Assembly: GCA_037349105.1 (NCBI GenBank)
Contig: JAYJMM010000119.1
Span: forward strand, 7,327,001-7,391,000
DNA: 64,000 nt
Direction: 5' to 3'
Origin: Limnomonas spitsbergensis
Taxonomy: Eukaryota > Chlorophyta > Chlorophyceae > Chlamydomonadales
Position 1 is the first letter of the stretch. Every line of letters begins with the position of its first letter. A model generated the notes under the pieces. It made no database searches and was not told the origin of the DNA. It worked only from the letters and a program-made list of their open reading frames with translations. Positions 1-64,000 of the stretch are shown here, piece after piece. A program made the translations under genes and the position numbers.

Positions 1-310
1 GTACAGGAAGTCCAAAGAATCCCCAGTCTGTCCATCATACCCTAGCCCTCAACAATGTGGAAAGAAAAAAACAAACCGGGGAAAACCTTTCGTCAGGAAA
101 ACTAGGAAAAAGGAAAGGGTCACCAAGGGAGGGAAAGAAGAAGAAGAACACAAAGGAGAAAGAAATCCCCCCCAAAAAGAAAAGGTAGCCCAAAGTATCT
201 TTGCCCCTCTCAAGCCTATTCCCCATGAAGGCAAAGATAAGCAACACATCTCAGCAGTATAGAACAAAGTGGCGACTCCGTAATTTGCCGGGAAAACAGG
301 CATCGGATCC
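1..310 (-). repeat. 3' tail of a dispersed LINE-like element
   Basis: A pyrimidine/purine-biased block that recurs near the other end of the window at 59195-59460, with the same order of short shared blocks (for example the stretch around 186-235 and 59346-59400). The same family also appears, with coding remnants, at 31560-32460. Read on the minus strand it corresponds to the 3' untranslated end of that element. The left part is cut by the window edge. No intact gene is seen in it. Confidence 0.55.
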
Positions 311-2064
311 CAACTTTTATTTCCCCCATACCGTACTAATAAGACCCTTCTCCCCCTAGCTCACTTAAAAGCGGCCATACGTGGCAAGGGCTTGGCTACT
401 TCTGCCTCAGGGTTCACTTGTTCTGGTTTCAAAGGCCATGCCCATATTGTTGGATTGCCCTTTGGCAATGAAGGGTGGGGAGTGGGGAGGCTCGACCTCC
501 AATTGATTTTGGAGTCCCCTAGAACCAGATTTGTCTGGGATATCCTTCCTTCTCCGGCCCGAAGCTACACTTGGTGGGATGAATCGATGATACGGTTTGT
601 CAGAGGGTGCCTTACAGCCTTAGCAATGCTTTCCTTGTGCTGCGCACTTGGTACGTCAGTCGTGTGCAACGGAGTAATACCACCTAGTAGATGTGCATGG
701 GTGATAATGGTTGGCCCGAGTGTTATGTGGGCTCTGTCTTTTCCTAACCTCATTCTTTCCTTGGTGATGCGCAATCAAGTTCTTGTCTTTTAGGGCTGGG
801 GGACCCACCTCCTTGACAGGTGGGATCATTAAATACCGGTGTCCCCAAAAATGTAAAAACACCGCAGTATATTGCGATTCGTCGGCAAGGTGTGGCTGCT
901 AGTTTCGCATGACACTGCACAGCCCTCACTATACACCAAGGACGGAACTCGCCTGCCACCGATGATCTCACGCGGACACCGGTATGGCCGGTCGCTACCG
1001 TGTGCAACAATTGAAGCTTGACTGCATACTCTCTTGAATGCAAGATGGAAGCATACCTTGCCACCAACAACATGAACACAGCGGAGAAGTTCAAGGTACC
1101 TCAAGGCTCGAACACCACTTCTGCCTCTGCCAGCTTTCCATGTGCTGTGCAGGGCCGTTGGATTTGGATAAAAAAACGGGCTTGCCATACCAGACCCATG
1201 GCATGCCCGTTTCTATAGCTAGCTCCTTCGGCCCTACGCTGGAGTGTTGATGATTACAACGCCTGTGTTTGTGGTACCTCAAACTTCTCCGATTCGTTCG
1301 AGTTAATGATGTTACACCTCTGGGCACTGCTTAAATAAAGCTCGGCCACGTCGGTGTTTGAGTGAATGGTGTCAAGGTACTGGTATGTCTTCATACGGTT
1401 ATCTAGCTGCGTGTGTTTGCCGTCAAATTTAGGAGCGAGGCAAACTAAACATTTGATTTTCGATTTGTCCTAGCAGGGGTCAGGCCAGGAAATTGCCAGT
1501 TGTTAGCAATTTTGGCAGTGGAACAGTCGGAACTAAACCCTGAAACAATGAAGGAAATCAAAAATCCTTACCTAGAGGGGGGCAAAGAAAAACTGGAAAC
1601 ATCCCATCCTCGAAAATTATAAAGCTTGGCGAGAGCTTTCCATATCTGGTCTTAAAATGCTTTTTGGCCTAGCAGTGCCTGAGGTACAGAGAGCCAAACA
1701 ATGAGGATTTCGTAGATTTCACAAAAGCTTATTTTGAAGATAACATCTTAACCCCGAGAAAAGTGCATGATAAGAATATCTCACTGCATAGGGTAGGGCC
1801 AGGGCTTTCCAAAAAATTCATGTGCATGGTCAACGGTCAATGTTACGTACCCGGTCAAAGCATGTCAAACTAGGAGGGGGGGGGGAGGTCCAAGCCCCTA
1901 AAACAAATGTTTGGTTTTTTCTTGAAGCCGAGATACCCTCCCCAAAGTCGTTAGGTGCACCTCCCATATCAAACGAATGAGTTTTGAAGAATTAGGGGGG
2001 ATGGGGGCCCTGCTTTTTTTTTCTGCTCCCCCCTCAACCCTTACTGTTTTTTTGCATGATTCAC
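311..2064. other. intergenic DNA, no supported gene
   Basis: Short ORFs occur on both strands (the longest covers 392-793 on plus), but none shows a recognisable domain or convincing splice signals. At about 1304-1350 there is a copy of the block beginning ACACCTCTGGGC that marks the ends of the LINE-like family elsewhere in the window (29655, 41950, 59205). A G-rich run lies near 1875. I see nothing else supportable. Confidence 0.4.
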
Positions 2065-2400
2065 AAATCATGGGATCAGCTCAATATCAGCTCACGAGAT
2101 CAGCTTGTCGGATGCAATCCTAGGATATGCTTATGAGATTACCTCATGGGATCAGCTCATGCGATCAGCTTAATAGCTCATGGGATATGCTCATGAGATC
2201 AGCTGATGTGATCATCTCAATAGGTCATGGAATATGGTCATGACATCAGCTTATTCAGCTCATACTAAAGGATAAGCTTAGAGTCTGATCTCATGATATC
2301 AGCTTGTGAGATATGGTCATACGATCAGCTCATGGGATGGGCTCAGGGTATTATCTTGTTATATCGGCTTGGTGGATCAGCTCATGAGATCAGCTCCGTC
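2065..2400. repeat. degenerate tandem repeat, GATCAGCTCATG-type
   Basis: About 335 bases built from diverged copies of a 15-20-base unit of the form GATCAGCTCATGGGAT, with frequent GATC and AGCT palindromes. Copies differ by several substitutions and spacers, so this is an old array. It lies about 800 bases upstream of the PRPF6 start codon; no function can be read from it. Confidence 0.7.
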
Positions 2401-3193
2401 ATGGTATCTACTGAACAGCTCTTGGGTTAGGTTCACATCCCCTGGTTCACATGGTACATCTTTTCGGCTTGATCCCGATTTTGACCCAATTCCAGCTAGA
2501 CTCAGTATGCCTTCAATCTGGGTCAATTGAAAAGCTTGCTGTACCGGTATTGGACATCCGTGGTTAGAGACACTGGCTGATCTGGTCACCTGGGGGGGTA
2601 TGTCTTCGGATGAAACAAGGAAGTGCAGAAGAGTGTCTTGAGGAACACTGGTATCCAAGCTGTAGGCGGATCTGGCTTCTTCCATACAGCTTAGTTGAAA
2701 AGTTGGGCTGTGTAGTCAGGCAGCCGATGTCTCTTCAGCAGACAAGCGGTCGTGAAGCTGAGTACTCTAAGGCCGATGCGAACTGCGAGCTACCGATACT
2801 TGGAGCGGGCCGCGCTCAGTGCGCAATTCTATCAGGGACAAAGGTTTATCGAGCACGTACGCGGTACTAAGGTAGTCGTACTAAATTCGGTTGTTTTGTT
2901 GTTTCTGGTTGCTCAGCCATCGCTAGTGTTTTCTGCCAGGAAGTGAGACTTCTGCCTGCTGAGCCATACCATATGATCCGAATTAGGGCCAGGCGCGGGA
3001 TCTAATCTGAACACGCTGATCCCTGCATCCCGCCACCTTGCCCCCGTCTGTCTTCACCGGTTGCTGCTCAGCACCGTGGTCGGCTGGGTCGGCTAAACCG
3101 AAACAATAGTATTGCATCCTGTGCCCATACACGCACGTCATTTGCGCTTGATCGCCTGCTGCCTTATCGCCCCTGTGGGACTAGAGCACCAGT
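2401..3193 (+). other. upstream region and 5' leader of PRPF6
   Basis: About 790 bases separate the degenerate repeat from the PRPF6 start codon. The promoter and 5' UTR of PRPF6 must lie here or further left, but I see no clear TATA box and cannot place the transcription start. The ATG at 3194 is chosen because the PRP1_N signature begins directly after it. ORFs in 2610-2946 have no recognisable content. Confidence 0.4.
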
Positions 3194-6100
3194 ATGAGCG
3201 GTCGAGGCTTCGTGCCCCCCCCGCCTGGGAAGCAGATCCAGCCCGTGAAGCACACTGGCAACATCCCCGGCCAGCGCGTCGACTGGAACAATGTGCCCAT
3301 ACCACAAGGTTACGTGCCCGGTTTGGGTCGAGGCGCTTCAGGCTTCACGACACGGTCGGATATCGGACCAGCAAGAGCTGCAGTCAAGCTTGATGACAAG
3401 GTGCGTCATGCGTGGGACTTACTGTGTGGGGAGATCTTGGTCAAGCATGGGTACCATGCATTGACATGCGTGTCATGAATGATTGTGCATGGTTGGGTGC
3501 CTCGAGTCATGATGCAGAAGGTGATAATGTCATATGTACGTGCAGGGGTACCATGCGATACCGCATATACCTTGCAATACCATGTTCAATGTGTTTCTTG
3601 GGGGGCAAGCACCTGCATGGGCATGTGCCTCCAGGCAGGATGCATGGGTAGATCATGTGAAGTGACCAGTGGGGACCATGTGGCCAGGCGTGCATGATGT
3701 TGCATGGCAAGCGACATATCGACGCAGGGGAGCGCTTGTGCACTAGAGTGTGTGTGCTTGTGTGTGGGGAGGGGGGTCATAAAATGGGGAGCGTGGCACG
3801 GCTCCCAAGCAGGCATGCTTACAGATCTCCAGTCTTGCATGGCGACTATCAAGCTGTAACGTCCTAGAACGTCAACGTCTAAGGCTTTGCAGAAGTTCAC
3901 TGATGTACATATATATTATGGACAGTGTATCGTATCTTGAGGAGACGTTGAGGAGACACTGACAGTATAGAGTGAGGTGGGGCTCTTTGCACTGTAGAAT
4001 ACATATTCCATTCAACCACATAGCTACGTGCTACACAAGCCATGCAGCTTGTGGATGGATGCATGGATGCTGCGACAAGGACCATCATGTCCATCCCGGG
4101 CATCATGACCGCTTGGCAGGCTGGGGAAGAGTTCCCATGCATGCGTGTTGGGGATGATGGCATGGGTTTTAATCAATAAAGGATCATAGGCGTGTTCAGG
4201 GTAAGGGGATCACGAGCGCATTCAGGGTTATGCGAGGGGAGGGGATCACGAGCGTGTTCAGGGTTAGGGTTCGCGTACAAGGGTGGTACATGTCGTTACG
4301 TGTGTGTTTGGACCAGTCTTGAAAGAGGATAGACAACTTAACAAGGGCCGCATGAGCGCATGATAACAACAGGGGTTGTGCCTATGTCCTCTCGCCCTGT
4401 TGGATTATTTGCCATCAAGTGATTGAGTTGGCATTGTTGGTGATGCCAGTGAGTATCGCATGATCCATTGTGTCGCCCCCACCTGCACAGGATGGTGATG
4501 CCAAGGTCGGAGAAGACGACAACAAGTTCGACGAGTTCATGGGGAATGACGCAGGCGCGTTCGCCGCCACTGGCCAGTACGACGAGGACGATAAAGAGGC
4601 CGATGAGATCTGGGAGGCGGTGGACAACTTCATGGACGAGCGGAGAAGAGTGGGTCTGGGTTTAGGGAGAAATAGACCTGACCCGGGACCCTAAATCCTT
4701 AACCCCTAAGTCCTAAATCTTTAACCCTAAATCCTTAACTGTAGAAGGTACCTGCTGGCACACCAAAACTACCCGGGGGCAGGTGGCTGTAAGGGTTCCC
4801 TCTCCAGCTGACGGTCACTGGAACTGAAAACTGGTGATGATGTGAGGGAAGGCGGTTAAAAATTTGTCATGGTGGTTAAAAATTTGTCGGAGGGACGAGG
4901 CCTCAGCCCATGCCGCGTTGTTTCCTTAACCCTCATGCCCCTGCGAGGCGTAGTTTTCTTTCTTTCATGGACACAACAACAGGTAGCATTGGGTCACGCT
5001 GAAGGCTCATACAAGTGTGTCTGCTTCGGATTCTGGTGCATGCCCTTTGCTGATGTATACCTGCTCCACAAGTGTATCTGCATGCGCATTGCATGCATGT
5101 CTTGCATGGCGTTCATGTGCATGGCATGCGCATCGCACCCATGGCATCCATACACATAGCATCATCTGTCAGCATGCTCGCGATGAAGACATATTTAGTA
5201 CTCCAAAACCCGGCGCTCCATCTCTCGTAGTGCTGTCCTCCCGCCGCGGCCGTAGCCTGCATTGCACACCCCCTGATGCGCCTCCCGCGCTGAAAAGCTC
5301 CCAAGCGGGCAGAGGCTGTGTGTTGGTCCCTGAGGCACCTGCCGCCCTGAACATGGGCCGGTGGTGGCGATGCCGTGTGGGCGCTGCAAAGGGCTTGCCG
5401 GGGTTCCGGCGTCGCTCTGGAGGCCCGTCGGGGGCCGCGCTGCGTCCGCTGGCACACTGGGGGCACCGGGGGCATGGGGGCGCAGGCAGCTGTGGGCGGT
5501 CCGCCGTCGGCAGCTGCTGGGCAGTGTGGAATTTGAAGGCGAATCTGAGCGTCATGCTGGTCTATCTTTCATGGCAGAAGTTGTTGATACCGGCATGTGC
5601 TACTGTTGTTTTTGATCTCTGTTGCATGCTTGCTCACATGGCCGTGCTCTGCCTGTAACTCTACTCCATACCGGTATTGGTATTTGAGCCGCGTCTACAT
5701 TCTATGGAAGTAAGCTGTGCACATGGACAAGCCTGGGTATTCTGGAAGTGCATATGCATGCCCCTGTGGTTATATGAAGGAAACCAACTTTTATGCCACA
5801 GGACTGGGTGGGGCCAAAACTTGCGTCATGCGTGGTTTGGCCGACGCCTAGGAAAACTAAATGTTTGTCATGAATACGGTAAACCATTATTCATGGAGGC
5901 AGGTAATTCTGGGTGAGCTCATAGGTGCTAACCTTGACCCCTCTCGCGGGATCGCCGCGGGCATCTATATGCACTTTTGCATGGACACAAACCAGCATGT
6001 GCTGGAACAATGATAAAGGCACTTGCAAGTGCATTTTTGTGATCCGCATTCATATTCATGTTATGCACATGTGCACATGCTCAACAAGCTAATATGCAAA

Positions 6101-9100
6101 CACATGGTGTCCTCTTTGTGCGAGATCTGCATGCATGGCATCACGTGTCAGCAACTCAGCATGCTCGCGATGAAGATATATTTAGTACTCCGAAACCCGG
6201 CGCTCCTTCCCTCGAGGTGCTGTCCCCCCGCCGCGGCCGTAGCCTGCATTGCACACCCCCTGACGCGCCTCCCGCGCTGAAAAGCTCCCAAGCGGGCAGA
6301 GGCTGTGCGTTGGTCCCTGAGGCACCTGCCGCCCTGAACATGGGCCGGTGGTGGCGGTGCCGTGTGGGCGCTGCAAAGGGCTTGCCGGGGTTCCGGCGCC
6401 GCTCTGGAGGGCCGTCGGGGGGCCGCGCTGCGTACGCTGGCACATTGGGGGCAACGGAGGGCATGGGGGCGCAGGCAGCTGTGGGCGGTCCGCCGTTGAT
6501 AGCTGCTGGGCAGTGTGGAATTTGAAGGCGAATCTGAGCGTCATGCAGCGCAGAGCATCATGGCATGTGATGGCGATGCAGAGATTGCAGGCATGTGTTG
6601 GTGTTGCAGGCATGTGCATTTCCTTTTGTTCTCTGTTGCATGTATGAGTGCATGGCATAGGCTACTATTGTTTGTTCTCTGATGCATGTATGCTCGCATG
6701 GCCGTGCTCTGCCACGGCATCTCCTCCTTTTCCCGGTGCACTGATGTTTAAGCCGTATCTGCATTCAATGGAAAAAGTATGCACACATGGAGAAGCCTGG
6801 GTATTCTGGAAGTGCATCTGCATGCGGTTGGATGAAGGAGCCCAAAAGTTACACCACAGGACTGGGTGGGGCCAAAACTTGCGTCGTGCGTGGTTTGACT
6901 GGCGCCTAGGAAACCAAATGTTTGTCATTAATAAACCATTATTTACGGTAGCGGGTAATTTTGGGTGAGATCAGAGGTTCTAACCTTCAACCCCTCTTGC
7001 GGGCTCGCTTTAAGCAGCGATGTGCACTTTTTCATGGATGCGAACTGGGATGTGCTGGGGCCATGATGAAGGCACATGCAAGTGCATCCATGTAATCCAC
7101 ATTCATATTCATGTCACTCACATTTGCACTTGCTCCACATGGCATCCTCATTGTGCGATATCTGCATGCATGGCATCACCTGCCAGCAACTCAGCATGCT
7201 TGCGGTGAAGACATATTTAGTACTCCGAAACCCGGCGCTCCTTCCCTCGAGGTGCTGTCCTCCCGCCGCGGCCGTAGCCTGCATTGCACGCCCCCCTACG
7301 CGCCTCCCGCGCTGCAAAGCTCCCAAGCGGGCAGAGGCTGCGCGTTGGTCCCTGAGGCACCTGCCGCCCTGAACATGGGCCGGTGGTGGCGGTGCCGTGT
7401 GGGCGCTGCAAAGCGCTTGCCGGGGTTCCGGTGCCGCTCTGGAGGGCCGTCGGGGGGCCGCGCTGCGTCCGCTGGCACACCGGGGGCACTGGGGGGCATG
7501 GGGGCGCAGGCAGCTGTGGGCGGTCCGCCGCCGGTAGCTGCTGGGCAGTGTGGAATTTGAAGGCGAATCTGAGTGTTATGTTGCGCAGAGCATCATGGCA
7601 TGTGATGGCGATGCAAGCATTTGCTACTCCGTTTGATCTCTGATGCATGTATGCTGGCATGGCCGTGTTCTGCCACCGCATGTCCTCCTCATCCCCTGTC
7701 ACTGGTGTTTTAGCTGTGTCTGCATACAATGGAAATAGGATGTGCACATGGAGAAGCCTGGGTATTCTGAAGTGCGTTTGCAGGCCCCTGCGGTTGGATG
7801 AAGGAAACCAACGATTACGCCACAGAATCGGGTGGGGCCCGGTCTAATGTGTGGTTTGGCTGGCGCCGAGGGAACCAAATGATTGTCATCAATAATCAAC
7901 TATTTACAGAAGCGGGTAATGTGGTTGAGCTCAGAGGTGCTAACCTTCACTCCTCTCGCGGGATCGCTTCAGGCAGCGATGTGCACTTTTTCATGGATGC
8001 GAACCGGGATGTGCTGGGGCCATGATGAAGGCACATGCAAGTGCATCCATGTAATCCGCGTTCATATTCATGTCACTCACATTTGCACTTGCTCCACAAG
8101 CTAGTATGCATAGTATCCTCTTTGTACAAGATCTGCATGCATGGCATCACCTGCCAGCAACTCAGCATGCTCGCGATGAAGACATATTTAGTACTCCGAA
8201 ACCCGGCGCTCCTTCCCTCGAGGTGCTGTCCTCCCGCCGCGGCTGTAGCCTGCATTGCACACCCCCTGTCGCGCCTCCTGCGCTGAAAAGCTCCCAAGCG
8301 GGCAGAGGCTGCGCGTTGGTCCCTGAGGCACCTGCCGCCCTGAACATGGGCCGGTGGTGGCGGTGCCGTGTGGGCGCTGCAAAGCGCTTGCCGGGGTTCC
8401 GGTGCCGCTCTGGAGGGCCGTCAGGGGGCCGCGCTGCGTCCGCTGGCACACTGGTGGCACCGGGGGGCATGGGGGCGCAGGCAGCTGTGGGCGGTCCGCC
8501 GTCGATAGCTGCTGGGCAGTGTGGAATTTGAAGGCGAATCTGAGCGTCATGCGGCGCAGAGCATCATAGCAGAAGTTGTTGATACCGGCATGTGCTACTG
8601 TTGTTTTTGAACTCTGTTGCATGCTTGCTCACATGGCTGTGCTCTGCCTGTAACTCTCCTCCTTTCCCTGTCACTCACTGGTATGCTCACATGGCTGTGC
8701 TCTGCCTGTACCTCTACTCCTTTCCCTGTCACTCACTGGTATGCTCACATGGCTGTGCTCTGCCACCGCATCTCCTCCTTTCCCTGTCACTCACTGGTAT
8801 GCTCACATGGCTGTGCTCTGCCTGTACCTCTACTCCGTTCCCTGTCACTCACTGGTATGCTCACATGGCCGTGCTCTGCCTGTAACTCTACTCCTTTCCC
8901 TGTCACTCACTGGTATGCTCGCATGGCCGTGCTCTGCCACGGCATCTCCTCCTTTTCCCGGTGCACTGATGTTTAACCTGTATCTGCATTCTATGGAAAT
9001 AACATGTTCACATGGAGATGCCTGGATATTCTGGAAGTGCATTTGCATGCCCCTGCGGTTGGATGAAGGAACGCAACTGTTACGCCACAGGACTGGGTGG

Positions 9101-12100
9101 GACCAAAACTTGCGTCATGCCTGGTTTGGCTGGTGCCTAGGAAAACCAACGGCTTGCCATCCACCATCCATTATTTATAGTGGCAGGTAATTCTGAGTAA
9201 GCTGCGCTGGACCCTCTTGTGGGATCGCCTCAAGCAGCTATGTGCACTTTTGCATGGACGCAAGCCAGGATGCACTGGGGCCATGATAAAGGCACATGCA
9301 AGTGCATCAATGTAATCTGCATTCATAATAATGTTTTTCACACGTGCGCTTGCTTCACGAGCTAATATGCCTGCACATGGAGTTCTCTTTGTGCCAGATC
9401 TGCATGCATGGCATCACCTGTCAGCATCTCAGCATGCTCGCGATGAAGACATATTTAGTACTCCGAAACCCGGCGCTCTTTCCCTCGTGGTGCTGTCCTC
9501 CCTCCCGCCGCGGCCGTAGCCTGCATTGCACACCCCCTGTCGCGCCTCCCGCGCTGAAAAGCTCCCAAGCGGGCAGAGGCTGTGTGTTGGTCCCTGAGGC
9601 ACCTGCCGCCCTGAACATGGGCCGGTGGTGGCGATGCCGTGTGGGCGCTGCAAAGCGCTTGCCGGGGTTCCGGCGCCGCTCTGGAGGGCCGTCGGGGGGC
9701 CGCGCTGCGTCCGCTGGCACACTGGTGGCACTGGGGGGCATGGGGGCGCAGGCAGCTGTGGGCGGTCCGCCGCCGGTAGCTGCTGGGCAGTGTGGAATTT
9801 GAAGGCGAATCTGAGCGTCATGCTGGTCTATCTTGCATGGCATGAGTTGGTGATGCAAGTATATACTGTTGTTGCTTTGTGTGATTGAAGTATGCCCTTA
9901 GTCCGCTCCTCATCCCTTTCCCAACTTGTTTTTGCCAAGGAAAGCTTTTCGGATATGACTCGCGCTCATAGTCGAGCCTGTGCAGTTCCAAACGAGATTT
10001 GTTTGGTTTGGACCACTTCTTGTCTGTGGCAATTTCTTAAGTTTCTGCCAAACAGCCACTGACTTTTGAATTTGAATTTGAGCGTGCCTTCAGGAGCGCC
10101 GCGATAACAGGTTGAAGGAAGAGATCGAGAAGTTCCGAGTGGAGAACCCCAAGATCACGGAGCAGTTTGCGGATCTGAAGAGGAAGCTGTCCGAGGTGGG
10201 CTATTGGATGACAAGTTTCCAAGATATGATTTCGAAATCTAGACAGCGCCTTTTGCCTGGCCCTTCATGTTTCATGCTGAAAGGCCTTAAAGCATCTGTT
10301 GGTGCGGTGTGTGCTCTCAAAAGCAGGTTCCTGACTTTCCGAAAAAACGGATTTGACCCGCAACTTGTATTCAAATCTGTTCATAGATTTTGAATGAGGT
10401 CCAGCTGTTGGAGCTGTTCATATAACACCGCTTGACTCCCAATCTGGTGCAGCAAGCTTTGCTTGAAAGGGCACCCGAAGAGGGAACTGGGCTTCGTGGT
10501 TTTTATTCCCCATTCATGCACGGACTTGTGTCGTCATTCATGCGCGGATTTCATGTCGTCACTCATGCACTGGTGCAGGTCAGCTCCGAGCAATGGGAGG
10601 CAATCCCCGATATCGGCGACTACACCATCAAGAAGCAGCCACGTATGCAGGTGGGTGGTTCTCTTGCTGTGTCCATGCATCGCGCATGCAGGTGGGTGGT
10701 TCTCTTGCTGTGTCCATGCATCGCGCATGCAGGTGGGTGGTCGTCTTGCAGTGTCCATGCATCAGGCGAGGTTTCAAATTCCCGAGGGACTGGATGAGGA
10801 CGGCGGGGTGGGAACCGATTGGGTTCAAGTCATAGCTGCGTCCTCATGCTGCACTACGCCATTGTGCCTCAGCAAGCACCTAATCTCCTTGTTTTGATGC
10901 ATACCGGTAAGGTATTTGTCCATGTCACCACCTGTATCCCGACCTTCTAATTCGCGTTTCCCGGCACTTCCAACGCCTTTGGGTACTAGTGTTCAGCGTC
11001 GCAAAAGGAGTCACAACAATATGTGACTCTGCCTTTGAAGAGTGTTCTAATTTAGTTGATCATACCTGTACTGCACCAACCGCTGTTTGATCATACATGT
11101 ACTGCACCAACCGCTGTTTGATCATACCAGTACTGCACCAACCGCTGTTTGGTCATACCAGTACTGCACCAACCGCTGATTGATCATACCAACACTGCGC
11201 CAACCGCTGTTTGATCATACCAGTACTGCACCAACCGCTGTTTGATCATACCTGTACTGCACCAACTGCTGTTTGATCATACCTGTACTGCACCAACCTT
11301 TATTATTTGTGCATTCCTTCTCCCTGTCTGCAGTCTTTTACTCCGGCATCCGACGCCCTGCTTCAATGCTCCAGCCTCTCAACCCAACACTTGTAGATCA
11401 CCCTCCTGTCTGCAGTCATTTGCTCCGACAGCGAATACTCTGCTTCCCTGCTCCAGCCTCAACTCTTACACTGTTGACAACCTCCTCCCCATTTGCAGTC
11501 ATTTACTCCGGCATCAGGCACCCTGTTTCACAGCTCCAGCCTCGGAGCAGTCTCCTCCATTCCACTGTACCATTACCCCTGAGCCTGTTGATCGCCCCCT
11601 CCCCGTCTGCAGTCCTTTGTTCCGGCTCCGGACACCCTCCTGTCCAGAGCGGTCCAGGAGAAGGAGCTGTCCAACAGTATCGATCCAGCAGGGTTCAGTG
11701 GCATGGCAACACCCATGGGCGGAACCAACAGCACCATCAGCGACCTGACTGCCATCGGGGAGGTGTGTGTGTGTGTGCGTGTGTGTGTGACAGTGATGCC
11801 TGGAGGGTGTGGCAGACCTTCATTGGGGGGCTTTCGTGAAGAGAGGTTTGAATCAATAATGACCAAACCGCAACCCGAACCCCTGCCAGAGGTCCAACCA
11901 GGAGGGTATAGGCGGAACCAACAACACCATGCCATAAGTGATCTGACAGCCATCGGAAAGGTGTGTGTGTGATAGTTGTGTAGCTGTTTCAAAAGGTGGT
12001 CTGCAGCACGGCTGGCTCGGTGCTGCAGACCACTGCACTGCAGTGCAGGCTGCTGTTTGAAGGCTGTCGTGGTGGGTCCTTAGGTCCATTGAGGACGTAA

Positions 12101-15100
12101 CCAAGACCGGTCTACAGCTAGTGGTCCAACCAGGTGGGCTTGCTGCACCAGGATTCGCTGCTGTAGGCCGGGTCGTAGTTGAGGTGAAGCTTAGGTGTAG
12201 CTGAGGTGTGCTGAATAAAATATCACTTGTGTGTGTGACTGACCTACTGGTTGTTTGCCCGGTCAAGCTGGACTGTTTCTCTCACCCGTGACAGCGCAAG
12301 CCATTATTTGCGATCCCAACCTCACCTTCAGGGTTGTATGACACCGTGTTTGCCTATAGCCAAGCTTGATTGTAGGTTGGATCCGTTATGAGGGTTTATG
12401 TTTTTATGATATAGGGTTTTATTATCCTAAACCCTATAGCCAAGCTTGACTGAAGGGTGGGTCCGTTACGAGGCAGACCACTGGAAGCTCTACGGACCTG
12501 TTAGCAGGTAGAAGCTCTGCAGGCCTCTGCATGAGCAGAAGTTCTTCCTCTACTTGTTGGCAGGTAGAGGCTCTGAGGACCTCTGTCAAGACAGACCTCA
12601 AGACTGACTGCGACCATGCCCTGTCCTCCATTCCCCACCTGAAGGGTCGTGGCACGGTGCTAGAACCCGTAACCCTAAACCTTAAACTCTTAACCCCACC
12701 TGAAGGGTCGTGGCACGGTGCTAGAACCCGTAACCCTAAACCTTAAACTCTTAACCCCACCTGAAGGGTCGTGGCACGGTGCTAGAACTCAAGCTCGACC
12801 GCATGGCAGATTCGGTCTCTGGGCAGACCGTGGTGGACCCCAAGGGCTACCTGACGGACCTTAAGTCCATGATGCTGCGGTCCGATGCGGACATTGCCGA
12901 CATAAAGAAGGCGCGGCTGCTGCTCAAGAGCGTCACTCAGACAAACCCGTACCATGCGCCAGGTAGGCTCGTGCACCCCATGCGCCAGGTAGGTCCATGC
13001 ACTCCATGCGCCAGGTAGGCCCATGCACCCCATGCACTTTGTGCCTTCCCCATGCATCCAATGCACCGCATGCGCCGGGTGGGCCCATGCACACGCTGCT
13101 CCCCAGCTGCGTTTCCTCCTATCGTTTCCCAGTCTCTTACATTGTATGCCACGTACCGGAACCTGCATCAGGTGCACTGGGTCATGTGACTGCCAGAGCA
13201 CGAGCAGACTAGGCTCACAGATGTTTGCACTCTCCAGGACAGCTCCAATGCTTCCCCCCTCCATGCACTCTGCATGCCCCCCCCACCACCCCTCCTCATG
13301 CACGCTCCGTGCTTCTCCCGTGCACCCTTCATGGCGTCTGACCCAGGCGGTAACGACCCTGACCATCCCTCGCCCCTCAAGCTGGATTGCCATTGTGCCC
13401 CTAGGGGCGCTGGGTTTGAGTGTCTGGATCAACTCAAAGCATTTGAACCTGGACCTTAACCCTAAATCCTAGACCCTAACCCTCAGCCCTGACTGCCTTC
13501 CACCCCTCAGGCTGGATCGCAATTGTGCGCCTCGAGGAGCTGGCTGGGAATTTCGCTGAGGCTCGGCGGTTGCTCACTGAGGTGCGGCTAAGAGCAGCAC
13601 CCACAAAACCTTGACTTTTGCCTCCTAGCCAGCAGACTAAACGCTGCCTGGATTTTCCAACAATTTTGCTGAGTGGTGGCATTGATGCTGTCAGGCTCTA
13701 AAAGTGTGAATGTACTGTCTGCTGCTGTCAGGACCAAACAGTGTGAATGTACTGTCTGCTGCTGCTGCTGCCAGTGCCAGTGCCAAGCAGTATGCATGTA
13801 CCGCCTGCTGCTGTCAGGACTAAACAGTGTGAATGTACTGTCTGCTGCTGCTGCTGCTGCTGTCAGTGCCAAGCAGTATGAATGTACTGCCTGCTGCTGT
13901 TACTGTCAGGTCCAAACAGTGTAATTATACTGCCTGCTGCTGCTATCCCAACGCCCAATACTTGGCCCCTCTTTAATAAACCAATATTGGACCCCTGGTG
14001 CCTTCCCGCAGGCCTGTGAGAAGTGCCCCCGGAGTGAGGACGTGTGGATGGAGGCCAGCCGGGTGTATGCCAAGCAGAGCAGAGAGAGTGCCAAGGCGGT
14101 GCTGGCTCGGGGAGTGGCGCAGGTATGTGGGAGCAGGGAGGGAGGGGAGCAGGGAGGGAGGGGAGCAGGTATGTGGGAGCAGGGAGGGAGGGGAGCAGGG
14201 AGGGAGGACGGCAGGGAGGGAGGGGAGCAGGGAGGGAAGGGAGCAGGTATGTGGGAGCAGGGAGGGAGGGGAGCAGGGAGGGAGGACAGCAGGGAGGGAG
14301 GACAGCAGGGAGGAAGGGGAGCAGGTATGTGGGAGCAGGGAGGGAGGGGAGCAGGGAGGGAGGGGAGCAGGGAGGGAGGACAGCAGGGAGGGAGGGGAGC
14401 AGGGAGGGAGGGGAGCAGGGAGGGAGGACAGCAGGGAGGGAGGGGAGCAGGGAGTTAGGGGAGCAGGGAGGGAGGGGAGCAGGGAGGAAGGACCGCAGGG
14501 AGAGAGGGGAGCAGGGAGGGAGGGGAGCAGGTATGTGGGAGCAGGGAGGGAGGGGAGCAGCAGTGCGTCTACTACGATCAGGTCATTTGCTAGGGTCATA
14601 GCGGGGGTGAGGGGGATATTACTGGCCAGATACAGTCGGGACTCCAACTCGGGAGTATGGGGGAGTAGGGAGGGAGAGGAGTAACAGTGCGGCTACTAGG
14701 ATAACATTTGCTTTCTTGCTGGGTTAATAGGGGGGGGTGACAGGGTATATTACTGGCCAGATACAGCAAGGGGAGGATATAGAATGGTGCTTTGTAGGAG
14801 TAAAGCAATGCTTGTTTGCTTGCGGTGTAGCTAGCGTGTCATCTTGTCATCCTGAGGCATGTCACCACTGAGGCACAGATTGCCGCATACCCAAGGGGCC
14901 TGTGCAGGGATAGATATTACCTACGAGGAGGAGCAACATGATGCCTGCTTGCTTGCGGTGTCGTGATGTTGTCATTTTCTGTGGCATGCCGCCACAGATT
15001 GTGTACTTGAGGACCAGGGCAAGGATAGATTATACCTTTGAGGAGCAGTGTTTGCTTGCATGTTTGCTTGTGGCGTCAATTTTGTCTTCCTACTGCCTGT

Positions 15101-18100
15101 CGCCACAGATTGTATACGTGACGATATATTTACCTTCAAGGAGTCATCGTTTGAATGGTATGATGCATGTTTGCATGCGGTGTCGTTATCGTGTCTTCCT
15201 GCTGCCTGTTGCTGCAGATTGCGGATTCCGTGCGGCTCTGGATGGCCGCCGCGGCGCTGGAAAGCGACAAGCCTTCCCAGCTGCGTGTCTTGAAAAAGGC
15301 TCTGGAGCGCGTGCCCTACAGCGTCAGCCTGTGGAAGGCCGCCATCGAGCTTGTGGATGAGGACGATGCAAAGGTGGGGAAATTCAAATTTGCAACCATG
15401 CCCTGCACACCCTTGGAGTGTGGAGGGCATGGTCTCATCAAGCTGGTCAATGAGGACGATGCAAAGGTGTGTGGGGAGGGGGGGGGGGGTAAATGCTCTA
15501 CCACTTCCGGATCGCTCTTGGCGAGTGGAAGGCCGCCATCAAGCTGGTGGATGCGGATGATGCGAAGGTGCGGAAATTGAATTCTTAACCATGCCCGATA
15601 CGCCCTGGGCGAGTGGAAAACCGCCATGGAGCTGGTCAATGAGGACGTTGCAACGGTGTGTGTGGGGGGGGGATAAATGCTCTACCACTTCCGGAATGCC
15701 TTTCACGTGTGGAAGGCCGCCATTGGGCTGCTGGATGAGGATGATGCAAAGGGGATAACAAATTAATTCGTAACCATTTCCAATGCGCCCTGCGGCGTGC
15801 GGGAGGCTTGTGTTGAATCTGGCTACCAAGCGTTGTCCGTCCTGTTGCTTTTGCAGCGTAATCTTCTCACCACCGATCCAGATTCTTCCAAAAGTGCGAC
15901 AGTGTGACGTGCTCATCAAGGGGCGAGTGCAGCATGGCATGAAGCCATGCTTGTGCTGGCTTTATAACTATCAAAACATCCGCACTCATGCTGACAATAA
16001 ACGCCTGGGTGTTGGTCACATGTTTTCCCTGGGGGCCAGTGCAGCATGGCTTGAGGCCACGTCTGTGCTGGCTGTATAAATGAACATGACCTGGCTGTAT
16101 AACTGAACATGACCTGGCGGTATAACTGAATATGACCTGGCGGTATAACTGAACGTGACCTGGCTGTATAAATGAACATGACCTGGCTGTATAACTGAAC
16201 ATGACCTGGCGGTATAACTGAATATGACCTGGCGGTATAACTGAACATGACCTGGCTGTATAAATGAACATGACCTGGCTGTATAACTGAACATGACCTG
16301 GCTGTATAACTGAACATGACCTGGCGGTATAACTGAATATGACCTGGCTTTATAACTGAGCATGACCTGGCTGTATAACTGAATATGACCTGGCTTTATA
16401 ACTGAGCATGACCTGGCTGTATAAATGAACATGACCTGGCTTTATAACTGAGCATGACCTGGCTGTATAAATGAACATGACCTGGCTGTATAACTGAACA
16501 TGACCTGGCGGTATAATTGAATATGACCTGGCTTTATAACTGAGCATGACCTGGCTGTATAAATGAACATGACCTGGCTGTATAACTGACCATGACCTGG
16601 CGGTATAACTGGCTGGTTGGCTGTATGACTAGCTGGCTGTATAAGTGAACACGACCTCTGCAGTTTTGCATTAATGCTCACAACCATAAACCGGGTGTTC
16701 ATCACATATACATTACGCAGTATTTGCATAAAGTGCATTCCTTTATGTCTGTCACTCTCCCGCGGCTGGCGCACCTCCAAACCCTGAACCTTTTATCGCG
16801 TTACACATCAAATACTGCGGTATTATCCATCCCTAGACCTCAAACCCCACGCCGTCATATCATCTATCCCTTAACCCTAAACTCTACGCAGTTGTCTTAT
16901 CCATCCCTCAACCCTCCACCCTTCGCTGTTGTGTTATCGGTCTTGACATAACTTTCTCTGTGGCTGTGGTCAGGTGCTGTTGGACAGAGCTGTGGAGTGC
17001 TGTCCTAATCAGGTGGACCTGTGGCTGGCGCTGGCCAAGCTGGAGACGTACGAGAACGCAAAGAAGGTCGGGATGTAGCAGAGAACTCAAGTGTGTGTCA
17101 GGGCCCACCTGGGATGGCCTTGCCTGGCCTTGGATCTATTTGGATCTATTTGGATCATGGCCTCGTTTTGAATGCTGGACCCAGTGGATGTGTTGCAACT
17201 GTAGCTGTGAATGTAAATGTAACTTCCAGGCCGGGTGAAGTCTCAGTTGCCGTTGGCGGGGCTTTGTTTATTGGCGGTCTGGTCTATTCCAGCCAAGGAA
17301 TCAGAACCATTGGGGTCTGATTCTGGTGACTCAACTCCCACCGGCTTATCCATCTAAATCCATTTGAATTTATATAAGTTCATCTGAGTCCACGCAGCTC
17401 TGTCCTGCGTTGTCCCTCAACCATGACTCCCATTGCCACCCAGGTTCTGAACAGAGCTCGCAAGTCATTACCCACCGAACAGTCCATCTGGATCACTGCA
17501 GCCCAGCTGGAGGAGGCGCAAGGGAACGATGACATGGCGGACAAGATCGTGGCCAGGGCTCTCAAGGTAGGGAGGGGCAGGTGTAGAAGGGATTAAGGCC
17601 AGGGGTGAAGGGGATCAGGTCAGGGGTGAAAGGGTTCAGGTCAGGGGTGAAAGGGTTCAGGTCAGGGGTGAAGGGGTATAGGTCAGGGGTGAAGGGGTAT
17701 ATGGGTTCAGGTCAGGGGATCAGGTTAGGGGTGAAGGGGTCAGGGATTCAGGGTCAGGTCATGGGTTGAAACTTTGATCACCCAGACACCCACCCAGTGC
17801 TGCGGCTGGATGGATGGCCTCCTGAATGAGTACCCTGCCCCGGACATCTGCCCTAGGACATCTGTTACGCCCCTTCTGAGTCGATTCAAATCACATGCAT
17901 TCCACATCCACATTTTATTTCCTTTCCCTCAAAGGCTTAAGGGTACGTCAGCTGTGGCTATGACTATTTTGTGTGTTGGTTTTTAATCAAGCATATGCCT
18001 CCCTGCTTGTTCCCTTCCCCCCCAAGGCCCTGGAGGCGGCTGGAGTGGTCATCTCTCGTGACCAATGGCTAGGCTTCGCAGAGCAGGCGGAGCGAGGGGG

Positions 18101-21100
18101 CATGCCCGTTGTTTGCAGGTACTGGCAGGGGGGACATAAAACCCCACAGCCCAATTGCCTAGTTTGCCCTGTTGGTGCCTGATGCGTTACATCGCCGAAA
18201 TGTGTTATGTGGCGTCCTTCCTGGATCTCAACCTTCAGTTCATAACACCATGATTGGACCGAGAAGGTCATACTGGTATCACAAAGAATGGTGCAAAGGA
18301 CCTGGACCTTGAACATGCACACCTTCACCAGGCCGCCCAAACTTCCCTCAGGTCTCTGACGTGTGACATTGCGTATGACGGTGTGTTGGACCCGGGCTTA
18401 ACGCTTTGCACCTTTACCTCAAACTTCCCACAGGTCCCTGACGCGCCACATTGCGTATTATGGTGTGGAGGACCTGGATCGGGAGTCCACACTTGCAGGA
18501 GATGCAGAGGAGTACTTGAGAAAGGTGCGGTGGAATGAACATTAGACGAATAACGGGAGTACGGGGGTGTCGGTACCGTATATGTTTCTGAGAGCAGATG
18601 CACATAAGACTGGTAAGAAGGGAAACGGGGTGTAAGGGAAAAAGTTATGTTTTAGGGCGAGTACTGCATGTGTAGGCATTGCCGCATCCTGAGGTTGTGA
18701 TGGATGGGCGAGTCAGAATCAGGAGCTCAGCTGAGTTCTCCAGATAGAGTACCCTCAAGAAGTGTGGTCCATGGTATGAGAGGATGGTATGAGAGGAGAG
18801 GATGTATCATGTATGGTATGAGAGGATGGTATGAGAGGATGGTATGAGAGGAAACACGTCTGTATGTGTCATCTGATGCGTCACCCTTCTCACCCTCCCC
18901 TCAACCCTCGCCAATCTGCAATCCCACGTCCCTCAGTCTCCCTCAATCATATCTTATTGAAGAGCTGAACTGAGATGCAGCACTATCCTCTTCATTCTTG
19001 TAGCCCTATTTGTTTTTTTGTTCCTCCAACCGTCCACATTCAGGGCTGCACAGAAGTGGCACGCACCCTCTACTTGGTGCTGCTGGAGACCTTCCCGAGC
19101 CGCGAGCTCATATGGCGAGCCGCTGCCCAGCTGGAGATGCAGCACGGGACGCCGGAGCAGGTAGGGAGGTGTGATGACAGTTACAGGTGCAGTTACCGGT
19201 GCTGTTACCGGTGTGTGGAAAGGGATAGTGCAGTTTCAGGTGCAATTGCAGGTGCAATTTCAGATGGCATTGCAGGTGGCATTGCAGGTGGAATCACAGG
19301 TGCAGTTACAGGTGCAGTTACAGGTGTGGGAAGGGATGGTGCAGCGCACAAGTGGGTTCAAACACTTGGGGTATATCGAATACTGTTGCAGAAAGTAGTT
19401 GACGTTGCTCAGTGTCCAAGCTCGGTGCGATCTTGCTTCCTCCCTGCCGTCCTGCCTGCTAGGTGGAGGCCCTGCTGAAGCGGGCGGTGCGAAGCTGCCC
19501 CCAGGCCGAGGTGCTGTGGCTCATGGCGGCCAAGCACAAGTGGCGGGTGGAGGGCGACGTGGCGGGCTCGCGGCGCGTGCTGGAGGAGGCGTTCAAGTCC
19601 AACCCGGACAGCGAGGAGATCTGGCTGGCAGCGTTCAAACTTGAATTCGAAAACGATGAGGTATGTGTGTCTGTGTTTGGGGAGGGTGGAGTAGGTTGAT
19701 AGTCAAATGGGATTTGTAGTTAAGTGTGATGCTGGCAGTGTTGTTTGTATAGCTATCCAGATGCTGCTCAGCTGTTGGCCATGGGGGCGCCTGACCCAGC
19801 ATGCCCTGCTGATTGGCACTAAAAAGTGAAGGTAATTACTTGAACAAATAGGAATGCGGAACTCAAGCCACCGGTGGTATTTGATTGTGCACTAGTCCCC
19901 CTTGTCTGCCAGGAGGCCGGCTAAGGGGGCGCCTGGCCCAGCATGCCCAGTTGATTGCGCCGCCGTCTGTAGGCCGGTCGTGGATCTATCCCTGTCTGCC
20001 CTTTGATGACTCTGCCCAGCAGGCCACCAATGGCGGTCTGGTGCGCAATCAAATACCACCGGTGGCTCGAGTCCCGCATTCCTTTTTGTTTCTGGACTGA
20101 TTACTGGTACTAACACTTTTTATTCATTTTTATTTCATTAATTGAATTAATTACTAACACTGTTTCGTAGCAGGGATACTATTCCCTCTCATTCTGCAGG
20201 GAAATGTGTTAAATTTGCAGCTGTTGTTCGTTTCCCTTGTTCAACTAAATTGTGGATTGTTGTGTTGCCCTCCTCCTCAGGCGCCGCGAGCCTCGCTGAT
20301 CCTGAGCAAGGCGCGGGCAGGCAGCGGGTCGCAGTACCCAAGAGTATGGATGAAGTCAGCTATTGTGGAGCGGGAGCTGGGCAATGATGCCAAGGTGCGC
20401 ACTCGGTTTGTGTGTTTGCTTCTCAGACTTTTTAAGGTTGGGCGGCCAGCCTCACACTTTGTGAAGTCCTAGGAGAAGAAAAGGTGAGCTAGGATGAGGG
20501 CTTGGGGCGCACGGACAAGTGCAACCCTAACCCTGACGCTGGTGTAGAAAACTCCGGCGTCAGGGTCAGTGTTATTCGGCCGGCTGGTGAATGAGGGCTG
20601 GTTTTATATTCTCTTTAATCTGGCTGGTAGCCGGCTGAGCGGAACTTCCCTGCTGTCCTTGTTGTTAAGCTGAATAGGAGTGGTGATGTCAGTTGTCAAG
20701 GCCATTCGCGACAGCGCGATCTGTTTAACATGAAGGATGTGTGTATGTGTTCTCGTAAGTTGGTTTGAAAGCATGAAGATCAAATTGATTTCAGAGCATG
20801 AATATGAAGTTGGGTTCAGAGCTTGAATATCAAGTTGGCTTCAGAGCATGAATATCAAGTTGGCTTCAGAGCATGAATATCAAGTTGGCTTCAGAGCATG
20901 AATACGGTACTAGGTAAGAACTGTTTATTCAACCCTATTTATACCCCCCCCGTAGGAGCGTGAGCTGTTGCGCGAAGGGATCTCCCGCTTCCCCTCATAC
21001 CCCCCCCCTGTAGGAGCGTGAGCTGTTGCGCGAAGGGATCTCCCGCTTCCCCTCATACCCCCCCCCTGTAGGAGCGTGAGCTGTTGCGCGAAGGGATCTC

Positions 21101-24100
21101 CCGCTTCCCCTCATACCCCCCCCCTGTAGGAGCGTGAGCTGTTGCGCGAGGGGATCTCCCGCTTCCCCTCATACCCCCCCCCTGTAGGAGCGTGAGCTGT
21201 TGCGCGAAGGGATCTCCCGCTTCCCCTCATACCCCCCCCCTGTAGGAGCGTGAGCTGTTGCGCGAAGGGATCTCCCGCTTCCCCTCATACCCCCCCCCTG
21301 TAGGAGCGTGAGCTGTTGCGCGAAGGGATCTCCCGCTTCCCCTCATACCCCCCCCTGTAGGAGCGTGAGCTGTTGCGCGAAGGGATCTCCCGCTTCCCCT
21401 CATACCCCCCCCCTGTAGGAGCGTGAGCTGTTGCGCGAAGGGATCTTCCGCTTCCCCTCATACCCCCCCCCTGTAGGAGCGTGAGCTGTTGCGCGAAGGG
21501 ATCTCCCGCTTCCCCTCATACCCCCCCCCTGTAGGAGCGTGAGCTGTTGCGCGAAGGGATCTCCCGCTTCCCCTCATACCCCCCCCCTGTAGGAGCGTGA
21601 GCTGTTGCGCAAAGGGATCTCCCGCTTCCCCTCATACCCCCCCCTGTAGGAGCGTGAGCTGTTGCGCGAAGGGATCTTCCGCTTCCCCTCATACCCCCCC
21701 CCTGTAGGAGCGTGAGCTGTTGCGCGAAGGGATCTCCCGCTTCCCCTCATACCCCCCCCCTGTAGGAGCGTGAGCTGTTGCGCGAAGGGATCTCCCGCTT
21801 CCCCTCATACCCCCCCCCTGTAGGAGCGTGAGCTGTTGCGCGAAGGGATCTCCCGCTTCCCCTCATACCCCCCCCCTGTAGGAGCGTGAGCTGTTGCGCG
21901 AAGGGATCTCCCGCTTCCCCTCATACCCCCCCCCTGTAGGAGCGTGAGCTGTTGCGCGAGGGGATCTCCCGCTTCCCCTCATACCCCCCCCCCTGTAGGA
22001 GCGTGAGCTGTTGCGCGAAGGGATCTCCCGCTTCCCCTCATACCCCCCCCCTGTAGGAGCGTGAGCTGTTGCGCGAAGGGATCTCCCGCTTCCCCTCATA
22101 CCCCCCCCCCTGTAGGAGCGTGAGCTGTTGCGCGAAGGGATCTCCCGCTTCCCCTCATACCCCCCCCCTGTAGGAGCGTGAGCTGTTGCGCGAAGGGATC
22201 TCCCGCTTCCCCTCATACCCCCCCCCCTGTAGGAGTGTGAGCTGTTGCGCGAAGGGATCTCCCGCTTCCCCTCATACCCCCCCCCTGTAGGAGCGTGAGC
22301 TGTTGCGCGAAGGGATCTCCCGCTTCCCCTCATACCCCAAGTTATATTTGATGATGGGTCAGCTGGAGGAGAAGGGCGGAGCCACTGACGCAGCACGGGT
22401 GGTATACAGGTGAGGCTACGATTCGGGCCGCCATCTCAAAACAACCCTCCCTGACCCCCCCCTGCACTCCCCGTACCCTCCCGTACCCTCCCTGACCCCC
22501 CCCTGCACTCCCCGTATCCTCCCTGACCCCCCCCTACACTCCCCGTACCCTCCCTGACCCCCCCCCTACACTCTCCGTACCCTCCCTGACCCCCCCCTAC
22601 ACTCTCCGTACCCTCCCTGACCCCCCCCTACACTCTCCGTACCCTCCCTGACCCCCCCCCTACACTCCCCGTACCCTCCCTGACCCCCCCGTACCCTCCC
22701 TTACCCCACCTGCACCCCCCGTACCGACCCTCCCGTACCCTTCCTGACCACCCCCTGCACTCCCTGTACCGACCCTCCCGTACCCTCCCGTACCCCACCT
22801 GCATCCCCCATACCGACCCTCCCGTACCCTCCCGTACCCCACCTGCACTCCCCATACCGACCCTCCCGTACCCTCCCGTACCCCACCTGCACCCCCCGTA
22901 CCGACCCTCCCGTACCCTCCCGTACCCTCCCTTACCCCACCTGCACCCCCCGTACCGACCCTCCCGTACCCTCCCGTACCCTCCTGTACCCCACCTGCAC
23001 CCCCCGTACCGACCCTCCCGTACCCTCCCGTACCCCACCTGCACCCCCCGTACCGACCCTCCCGTACCCTCCCGTACCCTCCCGTACCCCACCCGTACCT
23101 CCGTGGAGATTGGGGTTTCCCACCCCTCTAGGATTGGGACCTTATTCACAGAGCGCTTCCAACACAAACGTGTTAGTGACTGGTTTGGGAATTCGCCGAT
23201 TGATATTCGCCCAAGGGATCTGGAAAGATGGAAAGCAAGAAAAAGTGTACCTCCAGGCGGGTAAAGGAGACAGTGAGGCATGGTTGGTGGCCATGTCTGC
23301 GCTATTGCTACAAGACATTTAGAAATGTCTGCATGCGTGGTCCCAGCTGGAGGGGTGTGCTGCGATGTTTGTGATGACATCCACACACTCCGCCCCCAGT
23401 GGCCTAATGGCCGGGATATTGCCACCTGAGTGCATGTCTGGTCACAGCAGGAGTGGCCTGCTGGGATGCTTGGGCGGACGTCCGCAGTCCGCCAACTGCA
23501 ACCTGGATATTGTCTCCTGATTGCATATTTGCATGCATGCATGCATGGTCCCTGCAGGAGTGGCCTGCTGCGTTGCATGAACAGCGTCCCCATGTGGCTG
23601 TCCGCCGCACGGTTAGAGGAGGGGGCTGGCAACGTGCCCAAGGCCAGGGCGCTGCTGGAGCAGGGCAGGCTGAAGAACACAAAGAATGATGTGAGTGATG
23701 GGAGTGGCTGGGCAGGAAAGGGACACTTGAAGTTCTGTGAAGGTTTTTCAGTTCCCTCAGTGCATCACATTTGAATAATTTGATGCATGGGACATGTGCC
23801 TGTAAAGCGGTACAGGCACTTGATACTCTACATAGAGTTTGGCCACAGAAATGGGCGAAAGGAGGATGTCGAGGGTGGGAGGGGAGGGGAGGGGCGAGGA
23901 GGAGGCCCATCTGACTTTGCAGCATTGTAGAACAATCCGGCTTAAGCTGTGCCCTATCATCTTGGCCTGGGCCCTATCGTGCAGTGTTGCACCGTATCGT
24001 GCCACCATGCTTTGCAGTAGAAAGAATGATATACTTGGTGAGCTTGAGAAGGGATCGGGCGGTTACCTCCTTCCCTTTGTCCGACCTTTGTCGCTCGCCC

Positions 24101-27100
24101 GACCTTTGACATTCAGTGATCATGCCGTATTGATCACGTACATATGAAAAGCCGTACAATCTGATAAGCTGTACATCTGAGAGCCGTACATCTGAGAGCC
24201 GTACAATCTGTATGACTGTAGAGATGTTTTGCCTCACACTATGCATCTGCACCTTATGGTAGCCGATGAACTAAGGAGGAGGCCAGGGAGGGGGGTGTCC
24301 GAAGTGTTCCCTTACATTGGCCGGCACTTCCGCCCTTTTTTCCTTTACAGGAGCTGTGGCTGGCAGCAGTGAGGACCGAGCGGCGTGCGGGCAATGAGAA
24401 GGCTGCGGAGGCGGTGCTGGCAAGAGCGCTGCAGGTATGTAGTATGTACCCGGACTGTGTCTAGGGGTGCACGTGTCAGGAGGAGGGGCACAGGCAGTGC
24501 CGGCGAGGGCGCTGCGGTTATGTATCAGGACTGGACCCTAGGGGTGCGTTTGTCGGGAGGAGGATGTCGAGCATGTCATAATACATGTGAAAATGTGTGA
24601 CTGCACTTTTTCTCTGATGCGTGCATTATTTTAAATCCGGCCATCTCTTTTATTTTCTCATTCGCTTCATCACCTCAGGATTGCCCCACGAGCGGCCTGC
24701 TGCTGTCTGAGGCCATCCGCATGGCTCCCCGGCCGAATCAGAAAGCCAAGAGCACGGAAGCGCTCAAGAAGAACGCGAGCGACCCGTTCATCCTCGCATG
24801 CATCGCTGGTGAGGCCCCTTAGTGAACAGTGGCAGTGTAGATCTAGACCCATGAAAAGTGGCAGTGTCGATCTTGACCCGTGAGGCCCCGTGCCAAGCTG
24901 CATGGTTGGGTCAATGCTGTCGTTGCCCTGTTGACTGCTGGTATTGTTTTATTGCAATCAGAATGTGCTTATTTAAGATTCCATACAGGTATGAGATATG
25001 TTTTATAGGGTCCCTTTTTTAGGGTCCCTTACCGTCTGTTACCCAAATAGAGCTCAAGGTGTTACGCCGCGGCTCTGCTGCACCTATATGAAAAATCTGG
25101 AACTTAATTGTACAAGGTATGAAGGCTCTTTCTCTGAATGGTGTGCTGTGAATTGATCTCTGTCTAACCTGTTTCGTCCTCTGATAGTCGACCTACCGCC
25201 CGTCCTTCAGCCGGAATGCCTGAGGCCCATCCTTTAAACCTTAAACCCTTGTGAAACCTGCTGTTCCGCAGAGCTGTTCTGGAAGAACAGAAAAGTGGAG
25301 AATGCCAGGGGATGGTTCAAAAGGTGAGACGTCTTCTTCGGGCAGGCGGTATGGCATTGCTGTGAGTGAGTGGGCGAGGGAGGGGATGCAATGTAGGAGG
25401 TACTTAACGGCGCTCGTGTGGATATGGCATTGCTGTGAGTGGGGGTGGGCGTGGGGGAGGATGCAATCATTGCAATGTAGGACGTACTAAACGGCGCACG
25501 TGTCCATGTGGCACATCATGTATTGAACGGCACTCTTGTGGATAAGGCATATTTGAAGTCTATCTGCCCATAGGGTACTCACTCATTAGTCATGGGGTAC
25601 TCACTCATTAGTCATGGGGTACTCACTCATTAGTCATGGGGTACTCACTCATTAGTCATGGGGTACTCACTCATTAGTCATGGGGTACTCACTCATTAGT
25701 CATGGGGTACTCACTCATTAGTCATGGGGTACTCACTCATTAGTCATGGGGTACTCACTCATTAGTCATGGGGTACTCACTCATTAGTCATGGGGTACTC
25801 ACTCATTAGTCATGGGGTACTCACTCATTAGTCATGGGGTACTCACTCATTAGTCATGGGGTACTCACTCATTAGTCATGGGGTACTCACTCATTAGTCA
25901 TGGGGTACTCACTCATTAGTCATGGGGTACTCACTCATTAGTCATGGGGTACTCACTCATTAGTCATGGGGTACTCACTCATTAGTCATGGGGTACTCAC
26001 TCATTAGTCATGGGGTACTCACGCATTAGTCATGGGGTACTCACTCATTAGTCATGGGGTACTCACTCATTAGTCATGGGGTACTCACTCATTACTTATA
26101 TCCGCAGCCCCGTCGTACGAGGTGGCATCATGGGGAGATACTGTAGTTAACTGTGTATGTATACATTTGTAAAGGCGAGATGCATTGGACAGGAACGTCC
26201 TGGTGGCCAGTGAAAGGACCATGCACTCATAAGAAGTAAATGACCTCTCGCCCTCAGCCTTTCCTTCACGCTGGGGCACTGAAAGCACACATGCAGCGCA
26301 TCCTCCACAAGCTCGCCGTGTCCCTCAGCCCAGCACTGGTGGACAGGAAGGTCCTGGTGGCCAGTGAAAGGACCATGCACTCATGAGAGGTTATTAGCTG
26401 TCCGGGAAGGGCGGGGGGGGGGGAGGGGGGAGGGGGGTAACTGTTGCCAAGATAGGAAAGGTGCGGATGTGGGTTTGGCCCCGAGCTGCGCTGTTCCCTT
26501 CACCCGCCTAGGGGGGCTTTTTTTTGTCTATTTATTTATTTGCCCAGACCTATTCAGTCAATCATATCATAATCTGCCCTTTCAAAACTCCACTGCCTGC
26601 TTTGTTTTAGGGTCTAGCTCCACTGCCTGCTGTGTTCTAGGGTTGAGGGTTGAGCTCTATTGCCTACCTGCCTTCTTATTATGGTGTGTCACAAACCAAA
26701 ATGGACACTAACTGGATATGTGCCTCACTCACTGGAGTATAAATGTCCACCGTAAATAGTTTTGAGAGCTTGCCTGCCCGCTGTCGTGGCCGTTTTTTGA
26801 ACCATGGCCTTCCTGGTCATACCCCTAGGTCCATCCTAAACCCTAAACCCTAACCCCTTCCTTGATATACCCCTAGGTCCATCCTAAACCCTAAACCCTA
26901 ACCGCTTCCTTGATGTACCCCTAGGTCCATCCTAAACCCTAAACCCTAAACCCTTCCTTGATATACCCCTAGGTCCATCCTAAACCCTAAACCCTTCCTT
27001 GACATGCCCCTAGGTCCATCACAGCAGACCCCAAGGTTGGGGACCATTGGGCCATCTACTATCGATTTGAGCTGCAGTTCGGGACCCCAGAGACGCAGGT

Positions 27101-29197
27101 GGGAAGCTAGGCTGACGTTGCGTCGTGAACATTCACGAATAAATACGCAAAAGAAAAGTGTGGATTAAGGAAGCCGCCCATTTTGGCCAAAGCATGGGGC
27201 ATGGCTACCGTAACGTCCTGAAGGGCATGAACTGGTTTGTGGATAGCAGGCCCATGCGCATTCTGGTATCCCTGGAAGGTCTATAGAAAGGACTGGGAGG
27301 AAATGCCTTGCAGGAGCGCGAGGGTTATTGAAGCAGTGCAACATAGTTCGTTTCTTGGCGCTTGACGGTGTGCAAAATGATAAATATGAGGCTTAATCTG
27401 AATGTTCTGGAGGAGCTGCCTCTAATGGCCCCCTGGAAATGGAACTGGAGCAAGGTTTGGGACCATCATTGTGGAGCTGTTTGCACAGCCACGTCCGCTG
27501 CCTGCATTGAATGTGTGGATCATGCCAATGTGCCAAACAGGGTTCTTCAGACCATCCATAGGGCCAGATTTGAATTTAAATTTCGAACTCTGTTGCTTAA
27601 CAAATGGCGCAGGCAGCCGTGCTCAAGGTTTGCAGCGAGGCGGAGCCCAACCGCGGCGAGTTCTGGTGCCGGGTGGCAAAGCACCCCAAGAACTTGCACG
27701 ACAAGCCTGAGATACTGCTCAAAAAGGTGTGAGAGGGGAGGGGGTAGCCCTGAATCCGAAACCATGGTTCTGGTGTTGGGTGGCAAAGCACCCCAGGAAC
27801 TTAAACAGTGAGCCCGAGATGCTGTTCAAAAAGGTGTGAGAGGGGAGGGGGGAGTGCCCTGAAGCCCTAAACCACGGATCTTGTTTGGGGAGGAAAAGCA
27901 CCCCAGGAGCTTGCATGACAGGAGCTTGCTCGACAGGCCCGAGACTGCTGCTCAATAGAAAAGGATGCCGGAGGAGGGGAGGGTTAAGGTTATGGGTTAA
28001 GGGTTAGGGTGTAGGGTTACGGTTTAAGGGCAAAAGGGTGCTGGAGGGAGGGGAGGGCCGCATATTGGGGGAAGTTCATCACCTGACGTGCACGAGTGCA
28101 TGACGCACCTGCTCAAAAAGGTGAGAGAGAGGGACATGGAAGGTTCTTCAAAGGAGGGAGTGAGAGAGAGGAACACGGTGACCTTGCCTGAACTTTGGGC
28201 TGAGGGGGGCATTGAAGGGTCGGCTCACACAAATTCAGTGATAACAGTGACATCGCTCAATAAAATGAAGGGGCATGTAAGAGATAAATGGCTGCTCTCT
28301 TCCCAATTGGGGCATGATACAGTCAAGGGATGAGCGCAGCCGCAACAGATTAGTCTGTGCCGTAACGAATGTTGGCACCTGTGATTGCTCCTAGCCTGTT
28401 CTAGTGTCTTCAGGCATCCCCCCTCCAGCTCCCTCCTTCCCTCTTGACAGTGACTGATGGGTCATGCATCTGGTGGTGCCGTAACGAATGTTGGCACCTG
28501 TGATTGCTCCTAGCCTGTATTAGTGTCCTCAGACGTCCCCCCTCCAGCTACCTCCTCCCCTCTTGACATTGACTGATAAGTCATGCATTTGCTTGCTGGA
28601 TGGTGCTCTGGATCATCGCTGGATGGTGCTGGATGTTAGGAGATGCTTTCTGGATCTTGACAATGCTTGCTGCATCGTGTGACTGCAGGTGGCCGTGGAC
28701 ATGGCCGGTGCTGAACAAGCCGCAGCTGCCAGGCTGGAGGTGAGGCATGTGACCCTGTTTTTAAACCTGAAGCATTGAAAAGGCACCTATGTGAGGGGGC
28801 GTAGACGGATTCAGAAATTGTGCTCGAAGCATTAGATGGTCGCGGCTGCCAAGCAGGGGAAGTTGGTTTAGGCTACTACAGCAGCAGCGAGTTTCCTTTG
28901 GTCTTATTTTGTCATACAGGGGCGGGCTGAATGCTTCAATCTTGTCCTGATGAGAGTCAAGCTTCGATCAGCGTGAGGCCCCTGGTTGATTCCTCTGTTG
29001 GTTTGTTGTTGCTCATGCACTTTGCTTACAGGAAAGCAGCTCGGGGCTCACACTCTGACATGGCTAATAAAAATAACCCATGTCAAAATCCGAATTAACA
29101 CGGCCCTGCATGATTTTCTGTGCAGGGAGCATCTGCCGCAGCGCCGGGGCTCAAAGCTTCCAAGATGGATGAAGATACGGATGGTCTGGACGGTTAG
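3194..29197 (+). CDS. PRPF6: Pre-mRNA-processing factor 6 (U5/tri-snRNP protein Prp6/STA1), 25 exons
   Basis: Core splicing factor that bridges U5 and U4/U6 in the nuclear tri-snRNP. Exons rebuilt by hand: 3194-3400, 4491-4649, 10094-10195, 10579-10650, 11613-11762, 12767-12962, 13511-13581, 14012-14122, 15218-15373, 16974-17066, 17444-17566, 18027-18118, 18434-18524, 19044-19160, 19463-19660, 20281-20394, 22291-22409, 23558-23690, 24351-24434, 24679-24808, 25272-25323, 27014-27098, 27613-27726, 28689-28739, 29126-29197. They sum to 2892 nt, every phase joins, and the product is 963 residues, close to my recollection of the human (about 940) and plant (about 1030) proteins. Exon 1 holds the PRP1_N signature [20 protein letters not shown]. 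Exon 6 has [18 protein letters not shown]. Exons 7-23 form HAT/TPR-like helical repeats (for example [19 protein letters not shown]). The last two exons give a short acidic tail and TAG at 29195. Exon 24 is the least certain. Introns of up to 5.4 kb are filled with tandem copies of the gene's own splice junctions. All donors are GT, including gtcggg after exon 10. Confidence 0.95.
4960..9890 (+). repeat. five tandem ~1-kb units inside PRPF6 intron 2
   Basis: Units begin at about 4965, 5969, 7019, 7979 and 9240, each marked by a TGCACTTTT(T/G)CATGGA block near its start. Each contains a GC-rich core of about 370 bases (around 5170-5560, 6150-6530, 7205-7565, 8165-8535, 9430-9805) that is much better conserved than its flanks. 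Copies 2-5 keep the same plus-strand reading frame of about 110 codons to a shared TGA; copy 1 is frameshifted. No known domain is recognisable, so this is annotated as a repeat and not a gene. Confidence 0.85.
8620..8945. repeat. ~59-bp minisatellite within 1-kb unit 4
   Basis: Five to six copies of a unit of about 59 bases containing ATGCTCACATGGCTGTGCTC and CCTGTCACTCACTGGT. The array explains why the fourth 1-kb unit is about 250 bases longer than its neighbours. It appears to have grown from the single ATGCTCGCATGGCCGTGCTC block present once in the other units. Confidence 0.85.
10636..10775 (+). repeat. PRPF6 exon 4 donor copied (3x, 45-bp unit)
   Basis: The exon 4 end and donor, ATGCAG|gtgggtggtt at 10645-10660, are followed by two further copies of the same exon-end plus donor block, 45 bases apart. 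Only the first lies at the end of the coding exon; the others form the start of the intron. Confidence 0.85.
11045..11300. repeat. 31-bp minisatellite in PRPF6 intron 4
   Basis: Eight near-identical copies of a 31-base unit containing ATCATACCAGTACTGCACCA followed by ACCGCTGTTTG. It lies directly upstream of the copied exon 5 acceptors. No similarity to either flanking exon is apparent. Confidence 0.9.
11325..11660 (+). repeat. PRPF6 exon 5 acceptor and exon start copied (4x)
   Basis: The block CTGCAG|TC.TTT..TCCG.C that opens exon 5 at 11613 occurs in diverged form with acceptor-like AG ends before 11334, 11416 and 11499. Each copy includes about 40 bases of exon-like sequence. Only the last copy leads into the open coding exon. 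Confidence 0.8.
11700..11975 (+). repeat. PRPF6 exon 5 end and donor duplicated
   Basis: The last ~55 bases of exon 5 plus the gtgtgtgtg donor (11708-11775) recur at about 11907-11972, with the GGCGGAACCAAC, GATCTGACAGCCATCGG and AAG|gtgtgtgtg elements preserved but with substitutions and small indels. Confidence 0.85.
12630..12800 (+). repeat. PRPF6 exon 6 acceptor and exon start copied (3x, 61-bp unit)
   Basis: CACCTGAAG|GGTCGTGGCACGG occurs with exon-like starts at 12645, 12706 and 12767. The first two copies turn after about 25 exon bases into CCGTAACCCTAAACC, a telomere-like spacer. Only the third continues into the coding exon. Confidence 0.92.
12950..13025 (+). repeat. PRPF6 exon 6 donor copied (3x, 26-bp unit)
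   Basis: CATGCGCCAG|gtagg is present three times, with donor G at 12963, 12989 and 13015. The first follows the open reading frame and matches the phase of exon 7, so it is taken as the real site; the others would add intron-derived codons. Confidence 0.88.
13365..13430 (+). repeat. decayed copy of PRPF6 exon 7 start
   Basis: CGCCCCTCAAGCTGGATTGC and the following ~40 bases resemble the true acceptor and exon 7 start at 13500-13560. The acceptor AG of the copy has an extra A (CTCAAG) and the exon-like part carries several changes, including one that breaks the frame. Confidence 0.7.
13675..13930. repeat. CTG-rich minisatellite in PRPF6 intron 7
   Basis: Repeated blocks of AGTGTGAATGTACTGTCTGC followed by short CTG runs (up to about six CTG) and TCAGG. 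The unit is roughly 45-60 bases with variable triplet length. No exon similarity seen. Confidence 0.8.
14118..14565 (+). repeat. GGGAGCAGGGAGGGAG minisatellite with five copied donors (PRPF6 exon 8)
   Basis: An array of a ~16-base purine unit starting exactly at the exon 8 donor. The donor block GCAG|gtatgtgggagcagg occurs at 14123, 14169, 14247, 14325 and 14531. The first is the real exon 8 end. The purine-rich strand gives spurious long ORFs on both strands over 13973-14684. Confidence 0.9.
14860..15225 (+). repeat. PRPF6 exon 9 acceptor region copied (4x, ~110-bp unit)
   Basis: Blocks ending in CACAG|ATTG occur with exon-like starts at 14879, 14998 and 15109 before the true exon 9 start at 15218 (GCTGCAG|ATTGCGG). 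Each copy includes the upstream ...TGCTTGCGGTGTCGT... stretch. The copies diverge towards the 5' side. Confidence 0.82.
15325..15765 (+). repeat. PRPF6 exon 9 end and donor copied (5x)
   Basis: The last ~50 exon bases (TGGAAGGCCGCCATCGAGCT ... GAGGACGATGCAAAG) and donor recur four times downstream. Donor-equivalent G positions are 15374 (real), 15467, 15568, 15656 and 15752. The first three copies keep GT; the last has GG. Copies are 88-101 bases apart and 75-90% alike by eye. Confidence 0.93.
16070..16650. repeat. 23-bp minisatellite in PRPF6 intron 9
   Basis: About 24 copies of ATGACCTGGCTGTATAACTGAAC with variants (CGGTATAAC, TTTATAAC, ATAAATG). Several sub-arrays repeat as higher-order blocks of two to four units. 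The regular TATAA-containing unit yields several overlapping ORFs on the minus strand that are not genes. Confidence 0.95.
17580..17770. repeat. ~25-bp minisatellite after PRPF6 exon 11
   Basis: Six to seven copies of AGGTCAGGGGTGAAAGGGTTC directly downstream of the exon 11 donor. A weak likeness to the exon end (GGCCAGGGCTCTCAAG) hints that it may also have started from an exon edge, but this is not convincing. Confidence 0.75.
18150..18480 (+). repeat. PRPF6 exon 13 acceptor and exon start copied (3x)
   Basis: True start at 18434 (CCCACAG|GTCCCTGACGCG). A close copy starts at 18352 (CCCTCAG|GTCTCTGACGTG) and runs about 50 bases into exon-like sequence. A more decayed one begins near 18172 (TTGGTGCCTGATGCG, with CCTGGATC at its end). 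Confidence 0.82.
18770..18860. repeat. GGTATGAGAGGAT short tandem repeat
   Basis: Five to six imperfect copies of a 13-base unit, ATGGTATGAGAGG, in PRPF6 intron 13. Confidence 0.75.
19170..19335. repeat. 12-bp CAGGTGCAGTTA minisatellite after PRPF6 exon 14
   Basis: Imperfect copies of ACAGGTGCAGTT beginning 10 bases after the exon 14 donor. Each unit contains CAG|GTG, a potential 5' splice site, so the intron start holds a series of donor-like steps. The likeness to the exon end GAGCAG|gta is too short to prove origin from it. Confidence 0.75.
20435..20475 (+). repeat. short LINE-tail fragment (GGGCGGCC.GCCTCACA)
   Basis: TTGGGCGGCCAGCCTCACAC followed by TTTGTGAAGTC, the same block found at 31763, 61505 and, inverted, at 43988. 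It marks one end of the dispersed LINE-like family. It lies in PRPF6 intron 16. Confidence 0.6.
20765..20910. repeat. 26-bp minisatellite in PRPF6 intron 16
   Basis: Five copies of TCAGAGCATGAATATCAAGT followed by TGGCT, increasingly uniform towards the 3' side. Confidence 0.88.
20938..22340 (+). repeat. 58-bp minisatellite made of the PRPF6 exon 17 acceptor and exon start, 24 copies
   Basis: Each unit is a pyrimidine tract (about eight C), TGTAG, then the first 48 exon bases encoding [16 protein letters not shown]. Copies start at 20956, 21014, 21072 and so on to 22291, where the last copy alone continues into the coding exon. Units are almost identical and vary mainly in the number of C (57-59 bases). 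From any upstream acceptor a 58-base unit reads into TGA of the next copy, and a 57-base unit into TAG, so only the last acceptor gives full-length protein; runs of 59-base units stay open for longer. Confidence 0.97.
22440..23100. repeat. CCCTCCCGTACC pyrimidine-rich minisatellite
   Basis: Directly follows PRPF6 exon 17. Basic unit CCCTCCCGTAC with higher-order units containing CACCTGCACCCCCCGTACCG. On the minus strand the lack of stops gives long spurious ORFs (22628-23680). Confidence 0.9.
23330..23600 (+). repeat. PRPF6 exon 18 acceptor and exon start copied (3x, ~110-bp unit)
   Basis: True start at 23558 (CCTGCAG|GAGTGGCCTGCTG). A copy at about 23448 (CACAGCAG|GAGTGGCCTGCTG, then GGACGTCC and a CCGCC end) and an older one near 23346 share the exon-like 50 bases and the upstream TGCATG stretch. 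Confidence 0.85.
23757..23835 (+). repeat. dispersed block shared with 58300-58365
   Basis: GATGCATGGGACATGTGCC followed by GGTACAGGCACTTGATA occurs here in PRPF6 intron 18 and again in the TYW intron near 58315-58360. A two-copy dispersed repeat of unknown kind. Confidence 0.7.
24410..24570 (+). repeat. PRPF6 exon 19 end and donor duplicated
   Basis: Exon 19 ends GTGCTGGCAAGAGCGCTGCAG|gtatgt at 24434. A copy at about 24497-24545 reads GTGCCGGCGAGGGCGCTGCGG then TTATGT, followed by the same ...GGACTG...CTAGGGGTGC intronic stretch. The copy has lost the GT. Confidence 0.85.
25570..26095. repeat. 22-bp minisatellite, ~24 copies, PRPF6 intron 21
   Basis: About 24 almost perfect head-to-tail copies of GGGGTACTCACTCATTAGTC (plus AT). 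One copy has CACGCATT. There are no spacers, so it is not a CRISPR array. The extreme uniformity suggests recent expansion or active homogenisation. Confidence 0.97.
26100..26400 (-). mobile_element. fragment of a LINE-like reverse transcriptase C-terminus
   Basis: On the minus strand the frame [20 protein letters not shown] followed by [12 protein letters not shown] has the zinc-binding pattern (H...C...E.A.HVCFQCP) of the zf-RVT domain that ends many non-LTR retrotransposon polymerases. It is flanked by two direct copies of a ~45-base stretch (26205-26225 and 26355-26395) and is clearly truncated. The same sequence occurs at 32190-32290. It lies inside PRPF6 intron 21, opposite in direction to the gene. 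Confidence 0.6.
26810..27025 (+). repeat. PRPF6 exon 22 acceptor copied (5x, 48-bp unit)
   Basis: TACCCCTAG|GTCCATC, the acceptor and first 7 bases of exon 22, recurs with exon-equivalent starts at 26829, 26877, 26925, 26973 and 27014 (real). Spacers are CTAAACCCTAAACCC telomere-like motifs, so the array also looks like an interstitial telomere block. Confidence 0.93.
27640..28130 (+). repeat. PRPF6 exon 23 end and donor copied (4x)
   Basis: The exon 23 end (GGTGGCAAAGCACCCCAAGA ... CTCAAAAAG|gtgtgagagggg, donor at 27727) is copied at 27762-27845 (donor equivalent 27834), 27880-27970 and 28070-28125 (CTGCTCAAAAAG|gtgagaga). Later copies carry stops and indels. Confidence 0.88.
28345..28595. 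repeat. duplicated ~125-bp block in PRPF6 intron 23
   Basis: GTGCCGTAACGAATGTTGGC and the following ~100 bases (to CTTGACA.TGACTGAT) occur twice, at about 28357 and 28478. Plain intronic tandem duplication, no exon likeness. Confidence 0.85.
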
Positions 29198-29856
29198 GTG
29201 CAGTTGGACCATGCCTGTAATCCGCTACTTGAGGCGGAATTGCTATATGAGGCGGAATCGAATAGACCCAGGCCCCTATAAGAATAACGATCCCGCCGGT
29301 TTAACTTACGAATTCATGGCTTTGGGGCTTGCACAAGTTGCAAGTTGAACCATGTTTCTTCATCCAATTTTGCTATATGTTACCTACGACGCACTAAAAA
29401 AAATGTATCTTGCTCTAAAAGACTGCTGGATTATCAGATTTGAAAAGGCAAAGCGCTGATCAGGTGTCAAGCTACCAAGATGCTAGAAATTGAACCTAAA
29501 AGTGCATGCAGACAATCCCCTCAAGCAGGCAATGAAGGCCCTATCCCATCCCTCTGAGAATCCCCCCAAGCACTAGAGATGCCATGACCCACAAATGTAA
29601 CGATCATGTCAGGAACATCGGCTCCATCCTTTCTGCCTGCCTGCATTTTGTTAAGGATATAACACCTCTGGGCCCTGCTTGAATAAACTCAGCCACGCCG
29701 GCAAACAGTCTGGTAGAAAAGTCAAGGGAGGTGGCACAAGAGGAAAGCACTAGAAGTCCACTCCTCGTAGACCAGGAAGCGTAGGTGGACCTGATACTGC
29801 CAGTCCCTGGCCAGCTAGGCAAGGTAAACATTCTCACAGTCCCTGGGGTCAACTGT
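29198..29856. other. PRPF6 3' flank with a LINE-tail fragment
   Basis: Starts with the 3' UTR of PRPF6 (no clear AATAAA; algal TGTAA-type signals not conclusively seen). Around 29652-29700 lies another copy of the ACACCTCTGGGCCCTGCT block of the LINE-like family. The region separates two convergent genes. Confidence 0.5.
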
Positions 29857-31447
29857 CTAGCATTCCTCTTCATTGCTCCTCACAGCTTGGGTGGCTGCTC
29901 GCCTCTCTGACATTGTGCCCTTCGCACTGCACCTCACAGCCGTTTTTTTCTTCTCGTAATAACCGCCAGAGCCCCTGCTTTTCCTGACCGGCTTGATTGT
30001 CATGAGGCTCTCGTCGCACCAGCGGCAAGCATAGAGCATCAGCATTGTAGAGGCGACACAGTTGAAGCACTTGTGGTCGCTTTGGTTGTCGCTGTTGTAC
30101 ACGTTGAGCTCGCCATCGGGCAGCAGGCGGGCCAGCCTGGTGTCCTCAATGTTCTGCAGCAGGGCCTTGCTCTTCGGCATGGCGTCAAAGGCGTGGCTCA
30201 GGACCTCAGCTGCGGTTTCCATCTTGACATAGGCCCGCCGGCGCAGCTCAATAAGGACATCGTACTGCCTCCGGATCTGATGTGAGATTGGGGGGCGGGC
30301 AGGAAATTATAGGGGAAATAAAGCAGTGAAGCAGTCAGGATGTGCTGCAGTGCAATCCCACTATTCATGGTATGATGGTTGTGTGAATCTTAATTTGTAC
30401 CAGGACATTTGTCAGATTGCAAACTAAGAGGGCAAATCACAGGATGTCCTCCCAAAAGAGTTCATGACTTTGCGTCCTCTTAGTTGGCACCCTTTGGACT
30501 CAGAACTGATTTCTTAGAGGTGTAGCTTGCAGGCTTGTTTGTCAGCTGACCTGCTGGGCAGTGCTCCCAGGGCCTAGTCTCGACACTGCAGCAGAGTCGC
30601 TTCCGCTTGGCTCTTGAAAATGCAACTTTCCAGCCGGCACACAGCAGCCAAAGAGCTCCTTGACGCTGCGCCCCACATGCTCCTTCCAGCCTCCGTAGAC
30701 CTCCTCGTGCTGTTGTCATTGCCATTTGGAAATTTTAAAAGAAAGCGTGTATGCTTAGAGATGCGAATTACAAACAATAATTTGATATCACTGACAGATT
30801 TTGCACATGGCTGCTGCGCCCTAAAGTGAAAGGGGTCCAAGGAAATCAGATTTGTTATGCTTCAGTCTCTGGAAATTCTATCCTGATCTAAATTGCATTC
30901 GAGCCTGGCATCATGAGCCTGTGGGGCCATTCGTTCATCAAGACAGGTACCGGTGCTGCATCATTCAAACCTCAAAGAGGGCCATGACAGAAGACTGACG
31001 ATCACAGGTTTGGGCCCAGATCATTTAGTCCTCAAACCCTTGCCACTGTTTTTTATTATCTATTTGTATTACCTGTATAACTGATGCATGCTGCTGATGC
31101 CTGAAATGCCTCACCTCTGCCACATCTGAACGCTGTCTCTCCCACTCCCGGATTGCAGCCAGAAACAGCTTGCGTTCAGAAGTACACAGCTCAGGCATCC
31201 ACAGGAAGACGTGTTCCTCCTTCTTCTGCCTGCCGCTGCGGTGTTGGGTGGCCTTGGTTCCTTGCACCGTGTCTACTAATGGCACAGACATAGCCGTATT
31301 ATTTAATTGATACGATATTTGGGGCCCAGCAGGTATGTCCAAGATGAGGATATGCAAGGGGACGCGTTTCAGTGAGGCTCGGGTTGTCTTCAGGATGGCA
31401 TCCATGTTGCTTTCTCGGTCAGTGTGTTCTAGAAAACCCAGCCACAT
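29857..31447 (-). CDS. uncharacterised protein, at least three phase-0 exons, 5' end uncertain
   Basis: I do not recognise the family. Three minus-strand exons join in phase 0. Exon a ends at 31115 (RSDVAE|gtgagg) and contains EEHVFLWMPELCTSERKLFL then AAIREWERQR. Exon b is 30551-30709 (HEEVYGGWKEHVGRSVKELF ... STAQQ|gtcagc). Exon c is 29857-30276 (IRRQYDVLIELRRRAYVKME ... stop). Exon c has a CFNC-x12-CRWC cysteine pattern (HKCFNCVAS, YACRWCDES) that could bind zinc, then a basic C-terminus. The open frame extends to 31447 (with SNMDAILKTTRASLKR, LHILILDIP), but whether that is one exon or two is unclear. A LINE remnant lies immediately upstream, so the 5' exons may be lost or beyond it. The gene is tail-to-tail with PRPF6. 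Confidence 0.5.
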
Positions 31448-31559
31448 TGTTATCTAAATGGTGAACAGGAGCCAGTGCCGTCAAAGTAGGTGGTATGCCA
31501 TCGGATTTGTCGGTGTATCCCCGAGAACTCGTAATGAGGAGCTCGTCATGATCGGTGAT

Positions 31560-32460
31560 CTCATTTTCCAGCAAAGCATACTCTGCAATGCTGGGTTACA
31601 CAACACGTCATACGTAGCATGCTTTCGACCTCGATGATTTTGAAATCTGATGGTACTGCCCGCTGAGTGCTGACGTCACTCGGGCATCGAATGGTGGTAT
31701 GAAATAAAGCATGGATATGCAGACATTTAAAATTTGAATTATGAACTGTGTCAGGGTAGCGTTGGGCGGCCGGCCTCACATCTTGTAAAGTCAATGACGT
31801 TATATCTATCGGCCTGCTCAAAAACGCTCGGCCTCTCGGGACGCCCAAGTCCCAACTGTCTCGTTGGGAGGAAGAAGGAAAGGAACTCGAGGCACGAGGA
31901 AAGACAGAGAGGAGCACATAGGTCAAAGAAATATATCCTCTCCAGCAAGTGGAAAGGCGGACCGTCCCTGACGAGCCTAGCCCTCTGCAAAAGACTGCAA
32001 AGAGGAGAGAGCAAGACAGGGATAAAAAGGGAAAGAGCCAGTCCCCAAGGAGGCAAAAGAATGACAACAAAGTAGCTCACAACAAAGTCGACCACGTCCT
32101 CAACACAAGCTAGAGCCTCCCTCTCATGCCTGCCCTGGTAAAACTGCTGAAAGTCCGTGGCGCCCTCTGAGGGGCCTGCCCAACCTCTTGCCCTCAGCCT
32201 TTCCTTCATACTAGGGGTTACTAAGGGCACTGAAAGCACACATGCAGCGCATGCTCGCCGTGTCCCTCAGTCCAGCACTGCTGCTCATCGCTACTCCATT
32301 GTCAGCTGTGCTGACTGTTTCGAGTCGCAGCCGTAAGTTAAGTTGACCCATCAAAAGCCACTGTTCACATGCGCTGAACCTCCTGCATGCGCTGCACGTG
32401 TGCATATTGAGGGCACTGACAATCCCACCACATTCCAATTTGACTTGCACTCAGCGTGGC
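31560..32460 (-). mobile_element. 3' end of a LINE-like element (zf-RVT remnant plus 3' UTR)
   Basis: Minus-strand order: [23 protein letters not shown] zinc motif (about 32290-32230, with indels), [20 protein letters not shown] and an FVVSYFVV segment (to about 32070), as in the tail of non-LTR retrotransposon ORF2. A pyrimidine-rich 3' UTR follows, ending in CCAACGAGACAGTTGGG and the GAGGCCGGCCGCCCAAC block near 31763. It is 5'-truncated and broken. It supplies the anchor for recognising the other short tails in the window (1-310, 1304, 20440, 29652, 41950, 43988, 59195, 61505). Confidence 0.6.
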
Positions 32461-32730
32461 AAGCGTACCAAGGCAAACAGTTATGCTACCAGGAGGAACA
32501 GAAGCTGGGGCCAGAGTGCCCGCAAAGTCCAGTCGGAAGAATGGGAAGATTCAATCTTATCAGCCTTGTGGGAATAATTTCACAACTGCAGCCAATACAC
32601 AGACAATGATGTGGCTGGTTTGCTGGTGCTGGTTCAGACAGGGCAAGGTTGCTAAAACAAAAGACATTGTTTAATTCCTCATGGATCTGAAGCCAGGACA
32701 TATTTTTTGACGCCTACTTCAATTCCTGCA

Positions 32731-33350
32731 TGTCACAGTATATTACCGTATACGTGACAGAACCGTTTAGACCGCAGTTAGCGGCCGCGGAGCCTCCGCA
32801 GCTTATCTGCGGAGTCTCCGGATTTGAACTGAGATCCAGAATCCCGCTTAAGTTTGAAGTGTAGCAGATTTCCCGTACTCAGTAAATAGGGCTTGCCGGG
32901 ACCTTTGAATCCCGGCTTGCACGCTTGACACTTACTTCGTTCCTTTTAAGTGGACAGGCCTCTAATTGTAATCAGCAACGGCTATCATCCCAAGATATAC
33001 CCTGTGAATACCAATAACGCCAGTACCACGAAGGCACGAAGACGATCAAGCCTGGTTCAGCCTCAGAGCCGACATAGCAACCTAGTTATCCTCATCTAGA
33101 TGCCCAGCCCGACCTGGGACACCGCCCGCAGTCTACGGCTACGACATCCCCCGCTTCACGCGGTGAGTGACTCAGCGACCCAACAGATCAGCTGTCTGAA
33201 GGGCAGCTCCGTGTCTGTCATCTAGAAGTTCCAGCCACAGCTTAACGCGCTGCGCATCCGCGGCCAGTGTGTAGTCACTGAGTCCGCCCGTAGGCGTCCG
33301 CCACTAAGTGGGGAAGAAGTCCGCCACGGACCTGAAGCAAACCTCTCGTG
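32731..33350 (+). repeat. A1 split direct repeat
   Basis: Left copy of the 620-base A repeat. It opens with TGTCAC, then a 17-base spacer, then GTGACA, an inverted pair that looks like arms of a recombination site. It also has two GC-rich hairpins (CCTCCGCAG/CTGCGGAG near 32790-32815, and GCCGGGA/TCCCGGC near 32895-32915). A promoter is expected here but cannot be located. Confidence 0.85.
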
Positions 33351-33376
33351 TCCACTTAAAAGGAACGAAGTAGTGG
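32929..33376. repeat. inverted repeat linking A1 to the element body
   Basis: The A1 segment 32929-32955 (CACTTACTTCGTTCCTTTTA...) is present in reverse complement at about 33350-33375 (GTCCACTTAAAAGGAACGAA...), exactly at the A1/body boundary. The arms are about 26 bases and could form a long-range hairpin in RNA or DNA. The equivalent second arm is absent after A2, where B2 begins instead. Confidence 0.85.
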
Positions 33377-33770
33377 ATCTTGCCTTATCAGCCTGACCCA
33401 ACGAATCCTGCTAAAGGTGTATGTGCTGTGGAGCTTGGAATTTCTTTTTGAGACAGCGGATCTGCCTTGGACAGCTAGAAATCACTGAGCAGAGGATTTC
33501 TCATAGATATTCCAAGCCAATCCCTGCTTGCGCTGGGCGTGGCAACCCAGAAGCAGACGTAGCTTGAAGATCAGGCTGTGGAGTTATAAACCCAGCTGAT
33601 AGTGCCTGTGCACCTGGACTTGCCTTTGTGGTGGAGTGCAAATTCCCAAGTGTTGACAGAAGTGGATCTAAGGATCAGTGATCAATGGATTGCTGAGGCT
33701 GAGATTTCAGTGGCCCAGAACTGTGTGAACTGTGTGAACTGAAAGGCAGGGCCTGGACTCAGAGCAGCAG

Positions 33771-36700
33771 ATGGCGCTTGAGGGAGAAGCGACGCGTATT
33801 TCTCGCGGGCTAGCAGGGATCGAGGATCCCGCAGCTTTGGGGTGCAAGGTGCCCAGTGCAGATCAAGCTTGGCCCGTTGAGGTGTCGCAGACCAGTGGCG
33901 CAAGTCGGGACAGTGGTCCAGAAGGCGCACCAGAGCAGGACTTGCCCAGTGGGGCAGGAGCCGCGCAACGAGTCAAGAACAAGCCCGATCACGGTGATCA
34001 AGGGGCAGGCACCTCGGCAGCCCCAGAGGGGGCAGCAGAGTGCGGGAGAGCAAGAGACCTAGGCAGTGGGCCAGAATACGCGACGCAGAAGAGGCTAATG
34101 AGAGTGGCAAGTGCTGCGCAGTGCGTTAAAAAGGAGAACGGGACGATGCCCCGTGGTGGAAGTCAGGTGATCAGGAAACCTGCAGATCTGCAGGCGGTGG
34201 GTGGAGCAAAAGCCGCCACTGCGGAATGGCCCCCAGTAAAAAGGAAGGAGGATCTGACTCAGCCAATAGGGTGGAACAGGCTAGGGCAGTGGGCCACTGG
34301 AGTGTGGAAAAGTGTGTGTGACGCAGAGCAGGCGGGGTTAAGCAGTCTGGCTGTGCCCCAGCAGCGCGCACCCTTGGAGGCATTGACCAGGTGTATGGAG
34401 CAGCCAGGTAATCAGGTGTCCCCCAACGGCTGGTCCATGTTTGATATCCTCAGCAGTGACAGTGAGCCAAGTCCCAGGCACCTGATCAACTGTATTACGG
34501 CAGAGAGTGCCGGCCCACCCAGGCAGGATAGCCTGGTAGCTAGCGAGCAGCTGCACCTGATCAACTGTATTACGGCAGAGAGTGCCGGCCCACCCAGGCA
34601 GGATAGCCTGGTAGCTAGCGAGCAGCTGCACCTGATCAACTGTATTACGGCAGAGAGTGCCGGCCCACCCAGGCAGGATAGCCTGGTAGCTAGCGAGCAG
34701 CTGCACCTGATCAACTGTATTACGGCAGAGAGTGCCGGCCCACCCAGGCAGGATAGCCCGGTAGCTAGCGAGCAGCTGCACCTGATCAACTGTGTTCCAA
34801 TAGGGAATGCTTTTTCACCCAAACCAGTGACCGGTGGCTGCGAGCCAAGCCAACTGCAGGTGCAGGCGTCACGGCTGGGTTTGCAGATGGAGGCAGTTCC
34901 TGTGACACCTGTCGGGATCGGTGGCTGTGAGCCAGACCAACTGCAGGTGCAGGCGTCAAGGCTGTGTTTGCAGAGAAAGGCAGTTCCTGTGACACCTGTC
35001 GGGATCGGTGGCTGTGAGCCAGACCAACTGCAGGTGCAGGCGTCACAACTGGGTTTGCAGAGAGAGGCGGTTCCTGTGACACCTGTAGGGATCGGTGGCT
35101 CCGAGCCAAGCCAACTGCAGGTGCAGGCGTCACGGCTGTGCTTGCAGAGAAAGGCAGTTCCTGTGACACCTGTAGGGATCGGTGGCTGTGAGCCAGACCA
35201 ACTGCAGGTGCAGGCGTCACGGCTGTGTTTGCAGATGGAGGCAGTTCCTGTGACACCTGTCGGGATCGGTGGCTGTGAGCCAGACCAACTGCAGGTGCAG
35301 GCGTCAAGGCTGGGTTTGCAGAGAGAGGCGGTTCCTGTGACACCTGTAGGGATCGGTGGCTGCGAGCCATGCCAACTGCAGGTGCAGGCGTCACGGCTGG
35401 GTTTGCAGAGAGAGGCAGTTCCTGTGACACCTGTAGGGATCGGTGGCTGTGAGCCAGGTCAACTGCAGGTGCATGCGTCACGGCTGTGTTTGCCGAGGGA
35501 GGCAGCCCATGTGACACCTGTGGCGGCCGCTGGCTGTGAGCCAGGCCAACTGCAGGTGCATGCATCACGGCTGTGTTTGCAGAGAGAGGCAGTTCCTGTG
35601 ACACCTGTGGTGACCGATGGCCACGAGCCGTGCCAACTGCAGGTGCAGGCGTCACGGCTGTGTTTTCAGATGGAGGACGTTCCTGTGACACCTGTGGTGG
35701 CCTGTGGCTGTGAGCCAGGCCAACTGCAGTTGCAGGCGTCACGACGGTGCTTGCAGAGGGAGGCAATTCATGTGACACCTGTAGGGATCGGTGGCTGTGA
35801 GCCAGGCCAACTGCAGGTGCAGGCGTCACGTTTGTGTTTGTCGAGGGAGGCAGCCCATGTGACACCTGTGGTGGCCGGCGGCTGCGAGCCGGACCAACTG
35901 CATCCGTGGGAGCAGAAGCTGAACCAACAGGTGGCTGAGGGACCAGTTGGACCAAGTGAGGTTGAGGACCACGAGCACAGGCAGGCGCCGGTGCTGGTGC
36001 AGATGCACCAGCCAGAAGAGGATGGGCCTGTCACACCACCAGTGGCAGCAGCTCCAGGAGGGGTCCAGGTGCCAATATCAGAACGAGGGGCGGCCCAGCA
36101 GGCCAGCAAACAGCTGGAGGCAGCAGAGAATCCTGAGGGGTCAGAGGAGCAGGGGATCTCCATACCCATGCTGAGGGAAAAGGTGAACTGGTACCAGCAG
36201 AAGCTCAAAGGAATGGCCAGGCAGCTGTGGATGGCCAGGCAGCCAGGGATTGCCTGGCAGATGAGAATGACCAGGCAGCTGAGGATGATGAAGCGTCGCT
36301 TGGCAAAGAAACTGCAGACGCTGTTGCCACAAGACAGGGCAGCTGACAGTGACGTGGATGAAGCTAGGAGCAGCAGGTCTCCGGTGCCAGCACCCGTGAA
36401 CAACAGCAGCAGCAGGAATGTGTGCCTGGTAGCATTCCCTGCTGCGGTGCCTGCAGATGTGGAGCTGGCCAGGCTCTGGGAGGATTGCGCAACAGGTGAC
36501 CGTCAGCAGCAGATGGACACCCGCAATGCCATGCGTCAGGCCATGAGGTATTACCCCGGAAGAGTATGCATGTTCTGCGGGTTCGAGTGCGAGCACAGCG
36601 ACAGTGCATGTGAGCACCTCATGGATGCCAACATCCAGAGGGGGCTGGAGCCGGGTGAGGATCCGGCTGAGGCCAGTGATGCAGAGATCAAGCGCGAGGG

Positions 36701-39431
36701 AGCTGAGATCAAGCCTGCTGTGACCAGGCAGGCCCCGCAGAGCAGCAAAGAACCACAGGAAAAGTCAGCTGTACCGGTGGGAAAGCCGTGGGCTGACCTA
36801 ATATCTGAGGAAGAGCTGCCTGATCCGATACAAGAAGAGAAGGGGCGGCAGCCAGTGACAGGGCTGCGCCCAAGGCAGCCAATGCGACCACGCAGGGTGC
36901 CGGTTCAAAGAGGGGCAGGATCCACAGTTTACGGGACGCCGCTGTCCAAGTTTACGCCCAGTGTGGGCAGACCTGTGCAGACACCCAAGGAGGGATCTAG
37001 CAGCCAGATGCGAGCAGGCGGCAGCCACAAGGAAATCCTGCGCGGATTTTATCAAGGTACAGCACAGGCGCAGGATACCAGACCTAGAGAGCCAGAGCGC
37101 TCCGGGACTGGGGGAGTAGTGTGCGGCAATGAGGAGTCAGAAGGACCGATCGGTTGGGCAGGAATTTTGCAGTGGGCAACAGACCTGTGGAAGCAAGTTT
37201 GCTCCAGGACGTTCTTGCATTTCCAGGACCAGGTCACAGCCATTGAGGAGTTCAAGGCCCATCATCTGAGGGGATGGGCAACAAAGGCCATGCTGGGTAT
37301 CCCCCACACAGGGCAGGACAGGGCGACGCTGTTAAGCGCCCTTGGACAGGTATCCAAGGGAAGGGCTGGACGCGAAGCAGCCCTGGCTGTTAAGGCCTTC
37401 GCAGATGAGTGGTGCAATGAGGTAACAGGAAATCAGGTGGAACCGGGATCCGAGCCAGAAGATGAGGAGGACCAGGCATGGGAAGGATTTGAAACAGCGG
37501 GGCAGCGGCCTGAGGAGCTCAGGGAAGTCCAAAGGTGGCAGCAGCAAGCAAGAACCGCGCCAACCCTCAGATCTGAGGTTTTTGAGGTCAGCAGCGAGCC
37601 AAGCCTCAGGGGGCGGCCAAGGGGCAGGGAAGAGCCCAGGGCCAGTAGCCCAGCCGCCAGCGAAAGGGCGGAGTTGACTAGCCGATCGCTGGCCAGGATG
37701 GCTGAGCAAGGCGTAGCAACGCGCAGAGCAAACAGGCAAGAGTCTTATGCACTCCTGCGCATAATCGAGGACAAAGAGAACACATGCCAGGAAACCCAGG
37801 TGGATTACATCGAGGAGTTCCTGAGGAAAAGGCAAGAGGGCGCAGCAAGAGGAACACAACAGGACGAGCCTGCAGGCAGTGTACGCAGCAGTGGACCAAG
37901 AAGGCAGGAAACCAGAGGGGAAACGCAATCTGATGCCTACGTCAGGAATTACACAGGAGGGAAACAGCCAAACTGGCAGAGCCAGGAGCCACCCAGGGGG
38001 CCGGCAGAATACGGCAGGAGGACACAGCCAGGCGAGCCAAACCAGAAGCTGCCCAGGGGGCAGGCAGAATCCGGCAGAGGATCACAGCCTCGGGAATCTG
38101 GCCCAGAGGAGAGAAAAAGCAGAGATGAGGCTGATCAGCCGCCACCCGAGAGGAGCAGAGGCTCCGCGAGCGGGGCCGGCAGACAGTCGTCCGGGGGCGG
38201 ACAAGCCCAGGATGGGGCTGGCCGCAGAAACAGCCAGTACCAGCGCAGTCGCAGCCCATCAGGGGGCGACAGTAGCGGATCTGGATCAGACTCCAGTTTA
38301 GACGAGTCGGGGTCCGGTGGAGCGGACAGGCGCGGGCCAAGGGCCAGGCGGGAGTCCAGCGACCAGGAAATGAAGAGGCTCGATAGGGAGCAGGCAAGGG
38401 TGAATATGCAGCTGCTGCAGCAGATGGTCCTGCAGCTGGCAGGGGTGGCCAAATATACCAAAATCCCAGCTATCCAAGGCAACGTGCCGGTGTTGGATAT
38501 GTCACACCCGGGCGCGGTTGCAGTCAAGAAATATTGCCAAGCGTGTGGCTATTGGGGATCACACAACAGACTGGCGCTGTCGGATGAACCACCGGCGCTG
38601 GCCGTGGTGGCAGGGGAAATTGTTGGATCCTGCCAGTCACCCTCGGCCATGGCCATGCTCGTGCGATCCCTGGCCAGGTTGTGGAACAACAAGCCTGCCA
38701 GTGTGGGGCCGTTGATGGTGGCCATCAGGGCAGCGCCCCATGCAGGGGACAGGGCCACCAAGGAGGTGGAAAGGATCAGGGGGCAGTGGGCCGCTCCAGC
38801 AGAGGAGCAGTGCTGTGCGGTTTCCCTGCTTACCCTGTGGATCAGGGTGGTAAAGGAGGAGGTGGGGAAGCCGACCTCGGATGAGAGATCCGCGATCACC
38901 AACCTCAAGCTGGGAGTCAAAACAACCTTGGATCCAGAGGTCAAGCCAGAGGAGACAGTGGAGGCGTTTGCGCACAGAGTACTGTCCACAGCAGAGCTGC
39001 TGCAGATCTCGAGGGATGCAGTGGACTACTTTGGCAGAAGGCACTCGGTCTCGCACATGTTCTATGAGGGGCTGCCAGTGGCCACCAGGGTCAAGCTGAG
39101 CAAGTTCGTGATCACTGTGCCAGGGTACTTGTGCATGACCGATGAGGAGCAGATCACTGTGCTGACGCAGCAGGTGGTGCTGTGGGAGAAGTTCGCCCTG
39201 GAAATGGGGGACCTGATGGTCACAGATCACAGGCCTACGGCAGAAGAGGAGAATGAGATGGAAGAGGCAGAAGAGGAGAATGAGATGGAAGAGGAGGAAG
39301 AGGCGGATGAGGAGGAGGAGGCGCGAGAGGCTTCTTGGAGGGAGAGACTTTTTGGAGAAAGATATTCCTTGGATAAAGAGAAGCCAATGTCACCCAGCGA
39401 GCGGTCCATAGATGGGCCAAGGTGGCGCTAG
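33771..39431 (+). CDS. Gag-like protein of the Ngaro-type element, 1886 residues
   Basis: Single open frame between the split repeats. Visible parts: residues about 164-182 IGWNRLGQWATGVWKSVC; 237-340, four 25-residue copies opening HLINCITAESAGPPRQDSL; 355-705, twelve 29-residue copies of the form GGCEPDQLQVQASRLCLQ..AVPVTPVGI; about 925-950, a Cys/His cluster VCMFCGFECEHSDSACEH, possibly a zinc-binding nucleocapsid-type motif; about 1127, a second IGWAGILQWATDLWKQVC motif echoing the first; 1400-1550, an Arg/Ser/Gly-rich, probably disordered region; 1557-1815, a helical segment (VTVLTQQVVLWEKF-like end) that resembles retrotransposon capsid domains by order and composition only; and a Glu-rich tail to the stop. 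No protease, RT or recombinase. ATG at 33771 is the first in frame after in-frame stops. The Gag assignment is an inference from position and composition. Confidence 0.7.
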   Translation: MALEGEATRISRGLAGIEDPAALGCKVPSADQAWPVEVSQTSGASRDSGPEGAPEQDLPSGAGAAQRVKNKPDHGDQGAGTSAAPEGAAECGRARDLGSGPEYATQKRLMRVASAAQCVKKENGTMPRGGSQVIRKPADLQAVGGAKAATAEWPPVKRKEDLTQPIGWNRLGQWATGVWKSVCDAEQAGLSSLAVPQQRAPLEALTRCMEQPGNQVSPNGWSMFDILSSDSEPSPRHLINCITAESAGPPRQDSLVASEQLHLINCITAESAGPPRQDSLVASEQLHLINCITAESAGPPRQDSLVASEQLHLINCITAESAGPPRQDSPVASEQLHLINCVPIGNAFSPKPVTGGCEPSQLQVQASRLGLQMEAVPVTPVGIGGCEPDQLQVQASRLCLQRKAVPVTPVGIGGCEPDQLQVQASQLGLQREAVPVTPVGIGGSEPSQLQVQASRLCLQRKAVPVTPVGIGGCEPDQLQVQASRLCLQMEAVPVTPVGIGGCEPDQLQVQASRLGLQREAVPVTPVGIGGCEPCQLQVQASRLGLQREAVPVTPVGIGGCEPGQLQVHASRLCLPREAAHVTPVAAAGCEPGQLQVHASRLCLQREAVPVTPVVTDGHEPCQLQVQASRLCFQMEDVPVTPVVACGCEPGQLQLQASRRCLQREAIHVTPVGIGGCEPGQLQVQASRLCLSREAAHVTPVVAGGCEPDQLHPWEQKLNQQVAEGPVGPSEVEDHEHRQAPVLVQMHQPEEDGPVTPPVAAAPGGVQVPISERGAAQQASKQLEAAENPEGSEEQGISIPMLREKVNWYQQKLKGMARQLWMARQPGIAWQMRMTRQLRMMKRRLAKKLQTLLPQDRAADSDVDEARSSRSPVPAPVNNSSSRNVCLVAFPAAVPADVELARLWEDCATGDRQQQMDTRNAMRQAMRYYPGRVCMFCGFECEHSDSACEHLMDANIQRGLEPGEDPAEASDAEIKREGAEIKPAVTRQAPQSSKEPQEKSAVPVGKPWADLISEEELPDPIQEEKGRQPVTGLRPRQPMRPRRVPVQRGAGSTVYGTPLSKFTPSVGRPVQTPKEGSSSQMRAGGSHKEILRGFYQGTAQAQDTRPREPERSGTGGVVCGNEESEGPIGWAGILQWATDLWKQVCSRTFLHFQDQVTAIEEFKAHHLRGWATKAMLGIPHTGQDRATLLSALGQVSKGRAGREAALAVKAFADEWCNEVTGNQVEPGSEPEDEEDQAWEGFETAGQRPEELREVQRWQQQARTAPTLRSEVFEVSSEPSLRGRPRGREEPRASSPAASERAELTSRSLARMAEQGVATRRANRQESYALLRIIEDKENTCQETQVDYIEEFLRKRQEGAARGTQQDEPAGSVRSSGPRRQETRGETQSDAYVRNYTGGKQPNWQSQEPPRGPAEYGRRTQPGEPNQKLPRGQAESGRGSQPRESGPEERKSRDEADQPPPERSRGSASGAGRQSSGGGQAQDGAGRRNSQYQRSRSPSGGDSSGSGSDSSLDESGSGGADRRGPRARRESSDQEMKRLDREQARVNMQLLQQMVLQLAGVAKYTKIPAIQGNVPVLDMSHPGAVAVKKYCQACGYWGSHNRLALSDEPPALAVVAGEIVGSCQSPSAMAMLVRSLARLWNNKPASVGPLMVAIRAAPHAGDRATKEVERIRGQWAAPAEEQCCAVSLLTLWIRVVKEEVGKPTSDERSAITNLKLGVKTTLDPEVKPEETVEAFAHRVLSTAELLQISRDAVDYFGRRHSVSHMFYEGLPVATRVKLSKFVITVPGYLCMTDEEQITVLTQQVVLWEKFALEMGDLMVTDHRPTAEEENEMEEAEEENEMEEEEEADEEEEAREASWRERLFGERYSLDKEKPMSPSERSIDGPRWR

Positions 39432-40620
39432 GCTTCCAACAAAGAGGAGGAGTCAGCCCTTGCGGAGCTTACCGAGACCTGAGGCCGAGCCCAGAGCGGC
39501 AAGGCCGCTGAGCACGTGACGTTACCCACGCCGTAACTGGCAAGGAGCGGGCAGGCGCCTACAGAGCAGAAAATGCAGACGCAGAGCGGCTTGTCCTAAG
39601 TACCCGGCAGGCAGTGGGCCGGCAGCCAGCGGACCGAAGACGGAAGATGCAGGATTGGAGTTAAAGCTATCGCAGCAACATAGTGAAAATTTGTTTCTCA
39701 AACACCGTAGCAGCAAGGCTACGGTTGTACATATGTTATGAAGATGATGAGCGAGGAGAATTAGTCAACTCGGGCGATGATAACACAGCAGGGGGCGGAT
39801 CACGCTGCTACGGCGCACATTTCCTGTGGCCATTGAAGACCAGGCGGCTATGGCGCAGTGGGGCGAGAGCAGTGGTTGTTCTTAGCTTGACCTGATAACT
39901 TTGAAAATTTCTCTGTTTGCTAGCCAGTAGTGGGCTGAGCAGCCTGGATTTGTAGGATTCTGCGCATTGCGCATCAGCTGAGACTCTGTGGATTTTTTCT
40001 TTTGAAGAAGGCCTGAACCAGGCAGATTTGCTGAGACGATTTGAGCTTCTACGTACATATTTTCCAGAAGTTTAAGATTCTGGTTTCTGATGATTTCTGA
40101 TGGTTTCTGATGGTTTCTGATGGTTGCTGAGGGTTTCTGATGGGTTCTGACCCTTTATTGCCTGCAACCAAGCATGACACTGGTGACGGTACCGGATTCT
40201 GTGTGCCCCGATCAGGCCGGAGAGAGGTCAGGGTCCCAGAACCGTGGGTGGACCTAGGGTCCGCCACGGGTTTCAGTGAATTTTTTCTTTGGTGAATTTC
40301 CTTGTGTGGATGTCCTGCAGCACATTTCCTGCAGTGGATTTTCTTCAGGGGATTTTTTTTTACCGACTGGCTGGATTGCAGTCAGATGTTTAGGAGGCTT
40401 CAGTGTTAGGGAACTGACGAGTTCTGGGCGTACAGATTTTGCTTTGAAAATAGCCTGAACCAGGCAGATGCGGAGGACGGCCTGAACCAGGCAGATTTGC
40501 TTTGATATTTTGATCTTCTGGGCGTACAGATTTTTCCAGATTTCTTTCAGTACCGACCCCTTTTTCCGGCTCCCAGCGCATGCCCGATAGGCTTAACGCT
40601 GAGGAGCGGGGGGGCGAGTG
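39432..40620 (+). other. non-coding 3' body of the Ngaro-type element
   Basis: No ORF of note. Contains short direct repeats: GGTTTCTGAT about six times at 40080-40145, and GCCTGAACCAGGCAGAT three times (40010, 40455, 40480). An autonomous Ngaro would have its RT and recombinase genes before B1; their absence here defines the element as non-autonomous. Confidence 0.6.
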
Positions 40621-40857
40621 AAGTAGTAGGGGCGGTACCCACGAGACAGGGACACCCAGACTTACCCCTAGGCAGAGAGACTTCCTGCTAGGGCTGAACC
40701 TTACAGTAGCCAGTTAACAGCTCTTGTCTGAAGTACAAGGAGCCTGTGTGTACGGTGATGTACCGTCTTTGTGAGTAGAGGACGCCTCTCTAAGGCGTCC
40801 TGACCGGAGTTCACGGTATTTACCATAGTATTGCAGTTACTGCTTTATGGTGCGACA
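40621..40857 (+). repeat. B1 split direct repeat
   Basis: First 237-base B copy (AAGTAGTAGGGGCGGTACCC ... GCGACA), identical by eye to B2. Contains a perfect short hairpin GGACGCCT/AGGCGTCC near 40780-40800. Confidence 0.85.
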
Positions 40858-40859
40858 GC

Positions 40860-41479
40860 TGTCACAGTATATTACCGTATACGTGACATAACCGTTTAGA
40901 CCGCAGTTAGCGGCCGCGGAGCCTCCGCAGCTTATCTGCGGAGTCTCCGGATTTGAACTGAGATCCAGAATCCCGCTTAAGTGTGAAGTGTAGCAGATTT
41001 CCCGTACTCAGTAAATAGGGCTTGCCGGGACCTTTGAATCCCGGCTTGCACGCTTGACACTTACTTCGTTCCTTTTAAGTGGACAGGCCTCTAATTGTAA
41101 TCAGCAACGGCTATCATCCCAAGATATACCCTGTGAATACCAATAACGCCAGTACCACGAAGGCACGAAGACGATCAAGCCTGGTTCAGCCTCAGAGCCG
41201 ACATAGCAACCTAGTTATCCTCATCTAGATGCCCAGCCCGACCTGGGACACCGCCCGCAGTCTACGGCTACGACATCCCCCGCTTCACGCGGTGAGTGAC
41301 TCAGCGACCCAACAGATCAGCTGTCTGAAGGGCAGCTCCGTGTCTGTCATCTAGAAGTTCCAGCCACAGCTTAACGCGCTGCGCATCCGCGGCCAGTGTG
41401 TAGTCACTGAGTCCGCCCGTAGGCGTCCGCCACTAAGTGGGGAAGAAGTCCGCCACGGACCTGAAGCAAACCTCTCGTG
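40860..41479 (+). repeat. A2 split direct repeat
   Basis: Second 620-base A copy. Differences from A1 seen: GACATAACC versus GACAGAACC near the start, and TTAAGTGTGAAG versus TTAAGTTTGAAG. Joined to B1 through two bases (GC) that resemble the target junction bases, as expected if the element passes through a circle. Confidence 0.85.
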
Positions 41480-41716
41480 AAGTAGTAGGGGCGGTACCCA
41501 CGAGACAGGGACACCCAGACTTACCCCTAGGCAGAGAGACTTCCTGCTAGGGCTGAACCTTACAGTAGCCAGTTAACAGCTCTTGTCTGAAGTACAAGGA
41601 GCCTGTGTGTACGGTGATGTACCGTCTTTGTGAGTAGAGGACGCCTCTCTAAGGCGTCCTGACCGGAGTTCACGGTATTTACCATAGTATTGCAGTTACT
41701 GCTTTATGGTGCGACA
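41480..41716 (+). repeat. B2 split direct repeat, right end of the element
   Basis: Second B copy, ending GCGACA at 41716 and followed by host sequence TGCAGATC. The left host flank before A1 ends TTCCTGCA, so both junctions carry TGCA, but no longer target duplication is present. Confidence 0.85.
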
Positions 41717-42149
41717 TGCAGATCATTTAATCTGGTTTTCACTCTCATGATAACAGGTTCTAATGGATAAGAGGCGCCGAGAAATCACATGGGATTCAAC
41801 CACGGGCCAAGATTCAAATCTTGCGGAGCTTCGGGCGTCGCTTTGGAAGCAAGAACTGGGCAATCAAGGACTCCACCAGTCCAGCAGCAAGCCATGCGGA
41901 AGGAGATCAACGTCTATCTCATCCTCAAATGATTCCTGTTAATGACGTTACACCTCTGGGCGATGTTGAAAAGAAGCTCGGCCACGCTTGCCAGGGAGAA
42001 GGCAATAAAGGAGAAAAAGGATAGCATCGTCTACCTCATGATCAAATGAATCCTGTGACGGCAGCAGATCCCGGGCCAATTATACAAAAAAGTGAAGCTG
42101 TCACCAGGAAGGAGATTAACCACTTCAACCGACCTAACTATCCCCCTAT
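41717..42149. other. 3' flank of the TYW gene with LINE-tail fragment
   Basis: Probable 3' UTR of the minus-strand TYW gene. Includes a copy of the TTACACCTCTGGGCGATGTT LINE-tail block at 41948 and, near 42062-42085, a decayed echo of the last TYW exon (CAGCAGATCCCGGGCCAATT versus GAGCAGATCCTGGGCCAGCT). Confidence 0.5.
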
Positions 42150-45100
42150 TCATGCCTGCGCCGGGAGCAGATCCTGGGCCAGCTTGCTGATCAGCCTTTC
42201 GGCATAGAAGCGGCGGTAATGAAGAGGAAGCTGCTGCAGCGCCGCCACTGCCTTGCTGCCGGCCTCGTCTGCCACATTCGCCTGCTCCACAGGAAACATT
42301 CGAATATAAAATTCCAACACACAGATTCAAAACAAGCCGAGCCGGAAGATGCTAATATTGCACTGAAATCCAACCACTGATCAATCCCACTGCCTTCAAC
42401 AGCCCTCTGCTCCTGTGCATGTTACCTCAGTCACATCCCTTCAGTACCGGCAGTAAATTAAGATATAAAAGCCTGTGAAGGCATTCCCTGCCCAGTTCCA
42501 ACGTAGCGTTAACTCTTTAATCAATATGCGCCATATCCGCGTGCCACTCAACGAAATGGAGGTCAGACTAATGGCAACGTCCCATGCCCCCTGACCCATT
42601 CGCTGCTGTTGCATTGTTCCCCCCAAGTGCAACTAGCTTGCCCCTGCCTACCTGCACAAGATCTCGATTCCCATACAGGTCCTTCCTCTCATAGCACACC
42701 GCCGGCAAGTGCCGCCAGAAAGCATTAACGCTGATGCTGGGGCTGCCACCGTCGCTGCTGCTGCCCCAACCTTGGTCGAGGGGCTCCGAGACCACATTGT
42801 GGAACCACAGCGAGGGTATGAACAACGCAGTTCCGGGCGTCAGCGTGCACAGCATGGGTGTTGCCTGGGTGAACCTAATGAAGGATATGGACAAAGCAGT
42901 TCCAGGCGTCAGAGTGCATAGCATGGGTGCTGCCTGGGAGAACCTAATGACAGAGAATCTCAGTTGGAGGTCACTCTTAGATATTGCTCTACAAATTGGG
43001 ATACTCCGATTACTACGCCTTTCTCAGATATAATGAATCTTGGGTACAGATCCAGGTCTGGGTCATGAATCTGCTCACCTTGGGTACAGATCCAGGTCTG
43101 CATCATGGATCTGCTAACCTTGGGTACAGATCCAGGTCAGGGTCATGGATCTGCTCACCTTGGGTACAGATCCAGGTCTGGGTCATGGATGTGCTCACCT
43201 TGGGTACAGATCCAGGTCTGAGTCATGGATCTGCTCACGTTGGGTACAGATCCAGGTCTGGGTCATGGATCTGCTCACGTTGGGTACAGATCCAGGTCTG
43301 GGTCATGAATCTGCTCACGTTGGGTACAGATCCAGGTCTGAGTCATGGATCTGCTCACGTTGGGTACAGATCCAGGCCTGGGTCATGGGTCTGCTCACCT
43401 TCCATACAGATCCAGGTCTGGGTCATGGATCTGCTCACCTTTCATACAGATCCACGCCTGGGTCATGGATCTGCTCACCTTTCATACAGATCCAGGTCTG
43501 CGTCATGGTTCTGCTCACCTTGGGTACAGATCCAGGTCTGGGTCATAGATCTGCTCACCTTGGGTACAGATCCAGGTCTGAGTCATGGATCTGCTCACCT
43601 TGGGTACAGATCCAGGTCTAGTTCATAGATCTGCTCACCTTGGGTACAGATCCAGGTCTGGTTCATACTTCATAGATCCGCTTACCTTGGGTACAGATCC
43701 AGGTCTGGGTCATAGATCTGGGTGATTGGGGAGCTTGAGCCCTCCACGTAGAGGTTGTCGTGATCACTAGGGGGCCACAACAGGACCTGCTTGGTGCCCT
43801 GTACATTAACAAAGGGAAAGCAGGCTGTTGTATAAATAGGTCAATAAACGATATGCCTTGAGGCGTGGATTAAGGAAGCCACCCGTTTGGCCGTAGCACT
43901 AGGTGAGCAACCATGGCAGGCTGTTGTATGCAAGGTTCAAAGAGTTTCAATTAATTGTGTTCCATAGGTATTTTCTTTAGCTTGGGCTTGACAAAGTGTG
44001 AGGCTGGCCGCCGAACCCTTGAAAACCAGAGAGACACAAACGCAGAAAAAACAGCCCGGGTGCACTTGTTATGGGGCCCTCTAAAACCGACAAGTGACCC
44101 CCACCTTTCACACTTCTCAAGTGCATCTCAGTTTTGCACCCCTGATGGAAGATTCCAGCATTTGTTTTAAACCTGCCCCGAGATCCCGCAAACGAGATCT
44201 CTACAGCCCTACCCTGATCTGCATGAGCACATTATCCATGACGTCGTAGTGAGTCCACAGGCGCAAGCCGGGGGAGCCGATGCGCAGCACGCTCGAAAAA
44301 AGCGCCGTGCCAGGGGGCAGCAGCTCCACTGGCAGCCGCACGTCGGCCGCAAGGTCCGGGAAGCTGGCCGGAAGCTGTGCCGCCTCCTTCCGAGGGTTTG
44401 CACCCACGCTGCGGAGGTAGTACCGCTCCCGGGACGTACTGCCCATGGTTTCCGTACCGCCCTCCGGCGCTGCGGCACCTGCATCACCTCCTCCTTGTAT
44501 TGCCACAATGAGTTGGGACAGGGTCATGTTCTTGAACGTGAAGTTCTTGTTGACGAAGTCGAGGCAGCCCGAGGGGTCGCGGGTGACGTGGACGCTGACC
44601 TGGTAGCGGGGAGACGGACGTGGTCAGAGGATAGCGGACAAAGCTTCTTTCCCCTGCTGTGCCATACAAATCCTTTCTGTGCCATACAAAAGCCTGCTGG
44701 GTCATATAAAACCCTGCTCTGATCCATTTTTCTTTTAAGCAAGACATTCCGGTGTCTTCACAGTAAAAGAGCAGCGGCAGGCCCAATGGCAGGTACCAGC
44801 CCACAACTCACATGCCACAATGATCACACAGTCACAACTTGGCAGGCACAATGACGAACCACACAAAACTCAGCATACACCCTGCCGCCGCCCCTTCAGG
44901 GGGGGAGCCCTTCCCTGATGAGACCCAAACTGTGCGCATGAAGAGGCAAGCATTTTGTATCGACGGCGGCTGCATGGCATGACTCAACCGCCTCTGCATC
45001 CCTCACAGAAAAGACCAAGCCCGACAATACGGTACGTAATTGTACCGCACATGCAATTCGACTCCGAACCCATGTGGTACGTAACTAACGCACTTGCCAT

Positions 45101-48100
45101 TGGACTCACAACCCATGCGCATGCCCACCTGTGTGGTGGCTGATGAAGGCAAGCCCGCCAAGTACTCGGGCGTCCACTTGCTCACGGCAGGCCCTAAGTC
45201 CAGCCCTGTCAGCAGCGCCGGCACACGCCTGCTGCTGACCTCAGACTCAAACCACTGCCAAGGAGGCGGTACGCTCCCCGCACCGTCTGCGGCGAGAAAA
45301 CAATCGCCTCTGCTAGTGCCGTCGCTTGCGGATGCTGTTTTGCTCCCCATGGCTGCTGTGCCGCTGCTGCTGGCTGAGGTGGCGCCGCTGCAGTCGACCA
45401 CGCGGATGCCCGGGAGTTCCGAAACTGGCAGCCGGAACCAGGCCGGAGCTCCAATGCTGCGCACATCCCGCAAACTCTCTGCGAGGCCTCTTCCGCCAGA
45501 TGCACGAGTAGAAGTACCGCCTGGTGGTCCGCTGTTATGTACACTTCCAACTGTAGTGCAACCTGTGTCACCCAAAATGCCAGTACTGCTAGAGGAGGAG
45601 GCTGGGCCGCTTTGTGCAGCCTGTACTTCATGTCCAACTGCACATTCCGCCTGTCCTGCAGTGCACCCTTCGAATTTTTCCTGGCCACTTTTGGGGCGGA
45701 GCTCTATGTCGACCACGATGTGGCGGACGTGGGGTGCGTACCATTTGACACGCTCCACATGCCTGGAGAGGAGACAGGGCGGAAATTGGAACAAAAAAGG
45801 GAGCTGAGTCAGATGGCAATCCGTGTGGCCAACTCTAGCTGGGTCAAATGGCACAGAGGCAAACTCTGCACAGACTGATTGGCTTCAATACCACTGATAA
45901 GCTTCAGTACAATTCAGGATAAATATGTAAGAGGAAATTTGGGTCCACAATGTCACCTCTCCCCCAGTCCCCACTTGCCTGATGTGCGCCACCCAGCCCC
46001 CCCGGCCTGGCAGTCCCCTTGCCAGTGCTTGCAGCCTCTCAGCTGCTTGTCGCACCCAGCTGGCTTCCTCCACGTCCACCACGTTCTCATGCACGTGCAG
46101 CCAGCCGCCTGGGGGCATGCAGGTGTGTGGGGGTGGGGGGGGTAGGGGATAAGGGCAGCAGTATCAATTGTGGGCATTGAGTTACAAACAGCCAGCCGCC
46201 TGGGGGGGCAGGGGGGGTAGGGGATGAGGGCAGGAGTATTTATCTTGGGAAGGGGAAGATCAAGAGCCAGACACCGAAGGACATGCAGAAGGGGGGGGGT
46301 AGGGGATGAAAGTAGCATTCATATTGGGGAGGGGAAGATCAACAGCCAGCCACCAGATGAAAAGGCGTCCAACCAGCCTGTTTTTGAGGGGGGGGGAATG
46401 CAGGGTTTCCACCTGTCCAGGAGGTGGCCCCCCAGCCCTGAAAGCGAGAAAACTTGCACATCACCGAGGAAGGAGAGAGGTCAGGAAGATACAAGAGGTC
46501 GGGAAGAGACAAGAGCCCCCCCATAACACTCAGGCCAATGATTAGCCCCCTGTACACGGGTTCCTCAGGGTCACTCTATTGCACATGACTCACGTACCAA
46601 GGTCGTAGCCGAAAGAAAGCATGGCCAGGCACCCTTTAATACCGTATCCCTGATACCATATCCCTGATTTAGTGATTGGTTCTTTCGCCGCCAAGGCACC
46701 CATTGACACCTCATCCCTGATACCATATCCCTAATTAAGTGATTGGTTCTTCCGCCGCCAAGGCACCCTTTGACACCTCATCCCTGATACCATATCCCTG
46801 ATTAAGTGATTGGTTCTTCCGCCGCCAAGGCACCCATTGACACCTCATCCCTGATACCATATCCCTGATTTAGTGATTGGTTCTTCCGCCGCCAAGGCAC
46901 CCTTTGACACCTCATCCCTGATACCATATCCCTGATTTAGTGATTTGTTCTTCCGCCGCCAAGGCACCCTTTGATACCTCATCCCTGATACCATATCCCT
47001 GATTTAGTGATTTGTTCTTCCGCCGCCAAGGCACCCTTTGACACCTCATCCCTGATACCATATCCCTGATTTAGTAATTTGTTCTACCGTCAGCCGCCTG
47101 GGGGAAATATCCCTTACCTGCCACCCCTAATAGCATCGTCTTCTCATGCCTCCCCACCCTCCCAGCCCTCCCCACCAGTGTCCGCCAGCGCTTCCACGGC
47201 TGTTGGCCAGCCTCCCTGACTGGAGGGCAGCAGGCCCAGCATCACGCGGTCGGCCACTCCGCGAGGCGCGGTCAGCCGGCTGTCGCCCTCCAGGACGGTG
47301 CAGCGGCCGGCGGCGACACCATTGACTTGCAGGTTGCGTCGCAGCGCTGCAATGGCGTGCGGGTTCCACTCGCAGGCATATATCTGGACAGGGGTGGGGT
47401 GGAGGGTTGAAAGGATTCTTTGATTGACCAGGCATTAACCTGGACAGGGGTAGGGTGGAGGGTGGAAAGCAGTGCTAAACCGATTACGGTCCTTACGGTG
47501 GCTGAATTACGAAGCTGAATTTCGCTCACGGTAATTCCAAGGCAAACTCAGCAACATTATCGGTAAGGGACCGTAATTACTTACACAGTTCCTGCATTAT
47601 GGCGCAATGACACAGCACTGCTTGAAACACATGCCGGGCAGGATTTATCGGTAAGGGACCGTAATTACAGGCACAATTCCTAAATTACGGCGCAATTGCG
47701 CAGCACTGGTTATAATTTTGTTTGGTTGAGCAATTGGAAGGTGGAACACAAGAGAGAAAGAAAAAGGCGCACCTGAAAGCACCTCTGCTGCCCCAGCGTA
47801 CACCGGCGTGGGCAGGTGAACTAAAAGGGAGAGGGTGTATGTGTACTAGAAGTGTAGTACACGTACCTTCGCTGCCCCAGCACAGACCAGCAGGGGCAGG
47901 GTGTAGTACCCAATCCCCGTGTAGAGGTCGACAATAGTCGACCCGGAGCAGGCCATGCGGCCCATGCGCATGCGCTCGGTCACGTTGCCTGCGCGCAGAG
48001 AGGGCCAGTCACTGAGTGGTAGGGTTGTTTTCATTCAATCCAGCTCCGATTGAGCAACCGGTATATCCCTGCCCATACACACTCGCTCAGTCACATAATT

Positions 48101-51100
48101 GCATCACTGGTGCGGAGGGTGCGTCAGTGGCAGGGTTGGTTACTTTCAATTCAGCTTTGATTCAGCAAGCGGCACATCCCTGGATTCCCTGCCCATACGC
48201 ATGCACTCAGTCACATAAGTACATCACTGGTGCGGAGGGTGCGTCAGTGGCAGGGTTGGTAACAAAAAATCCAGCTTCGATTCAGCAACCAATACATCCC
48301 TGCCCATACGCACACACTCAGTCACATTGCTTGAGCGGAGAGTGGGTCATTGGTGGGCCTGTTGGAGAGTTGTTTTCAATGCTTTTCAGCTGCCCTTCAC
48401 CTACAGGCTCTGCTGCTTGGGCTGCCGGCCCCATGCCAGTCATGGTAGGGCCCCTATGGGTCCATTGGTTGCTCCCCAAAGGTGGATTGGTGTGCATCAA
48501 GCCAGGTTGGTGTGTGCAGGGGAGGATGTGTTGCGCATGGGCATATACATTACTACAGCATAGCCACACACTTAACAGAAAGCTCCGCACCTTCTCCCAC
48601 ACTAAAATGAATGCCACGGACCCCCTCCCAAACTAAAATGAATGTCAGGGCCCCCATCCCACACCACAATGCATGTCAGGGCCCCCCTCCCACACTAAAA
48701 TGAATGTCAGGGTCCCTCTCCCACACTAACATGGACATAAACCCCTGACCCCCAAAGTAAAACGAATGCTGGAGCCCTCCTTCCTCAAACCTGAGGAGTA
48801 CATGCAGGACATGACGTCAAGGCAGCGCGTGACGTCAAGGTCACACCCCCCTCGCGGTGCTCCACCCAGCCATCACCTCCCACACTGAAAATAATGCTTG
48901 GACCCCACTCCCACACATAATTAACATCGCCCCCCTCCCCCCAATCTAAAACAAATGCCAGGGCCCTCTTCCCCCAAACCTGAGGAGTACATGCAGCGCG
49001 TGACGTCAAGGCAGAAGGTCACCCCCCCCTCGCGGTGCTCAACCCAGCCGTCACCGCCCAGCAGCATCAGGGCCTGGCTGTCGCGCGTGCCTGCCGGGAA
49101 AGATAAGGAAGGTAGTTCCAAAGAGATGCCTGCATTGTTTTCTAGGCAAGCTTCACATGAAGGCAGGGCGTGCATGCCTCGTGTAAGCTGATAGAAGCAA
49201 TGCGGGCATTTTAAGCATCAATGCAGCCTTTCATCATCAGCATCAGTGCGGGTATTTTAAGCATCGATGCAGCCTGAAAGTGTAAAAATCAACGTGTTAG
49301 ATGTCGACTAATGATGCAGGTCATGGTTCTCTGCAGCGGTCTGCTAATGTAAAGAACATGATCAACACCCTTCCTCTGCATCCTGCACAGTGACTTTTTC
49401 TCCCACTGTATATGGCTGTGGGTCAAGCTTTCCTAAGTATACCACCCCTTGCCTGTATTTGCCACCCTGGCCTGCTTTGCGAGCCTCTTGACGCCTAGTG
49501 CGTCCGCCAGGGCCTTCCACAGCACACTCATGCTCGGTAGGGCTGCTCAGATGGGAGGGGGCAGCAGGAGATGTTGTGACAGCATGGTGGGAGGTGGGGA
49601 GGCAGAAGGAGTTGCTTTGGCAGCATGTTTCGCCCCGTCTTTCCTGCATTCTTCCATCTACATATCACCTCGTTCCCTGCCTGGCCTCCTTGTTCCTCCT
49701 GCTTTCAGGACCTGGCTCTGACCAACAAGGTCGGTTGGCGGGGCGGATTTGTGGTCACTGAGGCAACACGAGTATCAACAACAGGCATTGCACCAGTTCT
49801 GCCCCCTGCTCTCCCCTCCACTGCAGCTTTGCCCTCCACTGCTGCTTTGCCCTCAGGTCCACACCAAGTACCCTCCCTAGTGCTAAGCCTGAACGAGTGG
49901 CTTTCTTAATCCACGCCTCAAGGCGATTTCCTGCTTAATTCCACGCCTAGCGCCCATCCGGGGTTACCTTCCGTCCACCTTGCGCCCAATGGGTGCTTTT
50001 CCTTCATCCACGCTCTAAGGCATATTTATTTGTTTATTTATTTACCTGCGCCTTACCCAGGCATCTTTATTCATTCTTAATTCCACACCTTGCGCCCATC
50101 CGGGGTTACCTTCCGTCCACCTTGCGCCCAATGGTGCTTTACTTCATCCACGCTCTAAGGCATATTTATTTGTTTATTTATTTACCTGCGCCTTACCCAG
50201 GCATCTTTATTCATTCTTAATTCCACACCTTGCGCCCATCCAGGGTGAACCAGCGACGACTCCGGAACCAGCGCCAGGTCACCCAGCCTCTCCCACTTCA
50301 CAGGCAGGTCGGCAAGAAGCTCCGAAATCAGGGCAGTGACAACTGGCACAGACAACGCCGCTCCCGCTCCCGCTGCTGCTGCTGCTGCTCCTGCTGCTGC
50401 TGCTCTGGGCTGCGATGGCTGTAGCAGCTCCAGGGCAGCGGTCCTCATCAGGGCCTTGGGGTCGAGGCCGCACTTGGAGTTTGCCGGGACATGGCGCTGG
50501 GCAAGCTGCAGGGAGGGAGGGGTAAGGTTTAATTGAGCGTGGGGTAAGGTACTAGGGTATAGCTGAGGGTTGTGTAGAGTTTGCTGGGACATGGCGCTGG
50601 GCAAGCTGTAGGGAGTGGGGTGGGTAAGGTTGAGTTGAGGGCTGTGTTAAGTTAGGGAGGGTTGGATAGAATTTGCTGGGACATGGCGCTGAGCAAGCTG
50701 CAGGGAGGCGTGGCAAGGTGGGCGATATAAAGTCAGGATTACGCCCTTCATGCCCATGCCTGAAGCAGGTCTGAAGGGTTGAAATAAGCAAGCTTGTTAA
50801 TATTTTGTCAGGCTATGAGAGACATGGATTCGGCCGGCTACCTGGATAGAGTATATAAGATACCCTGAACCCTGAAGCTCCTACAGGATATAGAATATAC
50901 CCTTTACCCTGAACCCTGAAGCTCCTACAGGATATATTAGTACATACGGTAGCAAGATTTACCTTGGCGCCAGCTTCAAAAGCACGCATGACTACTTGGG
51001 GCACGCCTGAAGCAGGCTCTCCCGCAGCCGCTCCAGTTTTTGCCGCTTCAGGTGCAGTGGCCGCAGGCCATGTTGCCGCAAGACCCAGGGAGGCGCTGAT

Positions 51101-54100
51101 CCGAGTGGTCAGCCACGCTTGCATCCTCCGGCCAGCGTGAGGGAGCAGAGGGAGGGCCACCACCGCCATCGACACCGCTAAGCCTGCAGTTTGTCCAGCT
51201 GGTATGCCCACTGATTGCCCCCCTGGTTCTCCCGCCTGCGTTCCTCCTGCCACCCTGCCATCACCGCCACGGACACCACCGCCGCCCACCGCCGCCGCCA
51301 TGCAGCCTGCTGCCTGTGCGGCTAGGATCCCCCCTGCTTGCCCACCTGGCTCTCCCGCCACTGGTTCCCCTGCCACCGCCCTGCCGTTCCTGTAGCCCTC
51401 TGCCAAGCTCGTACCCTCAGCGACAATGGACGCGGCTGGACCCCATGCCTTCCCAGGAGGCCCTCCCGCGGGTCCGTTCGACAACGATGATGTCGAAGGC
51501 AACGTGGGTGCGGCGGCCTTGATCGCCTTCGATAACGATGATGATGAAGGCCATGTGGGTGCGGCGGCCTTGATCGCCTTCTTGGACTGATCCAGCCAGC
51601 CAGCAGCCTTCACTGCGTCTTTAACGCCCTTGGCCAGACTGCAGGGCACCTCCAGCACCCAGCTGCTGTCCGTCAAGGAATCACCCGCGGTTGTATGATG
51701 CACCTGCTTCTGCTGCGCCTGCTGCTGCGCTTGCTGCGGCTGCTGCACCTGCTCCTGCACTTGCTGCTGCAGCTGCACTAGCTGGGGCTGCTTACGAATC
51801 CGCTGCATCTCCGCACTCAGCTGCTCAAGGTCCAGGGCCCATGCCCCGCTGAACACAGAGCCAAAGCTGAAGCAGAATGCGCCACCGCCGACAAGCACCA
51901 GTGCCTGACAGGCAGCTCCGGAGCCGGTCTCGCCGTCTGCCCGAGTTGCAGGTAGGGTTGAGCACACTCCCTGCTGGTCACACGGGGGTTTGGGACGGTC
52001 AGCCTGGCGGCCACCCAGCAGCGTGAGGATCCCAGCCGCGTGCCGAACAGGTACGAAGTCGCCGTCAGGAGCGGGACGGGGCGGCGCCGCGGCCGCCGCA
52101 GCTGCGCCCTGTTGAGGAGGAGGAGTCAGTGCGCTTGGCGGCGGCGGCGGCGGCCGGGCTGGTATGCGGGTCCAGGTTTCGGAGTCCGTGTCAAAAGCGT
52201 GAATGGAGTCGTGGTGCCCAGTGGGATAGCCGCCAGTCAGGAGCAGGCAGCGGCCCTCCGGCCAATCGGTCAGGATATGGGAGAAGCAAGAGGGAGGGGC
52301 ACCATTCCCAGCGCTGCCCCCGCTCACGCTGTCGGTCCCTCTCCTGCCCCCTCCCCCTCTTTCCATGTCACAACTGCTACCAACCGACTCCTCATCTATG
52401 CGTCGCCAGTACAAGGCTTTGGGTTTTTGACGATCCTTCCACATCCCCGGCTCCGGAACCAATGGCTCTTTAACGGTCTCCATCACATGCGCCAGCCAGG
52501 CTTCCACCTCGGATAGCTCTAGGCAGTACATATCGCCGTAGTGCCGACCGTACGTTGACGTACCGCCGTGGAGGTACAGCCGGCCGCCGGCCACCGCCAT
52601 GGCGTGGGACTTGCGGGCGCATGGCCAGGTCTTGCTCCCACCTCCGCTGCTGTTGCCATGCCCGCCCTGCACCATTGTGTCCTTCTGCTGTCGACCGGCC
52701 ATTACAGGCCCACCACCGCCGACCGTGCCGGCTGTATTGCCGGCAGTGTCAGCAGTACTGCCTGGGGTGCCAGCTGTAAGCTGTGTCCACAGCCAGACTC
52801 CTCCACCAGATCCTCTGCCAGCTGTCGCACCGCCAGCTGACACATCGCCAATCATACTGCCAGCTGACTCATCCCCATTAGCCTGACTGCCACCCACTTC
52901 AATCCCAGTCGGCCCAGCCTTCACACAGTGCAGCATCCACAGGTCTCCCAGCAGGTCGTTGGCCCCGCCCTCCCCGCTGCATCCGCCAAACACATACACA
53001 CGGCCGCCAGCTGATACCGCACCATGCCTGTATCTCCCAGGCCACGGGGAGCAGGGCTGGGCCGCATCAGCTGCTGCTGCTCCCGCTCCCGCTGCAGCGC
53101 CTGGCGTGGCGGCCATTGCATCTCCTGCTGCATCTCCTAACCTGGCTGCTAGCAGGTCGGCTTCTGATGCCCCTCCTGGCGTGCTGGCAGCTCCGGGTTT
53201 TCCAGCTGCGTCTGGCGCTCCGACAGCCCCTGTTGCCATAGCCACTGCAGGCACAGAAGCTGCTGTACTTGCTCCCGTTCCTTTAGTCACTGCACCCAGT
53301 ACGGTCCGTTGTACTGCCTGTGCTGGATCCATCCTTGGATCCAGACGCAGCCAGCGCCAGGTCAGCAGATCCAGCAGCCAGACATCCCCCAAGGCATTTA
53401 TGGGGCTGGTGCGGCCCCCAATCACAACCACAGCATCGCCTGCATTTCAAATTTTGGCACGCAATATGTATTCGGAAATGCAGGAGGTAGGAAGGGACAG
53501 TTTGTTTACACGGCAGCGAGGACGCAGCTATCAGCCCAGGTGGAAGATATATACCGGCAGGGACTCATTCAACAGTGCTGCTGAATGGGTTTGGGGCCCA
53601 AATTCTTCAACTTAAACCCTACGGAACGTAAGGGCAGGGACTCAACCAACGGTGCTGCCCAATGGGTTAAGAGCTTTAATCCTAAAACCTAAGAAACTAG
53701 AGATCAGGGCCTCACCCGGCAGTTCAGCTGTATGAGTTAAGGGTTAAAACCAAAATCCTGAGAAACTGAAGAGCCGGGACTCACCCAAAAGTGCAGCTGC
53801 ATGCCCCATCCTCGCTGTGAACCTTTCCCCTCCAGTGGTGCGCACCTCACTCCAGCCGCTCGCCGCATCGTACACCAACACATCCGATCTACAGGCCACC
53901 AGAGCAGCATAATTCATTAAATAATTGAAGGCCAGGACCCCTCACTTATCATTAGGAGCAGCGGTACTTCAATTGCTGTCTAACGTCCTAGAAACGTAAA
54001 ATATCCTGCCCTGGAAACGTTAGATATTCTGCCATGTACCGTAAACACAAAATATCCTGCACTCCTTCGGGATCCATGCTTCTTCAGGATTCGGCAGCAT

Positions 54101-57100
54101 TTTGCAACATTTCGAGTTTGTGACAGATTCTGCAATCCTAGGTGCAGGAAAGCGCACATGAGTATCCGGCGATGACGTATTATTCATCCAGGTATCATCT
54201 GGGCATGCCCTATCACAACAAGCCATCCACACCACCCTGTCTTCAACGCCTGGGCATGCCCTATCACAACAAGCCATCCACACCACCCTGTCTTCAACGC
54301 CGGGGCATGCCCTATCACAACAAGCCATCCACACCACCCTGTCTTCAACGCCTGGGCATGCCCTATTACAACAAGCCATCCACACCACCCTGTCTTCAAC
54401 GCCGGGGCATGCCCTATCACAACAAACCATCCACACCACCCTGTCTTCAACGCCGGGGCATGCCCTATCACAACAAGCCATCCACACCACCCTGTCTTCA
54501 ACGTCTGGGCATGCCCTATCACAACAAGCCATCCACACCACCCTGTCTTCAACGCCTGGGCATGCCCTATCACAACAAGCCATCCACACCACCCTGTCTT
54601 CAACGCCTGGGCATGCCCTATTACAACAAGCCATCCACACCACCCTGTCTTCAACGCCGGGGCATGCCCTATCACAACAAGCCATCCACACCACCCTGTC
54701 TTCAACGCCGGGGCATGCCCTATCACAACAAGCCATCCACACCACCCTGTCTTCAACGCCGGGGCATGCCCTATCACAACAAGCCATCCACACCACCCTG
54801 TCTTCAACGCCGGGGCATGCCCTATCACAACAAGCCATCCACACCACCCTGTCTTCAACGCCTGGGCATGCCCTATCACAACAAGCCATCCACACCACCC
54901 TGTCTTCAACGCCGGGGCATGCCCTATTACAACAAGCCATCCACACCACCCTGTCTTCAACGCCTGGGCATGCCCTATTACAACAAGCCATCCACACCAC
55001 CCTGTCTTCAACGCCGGGGCATGCCCTATCACAACAAGCCATCCACACCACCCTGTCTTCAACGCCGGGGCATGCCCTATCACAACAAGCCATCCACACC
55101 ACCCTGTCTTCAACGTCTGGGCATGCCCTATCACAACAAGCCATCCACACCACCCTGTCTTCAACGCCTGGGCATGCCCTATCACAACAAGCCATCCACA
55201 CCACCCTGTCTTCAACACCGGGGCATGCCCTATCACAACAAGCCATCCACACCACCCTGTCTTCAACGCCTGGGCATGCCCTATCACAACAAGCCATCCA
55301 CACCACCCTGTCTTCAACGCCGGGGCATGCCCTATCACAACAAGCCATCCACACCACCCTGTCTTCAACGCCGGGGCATGCCCTATCACAACAAGCCATC
55401 CACACCACCCTGTCTTCAATGCCGGGGCATGCCCTATCACAACAAGCCATCCACACCACCCTGTCTTCAATGCCGGGGCATGGCCTATCACAACAAGCCA
55501 TCCACACCACCCTGTCCTCAATGCCACTTAACGCCATGTTCTCGCCTAGTCATGTATGACTGCCTCAGCTTTACCCCCCCCTCACCCCCCATTGCCCACT
55601 CCCTTTTGTCTCCACCCACCCCCACCCACCTCAGCACCCTCAACCACCTGCACACACACCCTGTTACCCTCTCCCTGCCCCCCCTTCCCCGCCCCCCCTC
55701 CCCGTCTTCCCCCCTCCCCACCCACCTCAATGCCCCCAACCCCTACACACACACTGTTCCCCCCTCCCTGCCCCCCCGTCTCTGCACCCCCCTCCTCGTC
55801 GCCCCCCCTATCCCCCCCCCGTCAACCCCCCTCTGGTCCCCCCCCACCCCCCTGCCCCTCCCTGTTCCCACCTCCTCATGTGTGCCCCCTCGCCCCCGTA
55901 GCCTCCAATCACCACAAGGCGCCCCTGATGCACCACAGAGGCATGGCCCCATCTCAAGAGAGGCTCCGGCCGCATGACTGCCACCAAAGCAGAATCCCCA
56001 GCAGCACCTCCGCTGACAAGGGTGGGGCCTCCCACTGCACTCTCGCTGACCAGAGCAGGATTCCGAACTGTACTTCCACCGACCTGGGCAGAATGTACCG
56101 GGCGCAGTGGCAGCGGCTGCCACGCCAGGCCATGCGTCTCCGGGGTAGCCGGCCTGTCTTCATCGCCTGCAGCATCGCTGACCAGCCGGTCTGATGCTCG
56201 ATCGGTGGCTGCAACTGCCGCCCCTTGCTCTGCGGCTGATGCTTGGCCAGTCGTCACTCCTGGGGGTGCGACACCTAAGGGTTCGACTCCTCGCTCTGAT
56301 CCCCCAGCGGCAGTCACAACCTTTGCAACTGCTCCTGTCTCCGCCACAGCAGCTGTAGCAGCAGCAGCAGCAACAGCCACTACCGCAGCATCAGCAGTAG
56401 CAGCAGAAGCAGCCTCTTTCCTCTCCACTGCCTGGATTCTTTTCAGCAGCTGTAGCTGGCGCCCCAGCAGCAACCTCAGTGGATCCACAGCCTGACCGCT
56501 TCCTCTGATGAGAGGAAGGGGGACAGCAGTCCCCAGATGACCCACCTCCCGCCCGTTCCGCAGTTCCGACTGCTGTTCCCCAGTGCAGTCCATAGGCTGC
56601 TTGTGAGCGGCCCGTGCCGGGCGTCGAGGGAATACATTTGCAGCAGACGCACTAGCGGCCTTGCTGGGCAGGTGAACCCAGGCGGGCGCGGTTCCGGGGG
56701 GCGGATCAGAGGAGGAAGGGAAGGAGGGAAAGGCGCCACTGTCCATGGCCAGCCCCAGGGATGCTGCAGCCGCATAGGGGCTGATGTTGAGCTGTTCCTG
56801 ATGGCAGGGAATCAGGGTGGAGGGATGGCCGAGCTTTGATAAATGTTCTTGGATGTGAACAACTGACTATGCTATCCTTCGGTATTGCTCTCCCTCCCCA
56901 TCCTTGTTTCACATGCTAGTATACCACCCTGAGGAGATGGTGTAATCCGTGTAGAGTGGAAGGGTGAGGAGATGGTGTAATCCGTGTAGAGTGGAAGGGT
57001 GAGGAGAGACTTAGTTCTGATGAGTCTTCTTGAACGTGACCATGTTAACCTTTGGTATCACTCTCCCTCCCCAACCTCGTTTCACATGCAAGAACACCGT

Positions 57101-60100
57101 CCTCCTATAGATGACTCCGTACTCCCTACCTAGCCCACCTCCCTTCACACACCTCCCGCCACAAGCTTCAAATGATCACCCTCACTGCCCTCCCAGACAT
57201 GCACGCACAACGTACTCCTACACCCGATCCCCTTTATATCTGTCTCCGCCATACATTCACACACTCCCACACCTGTGTGAACACCAGCTTGAGCTGCTCC
57301 TCAAGGTTGCCAATGCGTGACTCATTCTCATTGAATTTGTCATTGCCAAGTTGCACCTAACGCAGGACACACAAATTACCAGGATCAGGGTTCAGGGTTT
57401 AAAAATCCAGGTACGGAGAGTAAGATCCTGGATCCTAAGGAAAAAAACAGCGTCATCATAAGCATCGTAACACCTGCCCAGTCAGACCTGCAGATGTCTT
57501 ATACCAAGGCACCAGCGCGGACCATGCTCACACTTATTTAGACGCATTAGGAATTGCGTGACTCCATGATACTTTTCATCACCAAAACAGCGACAGGTCA
57601 GGACTGGGGTTGAGATGACCCTGATTGTTTTCGAGTTTTCTTTGGATTTTCACCCTGCCACAACAGGACTGAAAGAACTCGGGTCACACCATGGGCCTAA
57701 AATCTCAAAAGGTCAACCGAAATCTTTTTTTCCCTCACCGATGTTTTCCCTAGCCGGAGGCAGCTTGCTCAATTTCCCGGAAGTGTGACAAGCGCGACAT
57801 TTTTATTACCCCAGACACCACGGGCGGGGGCAGAAAGACGCTCGACTGTTTAGATCTTAGCCAACTCGAACTCAGCAAGGACCTTGGCTGAAGTGCCAAT
57901 ACCCTGCACTCCTAAACTTTTGAAAACCCCTCAAAGATCAGCGTTGCTTTTTTGCTACAATGCCACCTGCAGCGGGCCGCCCAGCGGCCGCCAAAGGCCT
58001 GATTGGACGAAGCACCTGAACCGGCCTACAGCGGCACAAACAGCACAGCAAGCCACTAGTGGGGCCTCCTTGGAAGGAGGCCGGAGTGCAGCTGACAGGT
58101 AGCTGAATCACGAGGAAAAACAAACACTGTCACAGACCTCACCAGTCCAACACCTTTTCAAGATCACTCGAGACCGAAGTGAGTGCGGGGACGTGTCCTA
58201 GACACAGCTCACTCAGGCGTTTCCTTGGGGCAGTTTCCTCTCTTCCTCTCTATTTCCGAGCTGGTGGGGTGAAGTGTTTGTAAAAACAATTATGTTCAGC
58301 AGAGCATCACATTTGATGCATGGGACATGTGCCCGTTAACCGGTACAGGCACTTGATAGACTAGGACGGTAAGCAGAAACCAGTGACGCCCCTGGGCAAG
58401 CAACTATCAAACAACCACAACAGTGGCGTACGTCGGGGGGGGGGGGGGGGGGGGGCGCAAACTACGCTGATAAACTGCCTTGTTGCATTGCCGTGGTTGC
58501 ATGAATGCCTGATGAAAGAGAACTGCCCTTCGCCTCAAACAATGGCTTTTGACAACAATGCGCACCCGGCAGTTTCAGCGCTGCGCGGACAATGGCTATG
58601 CTTGCCGTGGGGAAAGATGTGTAAATTATGCTTCCCATCCGCCATGGTAATTAACAGTGCAGCTGCGTGATATGCTAGATTAATTATTCTTCGGGGGGGC
58701 GAACTCTTCCGGCGAGTATGGTACTATACCTATTCGAAGAGAAAATGAAACCATCTTTGACTACCTGGTCAGTTAAGGGCACGATGTTGTGATCCAAGAT
58801 GAAATGGTAGTAAATCCACCTGGGCCGGCACGATAAAATCTAAGTTTCCACGTTCTGCAATACGGACTGCTATACGGTATCTGCCTTCCTAACTGTAACT
58901 AACTGACACCCAGAGTTCAATGTGGAGAAAAGGTTCGGAGAGGCCATATATAATGACACGCACAAATCGAGACAAGGATGACACGCACAAATCGAGACAA
59001 GGATGACACGCACAAATCGAGACAAGGATGACACGCACAAATCGAGACAAGGTTCCAAATTGTTCTTGATTGGGGGACGACGGACTGCTCAATGGGGTCG
59101 ATAATTACGACTTTTGCGGCGTGTACATGCCGGAGGCGTGCACCATTGCCCCAAGCTTTACACCTAGGCCCATAGTGCCAAGACCAAGCATGTCAATGAC
59201 ACAACACCTCTGGGCCCTGCTCAAAAAGGCTCAGCCACGTGGACGCCCAACTGTCTCGTTGGAAGAAACTTAAGTTCAGAGCAGGTTCAGAGGGAAAGAA
59301 GGAGAAAAAAACAAATGAAAGAACTACCTCCCCCCCCAAAGGAAAAGGCAGCCCAAAGTAAACCTTGCCCCTCTCAAGCCTACTCCCCAAGAAGGCAAAG
59401 AAAACAACAAAACTAGGCATCAACAATGTAAGGGAAACACAAATGCAGGCTGAAGTGCTGCCCAATTCCTAACCGAGGCCCGGCAAAAGTGATTTCCCAA
59501 GGCCAGGGCCAGCCGGCCAACAAGGCCAGGGCCTAGGCCCAGGCCAGCGCCAGGGCGAGGGCATGGGCATGGGCTACGGCCCAAGTCAGGACCAAGGCCA
59601 AAGCCATGGCCAGACCTAAACTCTTTCTAATACATTACCCACAGTCCTACACTCACTCACATCACTGCCCAACCCCAATCCCCCACCCAATCCCATCCCG
59701 ACCCAGTGTCCACGACCTAGCCCATGTCCTTCACCAATCCAAAACTCACCCACCGCCCTTGAACAAACTAGGACCCAGCCATAGCTCTTGGCCAAAGCCC
59801 ACTCCCAACCTCGCCCACCCCAGCCCCAAATCGTCATCCAAGTTCAAGCCCTTGACCAAGCCCAAGCCCAAGCATCAGCCCTTGCATAAGTCCATGCCCG
59901 AAACCAAACCCAGTCCCAGACTTATCAGGAAGAACCTCTCAGCAACTGCTACTCGTACTCGTCTTGTTACACCCACTTTGCTGGGGTAGGATGCCCTGGC
60001 TTTTGTGAAAGATGTGATAGATATGGTTGAGATGTAGACATTTCAGAGGCTGGGGATTTCTTTGACTGACCCACTTTTCTTCCCCAGCCTGTTGTGTCCC

Positions 60101-62793
60101 TTGACATTATTTCCCCTTTCCTATAGCAATGGCGCTTTCTTAAGGGCCCTGAGATAAATGTCCTCTGAAAATCGTACACAAAACGTGGCAATTTCTTTGC
60201 AAGGGAGCTGGCTAGTTTTTCTTGGCTTTAACAACAGGATTCACAACTGCATGTAGAAACGCAAGTTCTGCAACGTGAACTACAGGACATTGAAGGGCTT
60301 AGGGTTATGGCTTAAACCCGAAGCCCTAAAACCCTAATCGCAAGTTCTGCAACGTGAACTGTTGGACATTAAAAGGAGGCCATCAACGCATGGCTTAAGC
60401 AGAGGAAGCGCAGGAACGTTCAGCAGGGATCAGGGGCAAGATAATTGATTTCAGCAGATGAGAGCAATGCACAGCTGAAAACAATGACATTCTGCCCCAA
60501 CATTGGTGTGAACCCAACTACCGGTATGAATACTGCACAACGTATTTTCGAGTGAGAGGACTTAAGCTCAGCAGTAGAAGGGGGAACCTTTCCGAAAGCA
60601 GGTTTGTCACTGGGTTTAAGGTTCAGATCGAGGATTTCCATGTTTTTAGCCCCCTCCCTTACGTTACTATGCTCCAACCGTGCTCATTTCCATCAATAAT
60701 ACCCGTTGTTTCGCATGGGATGCTTCCTGAACTTTGGGGGCTTAAAGCCCACTGCACCCTCAGAGGGGGGGGGGCTTGAGCGCCACCCTGCACCCCCCCA
60801 CACAGACGCTTTGACTCGGCTTCACTAGCTACACAAAAAACAGAGCTCTTTTTAAGTCGAAAAAGCACTACAAGATGAGGGATTTCTAAAACCTAAAAAC
60901 CAGCATTGTTTCCTACATATTTTTATGCTTTCGTCTACCTCAAAGATTGCCAACCATATGAGAGCTGAAAGAGGCTCTTCCGCTAGTGACAGTGTCATTG
61001 TGATCGATTTTTTGGTTTTGTGGGACAACGAGGAAGAATAAAAACAGGACACAAATGATGGGCCTCCAGAGGGAGGCTTGAAGTCAGTCCAAGTCAGGTG
61101 GGCCAGAGAAAACTTGCTCACCGCGCTAGCATGCCAATATGCCATGTATGTCGACTCCTGTATCGTCAACACGACATTTAACTTTTCGCCACTGTTGCGT
61201 TCGAAACGGGAGGATGTGTGGTCGAGCGTGAGATCCATCCCGTTAATGGCATGCGTGCAAGTTAACCCACATATTGCCCAACATATGTTCTAGTGGTAGT
61301 GTGCTTTAGCTAGAGGGGCTTCGAGGTGGGGTACACAATATTTTCAGACCTTCCTCATAACTTTTCACACATGAATTATTGTGGCCATGTGAGTGCTCGT
61401 TGGTGGTGTGCCTTTCCTGTTCCTGCTTGCCTTTCATCAGCTGACAACAAGGGCCACATGCGCACCCGGGCTGTTAAATGTGGTAGTATCTCAGGTTTTC
61501 TAGGGTTGGGCGGCTGGCCTCACACCTTGTCAAGTCCCAGCGAAATAAAAAGATTTCCCCCAGTACTTCTTGACCGGCCAACATTCACTGGTAACTGGCC
61601 GTTCTGTATGACTGAAAGGTCCTGACTGATGACCCCCAACATGAATCAGGCATACCGGTAGGGGCATGGGGCATCTCTCAAGTTGATTCTTGAAAGCAAG
61701 CAGCGACTATCATAACGTCCTTCTGCCAGAAAGCCTCTCTCGTGACATTTCTCAGTTTAATTTCCACGTCCATTTGTGGCGCCCTCTTGCTGACCACTGG
61801 GCATATCAGGTAGCGGATGTAGGGTTTAGGGTTTAGGGTCTACGGTTCAACGTTTCAGGTTTCAGATTCAAGGTTTAGGCTGACCACTGGGCTCACCAGG
61901 TAGCGGATGTAGGTGTCAGGGACCAGCAAGATGCCTTGATCTGCCACAGGGGCCTCCAGACGCAGAGAGCAGCGGAATGCCACCTGTGAGGATGGGATGA
62001 CAATGAAACTTTGATGTGCCTATCGGGTGGCATTGTAAAACCTTCTTATACCACAGGGGCCTTCAGACGCAGAGAGCAGCGGAATGCCACCTGTGAGAAT
62101 GTGATGACAATGTAACTGATGTGCCTTTCAGTTGGCTTTGTAAAACGTTATACCGCAGGGGCCTCCAGACGCAGAGAGTAGCGGAATGCCACCTGTGAGA
62201 ATGTGATTACAATGTAACTGATGTGCCTTTCAGTTGGCTTTGTAAAACCTTATACCACAGGGGCCTCTAGGCGCAGAGAGTAGCGGAATGCCACTTCTGA
62301 GGGTGGGATTACAATGTAACTGATGTGCCTTTCAGTTGGCTTTGTAAAACCTTATACCACAGGGGCCTCTAGGCGCAGAGAGTAGCGGAATGCCACTTCT
62401 GAGGGTGGGATTACAATGCACCTAATGTGCCATCAGGTTAGCTGTGAGTGTATAAATTGTTTACCACATGGCCTGATACAGAGAGCAGCGGAATGCCACC
62501 TACACAGAACGGGGTTCCGATATCGTATTTAAAGGGGGAGGGCAAACATGCAGATATTGGTGAAGCTAAGAGAGTACCCCATGCACTGCATTCCATAAAC
62601 TGATGACTTGGGGCACAAGCAGGCTAACTCTGTGTTAGCCTTACCATGATGCGCGCCCCCCTCGCCCCCACAGTCATGCCACTCTCGCGGTAGCCTGCGC
62701 CCCGTGCGGCCAGCAGCATCCGCCTTGCTGTCTCCATGTCCCGACACTCAGCGTGCAGAATAAACGGCTCGAAACGCAGGACCAAGCGGGAGC
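42150..62793 (-). CDS. multidomain wybutosine-synthesis protein: TYW3 - kelch - TYW2 - TYW5, 17 exons seen, 5' end off window
   Basis: Works on guanosine 37 of tRNA-Phe. Minus-strand exons: 62793-62645, 61983-61897, 57356-57285, 56797-55872, 53888-53785, 53439-50963, 50505-50229, 49542-49453, 49090-48980, 47988-47867, 47383-47176, 46108-45979, 45762-45129, 44599-44213, 43798-43686, 42874-42652, 42281-42150. They sum to 6242 nt and all phases join (2 nt of an upstream codon plus 2080 codons including TGA at 42152-42150). Two introns start with GC (after 49453 and 45979), the rest with GT. Modules in order: TYW3 methyltransferase, long Ala-rich linker, kelch repeats, TYW2 aminocarboxypropyl transferase, Ser-rich linker, TYW5 JmjC hydroxylase. 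Land plants are known to fuse TYW2, TYW3 and a kelch domain; here TYW5 is added. As in plants, no TYW4-type carboxyl methyltransferase domain precedes the kelch part within the window. Exon edges are heavily copied into the introns. Confidence 0.92.
42850..42950 (-). repeat. TYW exon 16 acceptor and exon start duplicated in frame (69 bp)
   Basis: True exon 16 starts at 42874 after CCTTCATTAG. A second CTGTCATTAG|GTTCTCCCAGG lies 69 bases upstream (exon-equivalent start 42943), followed by the same CCCATGCT.TGCAC.CTGACG block. 69 bases is 23 codons with no stop, so use of the outer acceptor would insert 23 residues before the JmjC strand. Confidence 0.88.
43030..43720 (-). repeat. 40-bp minisatellite made of the TYW exon 15 end and donor, 17 copies
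   Basis: Read on the minus strand each unit is GATC.ATGACCCAGACCTGGA, TCTGTACCCAAG|GTGAGC: about 34 bases of the exon 15 3' end plus its 5' splice site. The real exon end is at 43686 with gtaagc; 16 further copies run down to about 43036. Three middle copies carry TATGGAAGG or TATGAAAGG instead of TACCCAAGG. It is the donor-side mirror of the PRPF6 exon 17 array. Confidence 0.95.
43985..44020 (-). repeat. LINE-tail fragment, inverted
   Basis: CTTGACAAAGTGTGAGGCTG followed by GCCGCCGAAC is the reverse complement of the block at 20440, 31763 and 61505. In the intron between TYW exons 14 and 15. A related GTGGATTAAGGAAGCC block lies just left at 43866 and also at 27162. Confidence 0.6.
46095..46370 (-). 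repeat. TYW exon 12 acceptor region copied (about 4x)
   Basis: The junction block CCAGCCGCCTGGGGG (reverse strand: intron end plus first bases of exon 12, true start 46108) recurs near 46191, 46265 and 46345, each followed by GGGGTAGGGGATGA. Units of about 78-90 bases. A further lone copy sits at 47093. Confidence 0.75.
46640..47090. repeat. ~65-bp minisatellite in the TYW intron 11
   Basis: Six to seven copies of a unit containing CTGATACCATATCCCTGATT and TTCCGCCGCCAAGGCACCC. Very uniform. No clear likeness to a flanking exon. Confidence 0.92.
47370..47470 (-). repeat. TYW exon 11 acceptor duplicated
   Basis: CTGGACAGGGGTGGGGTGGA next to the true acceptor (exon start 47383) recurs at 47439 as CTGGACAGGGGTAGGGTGGA, including the first few exon-like bases (reverse strand CCAG|..TATGCCTG versus CCAG|GTTAATGCCTG). 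Confidence 0.7.
47500..47720. repeat. duplicated ~110-bp block with GGTAAGGGACCGTAATTAC
   Basis: The stretch TATCGGTAAGGGACCGTAAT and the following GCGCAAT..C.CAGCACTG part occur twice, at about 47559 and 47648, with a weaker third part near 47475. It contains inverted ACGGT/ACCGT pairs. In TYW intron 10. Confidence 0.75.
47975..48380 (-). repeat. TYW exon 10 acceptor and exon start copied (4x, ~115-bp unit)
   Basis: The plus-strand block GCCCATGCGCATGCGCTCGG followed by TCACGTTGC and ...CAGTCACTGAGTGG...GGGTTG (exon 10 start 47988 and upstream intron) recurs at about 48070, 48195 and 48300 as CTGCCCATAC(A/G)CA...CTCAGTCACAT. Copies keep about 25 exon-like bases each. Confidence 0.85.
48585..48975. 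repeat. ~38-bp minisatellite, CCCACACTAAAATGAATGTC
   Basis: About seven imperfect copies of CCCACACTAAAATGAATGTC then AGGG.CCCC in TYW intron 9, interrupted by the copied exon 9 end at 48783-48880. Confidence 0.8.
48783..49060 (-). repeat. TYW exon 9 end and donor duplicated
   Basis: The last ~90 bases of exon 9 (48980-49065) with the ...TACTCCTCAG|gtttgggg donor recur at 48790-48880. The copy lacks a few bases (ACCTTGACG versus ACCTTCTGCCTTGACG) and has an internal repeat of GACGTCACGCGCTGC, so its frame is broken. The frame-keeping copy at 48980 is taken as the real exon. Confidence 0.85.
49900..50245 (-). repeat. TYW exon 7 donor region copied (3x, ~135-bp unit)
   Basis: GATGGGCGCAAG|gtgtggaatt on the minus strand marks the true exon 7 end at 50229 and recurs with donor-equivalent positions near 50093 and 49949 (the last as GCTAG|gcgtgg). 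The whole 135-base unit, including TATTTGTTTATTTATTTACC, is repeated. Confidence 0.85.
50470..50720 (-). repeat. TYW exon 7 acceptor and exon start copied (3x, ~97-bp unit)
   Basis: TTTGC(C/T)GGGACATGGCGCTG then (G/A)GCAAGCTG(C/T)AGGGAG, the first ~27 exon bases plus acceptor on the minus strand, occurs with exon-equivalent starts at 50505 (real), 50605 and about 50699. The middle copy reads CTACAG and the outer one CTGCAG. Confidence 0.9.
53550..53800 (-). repeat. TYW exon 5 end and donor copied (4x, ~72-bp unit)
   Basis: The donor block TGCAGCTGCACTTTTGG|gtgagtc (minus strand, exon end 53785) recurs at about 53713 (GG|gtgaggc), 53640 (GG|ttgagtc) and 53565 (GA|atgagtc), each followed by CC(C/T)(G/T)..CTTA. 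Only the first two keep GT. Confidence 0.85.
54185..55515. repeat. 51-bp minisatellite, ~26 copies, in TYW intron 4
   Basis: Unit GGGCATGCCCTATCACAACA then AGCCATCCACACCACCCTGT and CTTCAACGCC(G/T). Variation is limited to a few positions (CAC/TAC, CGG/CTG). Because 51 is divisible by three, ORFs of 450-610 codons run through it in one plus and two minus frames; these are considered artefacts. No likeness to exons 4 or 5. Confidence 0.97.
55560..55860. other. pyrimidine-rich intron stretch next to TYW exon 4
   Basis: C-rich, T-containing sequence with runs such as CCCCCCTATCCCCCCCCC. On the transcribed strand this is a G-rich intron start immediately after the exon 4 donor at 55871, with potential to form G-quadruplexes in the pre-mRNA. 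Confidence 0.6.
56930..57010. repeat. tandem duplicate of a 44-bp unit
   Basis: TGAGGAGATGGTGTAATCCG then TGTAGAGTGGAAGGG occurs twice in a row at 56930 and 56970. In TYW intron 3. Confidence 0.85.
57361..58955. other. TYW intron 2, distal part, no supported gene
   Basis: Includes a dispersed block at 58315-58360 shared with 23760-23830 and a run of 21 G at 58435-58455. Short ORFs (57884-58102, 58383-58670) have no recognisable domain. No splice-linked exon was found between 57356 and 61897. Confidence 0.45.
58950..59055. repeat. 25-bp tandem repeat GATGACACGCACAAATCGAG
   Basis: Four copies of ATGACACGCACAAATCGAGA plus CAAGG, the last three identical. Confidence 0.95.
59195..59465 (-). repeat. 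LINE-like 3' tail, full-length version
   Basis: Begins ATGACACAACACCTCTGGGC, then GCTCAGCCACGTGGACGCCC and AACTGTCTCGTTGG, and continues with the purine/pyrimidine block shared with 1-310. Lies inside TYW intron 2 in the same direction as the gene. Confidence 0.65.
59480..59990. repeat. low-complexity GGCCAGG / CCAA-rich tract
   Basis: 59480-59610 is built from short GGCCAGGGCC and CAAGGCC words; 59620-59930 from CCCA/CCAAGCCC words. The 127-residue plus-strand ORF here is compositionally biased (Pro, His, Lys, Ser) and is not regarded as a gene. Confidence 0.6.
61500..61550 (+). repeat. LINE-tail fragment
   Basis: TTGGGCGGCTGGCCTCACAC then CTTGTCAAGTC, same block as 20440 and 31763. Confidence 0.6.
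61785..61915 (-). repeat. TYW exon 2 end and donor duplicated
   Basis: True exon end at 61897: minus strand CTACATCCGCTACCTG|gtgagcccagtggtcagc. A copy at 61797-61830 reads CTACATCCGCTACCTG|atatgcccagtggtcagc, so its donor is destroyed. Telomere-like GGGTTTAGGGTTTAGGG lies between. Confidence 0.9.
61945..62510 (-). repeat. TYW exon 2 acceptor and exon start copied (6x, ~102-bp unit)
   Basis: The minus-strand block CACAG|GTGGCATTCCGCTGCTCTCT then GCGTCTGGAGGCCCCTGTGG, i.e. the acceptor and first ~38 exon bases, has exon-equivalent starts at 61983 (real), 62090, 62192, 62294, 62396 and 62499. In the copies CCTGTGG is followed by TATAAG instead of the exon. Two copies have TCAGAAG|TGGC, altering the acceptor. 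Confidence 0.94.
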
Positions 62794-63480
62794 CTGGAAG
62801 AGCAGACAGGCATTAAGAAATAATAACGACACGGAAGGCATGCCGCATACATAGATAGTTGGATGCCGACCAACAAACCACCTGAGAGCACGCTCCACCT
62901 CGATTCAGCCGCATAGCATGCATTTCAAAATAGCTGGGGGGCAGTAGAGGTGTTGTTCTGGTGCTGCAGCTCCACTGCAGACATACTGCCATATATACAC
63001 GTGTTGGGGGAAATGGTTGGCATGACTGCACCATGGCCCAGGCTGTGCATGGTGGCTGGAATTGAGCACAGTCATTCCCTACCAGCCCCACGCGGCCAAG
63101 CGTTCAGCAGGGCCCAGCAGGTATGCACCGTATTAACCAAGTGCTGGTTCCCCTCAGGACCCTGAAACCCTTTATTGCGTTAGGCATCTAACACTGTCAT
63201 CTTACCCACCTCACCTGTATAATTGTACTCAAATGACGTCAAAGAAAAAACAGCCTACACGGCATGCTGGCTGCCTTGATGCTGTACTATTGTATGCAAA
63301 TGAAGTCAAAGTAAAAAGAACCTGCATGGCATGCTGCCCTGATGTTCCCCACCAACACATCTGACACAGCACCGTCCTTCATGCTCACTAAGATATCCCT
63401 CTGATGCGCACATATCCTAGACCTGCACCCTCTTTCACCCCCTCAACATCCTGAACCCGTATCCTCTTTCACCCTCCTTG
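62794..63480. other. TYW intron upstream of the first visible exon
   Basis: Begins at the acceptor CTCTTCCAG|GC on the minus strand. Contains a ~60-base duplicated stretch with GTCAAAG(A/T)AAAAA (63235, 63305). I looked for the SSCSGR-type TYW3 N-terminal exon on the minus strand and did not find it. Confidence 0.5.
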
Positions 63481-64000
63481 TCCCAGACCCACACCCTCTT
63501 TCACCCCCCACCAGCACACCTGACCCCGGCCTGTCCTTAACCCTTCACCAGAACCCGTCTTATCCTTCACCCCCCACCTAAACTGCCCTGTCCTTCATCC
63601 CCCAGCTGACCCCGACCTGTCCTTAACCCATCACCAGAACCCGTCTTATCCTTCACCCCCACCTGAACTGTCCTGTCCTTCATCCCCCAGCTGACCCCGA
63701 CCTGTCCTAAACCCATCACCAGAACCCGTCTTATCCTTCACCCCCCACCTGAACCGTCCTGTCCTTCATCCCCCAGCTGACCCTGACCTGTCCTTAACCC
63801 ATCACCAGAACCCGTCTTATCCTTCACCCCCCACCTGAACCGTCCTGTCCTTCATCCCCCAGCTGACCCCGACCTGTCCTAAACCCATCACCAGAACCCG
63901 TCTTATCCTTCACCCCCCACCTGAACCGTCCTGTCCTTCATCCCCCAGCTGACCCCGACCTGTCCTAAACCCATCACCAGAACCCGTCTTATCCTTCACC
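63480..64000. repeat. ~84-bp minisatellite running off the right edge
   Basis: At least five copies of a unit with CCCATCACCAGAACCCGTCT, TATCCTTCACCCCCCACCTG and TCCTTCATCCCCCAGCTGAC. The array continues beyond the window. By analogy with others here it could be an amplified edge of the next upstream TYW exon, but that exon is not visible. Confidence 0.9.

What the first reader, a model, noticed from the sequence alone, without database searches (positions are those of the whole stretch)
3194..62793. Locus-wide pattern: splice junctions are tandemly copied into introns at 20 or more exon edges
In two unrelated genes on opposite strands the intron DNA next to an exon is made of copies of that junction: PRPF6 exons 4, 5 (both sides), 6 (both), 7, 8, 9 (both), 13, 17, 18, 19, 22, 23; TYW exons 2 (both), 5, 7 (both), 9, 10, 11, 12, 15, 16. 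Unit lengths run 26-135 bases and ages vary from near-identical to decayed. Inference: either tandem duplication is rampant and only junction-spanning cases are visible as exon copies, or the duplication process is targeted to junctions (for example R-loops, template switching, splicing-linked reverse transcription). Either way it is a route for intron growth and decoy splice sites.
Basis: partly seen in the sequence, partly recalled or inferred. Interest (0 to 1): 0.92.

Follow-up and report, generated by a model that had tools for sequence, protein, structure and literature searches.

The report
Exon edges stuttered into algal introns
In this green alga roughly one in five of the exon edges examined has extra copies of itself in the neighbouring intron, most likely because tandem duplication strikes non-coding DNA throughout the genome and only duplications that straddle an exon edge without harming the exon survive, which would be a simple route for introns to grow and collect decoy splice sites.

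Summary
Spliced protein alignment gives 24 PRPF6 coding exons and a composite of 17 TYW exons. It is not local: 12 of 82 edges in four genes chosen blind on other contigs, and 10 of 44 edges of ab initio exons in 22 sampled loci, show it. Tandem arrays cover 27% of a 220-kb sample and about 27% of 65 introns. Three units tested occur only at their own locus. Unit offsets scatter around the junction, copied exon sequence fades over about 60 bases into the exon, and splice dinucleotides in the copies are hardly better kept than their neighbours. Best reading: genome-wide tandem duplication filtered by selection on exons, with the exon-nearest copy predicted to be spliced. Targeting is not needed, but a 1.3- to 1.7-fold excess of edges over intron-internal sites is not fully explained. 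The closest precedent is exon stuttering on chicken dot chromosomes (PMC12954441); this case is in a green alga, on many contigs and seemingly more frequent. Variation between individuals and RNA were not testable.

The parts
3194..28739 (+). PRPF6 gene, 24 coding exons by spliced alignment (first and last introns less firm)
   Evidence: best listed homologue Chlamydomonas eustigma 73%
42165..62793 (-). TYW3-kelch-TYW2-cupin gene, T2 to T18, composite model (T1 not resolved; T4, T5.3ss, T7.5ss, T8.3ss uncertain)
10645..10763 (+). donor of PRPF6 exon 4 (10650|10651) in a 41-base x 2.9 array
11320..11522 (+). 3 copies of the acceptor of exon 5 (11612|11613)
11937..11971 (+). copy of the donor of exon 5 (11762|11763)
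12633..12788 (+). acceptor of exon 6 (12766|12767) in a 61-base x 2.6 array, 100% matches
12952..13092 (+). donor of exon 6 (12962|12963), 26-base array plus a further copy
13357..13402 (+). decayed copy of the acceptor of exon 7 (13510|13511)
14129..14560 (+). 78-base array holding 6 copies of the donor of exon 8 (14122|14123)
15085..15112 (+). copy of the acceptor of exon 9 (15217|15218), only 4 exon bases
15330..15752 (+). donor of exon 9 (15373|15374), 184-base x 2.2 decayed array
18338..18375 (+). copy of the acceptor of exon 13 (18433|18434)
20944..22338 (+). 58-base x 24 array, 98% matches, holding the acceptor of exon 17 (22290|22291) and 48 exon bases; 23 decoy acceptors
   Evidence: its unit was found only at this locus
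23330..23472 (+). 2 copies of the acceptor of exon 18 (23557|23558)
24494..24524 (+). decayed copy of the donor of exon 19 (24434|24435)
26808..27020 (+). 41- to 48-base array holding the acceptor of exon 22 (27013|27014)
27660..28134 (+). 107-base array holding the donor of exon 23 (27726|27727) with 67 exon bases, plus a further copy
61944..62431 (-). 102-base x 4.7 array holding the acceptor of T3 (61984|61983)
   Evidence: its unit was found only at this locus
61789..61823 (-). copy of the donor of T3 (61897|61896)
53557..53803 (-). 69-base array and copies of the donor of T6 (53785|53784)
50582..50719 (-). 2 copies of the acceptor of T8 (50506|50505; acceptor weakly supported)
49928..50246 (-). 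140-base x 2.2 array, 96% matches, holding the donor of T8 (50229|50228)
48774..48807 (-). copy of the donor of T10 (48980|48979)
48309..48349 (-). decayed copy of the acceptor of T11 (47989|47988)
47429..47463 (-). copy of the acceptor of T12 (47384|47383)
46189..47104 (-). span of two hits for the acceptor of T13 (46109|46108) in the later scan, one of them far off (one hit)
43039..43720 (-). 40-base x 16.9 array holding the donor of T16 (43686|43685); 15 decoy donors
   Evidence: its unit was found only at this locus
42813..42950 (-). 69-base x 2 array holding the acceptor of T17 (42875|42874) with 62 exon bases

Best explanation
Copies of splice junctions sit in the introns of this alga most likely because tandem duplication of short segments hits non-coding DNA genome-wide, duplications inside exons are removed by selection, and a duplication that straddles an exon edge would be harmless as long as splicing uses the copy nearest the exon. 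The duplicated unit then expands or decays like any other intron array, so the intron grows and collects decoy donors or acceptors. Shown here: the copies, their local origin in the three cases tested, their presence on other contigs, the scatter of unit offsets, the fade into the exon, and decay with little special keeping of the splice dinucleotide. Inferred: the duplication mechanism itself (replication slippage, template switching or unequal exchange; array coverage is higher in GC-rich intron sequence), purifying selection as the filter, and use of the exon-nearest copy, which rests on protein conservation and not on RNA.
For: Arrays with period of at least 10 cover 59,584 of 220,000 bases in 22 loci outside the window (27%; median locus about 14%, range 0.4-98.5%) and 20% of the window; arrays of period at least 15 cover 13,590 bases against 50,122 bases of 65 introns (27%, a little exon sequence included). 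Edges with copies elsewhere: two CDC48 genes 6 of 26 and 5 of 26, RPC2-like 1 of 20 and part of EF2 0 of 10, ab initio exons 10 of 44; with the window, 41 of 102 introns have one. Coverage of sites falls 0.31, 0.27, 0.18, 0.12, 0.07, 0.03 at 0, 12, 24, 36, 48 and 60 bases into the exon (121-130 edges per point). Exon share of the unit runs 0.13-0.90 in 14 junction arrays, KS p=0.15 against uniform. Splice dinucleotide identity in copies is 0.909 (74 observations) against 0.850-0.882 around it. Units of 3 of 3 arrays searched match only their own locus (the search skips simple repeats and very common words). Expected junction arrays come close to the observed 14 if ancestral introns were about 240 bases (13.1), within the medians of 198-343 reported for six core-Reinhardtinia algae (PMC8226300, passages).
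Against: Edges are hit more often than ancestral-weighted intron-internal sites: 48 of 204 (0.235) against 0.135, ratio 1.74, CI 1.17-2.51; outside the window 22 of 126 against 0.099, 1.76, CI 1.15-2.56; for copies of at least 90% identity 25 of 204, 1.92, CI 1.08-3.12. On 80 curated introns alone the ratio is 1.55, CI 0.97-2.45. Neutral forward simulations gave 0.70-1.42 over seven settings. TRF arrays: 14 of 60 spanning against 7.2 expected if all non-repeat intron DNA is ancestral (z 2.9). GC matching, done after seeing the excess, brings it to 38 against 29.5 of 160 (P=0.075) and, at 90% identity, 21 against 15.9 (P=0.126), but this leans on two small GC-rich strata; without them it is 32 of 139 against about 21 (from the table). 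Weighted coverage just inside the intron (0.12 at +12; 0.25 unweighted) is below the junction (0.31).
Confidence: 0.66

Rival explanations
1. Duplication is biased towards splice junctions, for example by co-transcriptional R-loops or template switching at exon edges, on top of a general duplication background.
For: Ratio of junction to internal coverage 1.74 (CI 1.17-2.51) over 102 introns and 1.92 (CI 1.08-3.12) for copies of at least 90% identity; TRF events 14 against 7.2; neutral simulations mostly give about 1 or less.
Against: No pile-up of unit ends at the junction in 14 arrays; GC matching leaves 1.29, P=0.075; shorter ancestral introns remove the TRF excess; part of EF2 0 of 10 and RPC2-like 1 of 20; donor and acceptor hits equal, 24 and 24.
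Confidence: 0.22
2. The copies are kept by selection as decoy or regulatory splice sites.
For: 89 of 102 copies keep GT or AG in register; identity at the dinucleotide is slightly above its flanks, 0.909 against 0.850-0.882.
Against: That difference rests on 74 observations and is small; spacing ignores the reading frame, 11 of 37 multiples of three; the 13 matching introns of the CDC48 pair share almost no alignable sequence, two short matches.
Confidence: 0.05
3. Introner-like or other mobile elements that carry splice sites.
For: Repeats with splice sites in introns of a green alga resemble introners in outline.
Against: 3 of 3 arrays searched match only their own locus in the 260-Mb assembly; the copies contain the neighbouring exon's own bases, 4 to 24 in the 48-base windows.
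Confidence: 0.02
4. Assembly or gene-model artefact.
For: Arrays are hard to assemble; filtered ab initio exons had false positives (43 true, 8 false on training genes); some TYW edges are uncertain.
Against: Best copies per edge range from 0.76 to 1.00 identity, which assembly errors would not readily give; 21 of 23 PRPF6 introns agree across homologues; both CDC48 genes have the same 13 intron positions.
Confidence: 0.03

Closest known systems
Sequence stuttering / exon stuttering on avian dot chromosomes (Hron et al. 2026, PMC12954441; outline, sections 7 and 9 read)
   Same: Local expansion of tens to hundreds of bases in introns; some units include the lateral part of an exon with its splice site; coding exons stay intact; more than 90% of exon sources lie within 1 base of the exon border in the paper.
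   Different: In chicken 190 of 236 such introns lie on dot chromosomes (190 of 5,572 dot introns, 3.4%) and GC-rich genes are implicated; here 41 of 102 introns examined, on many contigs, in a green alga whose window runs 48-62% GC per 2 kb. Detection rules differ, so the rates are not strictly comparable. Length variation between individuals is shown there, untested here.
Intron gain by tandem genomic duplication (review PMC3443670, passages; PMC2891723, abstract and outline; PMC4974935, search listing only)
   Same: A tandem duplication that includes splice-site sequence and can leave the coding sequence unaltered.
   Different: There an exonic AGGT is duplicated and a new intron arises; here an existing junction is duplicated into an existing intron, which grows.
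Introner elements of Micromonas (as described in PMC3443670, passages)
   Same: Repeats in introns of a green alga.
   Different: Introners are dispersed over many genes; the three units tested here are local.

Membership tests
Sequence stuttering (authors' three main features) | Introns filled with locally expanded imperfect tandem blocks | tested here: met
   about 27% of 65 introns in arrays
Sequence stuttering (authors' three main features) | Some blocks include an exon edge with its splice site | tested here: met
   26 of 78 window edges; 22 of 126 outside
Sequence stuttering (authors' three main features) | Large intron length variation between individuals | not testable with these tools
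   one assembly only
Sequence stuttering | Local origin of the units | tested here: met
   3 of 3 units searched; the other arrays were not searched
Sequence stuttering (as found in chicken) | Concentration on small GC-rich chromosomes | tested here: inconclusive
   present on C119, C99, C39, C75 and in loci on C116, C112, C41 and C38; no chromosome-wide count was possible
Intron gain by tandem genomic duplication | A new intron position created by the duplication | tested here: not met
   in the two CDC48 genes the copies lie in introns whose 13 positions both genes share; not tested for PRPF6 and TYW
Introner elements | Same unit in introns of many genes | tested here: not met
   3 of 3 units

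The most novel reading that the evidence does not exclude
A genome-wide form of exon stuttering in a green alga in which exon edges are duplicated about 1.5 to 2 times as often as other tolerated sites, so that splicing or transcription itself marks junctions for duplication and drives intron growth.
Probability: 0.2. Interest if true: 0.85.

Novelty: new variant of a known kind. Interest (0 to 1): 0.6.

Why it matters
It shows that the exon-copying intron instability described in 2026 in birds (and mentioned by its authors for gerbils, data not shown) also occurs in a green alga and on many contigs, so it need not depend on dot chromosomes. It gives a simple route for intron growth, with constant production of intact decoy splice sites, and so a natural system to ask how the spliceosome picks one of up to 24 near-identical acceptors. 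It also gives a warning: finding copies only at exon borders is expected under plain duplication plus selection and is not in itself evidence for targeting. The question of targeting becomes directly countable once this genome is annotated.

Tried and rejected
A TRF event count on one strand gave 9 junction arrays of 66 against 6.9 expected; TRF proved orientation-dependent and missed arrays, so it was redone on both strands with clustering (14 of 60 against 7.2). A larger simulation timed out and was replaced by a faster one with a fixed threshold; the first simulation was noisy (0.74-1.42). A first literature search with general terms led to PMC12954441. Searches for green-algal reports, for the term stuttering, for intron gain and for VNTRs at junctions listed no algal case of exon-edge copies that I recognised; of those lists I saw titles and abstract starts. 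PMC3887541 (tandem repeats in plants and green algae) was listed and not read, so such copies in it cannot be ruled out. Gene finding by coding signal was trained on the same genes it was checked on, and the setting used on the sample differed from those. HSP90 could not be examined because its searches did not complete.

Full report
Where it is. The window is positions 7,327,001-7,391,000 of contig C119 of an unnamed 260-Mb assembly in 124 contigs. The best listed homologue of its PRPF6 is from Chlamydomonas eustigma (73%), a chlamydomonadalean green alga.

Gene models. The TYW gene was placed as a composite of alignments to Chlamydomonas eustigma and other homologues; exon T4 and the edges T5.3ss, T7.5ss and T8.3ss remain uncertain and were kept in the counts.

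The observation. Of 78 edges, 26 have a significant copy that spans the junction in the adjacent intron. The strongest are 23 extra acceptors at PRPF6 exon 17 (58-base unit, 98% matches) and 15 extra donors at T16. Using exon bases alone, 9 of 46 PRPF6 edges and 2 of 34 exon-internal controls were significant; both control hits lie in exons whose edges are themselves copied.

It is not local. Two CDC48 genes found with a human guide on other contigs have the same 13 intron positions; 6 of 26 and 5 of 26 edges have copies. An RPC2-like gene has 1 of 20 and part of an EF2 gene 0 of 10. In 22 ten-kilobase loci (20 placed by hand, 2 flanks of the window), an ab initio parser gave 22 introns with confident exons on both sides, in 9 of the loci; 10 of 44 edges have copies. 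That parser recovered 57 of 59 internal exons of its own training genes, and its filtered exons there were 43 true and 8 false, so some of the 44 edges may be false. Altogether 48 of 204 edges and 41 of 102 introns have copies, outside the window 22 of 126 edges.

Background of duplication. Tandem arrays cover 27% of 220 kb outside the window, with a few loci nearly all satellite and a median near 14%; the window has 20%. Arrays cover about 27% of 65 introns with a slightly different setting. So the introns examined are not clearly more repetitive than the sampled genome.

Random or targeted. Three features favour random placement filtered by selection. First, the share of sites with copies fades from 0.31 at the junction to 0.03 sixty bases into the exon. 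Second, the exon share of the unit in 14 junction arrays runs from 0.13 to 0.90 and does not differ significantly from uniform (KS p=0.15). Third, copies decay almost evenly: dinucleotide identity 0.909 against 0.850-0.882 nearby, and spacing ignores the frame, 11 of 37. One feature favours some targeting: edges are covered 1.74 times as often as intron-internal sites weighted by copy number (CI 1.17-2.51; 1.55, CI 0.97-2.45 on 80 curated introns), while neutral simulations with exon constraint gave 0.70-1.42. Part of this can come from GC content, since array coverage rises with GC and edges are GC-richer: after matching, 38 observed against 29.5 (P=0.075). That correction was made after the excess was seen and depends on two small GC-rich strata; leaving them out, the listed strata give 32 of 139 against about 21. 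Part can come from the length assumed for ancestral introns: the 14 arrays spanning junctions exceed 7.2 expected if all unique intron DNA is old, but come close to 13.1 if ancestral introns were about 240 bases, within the medians of 198-343 reported for six core-Reinhardtinia algae (PMC8226300, passages). I therefore hold the neutral reading as best and leave a residual preference of 1.3 to 1.7 open.

Local origin and decoys. Units of three arrays match only their own place in the assembly, 3 of 3 (the search skips simple repeats and very common words), which speaks against introners. Of 102 copies at 37 edges of four genes, 89 keep the splice dinucleotide in register, so these introns hold many sequence-intact decoys. 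That splicing uses the exon-nearest copy is inferred from protein conservation; no RNA was available.

Against what is known. Hron et al. (PMC12954441; outline, sections 7 and 9) described the same architecture in chicken as sequence stuttering, with exon stuttering in 190 of 5,572 dot-chromosome introns, and noted it in gerbil genes (data not shown). They speculate on replication stress or meiotic misalignment. Two of their three main features are met here; the third, variation between individuals, could not be tested. Their observation that sources lie at the exon border is what plain duplication plus selection on exons predicts. Intron gain by tandem genomic duplication (PMC3443670, passages) is a relative in mechanism but makes new introns, which is not what is seen in the CDC48 pair. 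In the searches I saw no report of this from an alga, from titles and abstract starts.

Noticed in passing
G000:C93:311384-356031, C14:232570-306789, C30:215360-378935 (outside the window; L031, L032): Several long uninterrupted RPB2-like reading frames, mostly 36-45% identical to human POLR2B, look like endogenous giant-virus regions. Observed only.
   Followed up: no
G000:C76:580965-694087: An intron-bearing RPB2 gene appears spread over at least 73 kb, with several 3' exons present a second time about 40 kb further on, so intron growth there may be extreme.
   Followed up: no
window 34478-34793: A 75-base x 4 array that recurs in the genome as a 316-base block: 42 full-length matches including its own, 29 of them at 99% or more, among 56 rows, unlike the junction arrays; probably part of a mobile element.
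   Followed up: partly
window about 5200-9900: PRPF6 intron 2 (5.4 kb) holds several roughly 1-kb direct repeats with recurring similar reading frames.
   Followed up: no
window 42165-45762: The TYW gene continues past the TYW2 domain into a cupin-type domain; homologues carry PF13621, as TYW5-like proteins do (name recalled).
   Followed up: partly
window 49453 and 45979 (- strand): Two TYW introns appear to use GC donors.
   Followed up: no
L035 (C99) and L036 (C39): Two CDC48 genes with very similar proteins (identity not measured) and the same 13 intron positions, but only two short alignable stretches among the 13 intron pairs: near-complete intron turnover since the duplication.
   Followed up: partly
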